From: Burkholderiaceae bacterium
GTDB taxonomy: Bacteria > Pseudomonadota > Gammaproteobacteria > Burkholderiales > Burkholderiaceae_C
Reading direction: 5' to 3'
Assembly (NCBI GenBank): GCA_023150375.1
Contig: JAKLLA010000025.1
Location: 1-50,188 of the forward strand
Length of the DNA: 50,188 bases
The first letter of the stretch is position 1, and every line of letters starts with the position of its first letter. The position numbers and the translations under genes are program-made. Shown here in pieces: positions 1 to 50,188 of this stretch. The notes below the pieces were generated by a model, which was given only the letters and a program-made list of their open reading frames with translations, was not told the origin of the DNA and did no database searches.

Positions 1-186
1 AACCCAGCAGACCAAGTCAACTTCCGTCGACCTACTCATCCGCCAGATCCGACCCGCTACCGCCACCCCTCAACAACCAGGGCATCAGCAGCGAAGCCCT
101 AGACTATATCCAGATAACGGACGGGTGACAAGGGGTCAGGAGAAAAAGTTTGGACGACGCCTGCCTACCCCAGGGCGGGCCGCACG
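1..186. other. Lower-GC edge segment, no assigned gene
   Basis: The first 120 bases are visibly less GC-rich (about 57-58% by hand count) than the rest of the window. On the + strand one frame stays open from base 3 to a TGA at 126-128 and would give a peptide ending in LDYIQITDG, which could be the 3' end of a gene starting outside the window. Forty open codons are weak evidence and I do not recognise the peptide. A motif GGGGTCAGG lies at about 136-144, a string often met near mobile-element remnants, but there is no repeat partner in view. Confidence 0.25.
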
Positions 187-930
187 CTACTCCTGTTTCA
201 GAGCTTCCAGCAGCCGCGCCATGTCGAGACGAGCGCAGCGCGAGTCGACGACATGCAGGATGCCGTCCTTGCGCATCTGGGACACCGCCCGGCTGGCCGT
301 CTCGAAGGTGAGGTCCAGCATGGCGCCCATCTCCTGACGTGTCGGCAACCAGATCAGGTTGTCCGGATCGCTGTACTCGCTGAGCTTGAGAACGAGCCGG
401 AGCATGCGGTGGCGGGCACTGCCCCGGGCGAGCTCCGTGAGCCACTCGTCGGCATCGTCCAGAGCACGCTGCCAGCGCTTCATCAGATCCCGGGCCAGCT
501 CGGGCTGATCGCGAATGAACTCGTCGATCATCACCCGCGGGATCCGGCAGACCTCCACCGCCGTGCAGGCCACCGCATCGGCTGCGTAGGTCTGACCCAG
601 CACGGCCTCGAGGCCCACCAGGTCAGTACGTCCGGCCAGCCGCAGGATGCGCCGCTCGCCGGCGTGACTGCTTCGCTCCATGCGCAGCACCCCGGAGCGC
701 ACGGTATAGACCGCGGTGCCGGCATCCTCGGCGGCGTAGAGCACCTGACCGGGCTCGAAACGCAGATCGGCGATGTGGTGGTGGATGCGCTCCAGGCCGG
801 CCTCGTCGAGCGCCCCGAACAGCGCGAACTGCCGGATGCTGCACTCCATGCAGACATGGGTCTGCGGGTTGTAAGGCGACAACCCCTCATGGAACGGGCG
901 CAGGGGAACGACGGAGGCGGGGCGGGACAT
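187..930 (-). CDS. FNR/CRP-family transcriptional regulator
   Basis: A 247-residue regulator of the FNR branch. Residues about 35-145 form the cyclic-nucleotide-binding-like beta barrel and about 165-245 the helix-turn-helix. The recognition helix carries FETASR (209-214), keeping the E-x-x-S-R pattern that in FNR reads TTGAT half sites. The N-terminus has Cys27 and Cys30 in the FNR spacing C-x2-C, and Cys128 (EVCRIP) aligns with the fourth FNR cluster ligand. The third N-terminal Cys of FNR, expected six residues after Cys30, is absent; Cys122 is an extra candidate. Oxygen or redox sensing is therefore possible but not certain. Start is the ATG giving MSRPAS. The frame runs open far upstream, but only as antisense of uvrA. 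It is divergent from uvrA with about 150 bp between them. Confidence 0.88.
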   Translation of the reverse strand: MSRPASVVPLRPFHEGLSPYNPQTHVCMECSIRQFALFGALDEAGLERIHHHIADLRFEPGQVLYAAEDAGTAVYTVRSGVLRMERSSHAGERRILRLAGRTDLVGLEAVLGQTYAADAVACTAVEVCRIPRVMIDEFIRDQPELARDLMKRWQRALDDADEWLTELARGSARHRMLRLVLKLSEYSDPDNLIWLPTRQEMGAMLDLTFETASRAVSQMRKDGILHVVDSRCARLDMARLLEALKQE

Positions 931-1028
931 GGCACACGGGCGACGGCAGCGGCGGCGGGTATCGAGTATCGCCGCGCTCCCGAAGACCCCGTCCCCGGCA
1001 GGTCGGCAGTCCGCCTCGGCCCCCCCCT

Positions 1029-1056
1029 GTGACGGCAGGGACCGGGCCACTATGAT
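1029..1056 (+). promoter_or_regulatory. Candidate sigma70-type promoter of uvrA
   Basis: TATGAT at 1051-1056 (five of six consensus -10 bases) lies 16 nt after GTGACG at 1029-1034 (four of six -35 bases). Transcription would start near 1063, giving a leader of about 20 nt before the uvrA ATG. No LexA-type palindrome (CTGT-N8-ACAG) is seen in the gap. Confidence 0.4.
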
Positions 1057-1083
1057 GCCGAGTTCCGTCCTGCGTACCCCGCC

Positions 1084-4017
<2,934 letters not shown>

Positions 4018-4041
4018 GGGCGTCCGCCTGGCCCGGCCGCC

Positions 4042-5082
4042 TCACGCCGCACCGAGCACCGTCACCCGATCCCGTCCGGCCGACTTGGAGGCATACAGCG
4101 CCTGATCGGCCCGGTCGACGAACTCGCGCGGGCTCTCCCCGCGACGGTACGGCGCCACGCCCAGGGAGACGGTGACGCGCTCCAGCGGATCGCCGGCGCC
4201 CTGGCGGCGGATGCGGCTGCCGGCGATCGTGGCCCGCACCTTCTCGGCCAGGCGGCCGGCCTCGTCCACCGAGGTGGGCGGCAGCAGCAGCGCGAACTCC
4301 TCGCCACCGATGCGCGCGGCCAGCCCGGCCGCCGGCACATGCCGCTGCAGCACCTGCGCCACCGCCTGGATCACCTGGTCGCCGAAGGCATGGCCGTAGC
4401 TGTCGTTGATGCGCTTGAAGTGGTCGATGTCCATCAGCAGCAGGCAGGGCTGGCGGTCTGCCGCCGGATCGGCCACCTGCGCAATCGCCAGCAGCGTCGC
4501 CAGACGCTGGTCGAAGGCGCGCCGGTTGGCCAGCCCGGTGAGGCCGTCGATCAGGGACTCGTGCCGGACCCGGCGCACCTCGTCGCGCAGCATGGCGATC
4601 TCGCGGCGGCTGTCGTCCAGCCGCTGCTGCAATCGGGCCATCGCCTGCTGCATCTCCCGCGTGCCGTGCATGACCTCCTGCAGCGCCGGCGTCGACTCGG
4701 ACTCGCCGAGCTGTTCGCTCAGCCGCGACAGCGACGAGCCGAAACGCGCCGTCTGATCACCCGCCAGCGCCGCCGACTCGGCCATGCCGGTGAGCACCCG
4801 CTGGAAGCCGTCGGCCACCCGCTGCGCGGTCTGCGGATCCACCTCGGCCACATGACGGCGGTACAGCGTGTGCACGGCCGCCTCGTCGAGCGCCCCGTCG
4901 CTGGCCAGGGTGCGGTCCATTGCTGCGCGCAGCGTCGGGTTCTCGCCGGCGACGTATTCGTACCAGACCGCGTAGCTGACCGGGTGCAGGGCCGCCGCCT
5001 GCCGGGACATCAAGGGCAGCGCCATGCGCAGCAGCTCCGTGCTGCGCTCGATGCTGTGCTCGTACTTCACTGCGGACCCCAT
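4042..5082 (-). CDS. GGDEF diguanylate cyclase
   Basis: A 346-residue soluble protein predicted to make cyclic di-GMP from two GTP. Residues 175-343 form a GGDEF domain with DGLTGLANRRAF at 179-190, the metal-binding MDIDHFKRIND at 217-227, and an intact active-site GGEEF at 259-263. The usual RxxD inhibitory site five residues ahead of the active site is not present, so product inhibition through that site is unlikely. Residues 1-140 are helical and not recognised; 140-175 looks like a coiled-coil linker. No membrane segment is seen. I start at MGSAVKYEH because GAGAA precedes that ATG at good spacing. The longer open frame upstream is arginine-rich and unconvincing. It is convergent with uvrA. 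Confidence 0.93.
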   Translation of the reverse strand: MGSAVKYEHSIERSTELLRMALPLMSRQAAALHPVSYAVWYEYVAGENPTLRAAMDRTLASDGALDEAAVHTLYRRHVAEVDPQTAQRVADGFQRVLTGMAESAALAGDQTARFGSSLSRLSEQLGESESTPALQEVMHGTREMQQAMARLQQRLDDSRREIAMLRDEVRRVRHESLIDGLTGLANRRAFDQRLATLLAIAQVADPAADRQPCLLLMDIDHFKRINDSYGHAFGDQVIQAVAQVLQRHVPAAGLAARIGGEEFALLLPPTSVDEAGRLAEKVRATIAGSRIRRQGAGDPLERVTVSLGVAPYRRGESPREFVDRADQALYASKSAGRDRVTVLGAA

Positions 5083-5368
5083 GACCGTTCTCGCAGACCG
5101 ACGCCCGCGCGTCGGCCACCCATTGCCGCCAACCCTGGGGCCGGTCTGCTGCTGCCGGCTCGATCTCGCCGCCGGAGGGCTGTCGCCAGACACTCCGGTC
5201 CTTCGGGGCGCCATGGTACGCAGACCCCGCCCCAGCGGCGACGCCGCGCACCGGTAGAGCCCGGTCGACTAGGCAGCGGCGGCCATATCGCACGGATGCC
5301 TCCCTGCAGGCCGGACGCAGGACAGGGCCTGTCGGCGACAAGCAACGCGCCCGCCCGCCGCGCCTTCC

Positions 5369-6241
5369 TCAGCGGGTCTGACGGGCCTGCTGCCAGCGCT
5401 CGATGGCCGCGCGGATGGCCGGCAGCGCCGCCTGCGCCGCCTTCTCGCCCTCGAGCACGGCCACGTGCTTCTGGTCCAGGTCGGCCGCGCCGATCTGCCC
5501 GACGCGCGGGCGCAGCACCACCTCGGCGCGGGCCATCTCCTGCTCGCCGAGCTTCTGACCCATGATCGTGATGGTCTGGTTCAGGTTGCTGAAGATGCCC
5601 TCGGCCCGGCCGTCCTTCGCCTTCGACGAGATGTCCACCGCGATGACGAGGTCTGCGCCGAGCTGGCGGGCCGCATCCACCGGCACCGGGCTGACCAGCC
5701 CGCCGTCCACGTAGCGCTTGCCGGCGATCACCGCGGGCTGGAAGACACCCGGAATGCTGCAGGACGCCCGCACCGCCTGGCCGGTGTTGCCGCGGTTGAA
5801 GATCACCCGCGCGCCGCTGTCGAGGTCGGTGGCCACGGCCGCAAAGGGCTTGGCGAGCTGTTCGAGCGGACGCTTGCCCACCAGTTCGTTGACGTAGTCC
5901 TGCAGCTTCTCGCCCTTGATCAGACCGCCGACGCCGAACAGCGTCAGATCGCGGATGCGGCCCTCGTCCAGCGCGAAGGACTGCTCCTGCAGCGCGAAGC
6001 CGCTCAACCCGGAGGCATACAGCGCCCCGACCACGCTGCCCGCGCTGGTGCCCGCCACCACCGCCGGGGTCAGGCCGGAGGCCTCCAGGACCTTGATCAC
6101 GCCGACATGGGCGAAGCCCTTGGCAGCGCCACCGCCCAGTGCCAGGCCGATGCGCGGCATCGGCGCGGGCTGGGAAGGAACGGTGACGCAGGCCGTGAGG
6201 ACGGCCGGGGTGGAAGCCAGAAGAAAGGTACGACGCAGCAT
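5369..6241 (-). CDS. Patatin-like phospholipase, predicted lipoprotein
   Basis: A 290-residue patatin-family serine hydrolase, predicted to release fatty acids from membrane lipids. The N-terminus is a lipoprotein signal with lipobox LTAC and Cys18 as the modified residue. The anion hole GGGAAKG is at 36-42, the nucleophile Ser66 sits in GTSAG (64-68), and the catalytic Asp179 in DGG. No POTRA or barrel domain follows, so this is the short RssA-like type but exported to an envelope membrane. It follows the FlaA1-like gene by 61 bp on the same strand and may be the last gene of the polysaccharide operon. Start is the ATG giving MLRRTF, where the signal peptide begins. Confidence 0.9.
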   Translation of the reverse strand: MLRRTFLLASTPAVLTACVTVPSQPAPMPRIGLALGGGAAKGFAHVGVIKVLEASGLTPAVVAGTSAGSVVGALYASGLSGFALQEQSFALDEGRIRDLTLFGVGGLIKGEKLQDYVNELVGKRPLEQLAKPFAAVATDLDSGARVIFNRGNTGQAVRASCSIPGVFQPAVIAGKRYVDGGLVSPVPVDAARQLGADLVIAVDISSKAKDGRAEGIFSNLNQTITIMGQKLGEQEMARAEVVLRPRVGQIGAADLDQKHVAVLEGEKAAQAALPAIRAAIERWQQARQTR

Positions 6242-6302
6242 GACAGACAGGAGGGAAACGATGTTCGACAGGAAGGTTGAGAGTGCGCGGCGGCCCGGCG
6301 GT

Positions 6303-8210
6303 TCAGTGCCGCGCCGGCCGGTACTCCGGCAGCACGGCGGCCAGCCGTGCGCGCACCTCGGCATCCGGGGCGGCGTGACGGGCCTGGACCCAGTCGAGCA
6401 GCTGCTGGACGTCCACCGCCTGGGCCTGCTCGACCAGCCGCGCGATGCGCAGCCGCTCGAAGCGGGTCGGCAGGGTGGCATCGGCGTCGGCCAGCAGTTC
6501 CTCGTAGAGCTTTTCGCCCGGGCGCAGGCCGCTGAAGGTGATCGGGATGTCCTCGGGCGTGTGGCCGCTCATGCGGATCAGGTCGCGCGCCAGGTCGACG
6601 ATCTTCACCGGCTCGCCCATGTCGAGCACGAAGACCTGGCCCCCCTCGCCGATCGCCGCGGCCTGCACCACCAGGCGGGCAGCCTCCGGAATGGTCATGA
6701 AGTAGCGCGTGATCTCCGGGTGCGTCACCGTCACCGGCCCGCCGCGGGCGATCTGGGCCTTGAACTTCGGAATCACGCTGCCCGACGAGCCCAGCACGTT
6801 GCCGAAGCGCACCGCCATGAAGCGGGTGCGCCAGCCCTGCGCGGCCGCCTGGGCCGCCAGCCGCGAGATCACCAGCTCGGCGGCTCGCTTGGTGGCCCCC
6901 ATCACGTTGGTGGGGTTGACCGCCTTGTCGGTGGAGATCAGCACGAAGCGCTCCGCGCCGGCCTCGGCCGCCGCACGGGCGGCGTTGGCCGTGCCCAGGG
7001 TGTTGTTGCGCAGCGCGGCGAAGGCGTTGTCCTCCTCCATCAGCGGCACATGCTTGTAGGCCGCGGCGTGGAACACCACCTGCGGCCGCACCTGGGCGAA
7101 GGTGGCGCGCAGGCCCTCGGCATCACGCACGTCGCCCACCCGGCGCAGCAGCGGGATGTGCGGGAAATGCTCGCCGAGCTCCTGCTCGATGCGGTACAGC
7201 GCGAACTCGCTCAGCTCGAACAGCACCAGCCGCAGCGGCCCGTAGCGCGCCACCTGGCGGCACAGCTCGGAACCGATCGAGCCACCGGCCCCGGTGATCA
7301 GCACCACCTTGCCCGACAGGCATTCGCTGATGCCGCCCTCGTCGAGCTGCACCGGCTCGCGGCCGAGCAGGTCCTCGGGCTCGATGTCGCGCACGTTGGC
7401 CAGTGCCCGCCCCTCGCGCAGCTCGGCGGCGTTGGGCACCGTCACCACCGGCAGGTGGGTGGCGGCGGCCAGGTCCAGCGCCCGCCGGCGTTCGCCGGGC
7501 GTGGCCGAGGGCAGCGCGACGATGATGTGGCTGATGCCATGCAGTGCCGCCCAGCGCGGCGCGCTGTCCAGCGGGCCGAGCACCGGCACGTTGCCGATGC
7601 GCACGCCGTGCTTGCGGCGGTCGTCGTCGAGCAGGCCCACCACCACCCAGCCGTGGTGCTGGATGCCCGCGATGAGCAGCTTGGCGGCATCACCGGCCCC
7701 CATCACCAGCGCCCGGCGGGTCTCGTGCATCGAGCCGGAGATGCGCCCGCGCATGTGCTCGTAGAGCATGCGGTAGACGATGCGCACCATCGCCAGGCCC
7801 ATCAGGCTGACCACCGGGTGCAGCGCCAGCACCGCACGCGGCACCTTGGTCAGCTGGGCCATCAGCACCGCCACGGCGCCGAGCAGACCGGCGATCGCGC
7901 AGGCCAGCGTGAGCCGCTGGATCTCGCCGAAACCCGAGAAGCGCCACATGCCCTTGGGCACGCGCAGGGCCACGAACACCGTCAGGTACAGCGTCACCAG
8001 CCCGAGCATCACCCACAGGTCGTAGCCCGGGCGCGCCGAATGCCAGCGCTCGAAACCGAGACGGAACAGGTAGGTGACATGCCAGCAGGCGGCGATCACC
8101 GCCGCGTCCACCGCCAGGGCGATGGCCTCGCGGTGTGGCCGCAGGCGGGTCAGCAGGCTGTCGAGGAGGGGCCAGTTCATGAGGGAATGGGAGGCGGCGA
8201 CGGGGCGCAT
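6303..8210 (-). CDS. FlaA1/CapD/WbpM-type UDP-HexNAc 4,6-dehydratase (membrane)
   Basis: A 635-residue membrane-bound nucleotide-sugar dehydratase of the PglF/WbpM/CapD group. It is expected to turn UDP-GlcNAc into the 4-keto-6-deoxy sugar. Four hydrophobic segments lie in the first 160 residues, followed by a CoA/NAD-binding-like fold. The SDR domain has the NAD motif TGAGGSIGSE near 305-316 and the STDKAVNP active-site stretch near 422-430, the S-x-D-K form of membrane dehydratases rather than the classical YxxxK. It starts 7 bp after the stop of the phosphoglycosyl transferase gene. The first ATG is chosen because GAAGGG precedes it; the alternative ATG ten codons later has no Shine-Dalgarno. 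With the next two upstream genes it forms a module for making and loading an amino-deoxy sugar. Confidence 0.93.
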   Translation of the reverse strand: MRPVAASHSLMNWPLLDSLLTRLRPHREAIALAVDAAVIAACWHVTYLFRLGFERWHSARPGYDLWVMLGLVTLYLTVFVALRVPKGMWRFSGFGEIQRLTLACAIAGLLGAVAVLMAQLTKVPRAVLALHPVVSLMGLAMVRIVYRMLYEHMRGRISGSMHETRRALVMGAGDAAKLLIAGIQHHGWVVVGLLDDDRRKHGVRIGNVPVLGPLDSAPRWAALHGISHIIVALPSATPGERRRALDLAAATHLPVVTVPNAAELREGRALANVRDIEPEDLLGREPVQLDEGGISECLSGKVVLITGAGGSIGSELCRQVARYGPLRLVLFELSEFALYRIEQELGEHFPHIPLLRRVGDVRDAEGLRATFAQVRPQVVFHAAAYKHVPLMEEDNAFAALRNNTLGTANAARAAAEAGAERFVLISTDKAVNPTNVMGATKRAAELVISRLAAQAAAQGWRTRFMAVRFGNVLGSSGSVIPKFKAQIARGGPVTVTHPEITRYFMTIPEAARLVVQAAAIGEGGQVFVLDMGEPVKIVDLARDLIRMSGHTPEDIPITFSGLRPGEKLYEELLADADATLPTRFERLRIARLVEQAQAVDVQQLLDWVQARHAAPDAEVRARLAAVLPEYRPARH

Positions 8211-8217
8211 GCGCCCT

Positions 8218-8814
8218 TCAACGGGCGAGCAACGCCGCCAGCGTACGCGCCATCAGCATCAGATCGGTCCGCAGGCCGGCCTGGTCGACGTAGCGGGCCT
8301 GCAGGGCCAGCTTGCGCGGCAGCACCTCCTCGCGGTAGGTGCGCTCCGGGTCGGCGCTGCGCGCCAGCAGGTCGTTCTCGTCGCGGAACTCGATCGAGGC
8401 GAAGTCGGTGATGCCCGGCCGCACCGAGAGCACCTTCTCGCGCAGCCCGGCCGGGTACAGCGCCACGTAGCGCGGCACCTCCGGGCGCGGGCCGACCAGG
8501 CTCATGTCGCCGGCCAGCACATCGAACAGCTGGGCCAGCTCGTCGAGCTTGCTGCGGCGCAGGAAGGCGCCGACCCGGGTGATGCGCGCATCGCCGCCGA
8601 CCGTGAGCTGCGGACCGCGGTCGCCCGGGTCGTGCGTCATCGTGCGGAACTTGTGGATGCGGAACTCCCGCCCGCCCCGCCCCACGCGCCGCTGGCGGTA
8701 GAACACCGGCCCGGGCGAGTCGAGCCGGATCGCCAGCGCGACCAGCAGCAGCAACGGCGCCAGCAGCACCAGCCCCAGCCCCGCGCCGAGCAGGTCGAGC
8801 AGTCGCTTGGCCAT
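8218..8814 (-). CDS. PglC-like phosphoglycosyl transferase
   Basis: A 198-residue monotopic phosphoglycosyl transferase that moves a sugar-1-phosphate from UDP-sugar to undecaprenyl phosphate, the first committed step of a lipid-linked glycan. One N-terminal hydrophobic re-entrant helix (about 5-30) is followed by SPGPVFYRQ and the family motif KFRTM. The catalytic Asp-Glu pair is in KLDELAQLFDVLAGDMSLVG, followed by GPRP. It lacks the extra four-helix N-terminal region of WcaJ/WbaP, so it is the minimal PglC form. It sits 32 bp after the aminotransferase and 7 bp before the dehydratase gene. The substrate is probably the product of those two neighbours. Confidence 0.93.
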   Translation of the reverse strand: MAKRLLDLLGAGLGLVLLAPLLLLVALAIRLDSPGPVFYRQRRVGRGGREFRIHKFRTMTHDPGDRGPQLTVGGDARITRVGAFLRRSKLDELAQLFDVLAGDMSLVGPRPEVPRYVALYPAGLREKVLSVRPGITDFASIEFRDENDLLARSADPERTYREEVLPRKLALQARYVDQAGLRTDLMLMARTLAALLAR

Positions 8815-8846
8815 CGGCCCTTCCCTGCATCCCGACGCTGCCGGGC

Positions 8847-10028
8847 TCAGCCCGCCAGCGCCTGGCGAAGCGCGGCGGCAACCCGGTCCACATCCGCCTC
8901 GGTCATGCGCGTGTACAGCGGAATGCTGAGCATGCGCTCGTAGGCGAGCTGGCTCTGCGGGAAGTCCTCGGCGCGCAGCGCGTAGCGCTCGCGCCAGTAC
9001 GGATGCAGGTGCAGCGGGATGTAGTGCACGCTGCAGCCGATGCCGGCGGCGTAGAGCGCCTCGATCAGCGCGTCGCGGCCGATCGGTGCGTCGTCGGTCA
9101 GCCGGATCACGTAGAGGTGCCAGGCGTGCGTGTCACCCGCCGACGGCTGCGGCGGCAGGATCAGCGGCAGGTCGGCCAGCAGGGCGTCGTAGCGCGCCGC
9201 CAGCGCGGCGCGGCGCTGCTGGAAGGCGTGGGCACGTTGCAGCTGGTGAATGCCCAGCGCGGCCGCGATGTCGGTCAGGTTGTACTTGAAGCCGGGCGCG
9301 ACGATCTCGTAGTACCAGCTCGGCACCTTGGCGGTGAAGCGGTCGAAGGCGTCGCGGTTGATGCCGTGCAGGCGCATCACCCTGGCGCGCGCGGCAATCG
9401 CCGGGTCACGCGTGACCAGCATGCCGCCCTCGCCGGTGGTGATGGTCTTGTTGGCATAGAAACTGAAGACGGTGACGTCGCTGTCGAGCGTGCCCACCAG
9501 CCGGCCGCCGCAGGTGGTCGGCAGGGCATGTGCGGCATCCTCGACCACCTTCAGCCCGTGGCGGCGCGCGATCGCCAGCAGACGCGGCATGTCCGCGGCC
9601 CGGCCGGCGTAGTGCACCGGGATCACCGCCTTCGTGCGCGGGGTGATCGCGGCCTCGAAGGCGTCGACGTCGATGCACAGCGTGGCGGGGTCCACGTCCA
9701 CCAGCGTCACGTCGGCACCGAGGTAGCGCACCACCTCGGCGGTGGCGGTGAAGGTATGGGTGGTGGTGATCACCTCGTCGCCCGGCCCGATGCCCAGGGC
9801 CTCCAGCGCCAGGTGCAGGCCGGCGGTGGCCGAGTTCACCGCGATCGCCTCCAGGCCCGTCGTGCCGAGGAAGGTGGCGAAGTCCTGCTCGAAGCGCCGG
9901 GCCTTCGGACCGGTGGTGACCCAGCCGGAGCGCAGGGTGTCGACCACCTCGGCGATCTCCGCCTCGCCGATCTCGGGCAGCGCAAAAGGCAGGAAGGGCA
10001 GGGCAGACGGTTCGACTGGGGAGCTCAT
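8847..10028 (-). CDS. DegT/DnrJ/EryC1 aminotransferase (sugar C4 type)
   Basis: A 393-residue PLP-dependent sugar aminotransferase of the DegT family. It is expected to add an amino group to the keto sugar made by the FlaA1-like dehydratase. PLP Lys194 is in [12 protein letters not shown]; the usual DAAHALP motif is at 164-170 and the SATAG phosphate-binding loop at 66-70. It resembles PglE/PseC-type enzymes more than the other aminotransferase in this cluster. Start is the ATG giving MSSPVEPS; the longer frame is rejected because family homology begins at [12 protein letters not shown]. No clear Shine-Dalgarno is seen. A weak hairpin lies between it and the preceding lipoprotein gene, so a new transcript could begin here. 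Confidence 0.93.
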
Positions 10029-10089
10029 GGGCAGACAGGGGCGTGCGGCACCTTGCCGCGGGCGCGAGTCGCGCATGCTAAACCAGTCG

Positions 10090-10109
10090 GGCCCGACGGC
10101 TGTCGGACC
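10090..10109 (-). terminator. Weak stem-loop after the BamE-like lipoprotein gene
   Basis: On the minus strand an 8-bp stem (one G-T pair) closes a 4-base loop 22 bp after the stop of the lipoprotein gene. Only a short T stretch follows, so an intrinsic terminator is possible but not convincing. Confidence 0.3.
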
Positions 10110-10131
10110 GGCCCCGGCGCCGGGATCGGGC

Positions 10132-10677
10132 TCAATGCGGATGGTCGTCCGGCGCCTCGCAGCGCGGATCGGGCCCGGACCCGGTGCCGCTGACCCGATC
10201 GCTGGCCAGGCCGAGGGTCACCTGGAACCAGGTGCAGTCCCAGCTGGCCCAGCGGTAGCTCCAGACGCGCTGGTCGAGGCGGGCAAAGACCTGCTCCTGC
10301 GTGGGCGTGCCGAGCAGGCGGCGCAGCTCGTCGCGCGACAGGCCCGGCCGCACCGCGGCGAAACCGGCTTCGTCGAGCACCTGCCGCCAGCCGAGCACCC
10401 GGCCCGCCGGGTCGAGGTCGATCATGTAGGTATGCAGCCCGGCCGGGCCGCGGGCGTACTCGAGCCGGCTGCCGCCCTCGGGCAGTGCGTGCCGGGCCGT
10501 CGGCTCGCCCATGCGCTGGCGCAGGGTCTCGGCCGTGCTGCCCGGCGGCAGGGCCCCCGGCGCGTAGGCCGCGCAGCCGGCCAGCAGCAGCGGCAGCCCG
10601 GCCAGCACCGCTGCGACGGCGCGCCGCCGGGGCGCGGGCGGGACCGCCATCGCGGCGGGGGTGGGGAATCGCATCAT
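10132..10677 (-). CDS. BamE/SmpA-like outer-membrane lipoprotein
   Basis: A 181-residue predicted lipoprotein. Signal peptide with lipobox LAGC and lipidated Cys35. Two copies of the small SmpA/BamE-type fold are suggested: one around 45-95 ([18 protein letters not shown]) and one around 105-150 ([17 protein letters not shown] followed by VWSYRW). BamE itself is about 110 residues and assists outer-membrane protein insertion; this longer form is probably a paralogue with unknown partners. The start is the first of two adjacent ATGs, with GGAGG 8 nt upstream. It lies inside the polysaccharide cluster, 74 bp after the methyltransferase gene. Confidence 0.82.
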
Positions 10678-10751
10678 GGCCAGGACCTCCGGCCCGACAG
10701 TGTGCACCCGCGGCGCCGCGCTGTCCGGCCGACGGGTCCGGACGATGCGGC

Positions 10752-11486
10752 TCAGGCCGGCTTGCCCAGCCAGACCAGCCGGTGCGTGCGCAACAGCGGC
10801 AGCGCGTTGCACAGCGTATACAGCGCCGGGTGCCAGCGGCAGACGCGCCGCGCGATCGGCGGAGCCAGCGTGACCCGCCGCGCCTGCAGCCGGGCCTGCG
10901 GAAAGAGCGCGCGCACCCGCGCCAGCGGCACGCCCCGCACGTCCGGATTGCGCGGATTGTCGAAGGCGAAGTCGTACCAGAGCAGCGCCCCGCCGGGCCG
11001 CACCCAGCCCCACATCACCTCGGCCAGGCGCTGCTGGAAGTCGTCGTCGAGCAGCGACGAGAACACGGTCGACTGGAACACCAGATCCACGCTGGCGGGC
11101 GCCAGGCCGGCCTGCATCGCGTCGCCCAGGCGCAGCGTCACACCGTCCGGCAGCAGCCGGCGGGCCTGGGTGTGGCGCTCGGGCAGCAGTTCGAGTCCGG
11201 TCAGGTGCTCGGGCAGGAAGCCCAGGCGCAGGAACTCCAGCAGGTTGCCGCCGGCACCGCAGCCCACCTCGACCAGGCGGCGCGACGACAGGTCGTGCCA
11301 GCCCTGCGCGGCCAGCAGCCGCAGCATCGCGCGCTGGCGCTCCTGCACGGTCTGCCAGACGTCTGGCTGCAGCAGGCTGTAGCGGTCCGGGCCGGCCGAG
11401 GCAGCGGCACGCGCCTGCGCCGCCTGTTCGCGCCGGGCGTAGCGCCGCGCCACGGCATCGGTCTCGTCGGGGCAGGAAGAGTTCAT
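10752..11486 (-). CDS. Class I SAM-dependent methyltransferase
   Basis: A 244-residue Rossmann-type methyltransferase. SAM-binding motif I is EVGCGAGGNLLEF; motif II acidic residue follows in LTGLELLPE; LRLGDAMQ and VDLVFQSTVFSS fit later motifs. No membrane segment. Its position after the glycosyltransferases suggests that it methylates a sugar or a chain end of the polysaccharide, but the acceptor cannot be read from sequence. A GTG two codons upstream of the chosen ATG is an equal alternative; neither has a clear Shine-Dalgarno. Confidence 0.88.
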   Translation of the reverse strand: MNSSCPDETDAVARRYARREQAAQARAAASAGPDRYSLLQPDVWQTVQERQRAMLRLLAAQGWHDLSSRRLVEVGCGAGGNLLEFLRLGFLPEHLTGLELLPERHTQARRLLPDGVTLRLGDAMQAGLAPASVDLVFQSTVFSSLLDDDFQQRLAEVMWGWVRPGGALLWYDFAFDNPRNPDVRGVPLARVRALFPQARLQARRVTLAPPIARRVCRWHPALYTLCNALPLLRTHRLVWLGKPA

Positions 11487-11572
11487 CGCCACAGCCTAGC
11501 GCCTGCGAGCCTGCGCCGCAGCGGGACCATCCCGGCCCCGGCCCGAGCCGATCGTGCGGCGGCCCGCGCCAT

Positions 11573-12817
11573 TCAGGTCACCCCGCAGGCGGCCAGGAAG
11601 CGCTGCGCCAGCACCGGGTAGGTGTGGTGGGCCCGCACGAAGGCCCGGCCGCGCGCGCCCATCGCCCGGCGCTCGTCCGCCGGCAGCGCCGCCAGGCGGC
11701 GCAGGCCGTCGGCCACCGCGGCGGCGTCCACCGGCGGCACCGTCAGCCCGCAGCCGGCCTCGGCCACCGGGTCGTTGCCGGCCTCCACGCTGTGCAGCAC
11801 CACGCAGCCGGCCATCAGGTAGTCCATCAGCTTGTTGGGCGCGATGCCGAAGCGGTAGATCGGCACGCGCTGCCAGCCGATGTAGGCGATGTCGAGGGCG
11901 GCCAGGAAGGCGGGGATCTGCGCCTTGGGGATCGGGGCGAGCATCGTCACGTTCGACAGGCCCTCGGCGGCGACGCGCGCGGCCAGCTCGGCGCGCTCGT
12001 GGCCGTCGCCCACCATCACGATGCGCAGCGGCTCGCCCTGCAGCAGGCGCGCCGCGTCGAGCAGGGTATGCAGCGCGTTGGGCCGGCCCATCGAGCCGGC
12101 GTAGCCCACCACGGTCGCACCGGCCGCCCGGGCGGCGGCGAGGGCCTGCGCCACGTCCTCGCGCAGCGGCGGCGGCTCGCCGCTCCACTCCTCCAGGGTG
12201 ATGCCGTTGGGCACGATGTGCAGCTTGCGCAGGTCCAGCCCGCGGCTGGCCATGTAGTCGTGCACCTTCGGCAGCATCGAGACCACCACGTCGGCGTCGC
12301 GGTAGGCGTCGTCCTCGGCCTTCTGCACCAGGCGGATGAAGGGGTGCCTGGGCGACATGCCCGACAGCTCGATCGGCGACAGCGGCCAGAGGTCGTGCAC
12401 CTCGAACACCAGCTTCGCCCCGGCGCGGCGGGCGATGCGCCGCGCCACCCAGATGTCCATCGGGTAGGTGGAGGAGGCGATCACCAGGTCCGGCCGCCGC
12501 TCGGCCACCAGCTGCGGCGTGGCCCGCCAGACCTGGCGCAGGAAGGCCCAGATGTTCTTCACCCGCCCGAGCCCGTTGCCCTGGTAGGCCGGGGTCGGAA
12601 ACCAGCGGTAGGTGATGCCGTCGACCGACTCGCTCATCGGCGCGGTCAGCGGCGCACCGTCGCGCTGTGGCTGACGGGCGCGCACATGCGAGAAGCTGGC
12701 CGCCAGCATCGTCACCGCATGGCCGGCGCGCACCCACTCGCGCGCCAGGTAGTAGGGCCGGTACTCCATGCCCAGGGCGGGCGAGCCGGCGTAGTGGTTC
12801 AGGTAGAGGATGTTCAT
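11573..12817 (-). CDS. WbuB-like glycosyltransferase, GT4 family
   Basis: A 414-residue GT-B fold glycosyltransferase that adds a sugar to the lipid-linked repeat at the cytoplasmic face. The N-terminus NILYLNHYAGSPALGMEYRP is characteristic of the WbuB family (L-FucNAc/amino-sugar transferases of O-antigen loci). The C-terminal domain has GYAGSMGRPNALHTLL, the acceptor-side region, and the donor loop around GIAPNKLMDYLMAGC with a following Glu (SVEAGNDP). It overlaps the upstream glycosyltransferase gene by 4 bp (ATGA), so translation is probably coupled. Confidence 0.92.
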   Translation of the reverse strand: MNILYLNHYAGSPALGMEYRPYYLAREWVRAGHAVTMLAASFSHVRARQPQRDGAPLTAPMSESVDGITYRWFPTPAYQGNGLGRVKNIWAFLRQVWRATPQLVAERRPDLVIASSTYPMDIWVARRIARRAGAKLVFEVHDLWPLSPIELSGMSPRHPFIRLVQKAEDDAYRDADVVVSMLPKVHDYMASRGLDLRKLHIVPNGITLEEWSGEPPPLREDVAQALAAARAAGATVVGYAGSMGRPNALHTLLDAARLLQGEPLRIVMVGDGHERAELAARVAAEGLSNVTMLAPIPKAQIPAFLAALDIAYIGWQRVPIYRFGIAPNKLMDYLMAGCVVLHSVEAGNDPVAEAGCGLTVPPVDAAAVADGLRRLAALPADERRAMGARGRAFVRAHHTYPVLAQRFLAACGVT

Positions 12818-14004
12818 GCGCCTGCACCGGATCGGGCACGGCCCGGCATGCATTCGGCCATGCGGTTCAGCAGGCCCTGGACCGCCGGCGCGAACAGGCC
12901 GTGCTGCTGCACCCAGGCCCGGTTGGCCCGGCCGATCTCGGCCGCCCGGTCGGCCAGGGGCTGCAGCTGGCCGCTGGTGGGCCATTGCCCCTCGGCCAGG
13001 ATCAGCCCGTTCTCGTCGGGCACGACCAGCTCGTGGTTGGCCGGCAGATCCGACAGCAGCGGGATGCAGCCATGCGCCATCGCCTCGAGCACCGAGACCG
13101 ACACCGAGTCGCTGGCCGGCAGGCTGAGGTACCAGGTGGCGCGGGCGTATTCGCGGTCCTGCGCGGCCGCATCGAGGCGGCCGACGAAGCTCACCCGCCC
13201 GGCCAGGTCCGGCGCACGCGCGCGGGCCTCCAGCGCCGCGCGCAGCGAACCGTCGTTGGCCACCACCAGCCGCGCCTCGGGGCGCACCGCGGCGATCGCG
13301 GCGAAGGCCTCGAGCACCCGCTCGGGCCGGTAGATCGGCTCCAGACCGCGGTTGGCGAAGCACTGCCAGGGCGCCTTCTTCGGCGAGGGCGGCGGCATGC
13401 GCTCGAGGCCGAAGGGAAAGACGCGCACCTCGCCGGCCCCCAGGGCCCGCATCTGGGCGGCCATGTGCTCGGAGTCGCTGGTGGTCAGCGTGCAGGCGCG
13501 CAGCACCCGGCCGGTCAGCCAGCGCAGCGCCGCACTGCGCCGCGGTGTGACCAGGATGTCGCTGCCCCAGGCCGATCCGATCAGCTGCCCGCGCAGGCGC
13601 CAGCCGAGCCGGGCGGCCCAGGCCAGCGCGCCGTGCGAGGTCAGGTAGTGCGGGTGGATCCAGTCGGCGTCCACCTGCTGCAGCCAGCGCGCCAGCGCCG
13701 GCAGGCGCCGCATCACGCCGACGTTGCCGCCGCCGTGCGCCACGTCCTCCTCGAGCGCCAGGCGCCGCCAGCTCGGCACCAGCCCGTCGAAGCCGGGCAG
13801 GAAGCCCCGGCTGGAGGCCACCCAGAGGTCCACCTCCGGCGCCAGCGCGCGCGCCCACTTGAGCAGGTGCGGACTCTGCGCATCGCCGATCAGCACATGG
13901 CGCCAGCGCCGCGTCGGCGCCGGGCCGACCGTGGGGGCGGAGACGAAGGGCGCCCGCGCCACCGGTGGGCGCGACGGGATCGGCCGGGTCGGTCGCCGGC
14001 TCAT
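12814..14004 (-). CDS. Glycosyltransferase, GT4 family
   Basis: A 396-residue GT-B glycosyltransferase. An unusual, basic, proline-rich stretch of about 33 residues precedes the conserved RHVLIGDAQSPHLLKWARAL. The mid-region has the WIHPHYLTSHG acceptor motif and the GSAWGSD loop. The C-terminal donor domain has VSVSVLEAMAHGCIPLLSD followed by LPANHE, the E-x7-E region of retaining GT4 enzymes. ATGA overlaps join it both to the acyltransferase gene upstream and to the next glycosyltransferase downstream. Donor and acceptor are unknown. Confidence 0.92.
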   Translation of the reverse strand: MSRRPTRPIPSRPPVARAPFVSAPTVGPAPTRRWRHVLIGDAQSPHLLKWARALAPEVDLWVASSRGFLPGFDGLVPSWRRLALEEDVAHGGGNVGVMRRLPALARWLQQVDADWIHPHYLTSHGALAWAARLGWRLRGQLIGSAWGSDILVTPRRSAALRWLTGRVLRACTLTTSDSEHMAAQMRALGAGEVRVFPFGLERMPPPSPKKAPWQCFANRGLEPIYRPERVLEAFAAIAAVRPEARLVVANDGSLRAALEARARAPDLAGRVSFVGRLDAAAQDREYARATWYLSLPASDSVSVSVLEAMAHGCIPLLSDLPANHELVVPDENGLILAEGQWPTSGQLQPLADRAAEIGRANRAWVQQHGLFAPAVQGLLNRMAECMPGRARSGAGA

Positions 14005-14801
14005 CGTCCGGGCTCCCGCGGCCCGCGCCGGCCAGAGCGGCCGGACACCCCGGGCGAGCCGGCCCCGTCGCCGGCCCAGGCCTCGTAGAAGGGCAGCAGC
14101 TCCGGATGGCGCACCAGCCAGGCCTCGTCGCCGCGGCGGCTGTCGCCCACCACCCGGCCGGGCACGCCCTCGATCACCGCGAACTCGGTGAACTCGCCGC
14201 GCACCTGACTGCCGGCGCAGACGATGCAGCCACGCCCCAGCCGGGTGTTGGCCTCGATCAGGCTGTGCGGGCCGATGAAGGAATAGGCACCGATGTGCAC
14301 CGGCCCGGCGATCCAGCCCGGCCGCGGCGGGGGGGTGCGCGCCGGTTTCGGCAGGGGCTTGCCGGAGATCCAGTCCGGCGGCGGCGGTTCGCCCCCGCCC
14401 TCGGGCGTCCAGTGCGGCAGGGCGGCCGGCCAGTCGGCGTAGGCGCGCCCGAGCAGGCGCTGCGCGCGGTGCGAACTGTGCGTGACGATGCTGACGTGGT
14501 GGGTCACCTGCACGCCCTCGTCGATCGTCACCCCGCCGCTGGCCTCGATGAAATTGAAGTGGCCGATGAAGACATGGTCGCCCAGGGTGAGGCGGTCTTC
14601 GTGCTCGATGCAGGTCGAGGGCGAGATGCGCGTATGCGGCAGCAGCCGGCCCTGCGAGCGCTCCCCGAACAGCGGCCGGAACTGCAGAGCGCGCAGCACG
14701 GACCGGCGCCAGCGGTTCAGCGTGGCGCGCAGCGCGGTGAAGGCGGTCAAGGGCGTCCTCCGTGGGTCATCGATGCTCCTCGCGACGAGGCCGCGCATCA
14801 T
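14001..14801 (-). CDS. Hexapeptide-repeat acyltransferase (LbetaH)
   Basis: A 266-residue left-handed beta-helix acyltransferase, probably an O- or N-acetyltransferase for the polysaccharide. Hexapeptide-type repeats run from about RISPSTCIEHEDRLTLGDHV through the HHVSIVTHSSH region and resume at HIGAYSFIGPHSLIEANTRL. The catalytic His is expected in THSSH. Between these two blocks lies an insertion of about 50 residues rich in proline (WTPEGGGEPPPPDW, PARTPPPRPGW), likely a loop. The N-terminal 45 residues are basic and helical. ATGA overlaps link it to the flippase gene and to the glycosyltransferase. The first of two tandem ATGs is used because it makes the 4-bp overlap. Confidence 0.88.
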   Translation of the reverse strand: MMRGLVARSIDDPRRTPLTAFTALRATLNRWRRSVLRALQFRPLFGERSQGRLLPHTRISPSTCIEHEDRLTLGDHVFIGHFNFIEASGGVTIDEGVQVTHHVSIVTHSSHRAQRLLGRAYADWPAALPHWTPEGGGEPPPPDWISGKPLPKPARTPPPRPGWIAGPVHIGAYSFIGPHSLIEANTRLGRGCIVCAGSQVRGEFTEFAVIEGVPGRVVGDSRRGDEAWLVRHPELLPFYEAWAGDGAGSPGVSGRSGRRGPREPGR

Positions 14802-16060
14802 GCCTGAGCCTCGTCGGGGCGCAGCGGCCAGGTCGCCAGGCGCCAGAAGTACCAGCCGAAAAACAGCGCCATCGCCAGCGACACCGCCCAGCCCGCGCCC
14901 GCCAGGCCGCCGGCGGACAGGCCGGCGGCCAGCGCGACCACGAAGGCCAGCTGCCCCCACAGCGCCAGGCGCAGCGCCCAGGCCTGCGCCCCCCAGGCCA
15001 TCGTCACCACCGCCAGCGGCGAGGCCACGAAGTGCAGGCCGACGTAGAGGGCCAGCGCCTGCGCCAGCACCCCGGCGTCGCGCCAGGCTGCGCCGAAGGC
15101 CCACTCGAACACCCGGGGGCCCAGCCACCAGAGCCCGGCCACCAGCGGCAGCGCGGCCAGGGCCAGCACGCCCATCACCTGACGCACCGCCCGGCGACCC
15201 GCCGCGGTGGCCCCGACGGCAGGCGACCCCGCGGCGGCGAGCTTGGGGTAGAGCGCCTGCGACACCGCCGAGCCCACCAGCGTCGCCGGCGCCTTCAGGT
15301 AGCGCAGCGCCAGGCCCCAGAAGCCCGCGGCCGCCGGCCCCAGCAGTGCGGCGATCAGCGCCAGCGACACACTGTCCTGCAGCGCGCCGAGGAAGGCGTG
15401 CGGCGTGTTCAGCAGCGGAAAGTCGCGATGCCGCCGGGCGGTTTCGAGCAGCCCCGGCAGCGGCGTCCCGGCCGCCACCCGCGGCGTGGCCCCCCGCCCG
15501 AGCAGCCAGGTCGCCGCCGCCTGGGCCAGCACCGGCGCCAGCACCAGCCCCTGCGCCCCGGCCTGCAGCCAGCCTGCGGCCACCTGCGCCAGGCTGGCGC
15601 CGCTGTACTGGATCACCCGCGCCGCGGCCAGGGTCCGGAACCGCTGCGCCCGGGTGGCCGCCATGCCGGCCAGCGACAGTGCGCCGCCCACCGCCACCGC
15701 CGGCCCCAGCCACAGCGGCCAGGACTGCGCGACCCAGGCGGCCCAGCCGATGCCGCCCAGCGTGGCTGCCAGCGCCACGACGGCCAGGATGCGCCGGCAC
15801 AGCCGCCACAGCGAGCGCGCCTCGGCGGCCTGCTGCGCCAGCGGCAGGGCGAACTCGTAGCGCGCACAGGCCACCACCGCGAGGTTGATCGCCACCGCCG
15901 CGAAGAGGTGGTAGATGCCGAAGTCCTGCGGCGTGTACAGCCGCGTCAGCAGCGGCCCCAGCAGCAGCGGCAGCGCCTGCGCGAAGGCCCCGCCGGCCAG
16001 CAGCGTCAGCGCCGCCCCGAGCAGGCCGCGCGAGGGGGCGGCCGCGCCCTGGCTGTTCAC
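14798..16060 (-). CDS. Wzx-like polysaccharide flippase
   Basis: A 420-residue, very hydrophobic protein with about 12-14 membrane helices, of the MATE/PST oligosaccharide flippase group. It is expected to move the undecaprenyl-linked repeat unit across the inner membrane. Family-typical features are the N-terminal LLGPLLTRLYTPQDFGIY and the central FPLLNTPHAFLGALQDS. The frame is open further upstream, but that part is arginine-rich antisense-like sequence. I use the GTG giving (M)NSQGAAAPS, which has GGGGGCGGG upstream and lies 32 bp after the aminotransferase stop. The gene ends in a 4-bp overlap with the acyltransferase gene. No Wzy polymerase was found in the window. Confidence 0.9.
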   Translation of the reverse strand: MNSQGAAAPSRGLLGAALTLLAGGAFAQALPLLLGPLLTRLYTPQDFGIYHLFAAVAINLAVVACARYEFALPLAQQAAEARSLWRLCRRILAVVALAATLGGIGWAAWVAQSWPLWLGPAVAVGGALSLAGMAATRAQRFRTLAAARVIQYSGASLAQVAAGWLQAGAQGLVLAPVLAQAAATWLLGRGATPRVAAGTPLPGLLETARRHRDFPLLNTPHAFLGALQDSVSLALIAALLGPAAAGFWGLALRYLKAPATLVGSAVSQALYPKLAAAGSPAVGATAAGRRAVRQVMGVLALAALPLVAGLWWLGPRVFEWAFGAAWRDAGVLAQALALYVGLHFVASPLAVVTMAWGAQAWALRLALWGQLAFVVALAAGLSAGGLAGAGWAVSLAMALFFGWYFWRLATWPLRPDEAQA

Positions 16061-16092
16061 GGCACCCGCCCCCGGCCGCCCCGCGTCGCCGC

Positions 16093-17199
16093 TCAGAGCG
16101 CCGCCAGCGCGTCGCCGAGCGCCGCCACGACCCGGTCCTGGTCGGCCTCGGGCAGGTCGGCGCTCATCGGCAGGCTCATCACCTGCTGCGCCGCAGCGAT
16201 GCTGTGCGGGCAGGCGTCCCGCGGCGCGAAACCGGCATAGGCCGGCTGGTGGTGCGCCGGCTTCGGGTAGTGCACCGCGGTGGGCACCCCGGCGGCCTGC
16301 AGCGCGGCCTGCACCCGTTCGCGCTGGGGCACGAACACGGTGTACTGGGCCCAGACGCAGTCGCGATCCGGCCGCACGGCCAGCAGGCGCAGGCCGCGCT
16401 CCTGCAGCGGCGCGAGCAGCCGGCCGTAGCGTGCGCCGATCTCGCGGCGGCGCTGCAGCTCCCAGTCGAAACGCGCCAGCTTGGCCAGCAGCACCGCGCA
16501 CTGCAGCGTGTCCATGCGCCCGCCCACGCCGACGCGGGTGTGGGTGTAGCGCGCGCTCTGGCCATGCACGCGGATCTCGCGCGCGGCCTGCGCCAGCGCC
16601 GCGTCGTCGGTGAACAGCGCGCCGCCGTCGCCGTAGCAGCCCAGCGGCTTGCTGGGAAAGAAGCTGGTGCAGCCGATGGTGGACAGGCCGCAGCTTTCCC
16701 GGCCCTGGTAGCGGGAGCCGAAGCTCTGCGCCGCATCCTCGATCACCGGCAGGCCGTGCCGGGCTGCGATCGCGTTCAGCTCGGCCATGTCGGCCACCTG
16801 GCCGTACAGGCTCACCGGCATGATCGCCCGGGTGCGCGGCGTGAGCGCCGCCTCGACCTGGCGCAGGTCCAGGTTGCAGGTGTCGGGCTCGATGTCGACG
16901 AACACCGGCGTCGCGCCGAGCAGCACGATCACTTCCACCGTCGCCGCGAAGGTGAAGGGCGTGGTGATCACCTCGTCACCCGCACCGACCCCCAGCGCCA
17001 TCAGGGCGATCAGCAGCGCCTCGGTGCCGCTGGCGACCGTCACGCAGTGCGCCACGCCGGTGCGCGCGGCCAGCCGCTCCTCGAGCTGCTTGACCTCCGG
17101 GCCCATGATGTACTGGCCATGGTCGAGCACCCCCTGGATGCCCGCGTCGATCTGCGGCTTGAGGGCGAGGTACTGGGCCTTGAGGTCGATGAACTGCAT
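16093..17199 (-). CDS. wlbC: UDP-3-keto-GlcNAcA 3-aminotransferase, WlbC/WbpE type
   Basis: A 368-residue DegT-family PLP aminotransferase. The PLP Lys184 is in FFPSKPLGCYGDGGA, and the N-terminus MQFIDLKAQY is that of WbpE/WlbC. In this pathway it transfers an amino group to C3 of the 3-keto uronic acid made by WlbA, giving UDP-GlcNAc(3NH2)A, and regenerates 2-oxoglutarate from glutamate. The preceding genes encode the WlbA-type dehydrogenase and the WlbB-type N-acetyltransferase, so three consecutive steps are encoded together. It is clearly distinct from the second aminotransferase at 8847-10028. Confidence 0.93.
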   Translation of the reverse strand: MQFIDLKAQYLALKPQIDAGIQGVLDHGQYIMGPEVKQLEERLAARTGVAHCVTVASGTEALLIALMALGVGAGDEVITTPFTFAATVEVIVLLGATPVFVDIEPDTCNLDLRQVEAALTPRTRAIMPVSLYGQVADMAELNAIAARHGLPVIEDAAQSFGSRYQGRESCGLSTIGCTSFFPSKPLGCYGDGGALFTDDAALAQAAREIRVHGQSARYTHTRVGVGGRMDTLQCAVLLAKLARFDWELQRRREIGARYGRLLAPLQERGLRLLAVRPDRDCVWAQYTVFVPQRERVQAALQAAGVPTAVHYPKPAHHQPAYAGFAPRDACPHSIAAAQQVMSLPMSADLPEADQDRVVAALGDALAAL

Positions 17200-17255
17200 G
17201 GTCGCGCGGGTCTCCGGAATCGGTTCGGTCAGGCTCGTTCGGTCGGGGCGCCGCG

Positions 17256-17870
17256 TCAGTCGATGCGCCGCACCACCTGCCCCTGCAGGCGGTACTTCTG
17301 CCCCGTGGCCGGGCAGGTGGCGACACCCTCGCCGCGCGCGGGCAGCTCCAGCCGCTCGCCGTGCTCGCTCATCCAGCCGATGCGGCGCGCGGGCACACCG
17401 ACCATCAGCGCATGGTCGGGCACGTCGCGGTTGACCACGCTGCCGGCGCCGACGAAGGCGTAGCGGCCCACCGTGGTGCCGCAGACGATGGTGCAGTTGG
17501 CCCCCAGCGTGGCGCCCTGGCGGATCACCGTCGGCCGGTACTCGGCCTTGCGCGTCACCGCCGCACGGGGGTTGTAGACATTGGTGAAGACCATGCTCGG
17601 GCCGCAGAACACATCGTCCTCCAGCCGCACCGCGTCGTAGACCGAGACGTTGTTCTGGATCTTCACCCGGTGGCCGATCACCACGTCGTTGCCGACGAAG
17701 ACGTTCTGGCCCAGCGAGCAGCCCTCGCCGATCTGCGCACCGGCGCAGACGTGGCTGAAGTGCCAGACCTTGGTGCCCGCGCCGATGCGCGCGCCATCGT
17801 CGACGATGGCAGTGTCGTGGTGCCAGGCGGCGGGGGGGGCAGCCGGGGCGCAGGCGGGAGCGTCGCTCAT
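17256..17870 (-). CDS. wlbB: WlbB/WbpD-type 3-N-acetyltransferase
   Basis: A 204-residue left-handed beta-helix N-acetyltransferase that acetylates the 3-amino group to form UDP-GlcNAc(3NAc)A. It has hexapeptide repeats from about 25 to 175, the family signature [20 protein letters not shown], and IQNNVSVYD with the [13 protein letters not shown] loop that holds the catalytic residues. The C-terminal tail ends in [17 protein letters not shown], typical of WlbB. AGGAAG stands 8 nt before the chosen ATG. It lies 27 bp after the wlbA-like gene and 56 bp before the aminotransferase. Confidence 0.95.
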
Positions 17871-17898
17871 GGGGTCTTCCTGGAAGAATCCGTCGGGA

Positions 17899-18963
17899 TC
17901 AGAACACCAGCGGCAGGCCGACCCGCACGCCATCGCGCGCGCTGCGGTAGCCGGCGATCAGCACTTCGAGCGAGCGCAGGCCGGAGTAGCCGTCGACCTC
18001 GGCGTGGGCCTCGCCGCGCAGGGTCTGGATGACGTTGTCGTAGTACAGCGGATGGCCGAAGCCGTAGACCGAAGGGGTCGCGTAGCTGGCGGCGCGGATC
18101 TCGTCGTCCTCGGGGCGGGCCTCGTCGAATTCCCAGTGCTGGATCTCGTTGACCGCCACGCCGCCGATGCGCACCGTGCCGCGCTCGCCGAGCACGGTGA
18201 TCGAGCCTTCGAGGTTCTTCGGATACGTCAGCATCGTCACGCTGATGCTGGCCAGGCCACCGGCGCGCAGGCGCAGGCTCATCACGCCGGAATCTTCCGC
18301 CTCGATGTCGCGGGCCTGGGTGGCGGTATAGGCGTGCACGTTGTCCACCGGGCCGACCAGCCAGTCGACCATGTCCACATAGTGGCTGGCCTGATTCATG
18401 AAGGCGCCGCCGTCCATGTCCCAGCGGCCGCGCCAGGGCGCCTCGTCGTAGTAGCTCTGCGGGCGGGTCCAGAAGACGTTGACCGTCACCATGTGGATGC
18501 GGCCGAAGCGCTTCTGCTCGATCGCCTTCTTCAGCCGCTGCATCGTCGCGTTCAGGCGGTTTTGCTTGACGACGAAGAGCTTGACGCCCGCGTCGCGGCA
18601 GGCCTGCACCATCGCCACGCCCTCCTCCCACTTGGTGGCCATGGGCTTCTCGCTCAGCACATGGCGGCCGGCCTTGGCGACGCGGATGGCCTGCTGCGGG
18701 TGCAGACCGCTGGGCGTGGTGAGCACGACGATGTCGGCGTCGCTGCCCGCCAGCAACGCGTCCAGCGAGTCGAACGCCGTCGCGCCGGTCTGTGCCGCAG
18801 CGGCCCGGGCGCGCTCGGGGATCACGTCGCAGACCGCCACCAGCTCGGCGCGGTCGGCATGCTGCTGCAGCGAGCCGAAGTGGTTCTTCGAGATGCGCCC
18901 GCAGCCGACCAGGGCGAACTTGATCCGGCGGTCGGTGATGGGGAAGCGGGAAACGGCGGTCAT
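17899..18963 (-). CDS. wlbA: UDP-GlcNAcA 3-dehydrogenase, WlbA/WbpB type (Gfo/Idh/MocA)
   Basis: A 354-residue NAD-dependent oxidoreductase of the Gfo/Idh/MocA family. The Rossmann motif is [14 protein letters not shown] near 16-29. The catalytic region contains [10 protein letters not shown] and [11 protein letters not shown], and the [15 protein letters not shown] stretch holds the conserved His. These match WlbA, which oxidises C3 of UDP-GlcNAcA and recycles NADH with 2-oxoglutarate. It is the first gene of the leftward polysaccharide cluster. AAGGA precedes the ATG. The cluster has no UDP-GlcNAc 6-dehydrogenase (WbpA/WlbO), so the uronic acid substrate must come from elsewhere in the genome. 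Confidence 0.95.
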
Positions 18964-19060
18964 CTCGGGTCCTTCGGGGGCAGCCACGACAGGGCGGCCC
19001 TGTTCAACGCGCGAAGCGGCAGCACGGACGACATGCTCACGCCGCCCGGGCCAACGCGAG

Positions 19061-19094
19061 ATTTTAGGGGGCGACCCCAAGGGCAGCCTAAAAT
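19061..19094. promoter_or_regulatory. Inverted repeat carrying two facing -10-like boxes
   Basis: In the gap between the divergent wlbA-like gene and lysS, ATTTTAGG (19061-19068) is repeated exactly as CCTAAAAT (19087-19094) with an 18-bp spacer. Each arm contains TAAAAT, a good -10 match, one facing each gene. This is an island of A+T in very GC-rich sequence. No clear -35 hexamer is seen on either side, so an activator or a bidirectional operator is possible. Confidence 0.45.
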
Positions 19095-19128
19095 TGCAGC
19101 AAATTCAACGAGTTGAACCCCAGCCCTC

Positions 19129-20667
19129 ATGAGCCAAGCCCCGCAAGCCGCTGCCACCGTCGTGGTCGATGACAACCAGCTGATCGCGGAGCGCCGCGAG
19201 AAGCTTGCCGCGATCCGCGAGCAGGCCCGCGCGCAGGGCACGGCCGCCTTCCCGAACGACTTCAAGCCGCGCGACCACGCCGCCGACCTGCACCGCGCGC
19301 ACGAGGGCAAGACCGCCGAGGAACTGGAGGCCCAGCCGATCACCGCCTGCGTGGGCGGCCGGATGATGCTCAAGCGCGTCATGGGCAAGGCCTGCTTCGC
19401 CACGCTGCAGGATGGCTCGGACAGCGGCAACCCGCGCATCCAGCTCTACGTCACGCAGGACGCGGTGGGCGCCGAGACGCTGGCGGCCTTCAAGCGCTGG
19501 GACCTGGGCGACATCCTGGGCGCCGAGGGCACGCTGTTTCGCACCAAGACGGGCGAGCTGTCGATCAAGGTCACCTCGATCCGCCTGCTGACCAAGAGCC
19601 TGCGCCCGCTGCCGGACAAGTTCCACGGCATGACCGACCAGGAGCAGAAGTACCGCCAGCGCTACGTCGACCTGATCACCGACGACGCCGCACGCGAGCG
19701 CTTCCGCGCCCGCAGCAAGGCCGTCTCCAGCATCCGCGAGTTCATGATCGGCCACGGCTTCCTGGAGGTCGAGACGCCGATGCTGCACCCGATCCCCGGT
19801 GGCGCCAACGCCAAGCCCTTCATCACCCACCACAACGCGCTGGACCAGGAGATGTTCCTGCGCATCGCGCCGGAGCTGTACCTCAAGCGGCTGGTGGTGG
19901 GCGGCTTCGAGCGCGTGTTCGAGATCAACCGCAACTTCCGCAACGAAGGCATCTCGGTCCGGCACAACCCCGAATTCACGATGATGGAGTTCTACGCGGC
20001 CTGGTGGAACCACCATGACCTGATGGACTTCACCGAGCAGGTGTTCCGCCACGCCGCCACGGCCGCCACCGGCTCGGCACGCGTGACCTACGCCGGCAAG
20101 GAAGTCCACCTGGACGAGCCCTTCGCCCGCCTGTCCGTGCGCGAGTCGCTGGTGGTGCACGCCGGGCTGACCGACGAGCAGGCCGGGGACGCCGCCTTCC
20201 TGCACGAGCGCCTGAAGCACCTGGGCGAGGAGCCGCCGGCGCACTGGACCCTGCCCGAGCTGCAGTTCGGCCTGTTCGAGGCCGCCGTCGAGGAAAAGCT
20301 CTGGCAGCCGACCTTCATCATCGACTACCCGGTCGAGGTCAGCCCGCTGGCACGCGCCTCGGACACGAACCCGGCGATCACCGAGCGCTTCGAGCTGTTC
20401 ATCACCGGGCGCGAGTACGCCAACGGCTTCTCCGAGCTGAACGACGCCGAGGACCAGGCCGAGCGCTTCCTGGCCCAGGTGAAGAACAAGGAGGCCGGCG
20501 ACGACGAGGCGATGTACTACGACGCCGACTTCATCCGCGCGCTCGAGTACGGCATGCCCCCGACGGGCGGCTGCGGCATCGGCATCGACCGGCTGATCAT
20601 GCTGATCACCGACAGCCCCAGCATCCGCGACGTGGTGCTGTTCCCGGCGCTGCGGCGCGAGGGGTGA
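19129..20667 (+). CDS. lysS: Lysyl-tRNA synthetase, class II
   Basis: A 512-residue class II lysyl-tRNA synthetase that charges tRNA-Lys for translation. The N-terminal OB-fold anticodon-binding domain spans about 60-175 and the catalytic domain about 185-510. Class II motif 1 is in [20 protein letters not shown], motif 2 in [20 protein letters not shown], and motif 3 in [13 protein letters not shown] ending with FPALR. Length is normal. It is transcribed away from the polysaccharide cluster. The common neighbour prfB is not present beside it. No good Shine-Dalgarno precedes the ATG. Confidence 0.98.
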
Positions 20668-20678
20668 GATCGGGCCCT

Positions 20679-20699
20679 TCCGCGCAGCCTGCGCGCGGA
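20679..20699 (+). terminator. Stem-loop after lysS
   Basis: TCCGCGC (20679-20685) pairs with GCGCGGA (20693-20699) around a 7-base loop, 11 bp after the lysS stop. No T-run follows, so it would be a weak or Rho-assisted terminator. Confidence 0.35.
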
Positions 20700-20755
20700 T
20701 CCCCGAGGTTGCGACGGTGCTCTACTGGACCCTCTGCCTTCCATCGGACCGTCCC

Positions 20756-20998
20756 ATGCTGCGCATCCTCCTGCACGCCCTGACGGTGCTGCACCTCGGC
20801 CCGGGCATCGCCTTCGCCCTGCTGGCCTTCGGCTGCGACGGGGTCGAGCCCGCCCTGGGCGGACTCTGCTCGGCAGCCAGCCCGATGAAGTTCTTCATCG
20901 TCGTCACCCTGCTGAGCTGGGGCGTGCTGGGCGTGATCTCGGCGCTGCTGCTGCGCCGGGAGTCAGGCAAGGCGCGCACGGACACCCCGCCGGCCTGA
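20756..20998 (+). CDS. Small inner-membrane protein, unknown function
   Basis: An 80-residue hydrophobic protein with two predicted membrane segments: about 3-25 (ILLHALTVLHLGPGIAFALL) and about 45-67 (FFIVVTLLSWGVLGVISALL). The connecting loop has two cysteines (Cys in FGCDG and GLCSA) that could form a disulfide outside the cytoplasm. The tail is basic then neutral. I do not recognise a family. It follows lysS by 88 bp on the same strand and ends facing apt. The ATG giving MLRILL is the only start consistent with a hydrophobic N-terminus. Confidence 0.6.
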   Translation: MLRILLHALTVLHLGPGIAFALLAFGCDGVEPALGGLCSAASPMKFFIVVTLLSWGVLGVISALLLRRESGKARTDTPPA

Positions 20999-21125
20999 CG
21001 GGCCGGGCGTCCGGGCCAGAGCGCGTTCTCGACACCGGCCGGGAGGTGGTCGGCCATGAACGCCGGGCTGTGGGCGCTGCGGCGGTATACGCTGGCCGGC
21101 TGACGTCGCCGCCGCTCGCAGGCTC

Positions 21126-21695
21126 TCAATGCCCCTCGAAGTCCACCAGCGTGAACAGCGGCAGGCCGCTGTCGCGCAGGCGCTGCGAGCCGCCGAGCTC
21201 GGGCAGGTCGACGATCGCGGCCCCCTCGATCACCTGCGCGCCCAGGCGCTCGAGCAGGCGACGCCCGGCCATCATGGTGCCGCCGGTGGCGATCAGGTCG
21301 TCGATCAGGACCACCCGGTCGCCAGGCCGGACCGCATCGGTGTGGATCTCGACGGTGGCGCTGCCGTACTCGAGCTCGTAGGTCTCCTCCACCGTGGTGA
21401 AGGGCAGCTTGCCCTTCTTGCGGATGGGCACGAAGCTCACGCCCAGTTCGTAGGCCACCACGCTGCCGATGATGAAGCCGCGCGCATCCAGGCCGGCGAT
21501 CACGTCCGGCCGGGGGCTGAAGTAGCGGTGCACGAACTGGTCGATCAGCACGCGGAAGACCTTCGGGCTGGCCAGCAGCGGGGTGATGTCGCGGAACATC
21601 ACGCCCGGCTCCGGCCAGTCGGGCACGGTGCGGATATGGGCGCGGATGTAGGCGCCGGGATCGCGGATCAGGTCGTCTCGGAGGTCGCTGGCCAT
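21126..21695 (-). CDS. apt: Adenine phosphoribosyltransferase
   Basis: A 189-residue type I phosphoribosyltransferase that makes AMP from adenine and PRPP (purine salvage, cytoplasm). The PRPP-binding loop is [13 protein letters not shown] at about 127-139; FRDITPLL and GLDARGF are Apt signatures, and RKKGKLP precedes the flexible loop. Length is slightly above the E. coli enzyme. It is divergent from the TRIC-type gene with 107 bp between. A TATGAT box lies only 7-12 bp upstream of the ATG on its own strand, which would give a nearly leaderless transcript if used. Confidence 0.96.
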
Positions 21696-21802
21696 GCCGG
21701 CATCATAGGTGCAGCCCCGCCCGATGCGAGGAATTGCGCAGTCACCCTCCCTCCGCGGCGGCGCATGATGCGCGGCTGCACACCGCTCACCGGCCCCACC
21801 GC

Positions 21803-22495
21803 ATGGATGTCTCGCTTGCCCCCCTGACCCTGCCTCCGCTGCTCAGCCGCACGCTGGGTCAGACGCTCACTCACGCGCAGCTGGGCATCGAGGTGGTGGC
21901 CATCGCCGCCTTCGCGCTGTCGGGCGCGATCGAGGGCGCGCGCAAGCACCTCGACGCCGTCGGCGTGGTGGTGGTGGCCTTCCTGACTGCCTTCGGCGGC
22001 GGCACGCTGCGTGATGTGCTGCTGGACCGCCGGCCCTTCTTCTGGGTCGAGCACGCCTGGTACATCTGGGTGATCTTCGGCCTGTGCGCCGCGGCGATGC
22101 TGACCATGCGCGCGCGCCACTTCCACCCCACCGAACGCGCGATGCAGTGGCCCGACGCGCTGGGCCTGGGCCTGTTCGCCGCCAGCGGCACGCAGATCGC
22201 CCTGACCGCCGGCATGCCCGCACTGGTGGCGGTGCTGATGGGGGTGATCACCTCGGTGTTCGGCGGCGTGCTGCGCGACATCGTCTGCAACGAAATTCCC
22301 ACCGCCTTTCGTGACCACCGCCCCTACGCCCTGTGCGCCTTCGCCGGGGGCTGGGTGGTGGTGGGCGTGCAACGGGCCGAGCTCGGCGCCAGCGCCGCGC
22401 TGGCCGCCGGCGCCGCCATGACGATCGCGCTGCGGGTGGCCGGCATCGGGTGGAACTGGCAGCTGCCGGCCTGGGATGCGGAACGGCGCCGCTGA
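21803..22495 (+). CDS. TRIC/UPF0126-family membrane channel protein
   Basis: A 230-residue membrane protein with about seven helices, made of two UPF0126 repeats. The first repeat contains [20 protein letters not shown] with [11 protein letters not shown]; the second contains [20 protein letters not shown] with [13 protein letters not shown]. Bacterial TRIC homologues form trimeric potassium-selective channels. Start is the ATG giving MDVSLAPL; the frame is open upstream but that stretch is histidine/arginine-rich and lacks homology. The usual family length is 200-230 residues. Confidence 0.9.
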
Positions 22496-22603
22496 AAACC
22501 TGTGAACGCCCCCCGGCATCAGGGTTGCGCCGATGGGCAGGCCGACCCCGGCGCTGCACACTGGGCGCCGAGCGTGACATCCGTCAAGGCACAGGAGCCC
22601 GCC

Positions 22604-23794
22604 ATGCCCCGTTCCGGCCCCCGCACCCCGACGCTTCACCCGGCCGCCGGCGCCGTGCTCCTGCTGGTCGCGACCCGAAAGGGCGCCTGGCTGCTGCACG
22701 GGGATGCCACCCGGCGCCGCTGGCGCCTGGACGGCCCGCACTTCCACGGCCACAGCATCAGCCACCTGGTGCTGGACCCGCGTGACGGCCGCACCCTGCT
22801 GGCCGCCGCCAAGACCGGCCACCTTGGGCCGACGATCTTCCGTTCGACCGATCTGGGGCGGACCTGGCAGGAAGCGCGCCAGCCTCCGGCGTTCACCCAG
22901 CCCACCGATGGCAGTCCAGGGCGGGCCGTGGACCACACCTTCTGGCTCACCCCCGGCCACGCCTCCGAAGCGGGCAGCTGGTACGCCGGCACCTCGCCGC
23001 AGGGGCTGTTCCGGTCCGACGACGGCGGCGACACCTGGCAGCCGCTGCCCGGCGTGAACGACAACATGGTGATGCGGGAGTGGATGGGCACGGTGCAGGA
23101 CGGCACACCCGACGGGCCCAAGCTGCACTCCATCGTCGTCGACCCGGCCGATCCCGCACACCTGCTGTTCGGCATGTCCGGCGGCGGCGTGCACGAGTCC
23201 TTCGACCGGGGCGCCACCTGGCAGACGCTGATCGGCGGGCTGGAGGTGGTGGAAGGTTTCGACGTCACGCAGCCCACCTTCCACGACCCGCACTGCATCC
23301 GCGCCTGCCCGAGCCGGCCGACCCGGCTGTACATGCAGAACCACTGCGGCATCTACCGCCTCGACCGGCCCGCGCAGGTGTGGCAACGCATCGGCCGCAG
23401 GATGCCCAGGAAGGTGGGCGACATCGGCTTCCCGATGGTGGTGCACCCGCGCGACGCCGACACCGCCTGGGTCTTCCCGATGGACGGCACCGACGTCTGG
23501 CCCCGCACCAGCCCCGACGGCCGGCCGGCCGCCTACGTCACCCGCAACGCCGGGCGCAGCTGGCAGCGCCTGGACGCCGGCCTGCCCGCCGAGCAGGCCT
23601 GGTGGACCGTCAAGCGCCAGGCCCTGTGCGCCGACCAGCGCAACCCGGTGGGCCTGTACGTCGGCCACAGCGGCGGCGAGATCTGGATGCTGCGCGACGA
23701 TGGCGGCGCCACGCCCGCCCAGCGCTGGCGCAACATCGCCCGCCACCTGCCGGAGATCTACGCCCTCGAGGCGGCCTGCCCGGCGGCGGAGTGA
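22604..23794 (+). CDS. BNR/sialidase-like beta-propeller protein
   Basis: A 396-residue predicted beta-propeller with BNR-type Asp boxes: STDLGRTW, SDDGGDTW, FDRGATW and RNAGRSW. No signal peptide is visible, so it is probably cytoplasmic. The family is often annotated as exo-alpha-sialidase or VPS10-like, but the catalytic Arg triad and Tyr of true sialidases are not evident to me, and enzyme activity should not be assumed. AGGAG lies 9 nt before the chosen ATG (MPRSGPRT). The next gene, a MoaD/ThiS-like carrier, begins 11 bp after this stop, so the two are very likely co-translated. Confidence 0.85.
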   Translation: MPRSGPRTPTLHPAAGAVLLLVATRKGAWLLHGDATRRRWRLDGPHFHGHSISHLVLDPRDGRTLLAAAKTGHLGPTIFRSTDLGRTWQEARQPPAFTQPTDGSPGRAVDHTFWLTPGHASEAGSWYAGTSPQGLFRSDDGGDTWQPLPGVNDNMVMREWMGTVQDGTPDGPKLHSIVVDPADPAHLLFGMSGGGVHESFDRGATWQTLIGGLEVVEGFDVTQPTFHDPHCIRACPSRPTRLYMQNHCGIYRLDRPAQVWQRIGRRMPRKVGDIGFPMVVHPRDADTAWVFPMDGTDVWPRTSPDGRPAAYVTRNAGRSWQRLDAGLPAEQAWWTVKRQALCADQRNPVGLYVGHSGGEIWMLRDDGGATPAQRWRNIARHLPEIYALEAACPAAE

Positions 23795-23805
23795 AGGCGG
23801 GCCGC

Positions 23806-24078
23806 ATGCGCGTGCTGATCCCGAGCGCGCTGCGCTCCTACACCGGCGCGATGTGGGTCGAGCTGGCCCTGCCCGACACCCCGCCCGCCACAGTCGGCCG
23901 CGTGCTCGACGCGCTGGACGCCCGCTTTCCGGGCCTGCGATTCCGCATGGTCGACGAACGCGGACGGCTGCGGCCGCACATGCGCTGCTTCGTCGCCGGG
24001 CGGCCGGTGCACGACCTGAACCGGCCGCTGGCCTGCGGCGAGGAACTGCACATCGTGCAGGCGCTCAGCGGCGGCTGA
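23806..24078 (+). CDS. MoaD/ThiS-family sulfur-carrier-like protein
   Basis: A 90-residue ubiquitin-like beta-grasp protein ending in a C-terminal Gly-Gly (ALSGG), the feature needed for adenylation and thiocarboxylation in MoaD/ThiS carriers. The start MRVLIPSALRSYTGA and the ending GEELHIVQALSGG fit the family. An in-frame GTG at 23791 overlaps the preceding stop (GTGA) and is an alternative start; the ATG is preferred because homology begins there. There is no E1-like or molybdopterin gene next to it; the only partner in view is the BNR-propeller gene. Confidence 0.85.
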   Translation: MRVLIPSALRSYTGAMWVELALPDTPPATVGRVLDALDARFPGLRFRMVDERGRLRPHMRCFVAGRPVHDLNRPLACGEELHIVQALSGG

Positions 24079-24088
24079 GGCGCGCGGC

Positions 24089-24263
24089 CTACCCCAGCCC
24101 CACCCCGGCGTAGACCTCGTCCCAGTCCAGCCCCACGCCCAGCCCCGGCAGCTCCAGCCGGCTGCCGCGCGGCCAGGTACTCGTGCTTGTAACGACTGGC
24201 GTTCGCGAGCACGAGGTAGTCTTCCATCTCGATGTAGGCGACGGCTTTGCCGGGCGGGCCCAT
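24089..24263 (-). pseudogene. Remnant of a Uma2-type (DUF820) endonuclease gene
   Basis: Two in-order fragments on the minus strand resemble the two ends of Uma2-family proteins (usually about 190 residues). The first, from the ATG at 24263, reads through MEDYLVLANASRYKHEYLA, like the EYLxLE-x-KHEY start of Uma2. In another frame, without the central domain, comes GSRLELPGLGVGLDWDEVYA and a short tail to TAG at 24089, like the family's C-terminus. The frame switch near 24165-24175 marks an internal deletion of most of the gene. It occupies most of the 329-bp gap before rep. Confidence 0.5.
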
Positions 24264-24329
24264 GCAGTCGGCTCCTGGGAACAGTGGGAAGAGGTTCGCG
24301 CAACGGGATCGTGTCGGCAATGCCCGGAT

Positions 24330-24359
24330 CGGACAGCCCCGCACCTGCTTCTTTATGAT
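24330..24359 (+). promoter_or_regulatory. Candidate promoter of rep
   Basis: TATGAT at 24354-24359 follows CGGACA (24330-24335, four of six -35 bases) with an 18-nt spacer. It lies about 50 bp ahead of the rep ATG, just beyond the Uma2 remnant. Confidence 0.45.
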
Positions 24360-24407
24360 CCGCCCCCGGCCATTGTCCGCCTCCCACGTTCCTGCCCCCG
24401 TCCCCCC

Positions 24408-26495
24408 ATGGCCGAAGCCCCCTCGACCCTCAACCCCGCCCAGATGGAGGCGGTGAACCACCTGTCGTCGCCCTGCCTGGTGCTGGCGGGGGCCGGTTCG
24501 GGCAAGACACGGGTGATCACGCACAAGATCGCACGGTTGCTGCAGGCGGGACTGCACCCGGCGAACATCGGCGCCATCACCTTCACCAACAAGGCGGCGC
24601 AGGAGATGCGCGAACGCGCCAAGTCGCTGGTGGGGGCGAAGGCGGCCAAGCACCTGGTGATCTCCACCTTCCACTCGCTGGGGGTGCGGCTGCTGCGCGA
24701 GGACGGCGCCCGGCTGGGGTTGAAGCCGCAGTTCTCCATCCTCGACGCGGACGACGTGCTGGGCCTGATGCGCGAGGCCGGCGGCACCACCGACCCCAAG
24801 ATCGCGCGCGGCTGGCAGTGGACCATCAGCCTGTGGAAGAACCAGGGGCTGAATGCCGACCAGGCCGAGGCTGCGGCCCAGGGCCCCGACGAGGTGGTGG
24901 CCGCGCGGGTGATGCGTCTCTACCAGGAGCGCCTGGCGGCCTACCAGGCGGTGGACTTCGACGACCTGATCAGCCTGCCGCTGGCGCTGCTGCAGCGCGA
25001 CGAGGAGGCGCGCGCCAAGTGGCGCGCCCAGCTGCGCCATGTGCTGGTGGACGAGTACCAGGACACCAACGCGGTGCAGTACGAGCTGCTCAAGGCCATC
25101 GTGGGGCCGGAGGGCATCTTCACCGCGGTGGGCGACGACGACCAGAGCATCTACGGCTGGCGCGGCGCGACCATCGACAACCTCAAGCGCCTGCCGCAGG
25201 ACTACCCGAACCTGAAGGTGATCCCGCTGGAGCAGAACTACCGCTCCACAGGCGCCATCCTGGCCGCGGCCAACAACGTCATCCAGCTGAATCCGAAGAT
25301 CTTCCAGAAGAAGCTCTGGAGCGAGTTCGGCGAGGGCGAGCCGGTGCGGGTGGTGGCCTGCGACAGCGAGGAGCACGAGGCCGAGCGCGCCGTGGCGCGC
25401 ATCCAGAGCATCCGCGCCAATGCCACCGGCGCCTACGCGGGGGCCACGGACTGGAAGGACTTCGCCATTCTCTACCGCGCCAACCACCAGAGCCGGGTGC
25501 TGGAGCAGGCGCTGCGCAAGGCACAGATCCCGTACAAGGTGTCGGGCGGGCAGAGCTTCTTCGACCGTGCGGAGATCAAGGACCTCTGCGCCTGGCTGCG
25601 CCTGCTGGTCAACCCCGACGACGATCCGGCCTTCCTGCGGGCCATCACCACGCCCAAGCGGGGCATCGGCCACCAGACGCTGGGCGCTTTGGGCGAGTTC
25701 GCCGGCAAGTGGAAGGTCAGCCTGTACGAGGCGCTATTCCAGGAATCGCTGGGCACCGCGCTGAGCAGGAAGGCGATCGGCTCGCTGCATGAATTCGGCC
25801 GCTACGTGAACGACCTGCAGTACAAGGCCCGCCATACCGTCGGCGCCGAGGCGGCACGGCCGCTGCTGCTGGAGTGGCTGACCGACATCGGCTACGAGAA
25901 GCACCTGCACGACGGCGAGGACAGCGAGAAGCTGGCCGCTGCGCGCTGGGGCAACGTGATCGACTTCATCGACTGGATCGCGCGGCGCTGCGGCGGCGAG
26001 ATCGAGAACGACGGCGGCACCCAGGTGGAGACCGAGAAGAAGAGCGTGCTCGACGTGGCCCAGACCATCAGCGTGATCCTCAGCCTGGCCGAGCGCAGCG
26101 AGGAGCAGGACATGGTGACGCTGTCCACCCTGCACGCCAGCAAGGGCCTGGAATGGCCGCATGTGGTGCTGGCCGGCGTGGTCGAAGGCACCCTGCCCTT
26201 CAAGCGCGACGAGGAGGAGATGACCGCCGAGCGGCTGGAGGAGGAGCGCCGGCTGATGTACGTAGGCATCACCCGCGCCCGGCGCACCCTGCTGGTGAGC
26301 ACCCTGCTGCGGCAGAAGCGCGGGCGCGAGCTGCGCAAGGCGATTCCGAGCCGCTTCATCGCCGAGATGAAGCTCGACGAACGCACCGCCCGGGAAGACC
26401 CGCGCGAGCGGCTCAAGGCGCTGCGGGCGGAGTTCGCGGCCCGGGCAGCCCAGCAGGGCGCGGGCGCCGCGCCGGGCGGCAGCCCGCGGCGCTAG
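24408..26495 (+). CDS. rep: UvrD/Rep-family ATP-dependent DNA helicase, Rep type
   Basis: A 695-residue superfamily 1 3'-5' helicase. Motifs in order: I AGAGSGKTRVIT (about 27-38), Ia FTNKAAQEMRER, II VDEYQDTN, III GDDDQSIYGWRGA, IV LEQNYRST, V TLHASKGLEWPHV, VI YVGITRARRTL. The N-terminal LNPAQMEAVNHLSSPCLVLA and the body match E. coli Rep (673 residues) more than UvrD. It removes proteins from DNA ahead of the replication fork. Start is the ATG giving MAEAPST; the longer open frame crosses the Uma2 remnant and is not used. Confidence 0.95.
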   Translation: MAEAPSTLNPAQMEAVNHLSSPCLVLAGAGSGKTRVITHKIARLLQAGLHPANIGAITFTNKAAQEMRERAKSLVGAKAAKHLVISTFHSLGVRLLREDGARLGLKPQFSILDADDVLGLMREAGGTTDPKIARGWQWTISLWKNQGLNADQAEAAAQGPDEVVAARVMRLYQERLAAYQAVDFDDLISLPLALLQRDEEARAKWRAQLRHVLVDEYQDTNAVQYELLKAIVGPEGIFTAVGDDDQSIYGWRGATIDNLKRLPQDYPNLKVIPLEQNYRSTGAILAAANNVIQLNPKIFQKKLWSEFGEGEPVRVVACDSEEHEAERAVARIQSIRANATGAYAGATDWKDFAILYRANHQSRVLEQALRKAQIPYKVSGGQSFFDRAEIKDLCAWLRLLVNPDDDPAFLRAITTPKRGIGHQTLGALGEFAGKWKVSLYEALFQESLGTALSRKAIGSLHEFGRYVNDLQYKARHTVGAEAARPLLLEWLTDIGYEKHLHDGEDSEKLAAARWGNVIDFIDWIARRCGGEIENDGGTQVETEKKSVLDVAQTISVILSLAERSEEQDMVTLSTLHASKGLEWPHVVLAGVVEGTLPFKRDEEEMTAERLEEERRLMYVGITRARRTLLVSTLLRQKRGRELRKAIPSRFIAEMKLDERTAREDPRERLKALRAEFAARAAQQGAGAAPGGSPRR

Positions 26496-26613
26496 GCCCG
26501 ATGCGTCGGTTGTGCACGCTATCCGGCACTGAAAGCGTTCCGGATCCCGGCGCACATGCCGATTGCCTTCCAATGCCCCCCGGGATTGCCCTGGCCGTAT
26601 CGCTGCCCTCTCG

Positions 26614-29600
26614 ATGACCTCCGCCCTGACCTCTGCCCGCCTGCCCGGCGGGCCGGACCTGCTGGTCGCGCTGGCCTATGCCGCCCTGGGCTGGGGGTCG
26701 CTGCAGATCGCCATCGCGCCGGACTACGTGTCGCTGGTGTTCCTGCCGGCCGGCCTGGCCGTCGCCGCGGTACGACTGCGCGGGGCGCGCGCGCTGGCCG
26801 GGGTCTTCCTCGGCTCGCTGCTGGTGCAGGGGCTGGCCCACGCCCAGGTGGCCGCGCCGGGCTGGCGCTGGACCATGCTGGTGCCGGCCACCGGCGCCGT
26901 GCTGCAGGCCGCCGCGACCGCCTGGGCCATGCAGCGCTGGCTGGACGACCCGGACACGCTCGACACGCCGTCGGCGGTGTGGCGCTGCATGCTGCTGGTG
27001 GTGCCGCTGGGCAGCCTGATCAACCCGGGCCTGTCGGTGCCCCTGCTGGCCGCCGGCGGGGTGATCCCGGCAGACGATCTGCTCTTCAGCCTGTGGACCT
27101 GGTGGATCGGCGACGCCCTGGGCGTGGCGCTGCTGCTGCCGGTGATGCTGGCGCTGTTCGGCCGCCCGGCGGCGGTCTGGCGGCCACGGCTGCGCAGTGT
27201 GGCGCTGCCGGTGGGGCTGTCGCTGGTGGTGATGGTCGGTGCGGTGGCGCTGGTGCGCTCGCACCAGGAAGCCTCCACCGCCGCGCGCTTCGAACACGAG
27301 TCCGAAGAGGCCATCGAGCGCCTGCAGCGCCGCCTGGACGCCCTGACCGACGCGGTCGGGGCGATCAGCCATGTGATGGCCCTGGGCGAGCGCATCGACG
27401 CCCAGGCCTTCCAGGCGATCACGGCCAGCTGGCTGGCCCGTTACCCCGGCATCCTGAACTTCGGCTGGAGTCCGCTGGTACCGGGCGAGGCCCGGGAGGC
27501 CTTCGAGCGCCGACAGGCGCTGCAGCGCGGCGAGCCCTTCGTGCTGCGCGGCCGCGACGCCCAGGGGCGCACCTTCCCGGCGCAGCCCGCCGACCGGCAT
27601 CTGCCCATCACCCTGGTCGAGCCGCTGGCGCGCAACCGCGCGGTGCTCGGGCTGGACGTGCTGGTGCTGCCGGCCACCGCCGCGACCGCGCAGCAGGCCA
27701 TCGCCAGCGGGCGGCCGAGCGTCTCCGACCCACTGCACCTGGTCCAGGAAACCGGACAGCAGCGCGGCGTGGTGATGTACCAGCCGGTCCATGCGCGCGA
27801 TCGGCAGCGCCTGCTGGGCATCGTCTCGGCCGCCATTCGCGTGGGCGACCTGCTGCGCGCCACGCTGGAGGCGGGCCAGGCCGGCGACAGCGGGCTGCAG
27901 CTGTGCCTGTGGGATCCACGGGCTGCCCCCGGCCGGCGCGACCTGGCCGGTCCGCGCAGCTGTGCACCGGCCGACCCGGCGCAGGCGGCCCCCCCGCAGG
28001 CCGCAGCCGCCGGCGCCCGGGCGGGTCTGGAACGCCGGGCCAGCCTGCATTTCGGCGAGCGACGCTGGGCGCTGCACATCACCCCGAGCCCGCGCTTCCT
28101 GAGCCAGTCGCGCGACTGGACCGCCTGGGCGGTCACCGCCACCGGGCTGGCCTCGGTGGGCATGCTGGGCGGCTTCCTGCTGGTGGTCACCGGGCAGCAG
28201 CGGCGCAGCCAGCGGCTGGTGGAGCTGCGCACCCACGAGCTGGCCCAGAGCAACGCCAGCCTGCTGCAGCTGGCGCACTTCGACCCGCTCACCGGCCTGT
28301 ACAACCGCGCCCAGTGGACCCGGCTGGCCCAGCAGTGCCTGGACGACGCCCGGCGCCATGGCGACACGCTGGCGGTGCTCTTCATCGACCTGGACCGCTT
28401 CAAGCATGTCAACGACAGCCTGGGGCACAGCCAGGGCGACCTGCTGCTGGCCACCCTGGCCACCCGCATGCAGCACTGCCTGCGTGGCCGTGACGTGGTG
28501 GCCCGCCTGGGCGGCGACGAGTTCGTGGTGCTGCTGCCGCGGCTGCGCGACCGCCACGGTGCCCGCCGCGCCGCCGAGAAGCTGATGCACGAGCTGGCCC
28601 GGCCGGTGGCCCTGGCCGGGCACGAGGTGAACGTGACCGCCAGCCTGGGCGCGGCCTGCTGGCCCGGCGACGGCGACGACATCGAGACCCTGCTGCAGCA
28701 CGCCGACATCGCGATGTACGCCGCCAAGGACGACGGCCGCAATGCCACCCGCTTCTTCTCGCGCGACCTGCAGGAACGACTGTCGGAGCACCTCCTGCTC
28801 GAGCGCGAGCTGCGCCGTGCGCTGTCCCAGGACGACGGCGAACTGCGTCTGGTCTACCAGCCGCAGGCGCAGCTGCAGTGCGGCCGGGTCGTCGGGGTGG
28901 AGGCGCTGCTGCGCTGGCAGCACCCGACCCGGGGGGCGATCGGCCCGGACCGCTTCATCCCGGTGGCCGAACAGTGCGGCCTGATCCAGGCGGTGGACGA
29001 CTGGGTACTGCGCCAGGCCTGCGACCGCCTGCGGCGCTGGCACGACGAGCAGCGTGCGCCCCTGCGCCTGGCAGTGAACCTGTCGGCGCAGAGCCTGGGC
29101 CGCGACGACTTCCTGCCCCGGCTGGCGCAGGCGCTGGAACGGGCCGGCCCGGCCGCCGGCCTGCTGGAGCTGGAAATCACCGAGTCCCTGCTGATGCAGG
29201 ACCAGGGCGACCTGCGCGAACGCCTGCAGGCGCTGACCCGCCTCGGACCCACGCTGGCACTGGACGACTTCGGCACCGGCTACTCGAACCTCGGCTACCT
29301 CAAGCGCCTGCCGCTGGACAAGCTGAAGATCGACCGATCGTTCATCGTCGACCTGCCCGGTGCACCCGAGGGCGAGGCGCTGGTGCGCGCCATTGTCTCG
29401 ATGGCCCATGACCTGGGCCTGCAGGTGCTGGCCGAAGGGGTGGAAACCGAGGCGCAGCGGGCCTTCCTGCAGCGCCACGGCTGCGACCTGATGCAGGGCT
29501 GGCTGCTGGCCAGGGCGCTGCCACCGGACGAACTGCAGGCGTGGCTGGCCGCGCGCGGGCAGGCCGACCGGGATCACGCGGCCCCGTGCACGCACACGGC

Positions 29601-29628
29601 CGCGGCGGCCTCCTCCGAGGCGGGCTGA
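26614..29628 (+). CDS. MASE1-CHASE-GGDEF-EAL cyclic-di-GMP protein
   Basis: A 1004-residue inner-membrane signalling protein. Residues about 10-215 form a MASE1-type sensor with about seven to eight helices, including FSLWTWWIGDALG. Residues about 220-490 look like a CHASE periplasmic domain, closed by a membrane helix at about 500-525. A GGDEF domain follows with intact GGDEF near 633, then an EAL domain with EALLRW near 763 and DDFGTGYSNL near 883. Both catalytic motifs look intact, so synthesis and breakdown of c-di-GMP are both possible; many such tandem proteins act mainly as phosphodiesterases. I use the ATG giving MTSALTSAR; an upstream TTG at 26563 is possible but less likely. It converges with the giant tail-cluster gene, 35 bp between stops. 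Confidence 0.93.
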   Translation: MTSALTSARLPGGPDLLVALAYAALGWGSLQIAIAPDYVSLVFLPAGLAVAAVRLRGARALAGVFLGSLLVQGLAHAQVAAPGWRWTMLVPATGAVLQAAATAWAMQRWLDDPDTLDTPSAVWRCMLLVVPLGSLINPGLSVPLLAAGGVIPADDLLFSLWTWWIGDALGVALLLPVMLALFGRPAAVWRPRLRSVALPVGLSLVVMVGAVALVRSHQEASTAARFEHESEEAIERLQRRLDALTDAVGAISHVMALGERIDAQAFQAITASWLARYPGILNFGWSPLVPGEAREAFERRQALQRGEPFVLRGRDAQGRTFPAQPADRHLPITLVEPLARNRAVLGLDVLVLPATAATAQQAIASGRPSVSDPLHLVQETGQQRGVVMYQPVHARDRQRLLGIVSAAIRVGDLLRATLEAGQAGDSGLQLCLWDPRAAPGRRDLAGPRSCAPADPAQAAPPQAAAAGARAGLERRASLHFGERRWALHITPSPRFLSQSRDWTAWAVTATGLASVGMLGGFLLVVTGQQRRSQRLVELRTHELAQSNASLLQLAHFDPLTGLYNRAQWTRLAQQCLDDARRHGDTLAVLFIDLDRFKHVNDSLGHSQGDLLLATLATRMQHCLRGRDVVARLGGDEFVVLLPRLRDRHGARRAAEKLMHELARPVALAGHEVNVTASLGAACWPGDGDDIETLLQHADIAMYAAKDDGRNATRFFSRDLQERLSEHLLLERELRRALSQDDGELRLVYQPQAQLQCGRVVGVEALLRWQHPTRGAIGPDRFIPVAEQCGLIQAVDDWVLRQACDRLRRWHDEQRAPLRLAVNLSAQSLGRDDFLPRLAQALERAGPAAGLLELEITESLLMQDQGDLRERLQALTRLGPTLALDDFGTGYSNLGYLKRLPLDKLKIDRSFIVDLPGAPEGEALVRAIVSMAHDLGLQVLAEGVETEAQRAFLQRHGCDLMQGWLLARALPPDELQAWLAARGQADRDHAAPCTHTAAAASSEAG

Positions 29629-29663
29629 GCGGCGCAGGCCGGTGCCGCGGCCGACGCGGGCCT

Positions 29664-32600
29664 TCAGGGCAGGTTCATCAAGGTCCTCAGCGCATCGCGC
29701 AGCTCGCGGTGCGTGAGCGGCCGCGGCGCCTGGCCGCGCGGGCGCAGCAGCGGCATGGCCGGCGAGCTGCGGTCGGCATCCAGGTCGATGCGGTCGTCGC
29801 GCAGCACCTGGCCCCAGGCGTCCAGGGTCGGCAGCAGGCCGATGCGGGCCACCTCCTCGCCAGCCGCCGGGGCCGCGGGGCCGGGAGCCAGCCGCTCGGG
29901 GGCCTGATCCGGGACGGCGTCCAGCCCGACCAGCCAGCGCCACTCGGCTTCGCGCCGCTCGTCCAGGTTCCAGCGCCGCAGCACCTCGCGGCCGGCCTGC
30001 AGCGGGGTCGGCCCGGCCGACAGCGCCGCGGTCAGCCCCGGGTTCAGCAGCGGCGCCAGCGCCAGCTGGAACAGCGCCGCCAGGTCGCCGGCGCGGCCCA
30101 GCGCCGTGCCGCCCAGGTCGGCGCCGAGCGGGTCGACCGCATCGCGCCCGGGCAGCACGTCCAGCGCGTCCTCGGCCGGCGAGAAGCGGCCGGTGGGCGC
30201 GCCCAGTGCGCCGGCGCGGCGGCTGCGCGGCGCCTGGCGCAGCGGATAGGCATCGCCCTGCGCGCGCGGCAGGGCGCGCCAGCGCTGCGCCAGGAGGTCG
30301 TGCAGCGCCCAGCTGGGCTGGTCGTCGCCGTGCGTGGCCAGTCGCAGCGGCCAGGGCAGCGCCGCCGAGGCCGGCTCGACCACCTGCCCCTGCAGCCCGG
30401 GCACCGCCGCCTGCAGGCTGGCGAGCAGCTCGGCCGCGGTCTGCGCCTGCGGCAGCGCCACGGTGGTCACGGCCCCGCCGCCCTGGCGCAGCTCGACCCG
30501 GTCTGCCCAGGGGCGGATCTCCCAGCCCTCGGCCGCGTGCCAGAGCTGCAGCAGTGGACGCATGCCGGCCGGGTAGCGCTGGCCAGCCAGGCCCGCCCCC
30601 TGGGACTCGAGCAGGTGCTCCGGCCAGACCTGGGCACGCACCCGCGGCAGGCCGAGCAGGTCCTGGCCGGCCCAGGCGCCCAGGCCCGGCAGCACATCGA
30701 CCCGGTCGCGCAGCAGCTGGCGCAGCCCGCCGCCAGCCGCGAGTCGCCAGGCCGCCAGCAGCCCGCCGCCCAGCAGCAGCCCGGTGAACAGGCCCCACAG
30801 CGGCCAGAAGGCCGCGTCGCGGCGCAGGTCCGCCCCGCGGATCAGCAGGCAGAACAGCCAGGCCACCGCCAGCCCCATCAGCGGCAGCGCCTGGATCAGG
30901 TGCATCAGCCCGGAGCCGGGCCGCCGCCCGGCGTAGTGCACGATCGAGCGGACCAGGAAGTACAGGTCGGTGGCCACCCAGGGCGTGAACAGCAGCCCCC
31001 AGCGGATGCCGGGCGACGCCGACAGGGTCAGCGCACTGGTCACCGCGAAGACGGTGCGCAGCCCGCCGGCCACGGTGAACTGCACGAAGTCCGCATCGCG
31101 CCGCGGCACGATGGCCCACAGCGCCAGCCCGTAGGCCAGCGGCGCCGGGATGCCGCAGGCCAGCGTGATGTTCGCGACCTGGTACCAGCTCTTCTCGTCG
31201 CTGGCATTGGCCGGGTCGTCCGGGCCCTTCGATTCGTCGACCTGGCGCAGCAGGCGCCCGCCGTGGTCGCCGAAACGCGCCAGCATCACGCCCAGCGCCG
31301 GCGCCAGGAAGACCGGCAGCAGCACCGCGAACCAGGTGCCCAGACCCCAGTTCGACGGCGCGCGGCTGGCCTGCCAGAGCTGCAGCCCCTCGGCCAGCGC
31401 ATCGGCATCGGGCGGACGGTCCTCGGCCGGAGCCTCGGTGGTGGACAGGCGGCGCGCGGCCAGTTCGGGGCCGAGGCTCTCCTGCAGCGCCCGGGCGAAG
31501 GCGGGCAGCAGCGCCGGCGGCAGCGCGTCCGCGCTCGGGAACCAGCCGTCGAAGGCCGGCTGCTCGGCCTGCCCGGCCAGCATCGTGCGGCTCACCCAGG
31601 TTTCGGCGATGGCCCGGTCGACCCCGCCGGAAGGCCCCGGATCGGCCGGACCGCGCAGCGCCGCGGCGCCGCGCAGCAGCGGGCCGATCAGCAGCTCGCC
31701 GGCCACCGCACAGGCCATGCCGGCGCAGAAGGCGCGGATGCGGGCCTGCCCGGTGGCATCGGCCGTGCCGGCCAGGGCGAACTGCGCGGTGCGGCCGACG
31801 ACCGTCAGCGCATCGGCCAGGGTGGCCGACACCGCCTCGTCGGCGCTGCCGCGGCGCAGGGCGCTGCGCATCCAGCCCGGGCGGGCCTCCAGCCAGTCGG
31901 CCCAGTCGGGCAGGTCCAGGCCGATCGCCCCCAGCATCACGAAGCGCGACAGCCCCTCGGCCGCCGCGGCATGGCTCAACGGGTCCGGCCCGGGCAGCGC
32001 GGTGGCCGCGGCCTGCAGCAGGGCATGCAGCCCGCGGTCGACATCGGTCAGGTGGTCGCCCGAGTGCATCCGGATGCGCGAATGCCGCGCCAGCGCCGCC
32101 AGGCGGCGCTGCGCGACGATGGCGGTGGCCAGCGGCAGCGCGGCCGGAATCTCGCGCGGGGGTCCCTGCACGGCCGGCGGGTCGCCCGCCAGCGCGGTGA
32201 CCGTGATCGCGCGCAGGGCGGCGTGGCGCTGCGCGTCGACCAGCGGCTGCACCGCCACCGCCGGGTCCGGGAAGGGGTCCAGCTCGTGGTGCGCCAGCGC
32301 CAGCAGGTACCAGGACGCGCGCGCCGGCAGCTCGGCCGGGCGCGGCAGCAGGTCCGAATGCAGGTCGAAGGCGGCCACCCGCGGCTCGCGCGCATCCAGC
32401 CGGCCGAGCCGGCGCAGGCCCAGCGTGCGCCAGCCGCCGCCGTGCACCGGCAGGCCGCTGCGCAGCGCGGCGGCATGGTCGGCCGGCAGCGCGGGCGGCT
32501 GCCCGCCGACCGCCTCGGCCAGCAGCAGGTGCACGGTGGCGCCGCGGCAGGCCTCCACCCCGGTGTTCTGCAGCTGCACGTAGACCCGGTTGACCACGCC

Positions 32601-35600
32601 GGCCAGGTGAGTGGCCACCGTCGCGCTGCGGTCGGCCAGTGCGGCAAAGCCCACCGCATCGAGCCCCTGCTGCGGCGGGGTCTGGTACGCCCCGCCCAGG
32701 GGCGCGTCCACCACGATGTCGGGGCTGGCGGCCGGCGCCACCGCGGCGCCGGCGGCATCGCGTGCGCCGTAGGCGGCCGGGCGCAGGCCGCGGTCCAGCA
32801 CGGTCTCGCGCAGCAGCAGGCGCACACGCGGCACCGGCACCGGCGGCACCTGGCGTTCGTAGCAGCCGCGCCCGTGGGTGGACACGCGCAGCAGGCCGTT
32901 CGGTGCGAGCTCGAGGTCGACCACCGGCGCGTCGGGCAGCCCCTCGGAGAAAGGCCGCCAGTGCGCACCGCCGTCGGTCGAGCGCCACAGGCCGATGTCG
33001 GCCCCGACGTACAGCCCGCCGGCATCGGCCACGATGGCGTTGTGCTGCACGTCCAGCAGGCCGGTGGCGCCGTTGCCGGAGCGGGCCGACCAGGTGACGC
33101 CGGTCACGTTGCCCGCGCCGTTCAGCGTGACCTGGGCACGCCAGACCCGCCGCGTGCCGGCCGCCGCGCTGCCCCCGCCGACGCTGCCGCCCAGGCAGAC
33201 GTAGAAGCTGCGCGCAGCGGCGTCGGCCGGGTCGCGGCAGATCCCGGTGACCCGCGGCGGCGGCGGTGCCAGCGGGGCGGGCTCGCCCGGCACGGCCGGC
33301 GGCGCAGCGGCCGCCACGCGGGGCCAGACGCTGCCGGAGGCCAGCGACTGCGGCCCGTTCCAGGCCGCCGCCGGAGCGGGCCGCTCGTAGAGGTAGCAGT
33401 GCCCCTGGTCGGTGCCGACGACAATGCGGTCGAAGCTCAGGAAGGCGATCGCGCTGATCAGCTGCCCGCCGGGCAGCCGGTCGGCCGCGCCGTTGCTCGG
33501 CAGCGAGGCCCAGTCGCCGCTGCCGGTCGAGGGGGCGGGCCCGCCGAAGGTGTCGGACAGCCAGAGCCGCTGGCCGCCGAGCAGCACCCGGTTGGCCTGC
33601 GCCGGCTGCGCCGGGTTCAGCGGCGCGCCGACCAGCGGCGGGTAGAAGGCGATGGCGTCACCGCCCAGGGCGGCGAAGACCTTGTCCTGCGGGTGCGGCG
33701 GCATGACGCTGCCGCCGGACTGCAGGCGGTAGACCCGCTCGCGCATGTAGCCCACCAGCACCCGCGGCGCCAGCCCCGCCAGCACGTCGCCCCAGTGCCA
33801 GACCGCCGCGCCCGCATCGCCCTGGAAGACCATGCGCCAGCCCGGCGTGCCCTGGCCGAGCGCGGCGCCGTTGTCCTGCGTGGACAGCAGCAGCAGCGCA
33901 TCCTCGGTCGGGTGGGTGTCGACCCCGTTGCCCTGCAGGGTCTGCAGCCCGCGGTTGCAGGCCCGGAAGGCCGCGCCCGGCTGCTCCCAGGCCTCGCAGC
34001 GGAACACACCCCCGTCGGTGCCAGCCCAGAGCTGGCTGCCGTCGCCGGGGGTGAAGGTCAGGCGGTGCACATCGGCATGGGCGCGCGCGCCGATGTAGCG
34101 GCTCGCCAGCGTCCAGTCGGCCCCGTTGGGCACGAGGCTGCCGACCCAGATCGACGAGAACCAGTTCGCCCCCGGGGTGCCCACGGCCACCACCGCGTCG
34201 CCCATGGCCTGCACCGTGGAACCACCGAGCACGATGCGGTTCACGTCGCGCGGGTCGACCGCCACCGCCAGGTCGTACCAGCCCTGCGTGCCGACCCAGG
34301 CGAGCGTGCCCTGGCCCGGGGTGGCGCTGGCCGGCGTCGGGTCCACCGGCATCGGCGTGATGCGGCCCCAGCGGTCGCTGGCGGCGTCCCAGCGAAAACC
34401 GCTGCCGTCCTGGCGCACCAGGTAGACCACGTCGGGGTCGTCCTCGCGCATGGCCAGGCTGCAGCGCAGCGCCGCGCCCGCCGGCGCCAGCGCGGGCGGG
34501 GCGGGCAGCTGCGAAGGCAGCCAGGCCGGCGCGACCGACGCCGGCCAGCTGGCCGCGCCCAGCGGGCGCAGCAGCGGCGGCGCGCCGGCAGCGGCCTCCG
34601 GATCGTCCGAGCGGAAGCGGAACACCTGCCCGCCGCGCAACGCCACCACCACCGTGGTGACCCCGCCGGCGGCGGCGCAGGCCAGCCCGGTGACATCCGG
34701 AATCTCGCTGGCCGAGGTGGCCTGGCCCGCCCCGTCGACCGTCAGGGCGAACCACAGCCGCCGCCAGTGCCAGCCGCCCACGCGGTCCGGCTCGCGCAGG
34801 AACAGGCCGACATTGGTGGCCGCGAAGGCCCGCTGCGGATCGGCCGGGTCGACCGCCAGCGCCCAGCAGCCGCGCTGCATCAGCAGGCCCGAGGCGGTCA
34901 GCGGCTGGGCCGGCGGCAGCACCGCGGGCGCGACCGGCTTCGGGCCGGCCACGGTGGGCTCGCGCAGCCAGTTGCGCCCGCCGTCCAGCGACACCAGCAG
35001 GCCGATGCCGAAGTAGGCGTCGCCGTTGCCGAAGGGCTCGCCGGTGCCGACGAAGACCCGCTCCGGGTGGTCCGGGTGGATCGCCACCGCCGGACAGGCC
35101 AGGCTGTCGGTGCGCAGCGCCGCCGGGTCGAGGTCGAAGGCCTCCATGCAGGACTGCCAGGAGGCCCCGCCGTCGTCGCTGCGCCAGACGCCGCCGTTGG
35201 CGCTGCCGGCATAGGCGATCTCGCCGTGCCGCGCGATCGCCAGCCCCGGCGTGCGCCCCGCCACCGGCGGGCCGCCCTGCGCCAGTCCGTTCAGCATCGG
35301 CGAGGGCCCGATCGGCACGAAGCGCGGGGGCAGCCGCGGCCCGGCCGCCGCCCCCGGCGCCAGCGCCACCACCGTCAGGTGGCGCAGCGCCACCTGGCGC
35401 AGGCCGTCGGCCACCGCCTCGGCGTCCACCAGGTCGGTGACCAGCGGGTCGTCGGCGTGGTGCAGCGCCACCAGCAGGGTCCAGGCCTCGCTGCCCGCCG
35501 TGGCCGCCAGCACGTCCGGCGCGGGCAGCAGCGCAGACGACAGCGTCAGCGTCGCCACCTGCGGGTGGCCCGGCCAGAGGTCGGACACCGTCGTGTGGCC

Positions 35601-38321
35601 GACGGTCTGCCAGCCGCTGCCACTGCCGCCGCGCACCGCCTGCCCGGCGCGCAGCTGTGCCGCCCAGCCAGGCGGCAGGTCCGGCAGGCTGCCGTGCCGG
35701 CCCGCGGCGATCAGCACCGAGACCTGCACCCCATGCACCCAGTGCGGCCCCTGGTTGTGCACCAGCACCTGCACCCGGGTGGCCACCGGCTGCGCGGCGG
35801 TGGGTACGCGCGTGCTGTCGTCGTCGGACAGCTCGAAGAAGTCGATCAGCGACAGCCGGTGCCCCTCCGGAAAGCGGTAGGCGCCGGCGGCATCCGGCGC
35901 ATCGCAGCGGATGTCCGGGCTGTGGCCGGGCGCCAGCAACGCACCGCTGGCGCCCGGGTCGTTCTGGCCGTAGACGCTGGGCAGCAGCCCCAGGTCCAGG
36001 CGGTGGTCGCGCAGCAGCAGCTGCACCGGCGCCATGCGGGCGGGCGGCGGGGCCCCGGGCGCACCCAGGCGGCGCACGAAGGCACTGCGGCCGTGGGTGG
36101 CCGCGCGCAGCAGGCGCAGCGCCGGCGCCGCGGCGCCGGGCGGATTCGTCAGTGAGGGCACCGGCGGGAAGATCAGCAGGTCGGTCACCGCCGCCTCGGG
36201 CAGGCCGACGCCCCAGGGCGCCCAGGTGGCGCCGCGGTCGGTGGAGCGCCACAGGCCCACGTCGGTGGCCAGGTAGAGCTGCGTCGGGTCGCCGGGGTCG
36301 ACCTCCAGCGCGTTGGCCTGCACGTCCAGCAGGCTGTTCGCGCCGCCCGGGCCGGAGCGGGCCGTCCAGGCGGTGTTGTCCCAGTGCCAGACATGGCGGT
36401 GGTCGCCGCTGCCGCCCAGCACCGCGTACAGGCTCATGCCGCTGGGGTCGGCGGGGTCGGGCACCACATCGGTCACCGGGGCCCACAGGCCCAGGCCGGG
36501 CGCGGGGCCGGCATTGTCCAGCCGGGTGCGCACCCAGGGGCCCGGATTCGCCGCCTGGGTGTAGCGGAAGACCCCGCCGCCCACCGTGCCGACGTAGACG
36601 ATGCCGAAGGAGGCGAAGCGGATGCTGGCGATGTTGTTGGGCAGGTTGTCGCCCGCCGCGTTGGACGGCAGCGAACGCCAGTTGCCGCCGAAGGTCTCGC
36701 TCAGCCAGAGCCGGCGCGAACCGTAGGCCACCCGGTTCGCCTCCGCGGGCGTGGCCGAGGGCGGGGTGCCGGCGATCGGCGCGTAGAACTCGCTGTGCGC
36801 GTCGAGGGTGTCCCCGCTGGCGCCGGGCACCGAGACATCGGCCCAGCTCGCCGGCGCCGCGCCGCCGTCGGTGCAGCGCAGCACGGTGCGGTGGGTGTAG
36901 GTCATCAGCACCCGGTAGGGGTTGGACCAGTCCACCACGCAGCTGCCGGCGTCGCCTTCGGTGGTCAGCGAGGAGGCCTCGTCACCGAGCAGGCGCTGGC
37001 CGCCGTTGTCCTGCGTCGCGGCGAACAGCACGGCCGGCTCGCTGGGGTGCTGCGCCAGCGCGTTGATCAGCGTGGTCGCCAGCCCGCTGTTCAGGCTGCG
37101 GAAGGCCGGTCGCGGCGCCTGCGCGCTGTCGGTGGCGAAGACGCCGCCGTCGCAGCCCACCCAGAGCTGGCCCGGCAGGCCGCGCGGGAAGACCAGCGCA
37201 TGCACGTCCGCATGGATCGTGTGGCCGATGTAGGTCGGCCGGGCCACCAGGTTCGCCCCCTGGGCACGCACCCGCACGCGCCAGATCGACGAGGACCAGA
37301 CCGTGCTCGCCGTGGCGCTGGCCACCACCTCGCCGGCGGTGTTCACCGGCACGGTCGAGCCGCCGCAGTAGACCGTGTCGACATCCGCCGGGTCCACCGC
37401 CAGCGCCAGGTCGTACCAGCCCTGGCTGCCGACGAAGGCGCCGATGCCGGCCGGCTGGGGCGTCCAGGCCACCCGCCGCCAGGCCCCGGTGCCGGCGGCG
37501 TTCAGCCGCAGCCGCCAGAGCTGGCCGTTCTGGCGCACCGCGTAGACCACGTCGCTGCGCTCCGGATGCACCGCCAGCGTGACGCGCCCCGCATCGGCCG
37601 GAAAGCCCGTGCCCACCGGCGCCCAGCTGTGGCCCTGGTCGGTGGAGCGCAGCACCACCGCGGGCTGCCCCGCCCCGCCCGGACGCAGCGCGGCGAAGAA
37701 GTGGTCGCGCACCGCGACCACGCTGCTGGCATCGCGGGTGGGCGAGCCCGGCACGCCCAGCGCCTTCTGCACCCAGGTGGGCACCCCGGCGACGGACTCG
37801 CGGCGGTACAGCCCCACACGCGTGGCCCCGACGGCCCGCCCGGGCTCGGCCGGGTCGACCGCGATGGCGTAGAAGCCCTCGCCGGCCAGCGGGTCGGTGC
37901 CGCTCACCGCCTCGGTGACCCAGTGCCGCCCGCCATCCTCGGACACCAGCGGGCCGACGCCGAGGAAGGAATCGATCGCCCCGAAGGCCTCGCCCGTGCC
38001 GACGAAGACCCGCTCAGGATGGTCCGGATGGATCGCCACCGCCCCGCAGGCCAGGCTGTCGGCCCGGCCGTTCACGTTCAGCGGGTCGCTGTCCAGCGGG
38101 TCCATCAGCGGCCGCCAGGACAGCCCGGCGTCGTCGCTGCGCCAGACCCCGCCGTTGCTGGTGGCCGCGTAGACCACGTCGGCGTAGCGCGACAGCGCGA
38201 TCGACGGCACGCGCCCGGACACCGGCGGTCGGGTGAAGGCCTGGCCGTTGCGCATCACCGACGGACCGATCGCGGTCCAGACGGCAGGCACCAGGGCGGG
38301 CGGGCGGGGGTCGGTGGCCAT
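29664..38321 (-). CDS. Giant BNR-propeller membrane protein of the tail-like cluster
   Basis: A 2885-residue protein, last gene of the contractile-tail run. Residues about 13-985 and 1000-2050 are two copies of one module, each starting at an IGPS-x-M-x-NG motif and containing BNR-type boxes (WRSDDAGLSW, WRSTDRGATW; WRSDDGGASW, WRSTDGGAHW). Each ends with an LDLGLLPSVYG or LDRGLRPAAYG segment and a beta-rich tail. Residues 2051-2885 are different: a helical part, then about six membrane segments near 2327-2350, 2383-2405, 2423-2440, 2445-2463, 2475-2495 and 2504-2525, and a soluble C-terminal part of about 350 residues. No signal peptide. ATG giving MATDPRPP follows GGAGCG. It may be a receptor-binding or membrane-anchoring part, or an effector; function is not established. 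Confidence 0.85.
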   Translation of the reverse strand: MATDPRPPALVPAVWTAIGPSVMRNGQAFTRPPVSGRVPSIALSRYADVVYAATSNGGVWRSDDAGLSWRPLMDPLDSDPLNVNGRADSLACGAVAIHPDHPERVFVGTGEAFGAIDSFLGVGPLVSEDGGRHWVTEAVSGTDPLAGEGFYAIAVDPAEPGRAVGATRVGLYRRESVAGVPTWVQKALGVPGSPTRDASSVVAVRDHFFAALRPGGAGQPAVVLRSTDQGHSWAPVGTGFPADAGRVTLAVHPERSDVVYAVRQNGQLWRLRLNAAGTGAWRRVAWTPQPAGIGAFVGSQGWYDLALAVDPADVDTVYCGGSTVPVNTAGEVVASATASTVWSSSIWRVRVRAQGANLVARPTYIGHTIHADVHALVFPRGLPGQLWVGCDGGVFATDSAQAPRPAFRSLNSGLATTLINALAQHPSEPAVLFAATQDNGGQRLLGDEASSLTTEGDAGSCVVDWSNPYRVLMTYTHRTVLRCTDGGAAPASWADVSVPGASGDTLDAHSEFYAPIAGTPPSATPAEANRVAYGSRRLWLSETFGGNWRSLPSNAAGDNLPNNIASIRFASFGIVYVGTVGGGVFRYTQAANPGPWVRTRLDNAGPAPGLGLWAPVTDVVPDPADPSGMSLYAVLGGSGDHRHVWHWDNTAWTARSGPGGANSLLDVQANALEVDPGDPTQLYLATDVGLWRSTDRGATWAPWGVGLPEAAVTDLLIFPPVPSLTNPPGAAAPALRLLRAATHGRSAFVRRLGAPGAPPPARMAPVQLLLRDHRLDLGLLPSVYGQNDPGASGALLAPGHSPDIRCDAPDAAGAYRFPEGHRLSLIDFFELSDDDSTRVPTAAQPVATRVQVLVHNQGPHWVHGVQVSVLIAAGRHGSLPDLPPGWAAQLRAGQAVRGGSGSGWQTVGHTTVSDLWPGHPQVATLTLSSALLPAPDVLAATAGSEAWTLLVALHHADDPLVTDLVDAEAVADGLRQVALRHLTVVALAPGAAAGPRLPPRFVPIGPSPMLNGLAQGGPPVAGRTPGLAIARHGEIAYAGSANGGVWRSDDGGASWQSCMEAFDLDPAALRTDSLACPAVAIHPDHPERVFVGTGEPFGNGDAYFGIGLLVSLDGGRNWLREPTVAGPKPVAPAVLPPAQPLTASGLLMQRGCWALAVDPADPQRAFAATNVGLFLREPDRVGGWHWRRLWFALTVDGAGQATSASEIPDVTGLACAAAGGVTTVVVALRGGQVFRFRSDDPEAAAGAPPLLRPLGAASWPASVAPAWLPSQLPAPPALAPAGAALRCSLAMREDDPDVVYLVRQDGSGFRWDAASDRWGRITPMPVDPTPASATPGQGTLAWVGTQGWYDLAVAVDPRDVNRIVLGGSTVQAMGDAVVAVGTPGANWFSSIWVGSLVPNGADWTLASRYIGARAHADVHRLTFTPGDGSQLWAGTDGGVFRCEAWEQPGAAFRACNRGLQTLQGNGVDTHPTEDALLLLSTQDNGAALGQGTPGWRMVFQGDAGAAVWHWGDVLAGLAPRVLVGYMRERVYRLQSGGSVMPPHPQDKVFAALGGDAIAFYPPLVGAPLNPAQPAQANRVLLGGQRLWLSDTFGGPAPSTGSGDWASLPSNGAADRLPGGQLISAIAFLSFDRIVVGTDQGHCYLYERPAPAAAWNGPQSLASGSVWPRVAAAAPPAVPGEPAPLAPPPPRVTGICRDPADAAARSFYVCLGGSVGGGSAAAGTRRVWRAQVTLNGAGNVTGVTWSARSGNGATGLLDVQHNAIVADAGGLYVGADIGLWRSTDGGAHWRPFSEGLPDAPVVDLELAPNGLLRVSTHGRGCYERQVPPVPVPRVRLLLRETVLDRGLRPAAYGARDAAGAAVAPAASPDIVVDAPLGGAYQTPPQQGLDAVGFAALADRSATVATHLAGVVNRVYVQLQNTGVEACRGATVHLLLAEAVGGQPPALPADHAAALRSGLPVHGGGWRTLGLRRLGRLDAREPRVAAFDLHSDLLPRPAELPARASWYLLALAHHELDPFPDPAVAVQPLVDAQRHAALRAITVTALAGDPPAVQGPPREIPAALPLATAIVAQRRLAALARHSRIRMHSGDHLTDVDRGLHALLQAAATALPGPDPLSHAAAAEGLSRFVMLGAIGLDLPDWADWLEARPGWMRSALRRGSADEAVSATLADALTVVGRTAQFALAGTADATGQARIRAFCAGMACAVAGELLIGPLLRGAAALRGPADPGPSGGVDRAIAETWVSRTMLAGQAEQPAFDGWFPSADALPPALLPAFARALQESLGPELAARRLSTTEAPAEDRPPDADALAEGLQLWQASRAPSNWGLGTWFAVLLPVFLAPALGVMLARFGDHGGRLLRQVDESKGPDDPANASDEKSWYQVANITLACGIPAPLAYGLALWAIVPRRDADFVQFTVAGGLRTVFAVTSALTLSASPGIRWGLLFTPWVATDLYFLVRSIVHYAGRRPGSGLMHLIQALPLMGLAVAWLFCLLIRGADLRRDAAFWPLWGLFTGLLLGGGLLAAWRLAAGGGLRQLLRDRVDVLPGLGAWAGQDLLGLPRVRAQVWPEHLLESQGAGLAGQRYPAGMRPLLQLWHAAEGWEIRPWADRVELRQGGGAVTTVALPQAQTAAELLASLQAAVPGLQGQVVEPASAALPWPLRLATHGDDQPSWALHDLLAQRWRALPRAQGDAYPLRQAPRSRRAGALGAPTGRFSPAEDALDVLPGRDAVDPLGADLGGTALGRAGDLAALFQLALAPLLNPGLTAALSAGPTPLQAGREVLRRWNLDERREAEWRWLVGLDAVPDQAPERLAPGPAAPAAGEEVARIGLLPTLDAWGQVLRDDRIDLDADRSSPAMPLLRPRGQAPRPLTHRELRDALRTLMNLP
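32170..35318 (-). repeat. Propeller module copy 2 inside the giant gene
   Basis: Second tandem copy, beginning at VPIGPSPMLNG and ending before the helical/membrane part of the protein. It is somewhat longer than copy 1, mainly through extra loops rich in Pro and Ala. Confidence 0.8.
35360..38285 (-). repeat. Propeller module copy 1 inside the giant gene
   Basis: About 970 codons duplicated in tandem with the following module. Matching landmarks are AVAIHPDHPERVFVGTGE and the closing GLWRSTDRGATW. DNA at 37996-38066 matches 35044-35114 of copy 2 at 63 of 71 positions, so the duplication is fairly recent or homogenised. Confidence 0.8.
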
Positions 38322-38335
38322 GGTCGCGCGCTCCG

Positions 38336-38635
38336 TCAGGGCCCGTCGCCGGGCTCGCCGCCGCCGTCCTCGCCCGGATCGCCGCCGCCCTGCGCATCGG
38401 CGGCGGCCTGCAGGCGCTGGCGGTAGCTGCGCATCAGGTCGGCCAGCGGCGGGGGCAGTTCGGTGGGCTGGGCATGCGGGTCGCCCCCGCCGGCCTCGGT
38501 CAGCTCCTCCTCGACGTCGGCCAGCGGGTCGCGCGGGCGCATCGTGCGGGTGCGCTGGGCCATGAACCAGGCCTGGCGCAGCTGGGCCCCACTGGCTTCG
38601 GCGCCGGGGGCGGCGTCTTCGGGTTCGTCGGGCAT
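38336..38635 (-). CDS. Small acidic protein of the tail-like cluster, unknown
   Basis: A 99-residue protein, strongly acidic and low in complexity. The ends are Gly/Asp/Glu/Pro-rich (GGGDPGEDGGGEPGDGP at the C-terminus). A short conserved-looking core, LRQAWFMAQRTRTMRPRDPL, and a helical LADLMRSYRQRLQAAA suggest a binding peptide flanked by disorder. It starts 2 bp after the collagen-like gene's stop and ends 14 bp before the giant gene, so it is tightly embedded in the operon. It could be a chaperone or adaptor for either neighbour; that is inference from position only. Confidence 0.65.
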   Translation of the reverse strand: MPDEPEDAAPGAEASGAQLRQAWFMAQRTRTMRPRDPLADVEEELTEAGGGDPHAQPTELPPPLADLMRSYRQRLQAAADAQGGGDPGEDGGGEPGDGP

Positions 38636-38637
38636 GG

Positions 38638-40230
38638 TCAGCCTCCGCGCACGGTGTAGTGGACGTGCAGCTGCCCTCCCGGCGGCAGCACCCGGTCCGG
38701 GAAGTCCAGCGCCACCCAGCCGACCGCCACCGGCTGGCGCTCGCGGTCGCGCAGCCGGTCGCCGTCCAGCCGGAGCAGGATCTGGCCCAGGCCGTTGCCG
38801 AGCATCTCGCGCAGCACCCCGGCCGAGGCGCTGTCGACCCGCCAGCGCAGCGTGTCGTCGGCCGCCAGATCGGCCTGCCCGGCCAGCCAGCGCGCGTTGC
38901 CGCCGGGCTGCTGCACCCGCGCCTCGACCAGCCGGGTGGCCTGCAGCTTGACCGCATCCGGGTCCAGCGGCGCCGAGAACAGCGCCAGCCAGCCCCTCTC
39001 GAGGAAGAGCGCCAGCGCCTCGCCGAGGGTCAGCACCGACTCGGGCGGCTCGATGCGCAGGATCCGGGTGAGCTTGGGCTCGAACCCCGGCCCTTCCGGT
39101 CCCTGCGGCCCGCGCGGCCCGGTGGCCCCGGTCGGACCCGGCGGACCGGCCTGTCCTGCAGGTCCCGTCGGCCCGGGTGGACCGGTCGGCCCGGTCGGCC
39201 CGGTCGCGCCGACGCTGCCCTGGGGCCCCGGAGCCCCCACCGGCCCCGGTGGCCCCGCTGGACCCGCATCGCCCGGCGCCCCCGGAAAACCGGGCGAGCC
39301 CATCGGGCCGGCCGCGCCGGGTTCTCCCGGCGGACCGGGAGGACCGGGCGGCCCGCTGGCACCCGCGGCCCCGGCCGGACCGGTATCGCCGGGCGATCCC
39401 GGAGGACCAGGCGGCCCCGCCGGCCCGGCCTCTCCTGCAGGTCCGGCCGGACCGACCTCGCCCGGCGGGCCCGGGGGGCCGACCGCCCCGATCGCCCCGG
39501 CCGGTCCCGGCGGCCCGCTGCCTCCCGCCTCGCCCGGGGCACCGGCGGGCCCCTGCGGCCCCGCTTCACCGGCCGGTCCGGCCGGTCCGGCCGGACCGGG
39601 GGGGCCGGGCGGACCGGCCGGGCCCCCCTCGCCGGCGGGACCGGGCTCCCCAGGCGGGCCCGCGGGGCCGGCCGGCCCCGGCGAGCCGGCCGCGCCGGGG
39701 TCGCCGTCGTAGCGCCAGCGCCCCGCGCCATCCTGGTAGAAGTGGCCACCGTGTCCATGGGCGGCCGGCACCAGCCAGAGCGCGCTGTCCTGCTCGACCT
39801 GCAGGCCCGCCTCGTCGCGCCAGACCCGGCCCAGCGCGATCGCGTCGTCGGGCACGGCCGCGTCGGCGGCCTGCAGCCGCACCAGGCCCAGGGTGCGCAG
39901 CAGGGTCGGCTGGTCGTCCAGGCGCAGGGTCGGCTCGTCGATGTTCTCGCCGGCCAGCAGCACCGTCCAGGGCCCGCTGCCGGCCTCGACCTCGAGGGCC
40001 AGGCCCTCGACGATGCCCAGGCGCACCCCCGCGGCGGTGAAGGCCACGCCCGGGGCGAGTGCCAGCGCCGCACCGTCGACCGTCAGGCGCAGCCCCCAGG
40101 CGATGCGTCCCAGGCCGAGCGCGGTGCGCAGGTCGACCACGGCGTCGGCCAGGGTCTGCTGCAGGTGTTCCAGATGCGCCGGCGTGACGCGCAGGCCGTC
40201 GCGGAAGAAGGTACGGGCGTCGGTGGTCAT
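38638..40230 (-). CDS. Collagen-like tail-fibre protein
   Basis: A 530-residue protein in three parts. Residues 1-175 are a globular N-terminal domain (begins [20 protein letters not shown]) that probably attaches to the baseplate. Residues 176-382 are 69 uninterrupted Gly-X-Y triplets, expected to form a collagen triple helix about 60 nm long if fully folded. Residues 383-530 form a C-terminal domain ending in [18 protein letters not shown], likely a trimerising tip or receptor-binding head. It overlaps the upstream gene by 4 bp (ATGA). Such collagen-like stalks are known in phage and phage-tail-like fibres. Role as the fibre is inferred from place and architecture. Confidence 0.88.
39085..39705 (-). 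repeat. Gly-X-Y repeat tract (69 triplets)
   Basis: The DNA is a long run of GGN-CCN-like codons, common triplets being GPA, GPP and GEP/GEA. Because GGNCCN reads similarly on both strands, an antisense frame also looks collagen-like; that frame is a by-product. Confidence 0.9.
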
Positions 40231-41909
40231 GGGGCAAGCGTCCGGTAGAAGACGGTGGCGCGGGTCAGCGTGACCTGGCCGCTGCCGTGCAGGCGCAGCT
40301 TCAGGCGCAGCTGCTGGTCGGCGATCTCGCCGCGGGCGGCCGAGGCGGGGCTGGCCGGCGTCAGCCGCACGGTGCCGCTGCTGGGCGTGGGCGTGAACCC
40401 GGGGGCCACCTGGGGCAGCGCGTGGCCGGCCAGCACCGGCACCACGCCCGGGCGCAGGTCGTCGCTGCGCGGCGTGCCCAGCACCCGCAGGCGCCCGGCG
40501 GGCTGCAGCGCTGCGCCGCCGCGGCGCACCGCCACGGCCAGCGGCCGGAACGGCGGGCCGGGCAGGCTGCGGCGCAGGCGGACGAAGTCGGGGTCGGCCT
40601 CCGCCGCGCCCTCGTCGGACGGGCCGGAGGCGGCCGCCCCGGGCGGCTCGGAGAGCGGCCACTCGCAGCCGCCCCGGGTGGCGCTCAGCTCGACCCACCA
40701 GAACGGCGCCTGCGCGCCCGGCTCCAGCCGGACCGGCCGCGCCAGGGCCAGCTCCACCCAGCGCAGCGCCCCGGCGGCCTCGCCGGGCGCCGGCTCCAGC
40801 ACGGCCGGCGTGAAGCGGGCCGCAGGCAGCGGGGTCAGCGGATGCTCGGCATTGCCCTGGTAGAGCACGGCCGCGATCTCCGCGCCGGCAAAGCCGGCCG
40901 GCAGCAGCAGCGGCAGGCGCAGGCCGGTCAGCTCGGCCAGCGGCGCCAGCCAGGCGGCCGGCAGGCGCGCGGCGTAGCTGTGCGCGGGGTCGAGCACCAG
41001 GCGGGCGGCCGGGTTGGTGGCGGGATCGGGCAGCGGCCAGCCCCGCCAGGCCGGCATGCGCCCGCTCACGCCCAGGTCGACCTGCACCACCTCCCAGGTC
41101 GCACTGTCGGCGGGCAGCGGCAGAGAAGCCTCGACCTCCTGCTCGGCCTCGCCGCCGAAGGTCCGCCCGGCCGGCGGCAGCACCACCTCGTGCCGGCGCA
41201 CATAGGTCAGCTCCAGCGTCAGCGCATGCGCACAGGGCGTGCCCGAACGCAGCGTGAGGGTCGGGTTCGCGCCCTGGGCCAGCGCGGCCTGCAGCTCGGC
41301 GGTCAGCGGCACCTGGACCTCGAAGGCCGGCACCGCGCCGCCCGAGGCGCTCAGCGGCGCCGCGCCGGGACGCGACCAGACGCGCTGGCCGCCGATCTCG
41401 AGCAGCAGGTCCTTCGGCGCCCCGGGCAGCAGCAGGGTCAGGTCGCGCGCCACCTCGGCGGCCGGCACCGGGGCGGTGAAGGTCAGCTCCAGCCGCTCGG
41501 TCTGCACCTCGGCGAAGTCGACCCCCGCCTGCGCCAGCTGGGTGGCGCTCAGGCTCATCGCGGTGAAGCTGCTGCCCGCCCAGCGGCGCAGCAGGCTGAG
41601 CCGGCGACCCGTGGGCAGCTGCAGCGAGGCCACCGTGCGCAGCGTGCCGAAGTCGATCACCACCACCGCGCCACCCGCGCCCTGGCGCACCTGGGCGACC
41701 TGGCCGGCCGCGATGCGCCCGGCCTCCTCGACGCGGATCGTCGCCGTGGCCTGGGTGACGATGGCATCGGCCGGCAGCGCCGTCGTGCGGCTGGACTCGA
41801 CCACACCGTGCACGAGCAGGAAGGGCAGGCGCGCAGCCTCCACGCTCAGCCACTGCGACGGCTGCGCCGTGGCCCAGGCGGCGGTCATCGCGTCGACGGC
41901 AGCGATCAC
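40227..41909 (-). CDS. Unknown tail-cluster protein, beta-rich
   Basis: A 560-residue protein with no family I recognise. It appears mostly beta-stranded: segments such as [20 protein letters not shown] and [13 protein letters not shown] alternate with Pro/Ala-rich loops, suggesting several jelly-roll or Ig-like domains. There is no signal peptide or membrane segment. The start is a GTG 13 bp after the upstream stop; an in-frame ATG seven codons later is an alternative. The end overlaps the collagen-like gene by 4 bp. Position between PASTA proteins and the fibre suggests a structural or fibre-connecting component. Confidence 0.72.
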
Positions 41910-41922
41910 GGCAGTCGATCCG

Positions 41923-42432
41923 TCAGACGCCGAAGGCCTTGGCCGCGCCCAGCGCCACCATCACCGCATTCAGGTCGCTGCCGGCGTCGCCGCCGACCGC
42001 CACGCCCTTGGCCTGCAGCGTCGCCAGCGCCTGACCGCGCTCGGCCTCGCTGAGCGTCTGGCTCTCGGCGTACTTCGACACCAGCGCGCTCATGGTGGCG
42101 TCGTTCTTCAGGAAGTCGTCGTAGAGGCTGCCCAGCGGGCGCTCCTGCCAGCCCGTGAACCCCCCCGCGATCGCACCGCCGGGCAGCACCCGGCCGTTGG
42201 TCATCACCAGGTCGACCTTGCTGCCCCGGGCCACCAGGCTGCCCGCGCGCGGGGTCTGGCTCAGCACCTTGGGCGAGCGGTACAGCTGCTGCATGTTCTC
42301 GACGATCTCGGGGCGGACCACCACCTCCGAGACGAAGGCGTTGTCGCGCAGGATCCTGGCGCTGGCCGCGGAGAAGTTCGTCGTCGCCAGGTTCAGGGAC
42401 GCCAGGTTCATCGTCGGCAGGGAGGTGGCCAT
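41923..42432 (-). CDS. PASTA-like tail-cluster protein, short
   Basis: A 169-residue protein. Residues about 50-85 contain a partial PASTA-like unit (VLSQTPRAGSLVARGSKVDL), the same QxPxxG-xxxxG pattern seen twice in the neighbouring gene. The C-terminal part (LSEAERGQALATLQAKGVAV) looks helical with an EF-loop-like or linker character. GGAGG lies 7 nt before the chosen ATG (MATSLPTMN). No export signal, unlike PASTA proteins that bind peptidoglycan as kinases or PBPs. Confidence 0.7.
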   Translation of the reverse strand: MATSLPTMNLASLNLATTNFSAASARILRDNAFVSEVVVRPEIVENMQQLYRSPKVLSQTPRAGSLVARGSKVDLVMTNGRVLPGGAIAGGFTGWQERPLGSLYDDFLKNDATMSALVSKYAESQTLSEAERGQALATLQAKGVAVGGDAGSDLNAVMVALGAAKAFGV

Positions 42433-42496
42433 CGAAGTGCCTCCGGAAGGAAACAAGGGGTGAAGGGGTCTGCGGGCAGGACGGGCGGTCGGCCTC

Positions 42497-43207
42497 TCAG
42501 GTCACCGAGGTGCTGCCGATCTCCAGGCCCACCGCGGCCAGCGCGCGGCTGGCCTCGGCCAGCGTCAGCCCGGCCAGGTTCGGCACCGTGACGATCGAGG
42601 ACTCCATCTCGGCGCTGACGATCAGCCGCACCGGGGCACCGGTGCTGCCCACCCAGCTGCCCGCCGGCGGCTGCTGCGCCAGCACCACCGCGTTCTGGTA
42701 CTGCGCGGGCGGGTTGGTCTTGGGAATGGAGTCGCCGGCCACGTTCAGGATGGCGTCGACGGCGATGGCCGGGCCGGCCAGCGCGGCCAGCGCCTGCGTC
42801 AGCGGCCGGCCGAACAGATCGGGCATGCGCGACTGGTTCGCGCTCAGCGTGACCGCCACCGGCGCGGCCACCGGCACGGTGATCGTGACGCTGGCATCGG
42901 CGCAGCCCGCCGCACTGACGTGCAGCTGCCAGTCCCCGGCGGTCAGCCCGGCGAGCTGGTGCGCGCTCTGGCCGGGGAAGGGCGCGATCGCCGCGATCGC
43001 CCGCCCGCCGGTGACGGGCAGCGCGACGACGCGGGCGTCGCTGCGCGCCCCGCCGGCGTCGCTCACGCCGACGGACACCGCGTGGCCGCCGAGCGCGTCG
43101 ACCGCGTCGAACAGCGTGCCGATCGCGTCGACGAGGGCATTCCAGGCTTGGGCGGTGACGGGGCGTCCAGGATCGGCGTGGACGAGGGCCGGCTTGGTGA
43201 GAGGCAT
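42497..43207 (-). CDS. PASTA-domain tail-cluster protein
   Basis: A 236-residue cytoplasmic-type protein. The N-terminus has DPGRPVTAQAWNALVDAIG, a pattern that looks like a baseplate-attachment segment and has a cousin in the N-terminus of the collagen-like protein. A beta-rich domain (about 45-125) follows. Then come one full PASTA unit (MPDLFGRPLTQALAALAG to QQPPAGSWVG, about 128-198) and a final half-unit VPNLAGLTLAEASRAL. PASTA units are known to bind peptidoglycan stem peptides or beta-lactams, so target-cell-wall contact is a reasonable hypothesis. AGGA precedes the ATG. Confidence 0.8.
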   Translation of the reverse strand: MPLTKPALVHADPGRPVTAQAWNALVDAIGTLFDAVDALGGHAVSVGVSDAGGARSDARVVALPVTGGRAIAAIAPFPGQSAHQLAGLTAGDWQLHVSAAGCADASVTITVPVAAPVAVTLSANQSRMPDLFGRPLTQALAALAGPAIAVDAILNVAGDSIPKTNPPAQYQNAVVLAQQPPAGSWVGSTGAPVRLIVSAEMESSIVTVPNLAGLTLAEASRALAAVGLEIGSTSVT

Positions 43208-43289
43208 GGGGCGGTCCTGGTGCGAGGGTCGGTGAAGGGGGCGGCGAAAGGGGCCGTGAAAGGGGGCGGGCGCGGGTTCGTCGGGAGGT

Positions 43290-44897
43290 TCAGGCCGGCG
43301 GGGCAGGCGCCGGCCACAGCCGGGTGCCGTGCACGATCAGGCCCTCGGGCTCGACGCTGCCGGCCTCGCGCAGCACGCCGTGGCCCAGGCTCCAGCGGTC
43401 GTCGGCGTACTCGACCGCGAGGTAGACACCGGCCGGGCGGAAGCGCTCCAGCGCCTGGCGGATGCGCTCGCGCACCTCGAGGCGGCCGCTCGGCGCGTCG
43501 CTGCCCGGCGCATCGTCGAGCGTGGCAAAGCGCCGCGGCAGCCACAGCGTGCAGGTGTAGGGCTGGCGCTCGCGCCAGGCAAAGCCGATGTCGGCGGCCG
43601 GTGCCGCCGCGGCATCGGCCCAGACCGCGCCGTCGAAGCGACCGGCACACCAGATCGGCAGGGCCGCGACGGCCTGCGGCGCCGCGGGGACCTCACCCGC
43701 GTCCCCGGCGTCGGCGGCGCCCTGCGCCTCGCTGCCGAAGGTGGCCTCGCGCACGAAGAAGCACAGCCGGGTGCTGCCCACCGCCAGGGTGATCGGCGGC
43801 ACCCGCCCGCCGGCATGCGGCAGCAGCCCGTCGGCGGCCGAGGCCACCGGGCGGCAGACCCCGAAGGTCGCCACCCGGTCGCCGTGGGCCTGCGGATCGT
43901 CCGCATCGCCGAAGACGAAGTCCAGCCCCGGCACGGCGGCGGCGGCGTCGGCGAACACGCCGCCGTCGATCGAGAAGGCGCGTGCGCCGGCCTCGACGCC
44001 GTCCAGCTCGACCAGGCCGGAGGCGCGCCAGCGCAGCGTCTGGCCCGCGGCCAGCCGGTCGGCATAGACCAGCGCATGGCCGCGGCCGACGTCGACCAGC
44101 ATCGGCCAGAAGCAGCGCTCGTCGCGCGCGACCAGGATCACGTCGGTGGCCACCGGGCCGAAGCCCAGGCGCTGCAGGGTGAAGCGCTCGCGGTGTGCCC
44201 GCGGGGCGGGCTCGAGATCGACGGCCTCCTCGGGGTTCTCCTCCAGCGCCAGCCAGTCGGCCCGCGGTGCCGGCGCCGCCTCGGGCCGCAGCCGGTCGCG
44301 GGCCTCGAGCAGGTGCCAGAAGTCGTCGCCGCGGCGGTGCAGCGCCCCGGGCTCGAGCTGCAGCAGCGCCGCAGCGGCGTGCAGCAGCGCGAGCGGGCTG
44401 CCGTTGCCGCCGCGATGCACCGCGATCAGCTCGACCACGAGGCGGCGCTGCGCCTGCAGCCAGGCGGCATGGCCGGTGAGCGCCAGCAGGGCGCCGGCCA
44501 TGCGCGCGGCGATCTGGTCGTCGGTCTCGCCGCCTTCGGCCGGCCAGAGCGCGCCGGCCAGCGCCACCGCATCGGGCAGCACGGCCAGCGCGGTCGCCCG
44601 CGTGGCCGGGTCGGCCAACGCCTCGGCCAGCGGGCCCAGTGCGGCCAGGCGGCGCAGGGTGACGTCGAACAGCTCCTCGCGCAGGCCGTGCAGGCCGGCC
44701 AGGCGGCGCAGGTCGACCTGCTCCTGCGCCTCGCCGAGGCGGTGCGCCCGCCGCACCCGGCCGAGATCGGCGGTGAGCCGGTCCAGGTGACCGGCCAGCC
44801 CGTGCACCACGGCGCCGAACAGGCTGCCCGGCGCGTCCAGCGCCAGGTGACGCGGGAAGCGCGACAGCACGGTGCGGGCGCGGGGGCTGAGGGTCAT
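43290..44897 (-). CDS. Large tail/baseplate protein, gpI/Afp12-position, family unclear
   Basis: A 535-residue protein directly after the gpJ-like gene, the slot taken by gpI in phages and by Afp12-type proteins in injection systems. The first 200 residues are helical (DRLTADLGRVRRAHRLGEAQ, RRLAGLHGLREELF), resembling the wedge-binding part of tail protein I. The middle is beta-rich, and the end RIRQALERFRPAGVYLAVEY echoes the IxxxLxxxxPAGV pattern seen in gpI-like proteins. The ATG giving MTLSPRAR is chosen. It is linked to the gpJ gene through a 16-codon bridging ORF. Confidence 0.72.
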   Translation of the reverse strand: MTLSPRARTVLSRFPRHLALDAPGSLFGAVVHGLAGHLDRLTADLGRVRRAHRLGEAQEQVDLRRLAGLHGLREELFDVTLRRLAALGPLAEALADPATRATALAVLPDAVALAGALWPAEGGETDDQIAARMAGALLALTGHAAWLQAQRRLVVELIAVHRGGNGSPLALLHAAAALLQLEPGALHRRGDDFWHLLEARDRLRPEAAPAPRADWLALEENPEEAVDLEPAPRAHRERFTLQRLGFGPVATDVILVARDERCFWPMLVDVGRGHALVYADRLAAGQTLRWRASGLVELDGVEAGARAFSIDGGVFADAAAAVPGLDFVFGDADDPQAHGDRVATFGVCRPVASAADGLLPHAGGRVPPITLAVGSTRLCFFVREATFGSEAQGAADAGDAGEVPAAPQAVAALPIWCAGRFDGAVWADAAAAPAADIGFAWRERQPYTCTLWLPRRFATLDDAPGSDAPSGRLEVRERIRQALERFRPAGVYLAVEYADDRWSLGHGVLREAGSVEPEGLIVHGTRLWPAPAPPA

Positions 44898-44944
44898 GGT
44901 CGGGTTCCGGGCGGCTGCGGGTCGGGTTCGGGTCGGTCCCTCAC
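44894..44944 (-). CDS. Bridging mini-ORF, 16 codons, gpJ-gpI junction
   Basis: A GTG start overlaps the gpJ stop (GTGA) and the TGA stop overlaps the next gene's ATG (ATGA). The predicted peptide is RDRPEPDPQPPGTRP after the initiator: proline-rich and unlikely to fold. Its most likely value is translational coupling rather than the peptide itself. Confidence 0.3.
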   Translation of the reverse strand: MRDRPEPDPQPPGTRP

Positions 44945-46761
44945 CCGGCCAGACTGGCTTCAGTGGTCGCCAGGCTGCGGATCCAGGGCTGCTGGCTGGC
45001 GTCGATGCCCAGCGTGAGGTTGCGCTCGACGGTCTTGAGGCCCTCGTCCATGTACTCGGCGACATACTGGACTTCGGCCACGGCGTAGTCCTCCTGGTCC
45101 GGCAGGGCGCCGCGCAGCCCTTCGGGCGTGACCTCGGTCAGCGTGCCCAGCAGGCTGCGCAGACGCGTCAGCAGGTCGCCGCGCACGCGGGCCAGCTCGG
45201 CCCCCGCCTCGCGGGCGGCGTACAGGCCGCGGCGTTCGACCTGCACGGTGAGGTCCAGCGCCACCAGGGCGCCGCGCAGCCGGATGTCGACACCGTCGGC
45301 CGCCAGGCGGGCGCGCCGGGTGGGTGGCGTCATCAGGTTGGCACGCCCCCGGCGCTCGGCATCGGCCATGCCGGCACGCCAGGGGAAGAGCGTGAAGGTC
45401 ACGTCCTGCACGCCGTCGACCGCCATCAGCGCCGCGACCAGGCGGTTGTAGACCACCGCCTCGCCGATGCCCAGGGCATCCACCGCCGCCGCCAGCGCGC
45501 CCCGCACCGCCTGCGCCAGGGCCTGCTTGCCGGCCATGTCGAGCTGCGCGCTGGCCGGCGTGACCACGATGTCCAGCCCGAGGTCGTACCAGACGTCGTC
45601 GCCCACCGTCGGCGCCTCCGGGGCGGCCTCGGCGGGATCCATGCCCGCACCCGGGCCCAGGCCGATGCCGGCCGCCTCGGGCACCAGCAGGTTGTGCACC
45701 ACCCGCACGCCGGCCGGCCGGACCCGGTGGATGGCCTCGAGCGCCGCACGGGCATGGGCCGCATCGAGGTCGGCCGCGATGGTCACGCGGACCGTGCCGG
45801 GCGCCGAGACCGGGTCCTCGTCGACCCGCACGTCCTGCGCGCGGATGCCGGCGATGCCGGTGAGCGCCCCGACGATCGCCCCGGGGGTGGCGGCCCCGCC
45901 GGTCTCGAGGGCGCGGGCGACGCGGCGGCGCAGCGCCTCGTCGTCCTCGGCCTGGCCGGCGAAGCCCAGGTCCTGCGGGTTGGTCGCCGCGGCGATGCCG
46001 AGGATGGGCCGGTGGATCACGGTCAGCGTGCCGGCGCGCGCGGCGCCGGCCGGGCCGTCCACCTGCGCGGCCACCGGCACCGCCACCGACAGCGCGCCGG
46101 CGCGCAGCGTGCGCGCCGCGGTGGTCTGCACCGTCACCGGCGGCACTTCCGACGAGCTGACCAGCGCGGCGGCCGGGATCACGATGTCCGCCGGGGCCGG
46201 CGTGGCGCGGCTGAAGACCACCTCGCCGGTGGCCGCCGCCCGGCTGCGCCGGGGCACGCCGACCAGCGCAGCCAGCTGGTCCAGGTCGCGCCCGGCCGCC
46301 GTGTCGAGGAAGGCGGCCTGGTAGACCGTCTCGAGCTGCCGCGACAGCACCGCGTACTCGCGCGCGAAGGACTCGGCCAGCGTGCGCACGATCGAGCCGG
46401 GATTGCGGTCGGTCAGCTGCGGCGCGGGCGCCAGGCCGGGACGGGCCTCGTAGCTGACCCAGAAGCGGCTGCCCAGGTCCGGCAGCGCCACGCCGGGCAG
46501 CGGCAGGCCGGCCGCATCGATGCGCCAGGCCAGCACGCCATCGGGGCCCACCTCCAGATCGGTGCCGGGCAGGAAGCGGCGGTAGGCCCCCTGGTGCAGG
46601 CCGTGCAGCCGCACCGAGGCCGGCAGCGCGTCGGCCCCCAGCCCGAGGCGGAAGGGGGCATGTTCGGGCAGGTAGACATGGTCCTCGCGCACCACGCCAC
46701 CGGTCAGCGCGGCGAGCAGGTCGTCGACGAAGACGCCGTAGGGTTCGGCGGCGTAGCTCAT
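44941..46761 (-). CDS. Baseplate J/gp6-like wedge protein
   Basis: A 606-residue baseplate_J-family protein, the wedge that forms the ring around the hub in contractile tails (Afp11/gp6/gpJ). Family features are LDQLAALVGVPRRSRAAATG, the beta-rich central block (about 200-260), and the GxAEDDEALRRRVARAL helix near 285 with TPGAIVGAL after it. The C-terminal 150 residues continue with further alpha-beta repeats (DGVQDVTFTLF). Length is between phage gpJ (about 300) and Afp11 (over 800). GGAGG stands 9 nt before the ATG, inside the 33-codon bridging ORF. Confidence 0.9.
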   Translation of the reverse strand: MSYAAEPYGVFVDDLLAALTGGVVREDHVYLPEHAPFRLGLGADALPASVRLHGLHQGAYRRFLPGTDLEVGPDGVLAWRIDAAGLPLPGVALPDLGSRFWVSYEARPGLAPAPQLTDRNPGSIVRTLAESFAREYAVLSRQLETVYQAAFLDTAAGRDLDQLAALVGVPRRSRAAATGEVVFSRATPAPADIVIPAAALVSSSEVPPVTVQTTAARTLRAGALSVAVPVAAQVDGPAGAARAGTLTVIHRPILGIAAATNPQDLGFAGQAEDDEALRRRVARALETGGAATPGAIVGALTGIAGIRAQDVRVDEDPVSAPGTVRVTIAADLDAAHARAALEAIHRVRPAGVRVVHNLLVPEAAGIGLGPGAGMDPAEAAPEAPTVGDDVWYDLGLDIVVTPASAQLDMAGKQALAQAVRGALAAAVDALGIGEAVVYNRLVAALMAVDGVQDVTFTLFPWRAGMADAERRGRANLMTPPTRRARLAADGVDIRLRGALVALDLTVQVERRGLYAAREAGAELARVRGDLLTRLRSLLGTLTEVTPEGLRGALPDQEDYAVAEVQYVAEYMDEGLKTVERNLTLGIDASQQPWIRSLATTEASLAG

Positions 46762-46859
46762 GGCAGGGCCCTCCGGTCTCGGCCCGATCCCCGGCGCTCG
46801 TGGGCGGGCCGGCCTGCGGGCGCGCCCAGGCAGCTGCGCCCGGTCTCGCAGCGGTTCAT
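46758..46859 (-). CDS. Bridging mini-ORF, 33 codons, gp25-gpJ junction
   Basis: ATG overlaps the gp25 stop by 4 nt (ATGA) and its TGA overlaps the gpJ start by 4 nt. The peptide begins MNRCETGRSCLG and is very basic, with two cysteines. The Shine-Dalgarno of gpJ lies inside it. Either a tiny real protein or, more likely, a relay that keeps ribosomes on the message across a 94-bp gap. Confidence 0.35.
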   Translation of the reverse strand: MNRCETGRSCLGAPAGRPAHERRGSGRDRRALP

Positions 46860-47329
46860 GCGCCGGTCTCCAGGCTGAAGGGGACCACCAGGTTGCGCGG
46901 CACGTCCTGCCCGATCAGGCGCAGCGTCAGGACGATGCGCACCGTGCCGCGCTGCGCCGCATCGGCACCGACCGTGCAGCGCTCGATGCGCTCGATGCGC
47001 GGCTCGTGGCTCAGGCACTCCAGCACGTCGCGCTTGATCAGGTGGCGGGTGCGCTCGGTGTTGGGCTCCCCGATGCGCTCGTGGTGGCGCGAGCCGTAGG
47101 TCGGGTGGCCCAGCGCGGCCAGTTCGCCGCGACGCGTCTTCAGGCGGTTGACCAGCAGCTGGTCGGCAGCAGCCAGGTCGCGGGCCACCGCAATGTCGCG
47201 CAGGCCGGGGCGCTGCGCCACCGCCAGGTCGGCGTCCTCCCAGCCGCCGGCCGGACCCGGCCAGTGCAGCGCCAGGTCGCGGCCGAGGCGGCGCATCAGC
47301 ACGTCGAGGTCGGCACGGGGAGCAGGCAT
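46856..47329 (-). CDS. gp25/gpW-like baseplate wedge protein
   Basis: A 157-residue protein of the GPW/gp25 family, a lysozyme-like fold without enzymatic role that initiates sheath assembly on the baseplate (Afp9 equivalent). Seen motifs: GRDLALHWPG, then RDIAVARDLAAADQLLVNRL, GELAALGHPTYGSR near 70-83, and the C-terminal HEPRIERIERCTV with VRIVLTLRLIG. It lies between PAAR and gpJ genes as in other contractile systems. The ATG has only a weak Shine-Dalgarno, and PAAR ends 84 bp upstream. Confidence 0.93.
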   Translation of the reverse strand: MPAPRADLDVLMRRLGRDLALHWPGPAGGWEDADLAVAQRPGLRDIAVARDLAAADQLLVNRLKTRRGELAALGHPTYGSRHHERIGEPNTERTRHLIKRDVLECLSHEPRIERIERCTVGADAAQRGTVRIVLTLRLIGQDVPRNLVVPFSLETGA

Positions 47330-47413
47330 GGCGGTGTCGTCCAGGTCGGGGTCGGCAAAGGGCGTGACAGGGCGCGCGGGATCGGGTCGGCGTGCGGGCG
47401 TCTCGACAGGCGC

Positions 47414-47749
47414 TCAGGGTGGGTGGTCGTCGCGCAGCCAGGGCGCGGCGCTGGGGCCGAGGATGGTCAGCACGCCGCTGCCGGCCGGAATGCGGTCGCC
47501 CAGGCGCACCAGCCCCTGGCCGGCCACACCGACGCCCGTGCTCACGCCGCTGGCCGGGATCGGCAGCACGTAGGGCACGCCGGAGACGGAATTCACCAGC
47601 TGGCAGAGGCTGCCCGCGGTGGCCAGCGGCAGGCCGCCGGCCAGCGCCGCGGCCTGGGGGATCGCGACGATCACGCCGCTGTCGGGCGCACCGGCGGCTC
47701 CCGGGGAGAGCATCACCGCGCAGCCGATCGAGACGGGGCTTCCAGGCAT
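47414..47749 (-). CDS. PAAR-like spike-tip protein
   Basis: A 111-residue Gly-rich protein in the place of the PAAR tip (Afp10 position). PAAR proteins cap the spike with a sharp metal-bound cone. The PAAR triplets are not exact here. The pattern SIGCAVMLSPGAAGAPDSGV, the short beta turns, and the absence of a signal peptide still fit. Metal-binding His/Cys are few (Cys in IGCAV and SLCQL; one HPP at the end), so metal binding is doubtful. GGAGA precedes the ATG; the gpV gene ends 13 bp upstream. Confidence 0.75.
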   Translation of the reverse strand: MPGSPVSIGCAVMLSPGAAGAPDSGVIVAIPQAAALAGGLPLATAGSLCQLVNSVSGVPYVLPIPASGVSTGVGVAGQGLVRLGDRIPAGSGVLTILGPSAAPWLRDDHPP

Positions 47750-47762
47750 GGGTTTCTCCGGG

Positions 47763-48407
47763 CTAGGCGGGGCTGAACGAGGTGGTGCCGGCGATCGACA
47801 CGCTGCCGCCCTTCAGGGTGGCCGAGCCATCGCCCTGCACGGTGACGCTGGGGGCCTTCAGGGTGGCCCCGCTGCCGCCCTCGAGGGTCAGCGCACCGGC
47901 GGCCTTGAGCGTCAGGTCGCCGCCGGCCTCGAGGGTCACCGCGCCGTCGGCCGCGATCGACAGGGTGCTGCGGCCCATGCGGATCTCCAGGCTGCCGTCC
48001 TTGAGCGTCAGCGTGCGCCCGCCGGGCAGCTCGATGTGCAGGCGGCGCAGCCCCTCGTCGGCCTCGTCGGGCACCCGGTAGACCAGCTCGGCCGGCCGGG
48101 CATCGGGGGGCGCATGGTCCGCATCGTGCAACGTGCCCAGCAGCACCGCCTGGTCGATGTCGCCGCCGAGGAAGCCGACCACCACCAGATCGCCCTCGCG
48201 CGGCAGCGCCGACCAGCCCAGCCGGCCGACGCTCACCGGCACCTGCTGCAGCTCCAGCGCCGAGGCATTCAGCCGCACGTTGGCCGACAGGTGGTGACGC
48301 CCGTCGCCGCCGTCGTTGCTGAAGACCTGGGTCACCACGCCCAGCTCCAGGCCGCGCCGGCCGGCCAGTTCGTCGCGCACCAGCGCGCGCAGGGCAGGCA
48401 CGATCAT
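47763..48407 (-). CDS. gpV/VgrG-C-like spike protein
   Basis: A 214-residue baseplate assembly protein V. The N-terminal OB-fold region is MIVPALRALVRDEL to GFLGGDIDQAVLLG (about 1-95, with the gpV-type WSALPREGDLVVVGFLGG). The C-terminal part is a beta-helix with short repeats of T-L-x-x-G (GDLTLKAAGALTLEGG), the triple-stranded spike of the trimer. GGAGG precedes the ATG. In Afp8 this is fused to the hub; here hub and spike are separate genes, as in Mu-type phages. Confidence 0.92.
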   Translation of the reverse strand: MIVPALRALVRDELAGRRGLELGVVTQVFSNDGGDGRHHLSANVRLNASALELQQVPVSVGRLGWSALPREGDLVVVGFLGGDIDQAVLLGTLHDADHAPPDARPAELVYRVPDEADEGLRRLHIELPGGRTLTLKDGSLEIRMGRSTLSIAADGAVTLEAGGDLTLKAAGALTLEGGSGATLKAPSVTVQGDGSATLKGGSVSIAGTTSFSPA

Positions 48408-48445
48408 GAGGGGGCCCTCCCCCCGGTCCGCCCGGTGGCGTTCAT
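48404..48445 (-). CDS. Bridging mini-ORF, 13 codons, gpD-gpV junction
   Basis: ATG overlaps the gpD stop (ATGA) and TGA overlaps the gpV start (ATGA). The peptide is MNATGRTGGRAPS, with the gpV Shine-Dalgarno inside it. It fills the 34-bp gap exactly and is the clearest case of a reinitiation bridge. Confidence 0.35.
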   Translation of the reverse strand: MNATGRTGGRAPS

Positions 48446-49398
48446 GACACCCCCTCGAAGTCCAGCCAGGTGGCGAAGCCCCGGGCATCGAGCACCTGCG
48501 TCACCGCGGTCAGGCGGGCGTCGACATCGCCGTCGGGCAGGTCCGCCAGCGTGACCCGGTCTCCGGGGCGCAGCCCCGGCTGCCCCCAGCAGAGCGCCTC
48601 GCCCGCCACCCGGCGGCGCTGCGCCGCGTCGGCCAGCGCCTGGGCCGTCTGGCGGGCGGCATTGCGGTCGCGCAGCGCGCCGGGCACCCAGGCCTCGCGC
48701 TCGGGGCCCTCGCCCACCGGCGCGGCCAGCGGCAGGAACCAGTGATCGGCCCCGGCCTCGCTGCCCGCACCCGCGGCACCGACCGGGGCCGGCGCAGGCC
48801 CGGCCTCGTGCGCGCTGCAGCGCCAGGCGATCAGTTCGGCGCCGCGCCGCAGGGCCGCCTGCGCCGGCCCGCGACCGGGCGGGCGCACATGCAGGGCACC
48901 GTCGGCCGCGCTGGCCACCTCGCAGCCGGCCAGCCGGGCCAGGCGCAACAGATGGTCCCAGCGGCTGCACCGGTCGTCGGCATGGAAGACGCCCACCTCC
49001 AGGCTGGCGCCGACCACCCCCGCCGCCACGCCGGCATCGGCCAGCAGGTCGTCGACGATCTGCCGGGCCCCCTGTCCCACCCAGACCCGCGCCGCGCGCT
49101 GCCGCGACAGCGCCCAGGACGGCGCCAGGCACTCGACGCGCGCGCCGCCGCGGTGCCGCTCGACCGCCACCGTGCGGCCGCGGAAGACCGGCTGCGGCGC
49201 GTCGTCGAAGCCCAGCGACAGCGCCACCTGGCCGCCCGGTGCCGGCACGGTCGGTGCCAGCGGGTGCAGCTCCAGCACGCAGCGGTCGTGCGCCGGGCCC
49301 AGGCCCAGCGTGACCTCGGCCCGCAGCAGCGCGGCCTCGGGCGCGCGCAGGCGCTGCCCGTCCAGCGAGATTTCGGCCACCGGGGTGAAGCGGCTCAT
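48442..49398 (-). CDS. gpD/gp27-like baseplate hub protein
   Basis: A 318-residue late-control D family protein (VgrG N-terminal-like hub). It shows the tandem barrel pattern: DRCVLELHPL and QVALSLGFDDAPQPVFRGRT near 40-80, then WVGQGARQIVDDLLADAG and RWDHLLRLARLAGCEVASAA in the helical part, and QPGLRPGDRVTLADL near 275-290. As trimer it sits on the inner tube end and holds the spike. GGAGAAGG precedes the ATG, which overlaps the upstream gene by 4 bp. Confidence 0.9.
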   Translation of the reverse strand: MSRFTPVAEISLDGQRLRAPEAALLRAEVTLGLGPAHDRCVLELHPLAPTVPAPGGQVALSLGFDDAPQPVFRGRTVAVERHRGGARVECLAPSWALSRQRAARVWVGQGARQIVDDLLADAGVAAGVVGASLEVGVFHADDRCSRWDHLLRLARLAGCEVASAADGALHVRPPGRGPAQAALRRGAELIAWRCSAHEAGPAPAPVGAAGAGSEAGADHWFLPLAAPVGEGPEREAWVPGALRDRNAARQTAQALADAAQRRRVAGEALCWGQPGLRPGDRVTLADLPDGDVDARLTAVTQVLDARGFATWLDFEGVS

Positions 49399-50188
49399 CC
49401 GCCTTCTCCCGGGTCGATGCCGTGGCGGCGCAGCTCGGCTTGCAGCACGCGCTCGAGCCGACGGCGAAAGAGCAGCTCGTCGCCACCGGCCGCCTCCCCA
49501 TCGGCCGGGTCGTCGTGGCGGGGCCGCGCCGCCGCCTCGACGGCCATGTGTCGCCCGGCCGCCTCGATCGGGGTTGGGGGGGGCGACAGTGACGCCGCCC
49601 CTCGCAGCCCGGGCGGATCGGCGAAGCGGTCGAGTGGGGAAGGGCCCACCGCGTCTCCCACCGCGTTGCCCACTGCAGCGGAGGCCAGCGGCGCCCCGGC
49701 GGACGCCAGTGGCTGGCCCGGCCCGGCCTGGGCCCCCGGCCAGCGCTGCAGCAGTTCGACCAGCGCCGAGGGGCGGCCGCCGGGCGGTGGCGCTGCGGGC
49801 CAGGCCACCGGCGCAGCGGCGGGCGGCGCCTCCCCAGGCAGGAGCGGGGCGCGCCGCGCGGTGCGTCCAGCGGGCTCGGACGTCGGGTCGGCCAGGGCGG
49901 TGGCTGCAGCGGGCGGCGGGCGGCGGGTGGGATCCAGCGCCGCCGCCAGTGCCGCCAGATCCCGCGCGCCCGGGGCGCCCCCTGCCGCTGCGGGCCTCGG
50001 GGCGACCGGGTCCGGCGCGGCCGACGAGCCCCCCGGGGTTGCCCCCGACACCGGGTGCGGCGCCTGCCCGGCCAGGCGCCGCAGCAGCGCGGTCGGCAGC
50101 GCGGCAGGCGCGTCCGGCCCCGCCAGCCGGGCGACCAGCGTCGGCAGGGCCTGCGGCGGCAGGCGCGGACCGTCGGGCGCACGGGACG
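49395..50188 (-). CDS. Pro/Ala-rich tail-cluster protein, 5' end outside window
   Basis: The frame is open to the window edge; a GTG at 50051 exists, but coding-looking sequence continues above it (LPTLVARLAG, LPTALLRRLAGQAP), so the true start is probably outside. At least 264 residues are visible. Most is low-complexity Pro/Ala/Gly; only the last 35 residues look structured: DELLFRRRLERVLQAELRRH, then GIDPGEGG, an amphipathic helix. In many injection-system operons a LysM or small adaptor gene holds this slot before the hub; no LysM motif is visible here. The long disordered region and helical tail may suit a protein that threads or recruits cargo, but this is speculation. Confidence 0.6.
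   Translation of the reverse strand, partial: SRAPDGPRLPPQALPTLVARLAGPDAPAALPTALLRRLAGQAPHPVSGATPGGSSAAPDPVAPRPAAAGGAPGARDLAALAAALDPTRRPPPAAATALADPTSEPAGRTARRAPLLPGEAPPAAAPVAWPAAPPPGGRPSALVELLQRWPGAQAGPGQPLASAGAPLASAAVGNAVGDAVGPSPLDRFADPPGLRGAASLSPPPTPIEAAGRHMAVEAAARPRHDDPADGEAAGGDELLFRRRLERVLQAELRRHGIDPGEGG

What the first reader, a model, noticed from the sequence alone, without database searches (positions are those of the whole stretch)
29664..50188. Contractile injection-system locus with an unusual distal half (PASTA, collagen-like fibre, giant propeller/membrane protein)
Hub (gpD), spike (gpV), PAAR-like tip, gp25 and gpJ wedges are in the order of Afp/PVC-like extracellular injection systems. 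Known systems then carry Afp12/Afp13-type genes. Here instead are two PASTA-bearing proteins, an unknown beta-rich protein, a 69-triplet collagen-like fibre, an acidic small protein and a 2885-residue propeller/membrane protein, all in one run. The combination suggests a device with its own way of meeting a target: cell-wall-binding PASTA, long flexible fibre, propeller receptor. No lysis, capsid or DNA-packaging gene is seen in the window.
Basis: partly seen in the sequence, partly recalled or inferred. Interest (0 to 1): 0.85.

Follow-up and report, generated by a model that had tools for sequence, protein, structure and literature searches.

The report
Phage-tail-like injector with membrane module
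A bacterium carries a complete set of genes for a spring-loaded, phage-tail-like needle of a little-known kind, whose cell-contact half (collagen-like fibre, PASTA proteins, propeller and a membrane protein built on a worn-out phospholipase) recurs in bacteria of several phyla and may show how such needles dock on membranes.

Summary
The window is one whole contig, cut inside the locus. The upstream half (DNA_circ-like gene, 1078-aa probable tape measure, sheath, tube) lies at the end of another contig of the same genome. No capsid, terminase, lysis or AAA+ gene was found in the locus, and its outer neighbours are chromosomal. Of 24 related loci, 12 share this gene set (type A, three phyla) and 12 are a sister kind (type B). 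Seven type-A genomes carry the full set on one contig. The giant protein is a fusion of two genes that are separate in other genomes: a BNR propeller and a membrane protein with about six hydrophobic segments and a zinc-phospholipase-C-like front. The metal-binding residues are complete in 3 of 11 aligned copies and lost in the window. The membrane protein occurs in 12 of 12 type-A and 0 of 12 type-B genomes. It is a contractile injection system, but it misses six of nine listed eCIS core domains and scores below the cut-off for one more. My reading: a sub-lineage with PASTA and collagen fibres that engages a membrane through the propeller and pseudo-phospholipase. The parts list is well supported; docking is inferred.

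The parts
49395..50186 (-). End of a Pro/Ala-rich gene, start cut off by the contig end; counterpart of r36 in G012 by position and by its C-terminal end as read by eye
   Evidence: Open at the contig end; no family match; not matched by the r36 profile
48442..49398 (-). Baseplate hub, gpD-like
   Evidence: Phage_GPD 6.3e-06, below cut-off; phrog_52 1.3e-06; family found in 24 of 24 loci
47763..48407 (-). Spike, gpV-like
   Evidence: PF04717 24.1 bits, cut-off 23.8; 24 of 24 loci
47414..47749 (-). Tip protein at the PAAR position
   Evidence: No family match; 70% identical in G012; 24 of 24 loci, being the search seed
46856..47329 (-). Baseplate wedge gp25
   Evidence: PF04965 29.8 bits, cut-off 27.2; phrog_975 2.7e-13
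44941..46761 (-). Baseplate wedge gpJ
   Evidence: PF04865 4.2e-15; phrog_6 3e-40
43290..44897 (-). Second wedge protein at the gpI/Afp12 position
   Evidence: No Pfam match, PHROG best 0.054; 41% identical in G012; family in 22 of 24 loci
42497..43207 (-). PASTA1 protein: N-terminal stretch, Ig-like stretch, PASTA domains
   Evidence: PF03793 41.4 bits; profile A6 hits solved PknB PASTA chains
41923..42432 (-). PASTA2 protein
   Evidence: PF03793 22.7 bits, cut-off 23.2; aligned with 7 relatives
40227..41888 (-). 'Beta' protein of unknown fold, shared with type B
   Evidence: No Pfam match; family in 15 of 24 loci
38638..40230 (-). Collagen-like fibre (530 aa)
   Evidence: PF01391 104.9 bits; relatives aligned
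39085..39705 (-). The 69 Gly-X-Y triplets of the fibre
   Evidence: Triplet count
38336..38635 (-). Small acidic protein (99 aa)
   Evidence: 41% identity over 69 residues to its counterpart in G399
29664..38321 (-). Giant propeller/membrane fusion protein (2885 aa)
   Evidence: Homologous fusions in G399, G402 and G400
32235..38321 (-). Two propeller modules of the giant protein (residues 1-2029)
   Evidence: BNR and Sortilin-Vps10 matches below cut-off; homologous to the separate propeller gene of G012
29664..32234 (-). Membrane part of the giant protein (residues 2030-2885), with degenerate phospholipase C-like front
   Evidence: Profile match to residues 2068-2808; metal-site residues lost; hydropathy peaks

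Best explanation
This is a complete chromosomal contractile injection system of a distinct sub-lineage. SHOWN by sequence: sheath, hub, spike, gp25 and gpJ, a weakly matching tube, conserved tip and second-wedge genes and a probable tape measure, followed by two PASTA proteins, a collagen fibre, BNR propeller modules and a protein with about six hydrophobic segments whose relatives have a zinc-phospholipase-C-like front; in the window the last two are one protein and the metal-binding residues are lost. INFERRED: the particle is built in the cytoplasm. PASTA and collagen proteins sit on the baseplate as short and long fibres. The propeller joined to the membrane protein docks or triggers the particle at a membrane, most likely the producer's own, as proposed for CisA in Streptomyces and for the haloarchaeal membrane protein. 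The phospholipase fold was reused to hold the membrane, and catalysis is dispensable. On contact the sheath contracts and drives the tipped tube across. No separate effector is evident.
For: Upstream half found in the same genome: sheath profile 674 bits at C40:174750, with DNA_circ-like gene, tape, r40, tube and r37 beside it; sheath PF17482 38.8 bits and phrog_279 8.6e-49. The full set is on one contig in 7 genomes. Membrane protein in 12 of 12 type-A and 0 of 12 type-B genomes; PASTA1 at 160 bits or more in 11 of 12 and 0 of 12. The five-gene baseplate tree separates the two types. Propeller and membrane genes are fused or adjacent in 9 of the 12 type-A genomes. Zn_dep_PLPC over cut-off in one relative and just under in two; metal-site residues complete in 3 of 11 while the membrane part persists. 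Papers, passages seen: CIS-linked membrane proteins proposed to act as anchors in Streptomyces and haloarchaea.
Against: Three carriers keep a complete metal site, so catalysis may matter there. In the window copy alone only three or four segments pass a hydropathy threshold, one of them inside the phospholipase-like part. Propeller and membrane genes are not adjacent in G404, G405 and G412. The two contigs of the window genome share no overlapping letters, so their junction is not proven.
Confidence: 0.5

Rival explanations
1. A conventional released eCIS: particles leave the cell on lysis, and the PASTA, collagen, propeller and membrane proteins are all carried on the particle as parts that bind or perturb a target cell.
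For: Fibre genes follow the wedge genes, where eCIS fibres usually lie (section read); collagen shafts with propeller lectins are described for eCIS fibres of the eBAP3 class (section read); no evident signal peptides (by eye).
Against: No lysis gene, no AAA+ loader and no DUF4157 protein found in the locus genes scanned. A protein with several hydrophobic segments is an unlikely free particle part, yet it is in 12 of 12 type-A genomes.
Confidence: 0.3
2. The membrane protein is the injected effector, a phospholipase that damages the target membrane.
For: Zn_dep_PLPC 36.0 bits in the Paraglaciecola copy; complete metal-site residues in G404, G405 and G412.
Against: The site is incomplete in 8 of 11 aligned copies, including the window, although the rest of the protein is kept; in the window, G399, G402 and G400 it is fused to a large propeller.
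Confidence: 0.1
3. A decayed prophage or an R-type tailocin.
For: The sheath's best PHROG family is a phage sheath; wedge proteins match phage structures.
Against: Chromosomal neighbours on both sides; no capsid, terminase or lysis family among the locus genes scanned; the same set in three phyla; no type-A match in three viral-contig scans.
Confidence: 0.06

Closest known systems
Extracellular contractile injection systems (Afp, PVC, AlgoCIS; eCIStem loci; eBAP3 fibre class)
   Same: Order of hub, spike, tip, gp25, gpJ, second wedge, fibres; GPW_gp25 and Baseplate_J domains; collagen shafts are known in eBAP3 fibres (section read).
   Different: No Phage_sheath_1, Phage_T4_gp19, PAAR_motif, DUF4255, AAA or DUF4157 match in the locus genes scanned. 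Carries PASTA proteins and a membrane protein; 'PASTA' has 0 occurrences in the main text of the fibre catalogue. No solved eCIS sheath other than the haloarchaeal one is hit at E<=0.01.
Haloarchaeal CIS working in a T6SS mode (Halogeometricum)
   Same: Its sheath (PDB 9EZM) is the best solved match to the type-A sheath, 2.3e-05; its locus is linked to a membrane protein with six predicted helices (passage).
   Different: No homology between the membrane proteins was tested. The passages seen report no tape measure, plug or crown homologue there, and 'collagen' and 'propeller' do not occur in the text.
Streptomyces CIS with CisA
   Same: A conserved membrane protein encoded in the CIS cluster, needed for contraction and function (passages).
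   Different: CisA is described as having one transmembrane segment and a C-terminal domain like solute-binding domains; here about six segments and a phospholipase C-like front.
Type-B sister loci found here (Roseobacter, Yoonia, Oscillatoria, Phormidesmis, Chloroflexi, Acidobacteria and others)
   Same: Homologous hub, spike, tip, gp25, gpJ, second wedge; in several also tube, sheath, r37, DNA_circ-like and 'beta' proteins.
   Different: Second wedge 1419-1672 aa in 8 of 10 loci where seen (one 896 aa, one cut by the contig end); no membrane protein in 12 of 12 genomes; no strong PASTA1.
Zinc-dependent phospholipase C family (PF00882)
   Same: Front domain of the membrane protein in three relatives.
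   Different: Followed by a multi-segment membrane part; metal-site residues lost in the window; the window copy gives no Pfam match.

Membership tests
Contractile injection system (broad) | Sheath, tube, spike and wedge genes together | tested here: met
   Sheath PF17482 38.8 bits and phrog_279; spike PF04717; gp25 and gpJ over cut-off; tube only weak (PF18906 18.6, cut-off 27)
eCIS (core domains as listed in PMC8213781, passage seen) | GPW_gp25 and Baseplate_J | tested here: met
   29.8 bits (cut-off 27.2) and 56.2 bits (cut-off 21.1)
eCIS (core domains as listed in PMC8213781, passage seen) | Phage_GPD | tested here: inconclusive
   26.0 bits, below cut-off 30.1
eCIS (core domains as listed in PMC8213781, passage seen) | Phage_sheath_1 (PF04984) | tested here: not met
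   0 matches in the own genome; the sheath found later matches only PF17482 and, below cut-off, PF22671
eCIS (core domains as listed in PMC8213781, passage seen) | Phage_T4_gp19 tube | tested here: not met
   Tube matches only Phage_tube_2, weakly
eCIS (core domains as listed in PMC8213781, passage seen) | PAAR_motif tip | tested here: not met
   Tip: 0 families at E<=0.1
eCIS (core domains as listed in PMC8213781, passage seen) | DUF4255 terminator | tested here: not met
   r40 (window genome and L014): 0 families
eCIS (core domains as listed in PMC8213781, passage seen) | AAA ATPase | tested here: not met
   None among the 13 window genes and the C40 genes c26-c31; no Walker A pattern in the window run or the G012 locus. 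c32, cut by the contig end, was not scanned; the rest of the genome was not searched
eCIS (core domains as listed in PMC8213781, passage seen) | DUF4157 | tested here: not met
   None among the same genes
eCIS fibre class eBAP3 (PMC12923769, sections read) | About 200-aa N-terminal shoulder domain of eBAP3 | not testable with these tools
   The published profiles are in supplements not held. The fibre's N-terminus gives no Pfam match below 0.05 and no relevant solved structure
Canonical T6SS | TssJLM membrane complex and ClpV in the locus | tested here: not met
   No such family among the locus genes scanned; elsewhere in the genome not searched
Prophage | Capsid, terminase and lysis genes | tested here: not met
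   None among the locus genes scanned; neighbours chromosomal
PASTA proteins | PF03793 over cut-off | tested here: met
   PASTA1 41.4 bits; PASTA2 22.7, just under the 23.2 cut-off
Zinc-dependent phospholipase C (PF00882) | Profile match and complete metal site in the window copy | tested here: not met
   No Pfam match; metal-site residues lost. Met in relatives: L013 over cut-off, L014 and L021 just under

The most novel reading that the evidence does not exclude
A separate class of membrane-docked contractile injection machine, spread across phyla, in which a zinc phospholipase C was turned into a multi-segment membrane anchor, lost its catalysis in most carriers, and was joined to a propeller that recruits or triggers the particle.
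Probability: 0.35. Interest if true: 0.78.

Novelty: new variant of a known kind. Interest (0 to 1): 0.6.

Why it matters
How injection machines other than the canonical T6SS find and hold a membrane is an open question; the anchors that I met in papers are CisA, a haloarchaeal membrane protein and the thylakoid connectors of Anabaena. Here a membrane protein and a propeller travel with one baseplate lineage in all 12 genomes examined, so the anchor idea becomes directly testable by gene removal and imaging. The system also misses several marker domains used in eCIS surveys, so loci like it may be under-counted.

Tried and rejected
Tried without result: Phage_sheath_1 in the own genome (none; a lineage profile then found the sheath). 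Viral contigs with the tip (33 stretches, 0 relatives), the membrane protein (93 stretches, 0) and the sheath (24 stretches, 1: L099). L099 has the type-B gene order and none of my type-A-specific families in the 12.9 of 19.4 kb held. Annotated phages: gpJ in 23 records, nearly all haloarchaeal viruses, at most about a third of the query; sheath in 4 records, 46% of the query at most. Plasmids: giant protein in 5 records, none over 47%; sheath in 1, 33%. Solved structures for tip, DNA_circ-like protein, 'beta', membrane protein, propeller and fibre anchor gave nothing useful. No promoter- or terminator-like site in 29400-38700.

Rejected: prophage or tailocin; AAA+-loaded eCIS; 'one giant novel protein' (it is a fusion of two conserved genes). 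An active toxin is not excluded for the three intact-site carriers. By eye the fibre's start recalls TssK (recalled pattern); Pfam and PDB do not support it, so it is not claimed.

Limits: types A and B were named from gene content near the tip; the membrane-protein and PASTA1 counts were made afterwards over whole genomes. The tree is midpoint-rooted and shows a split, not polarity; gp25 is missing for one locus and gpJ for two. After self-training gave poor gene calls in G403 and G399, ten stretches were re-called with the window's codon model; in one of them (L009) that model missed gpV, tip and gp25, which one search had found. The metal-site alignment holds 11 copies (G407 left out, its front being on a separate short contig), the hydropathy alignment 11 (G399 left out, cut by the contig end).
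Full report
WHAT WAS CHECKED. The window is the whole of contig C31 (50,188 b) of a 4.63-Mb genome in 43 contigs. From 29,664 to the right end 13 genes run on the minus strand with gaps of -4 to 94 bp. Pfam, NCBIfam and PHROG scans support hub, spike, gp25, gpJ, PASTA, collagen and BNR propeller. The tip, the second wedge and the 'beta' protein match no family and are named by position and conservation. The collagen run has exactly 69 triplets.

THE MISSING HALF. Phage_sheath_1 finds nothing in the genome, but a profile from seven relatives (A4) finds a sheath at 674 bits on contig C40 at 174,750, near that contig's end at 177,671. Around it, on one strand, lie a DNA_circ-like gene (c26; named from its type-B relative, which matches PF07157), a 1078-aa protein that is probably the tape measure (c27), r40 (c28), sheath (c29), tube (c30, weak PF18906), r37 (c31) and the start of a further gene (c32) cut by the contig end. 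The window's contig begins with the end of a Pro/Ala-rich gene just before gpD. The two contig ends thus very probably face each other, though they share no overlapping letters. Outer neighbours are chromosomal: FecCD-type ABC transporter genes and a subtilase on one side; a CHASE-GGDEF-EAL protein, a UvrD helicase and a class II tRNA synthetase on the other.

RELATIVES. A same-genus genome, G012, has the whole locus on one contig. A scan of one genome for each of 84,980 species with the tip protein gave 22 loci. Profile assignment of genes in these plus the window and G012 (24 loci) splits them into two kinds. Twelve are type A: the window, G012, L008-L016 and L021, with record titles naming Rubrivivax, Burkholderiales, Burkholderiaceae, Paraglaciecola, Rhodospira, Neoroseomonas, Ilumatobacter, Acidimicrobiaceae and Gemmatimonadetes. 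Twelve are type B: L017-L020 and L022-L029. For type A further stretches were fetched. Seven genomes (G012, G401, G403, G404, G405, G406, G412) have all of these families on one contig: DNA_circ-like, tape, membrane protein, r40, sheath, tube, r37, gpD, gpV, tip, gp25, gpJ, second wedge, PASTA1, PASTA2, beta, collagen fibre, propeller. The Pro/Ala-rich r36 gene is found by profile in five of the seven and only by position in G405, G406 and the window. The other four type-A genomes (G399, G400, G402, G407) are fragmented and show parts.

ORDER. The run from sheath to fibre is the same in the seven full loci. The tape, membrane and propeller genes move: tape and membrane protein lie before r40 in six (with the propeller next to them in G012, G401 and G403, and after the fibre in G404, G405 and G412), and all three lie after the fibre in G406. 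In the window genome the tape is before r40 and the propeller-membrane fusion after the fibre.

THE GIANT PROTEIN. Residues 1-2029 are two propeller modules (BNR and Vps10 matches, below cut-off) and the rest is homologous to a separate gene in relatives. Propeller and membrane part share one frame in the window, G399, G402 and one contig of G400 (another G400 contig has them as two adjacent genes); they are adjacent genes in G012, G401, G403, G406 and G407, and apart in G404, G405 and G412. In whole-genome searches the membrane protein occurs in 12 of 12 type-A genomes and 0 of 12 type-B genomes. PASTA1 scores 160 bits or more in 11 of 12 type-A genomes (all but G407); no type-B genome exceeds 26 bits. 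A tree of gpD, gpV, tip, gp25 and gpJ separates the types (support 1.0 for A, 0.98 for B), puts the window with L008, L011, L009 and L015, and puts G012 with L010 and L012. The window is 48% identical to G012 but 76% to L008, which suggests horizontal movement.

THE PHOSPHOLIPASE FRONT. Pfam reports Zn_dep_PLPC at 36.0 bits (cut-off 26.8) in the Paraglaciecola copy, 25.3 in Neoroseomonas and 23.3 in Rhodospira (both below), and no family in the window's part. Over 11 aligned copies the His/Asp set typical of the metal site (pattern recalled) is complete in these three, partly kept in G401 and G403, and largely or wholly lost in six, the window and G012 among them. Hydropathy averaged over 11 copies has six peaks between window residues ~2342 and ~2515, one of them weak, and weaker ones near 2205 and 2748; in the window copy alone three or four segments pass a threshold. 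A C-terminal motif W-x-L-D-x-R-R-x-x-E-W-R is present in 7 of 11 copies, the window included; G401, G403, G402 and the truncated G400 copy lack an exact match. The membrane part persists where the active site does not. This is the main argument for an anchor over an enzyme.

HOW IT PROBABLY WORKS. The propeller, fibre, PASTA, beta and tape proteins start without an evident signal peptide (N-termini read by eye), as expected of parts assembled in the cytoplasm. Collagen and PASTA genes follow the wedge genes, where eCIS fibres usually lie. In Streptomyces and haloarchaea, CIS-linked membrane proteins are proposed to bring the particle to the producer's membrane (passages). I infer the same role for propeller plus membrane protein. 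A released particle whose distal proteins all act on a target remains possible.

AGAINST MY READING. No structure could be predicted. Docking is not shown. Three carriers keep an apparently complete metal site. The eBAP3 fibre class of a 2026 catalogue already includes collagen shafts with propeller lectins, so the fibre may belong to a known class; 'PASTA' has no occurrence in that paper's main text.

FREQUENCY AND PRINT. Type A is rare in the samples. PASTA1: 19 of 399 relatives at E<=1e-3, but only the window genome and G012 above 300 bits; the other 17 are below 29 bits. Sheath: 23 of 369 class members at E<=1e-3, only the window genome at full strength; G731 (321 bits) and G680 (246 bits) were not followed up. 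Membrane protein: 2 of 398 phylum members, the second at 18 bits. Eight paper searches listed no paper whose title or abstract start describes this gene set. I saw passages of seven papers, and of one of them (PMC12923769) also the abstract and five sections. Subscription papers, preprints and supplements were not available, so an earlier listing in dbeCIS or eCIStem cannot be excluded.

VERDICT. A real and very probably complete contractile injection system, a new variant of a known kind. It misses six of nine listed eCIS core domains, shows no phage head or lysis genes, and carries a conserved membrane module of phospholipase ancestry that in the window is part of a 2885-residue propeller protein.

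Noticed in passing
window 22604-23794 (+): A separate 396-aa BNR-repeat protein (BNR 31.5 bits, cut-off 27; Sortilin-Vps10 just under) lies in the same contig outside the locus.
   Followed up: no
window 5369-18963 (-): By eye (names from no call) a surface-polysaccharide cluster: sugar transferase, aminotransferases, flippase-like and acetyltransferase-like genes.
   Followed up: no
L017-L020, L022-L029: A sister injection-system family (type B) with a giant second wedge of 1419-1672 aa in 8 of 10 loci where seen, in Roseobacter, cyanobacteria, Chloroflexi and others.
   Followed up: partly
L099 9092-11260 (+): In an IMG/VR contig with the type-B order, a 722-aa protein with an RHS-repeat match (76.4 bits, cut-off 22) lies between the probable tape measure and the hub.
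   Followed up: no
L010 2520-3476 and L012 2565-3560: An extra gene of 318 or 331 aa between the propeller and r40; the L010 copy matches PQQ_2 just over cut-off.
   Followed up: no
L019 and L020: Two genes on the other strand between tip and gp25 in L019; an 810-aa gene between gpV and tip in L020.
   Followed up: no
window genome and G012: Two same-genus genomes carry type-A loci of different sub-branches (48% identity over the baseplate genes), which suggests separate acquisition.
   Followed up: partly
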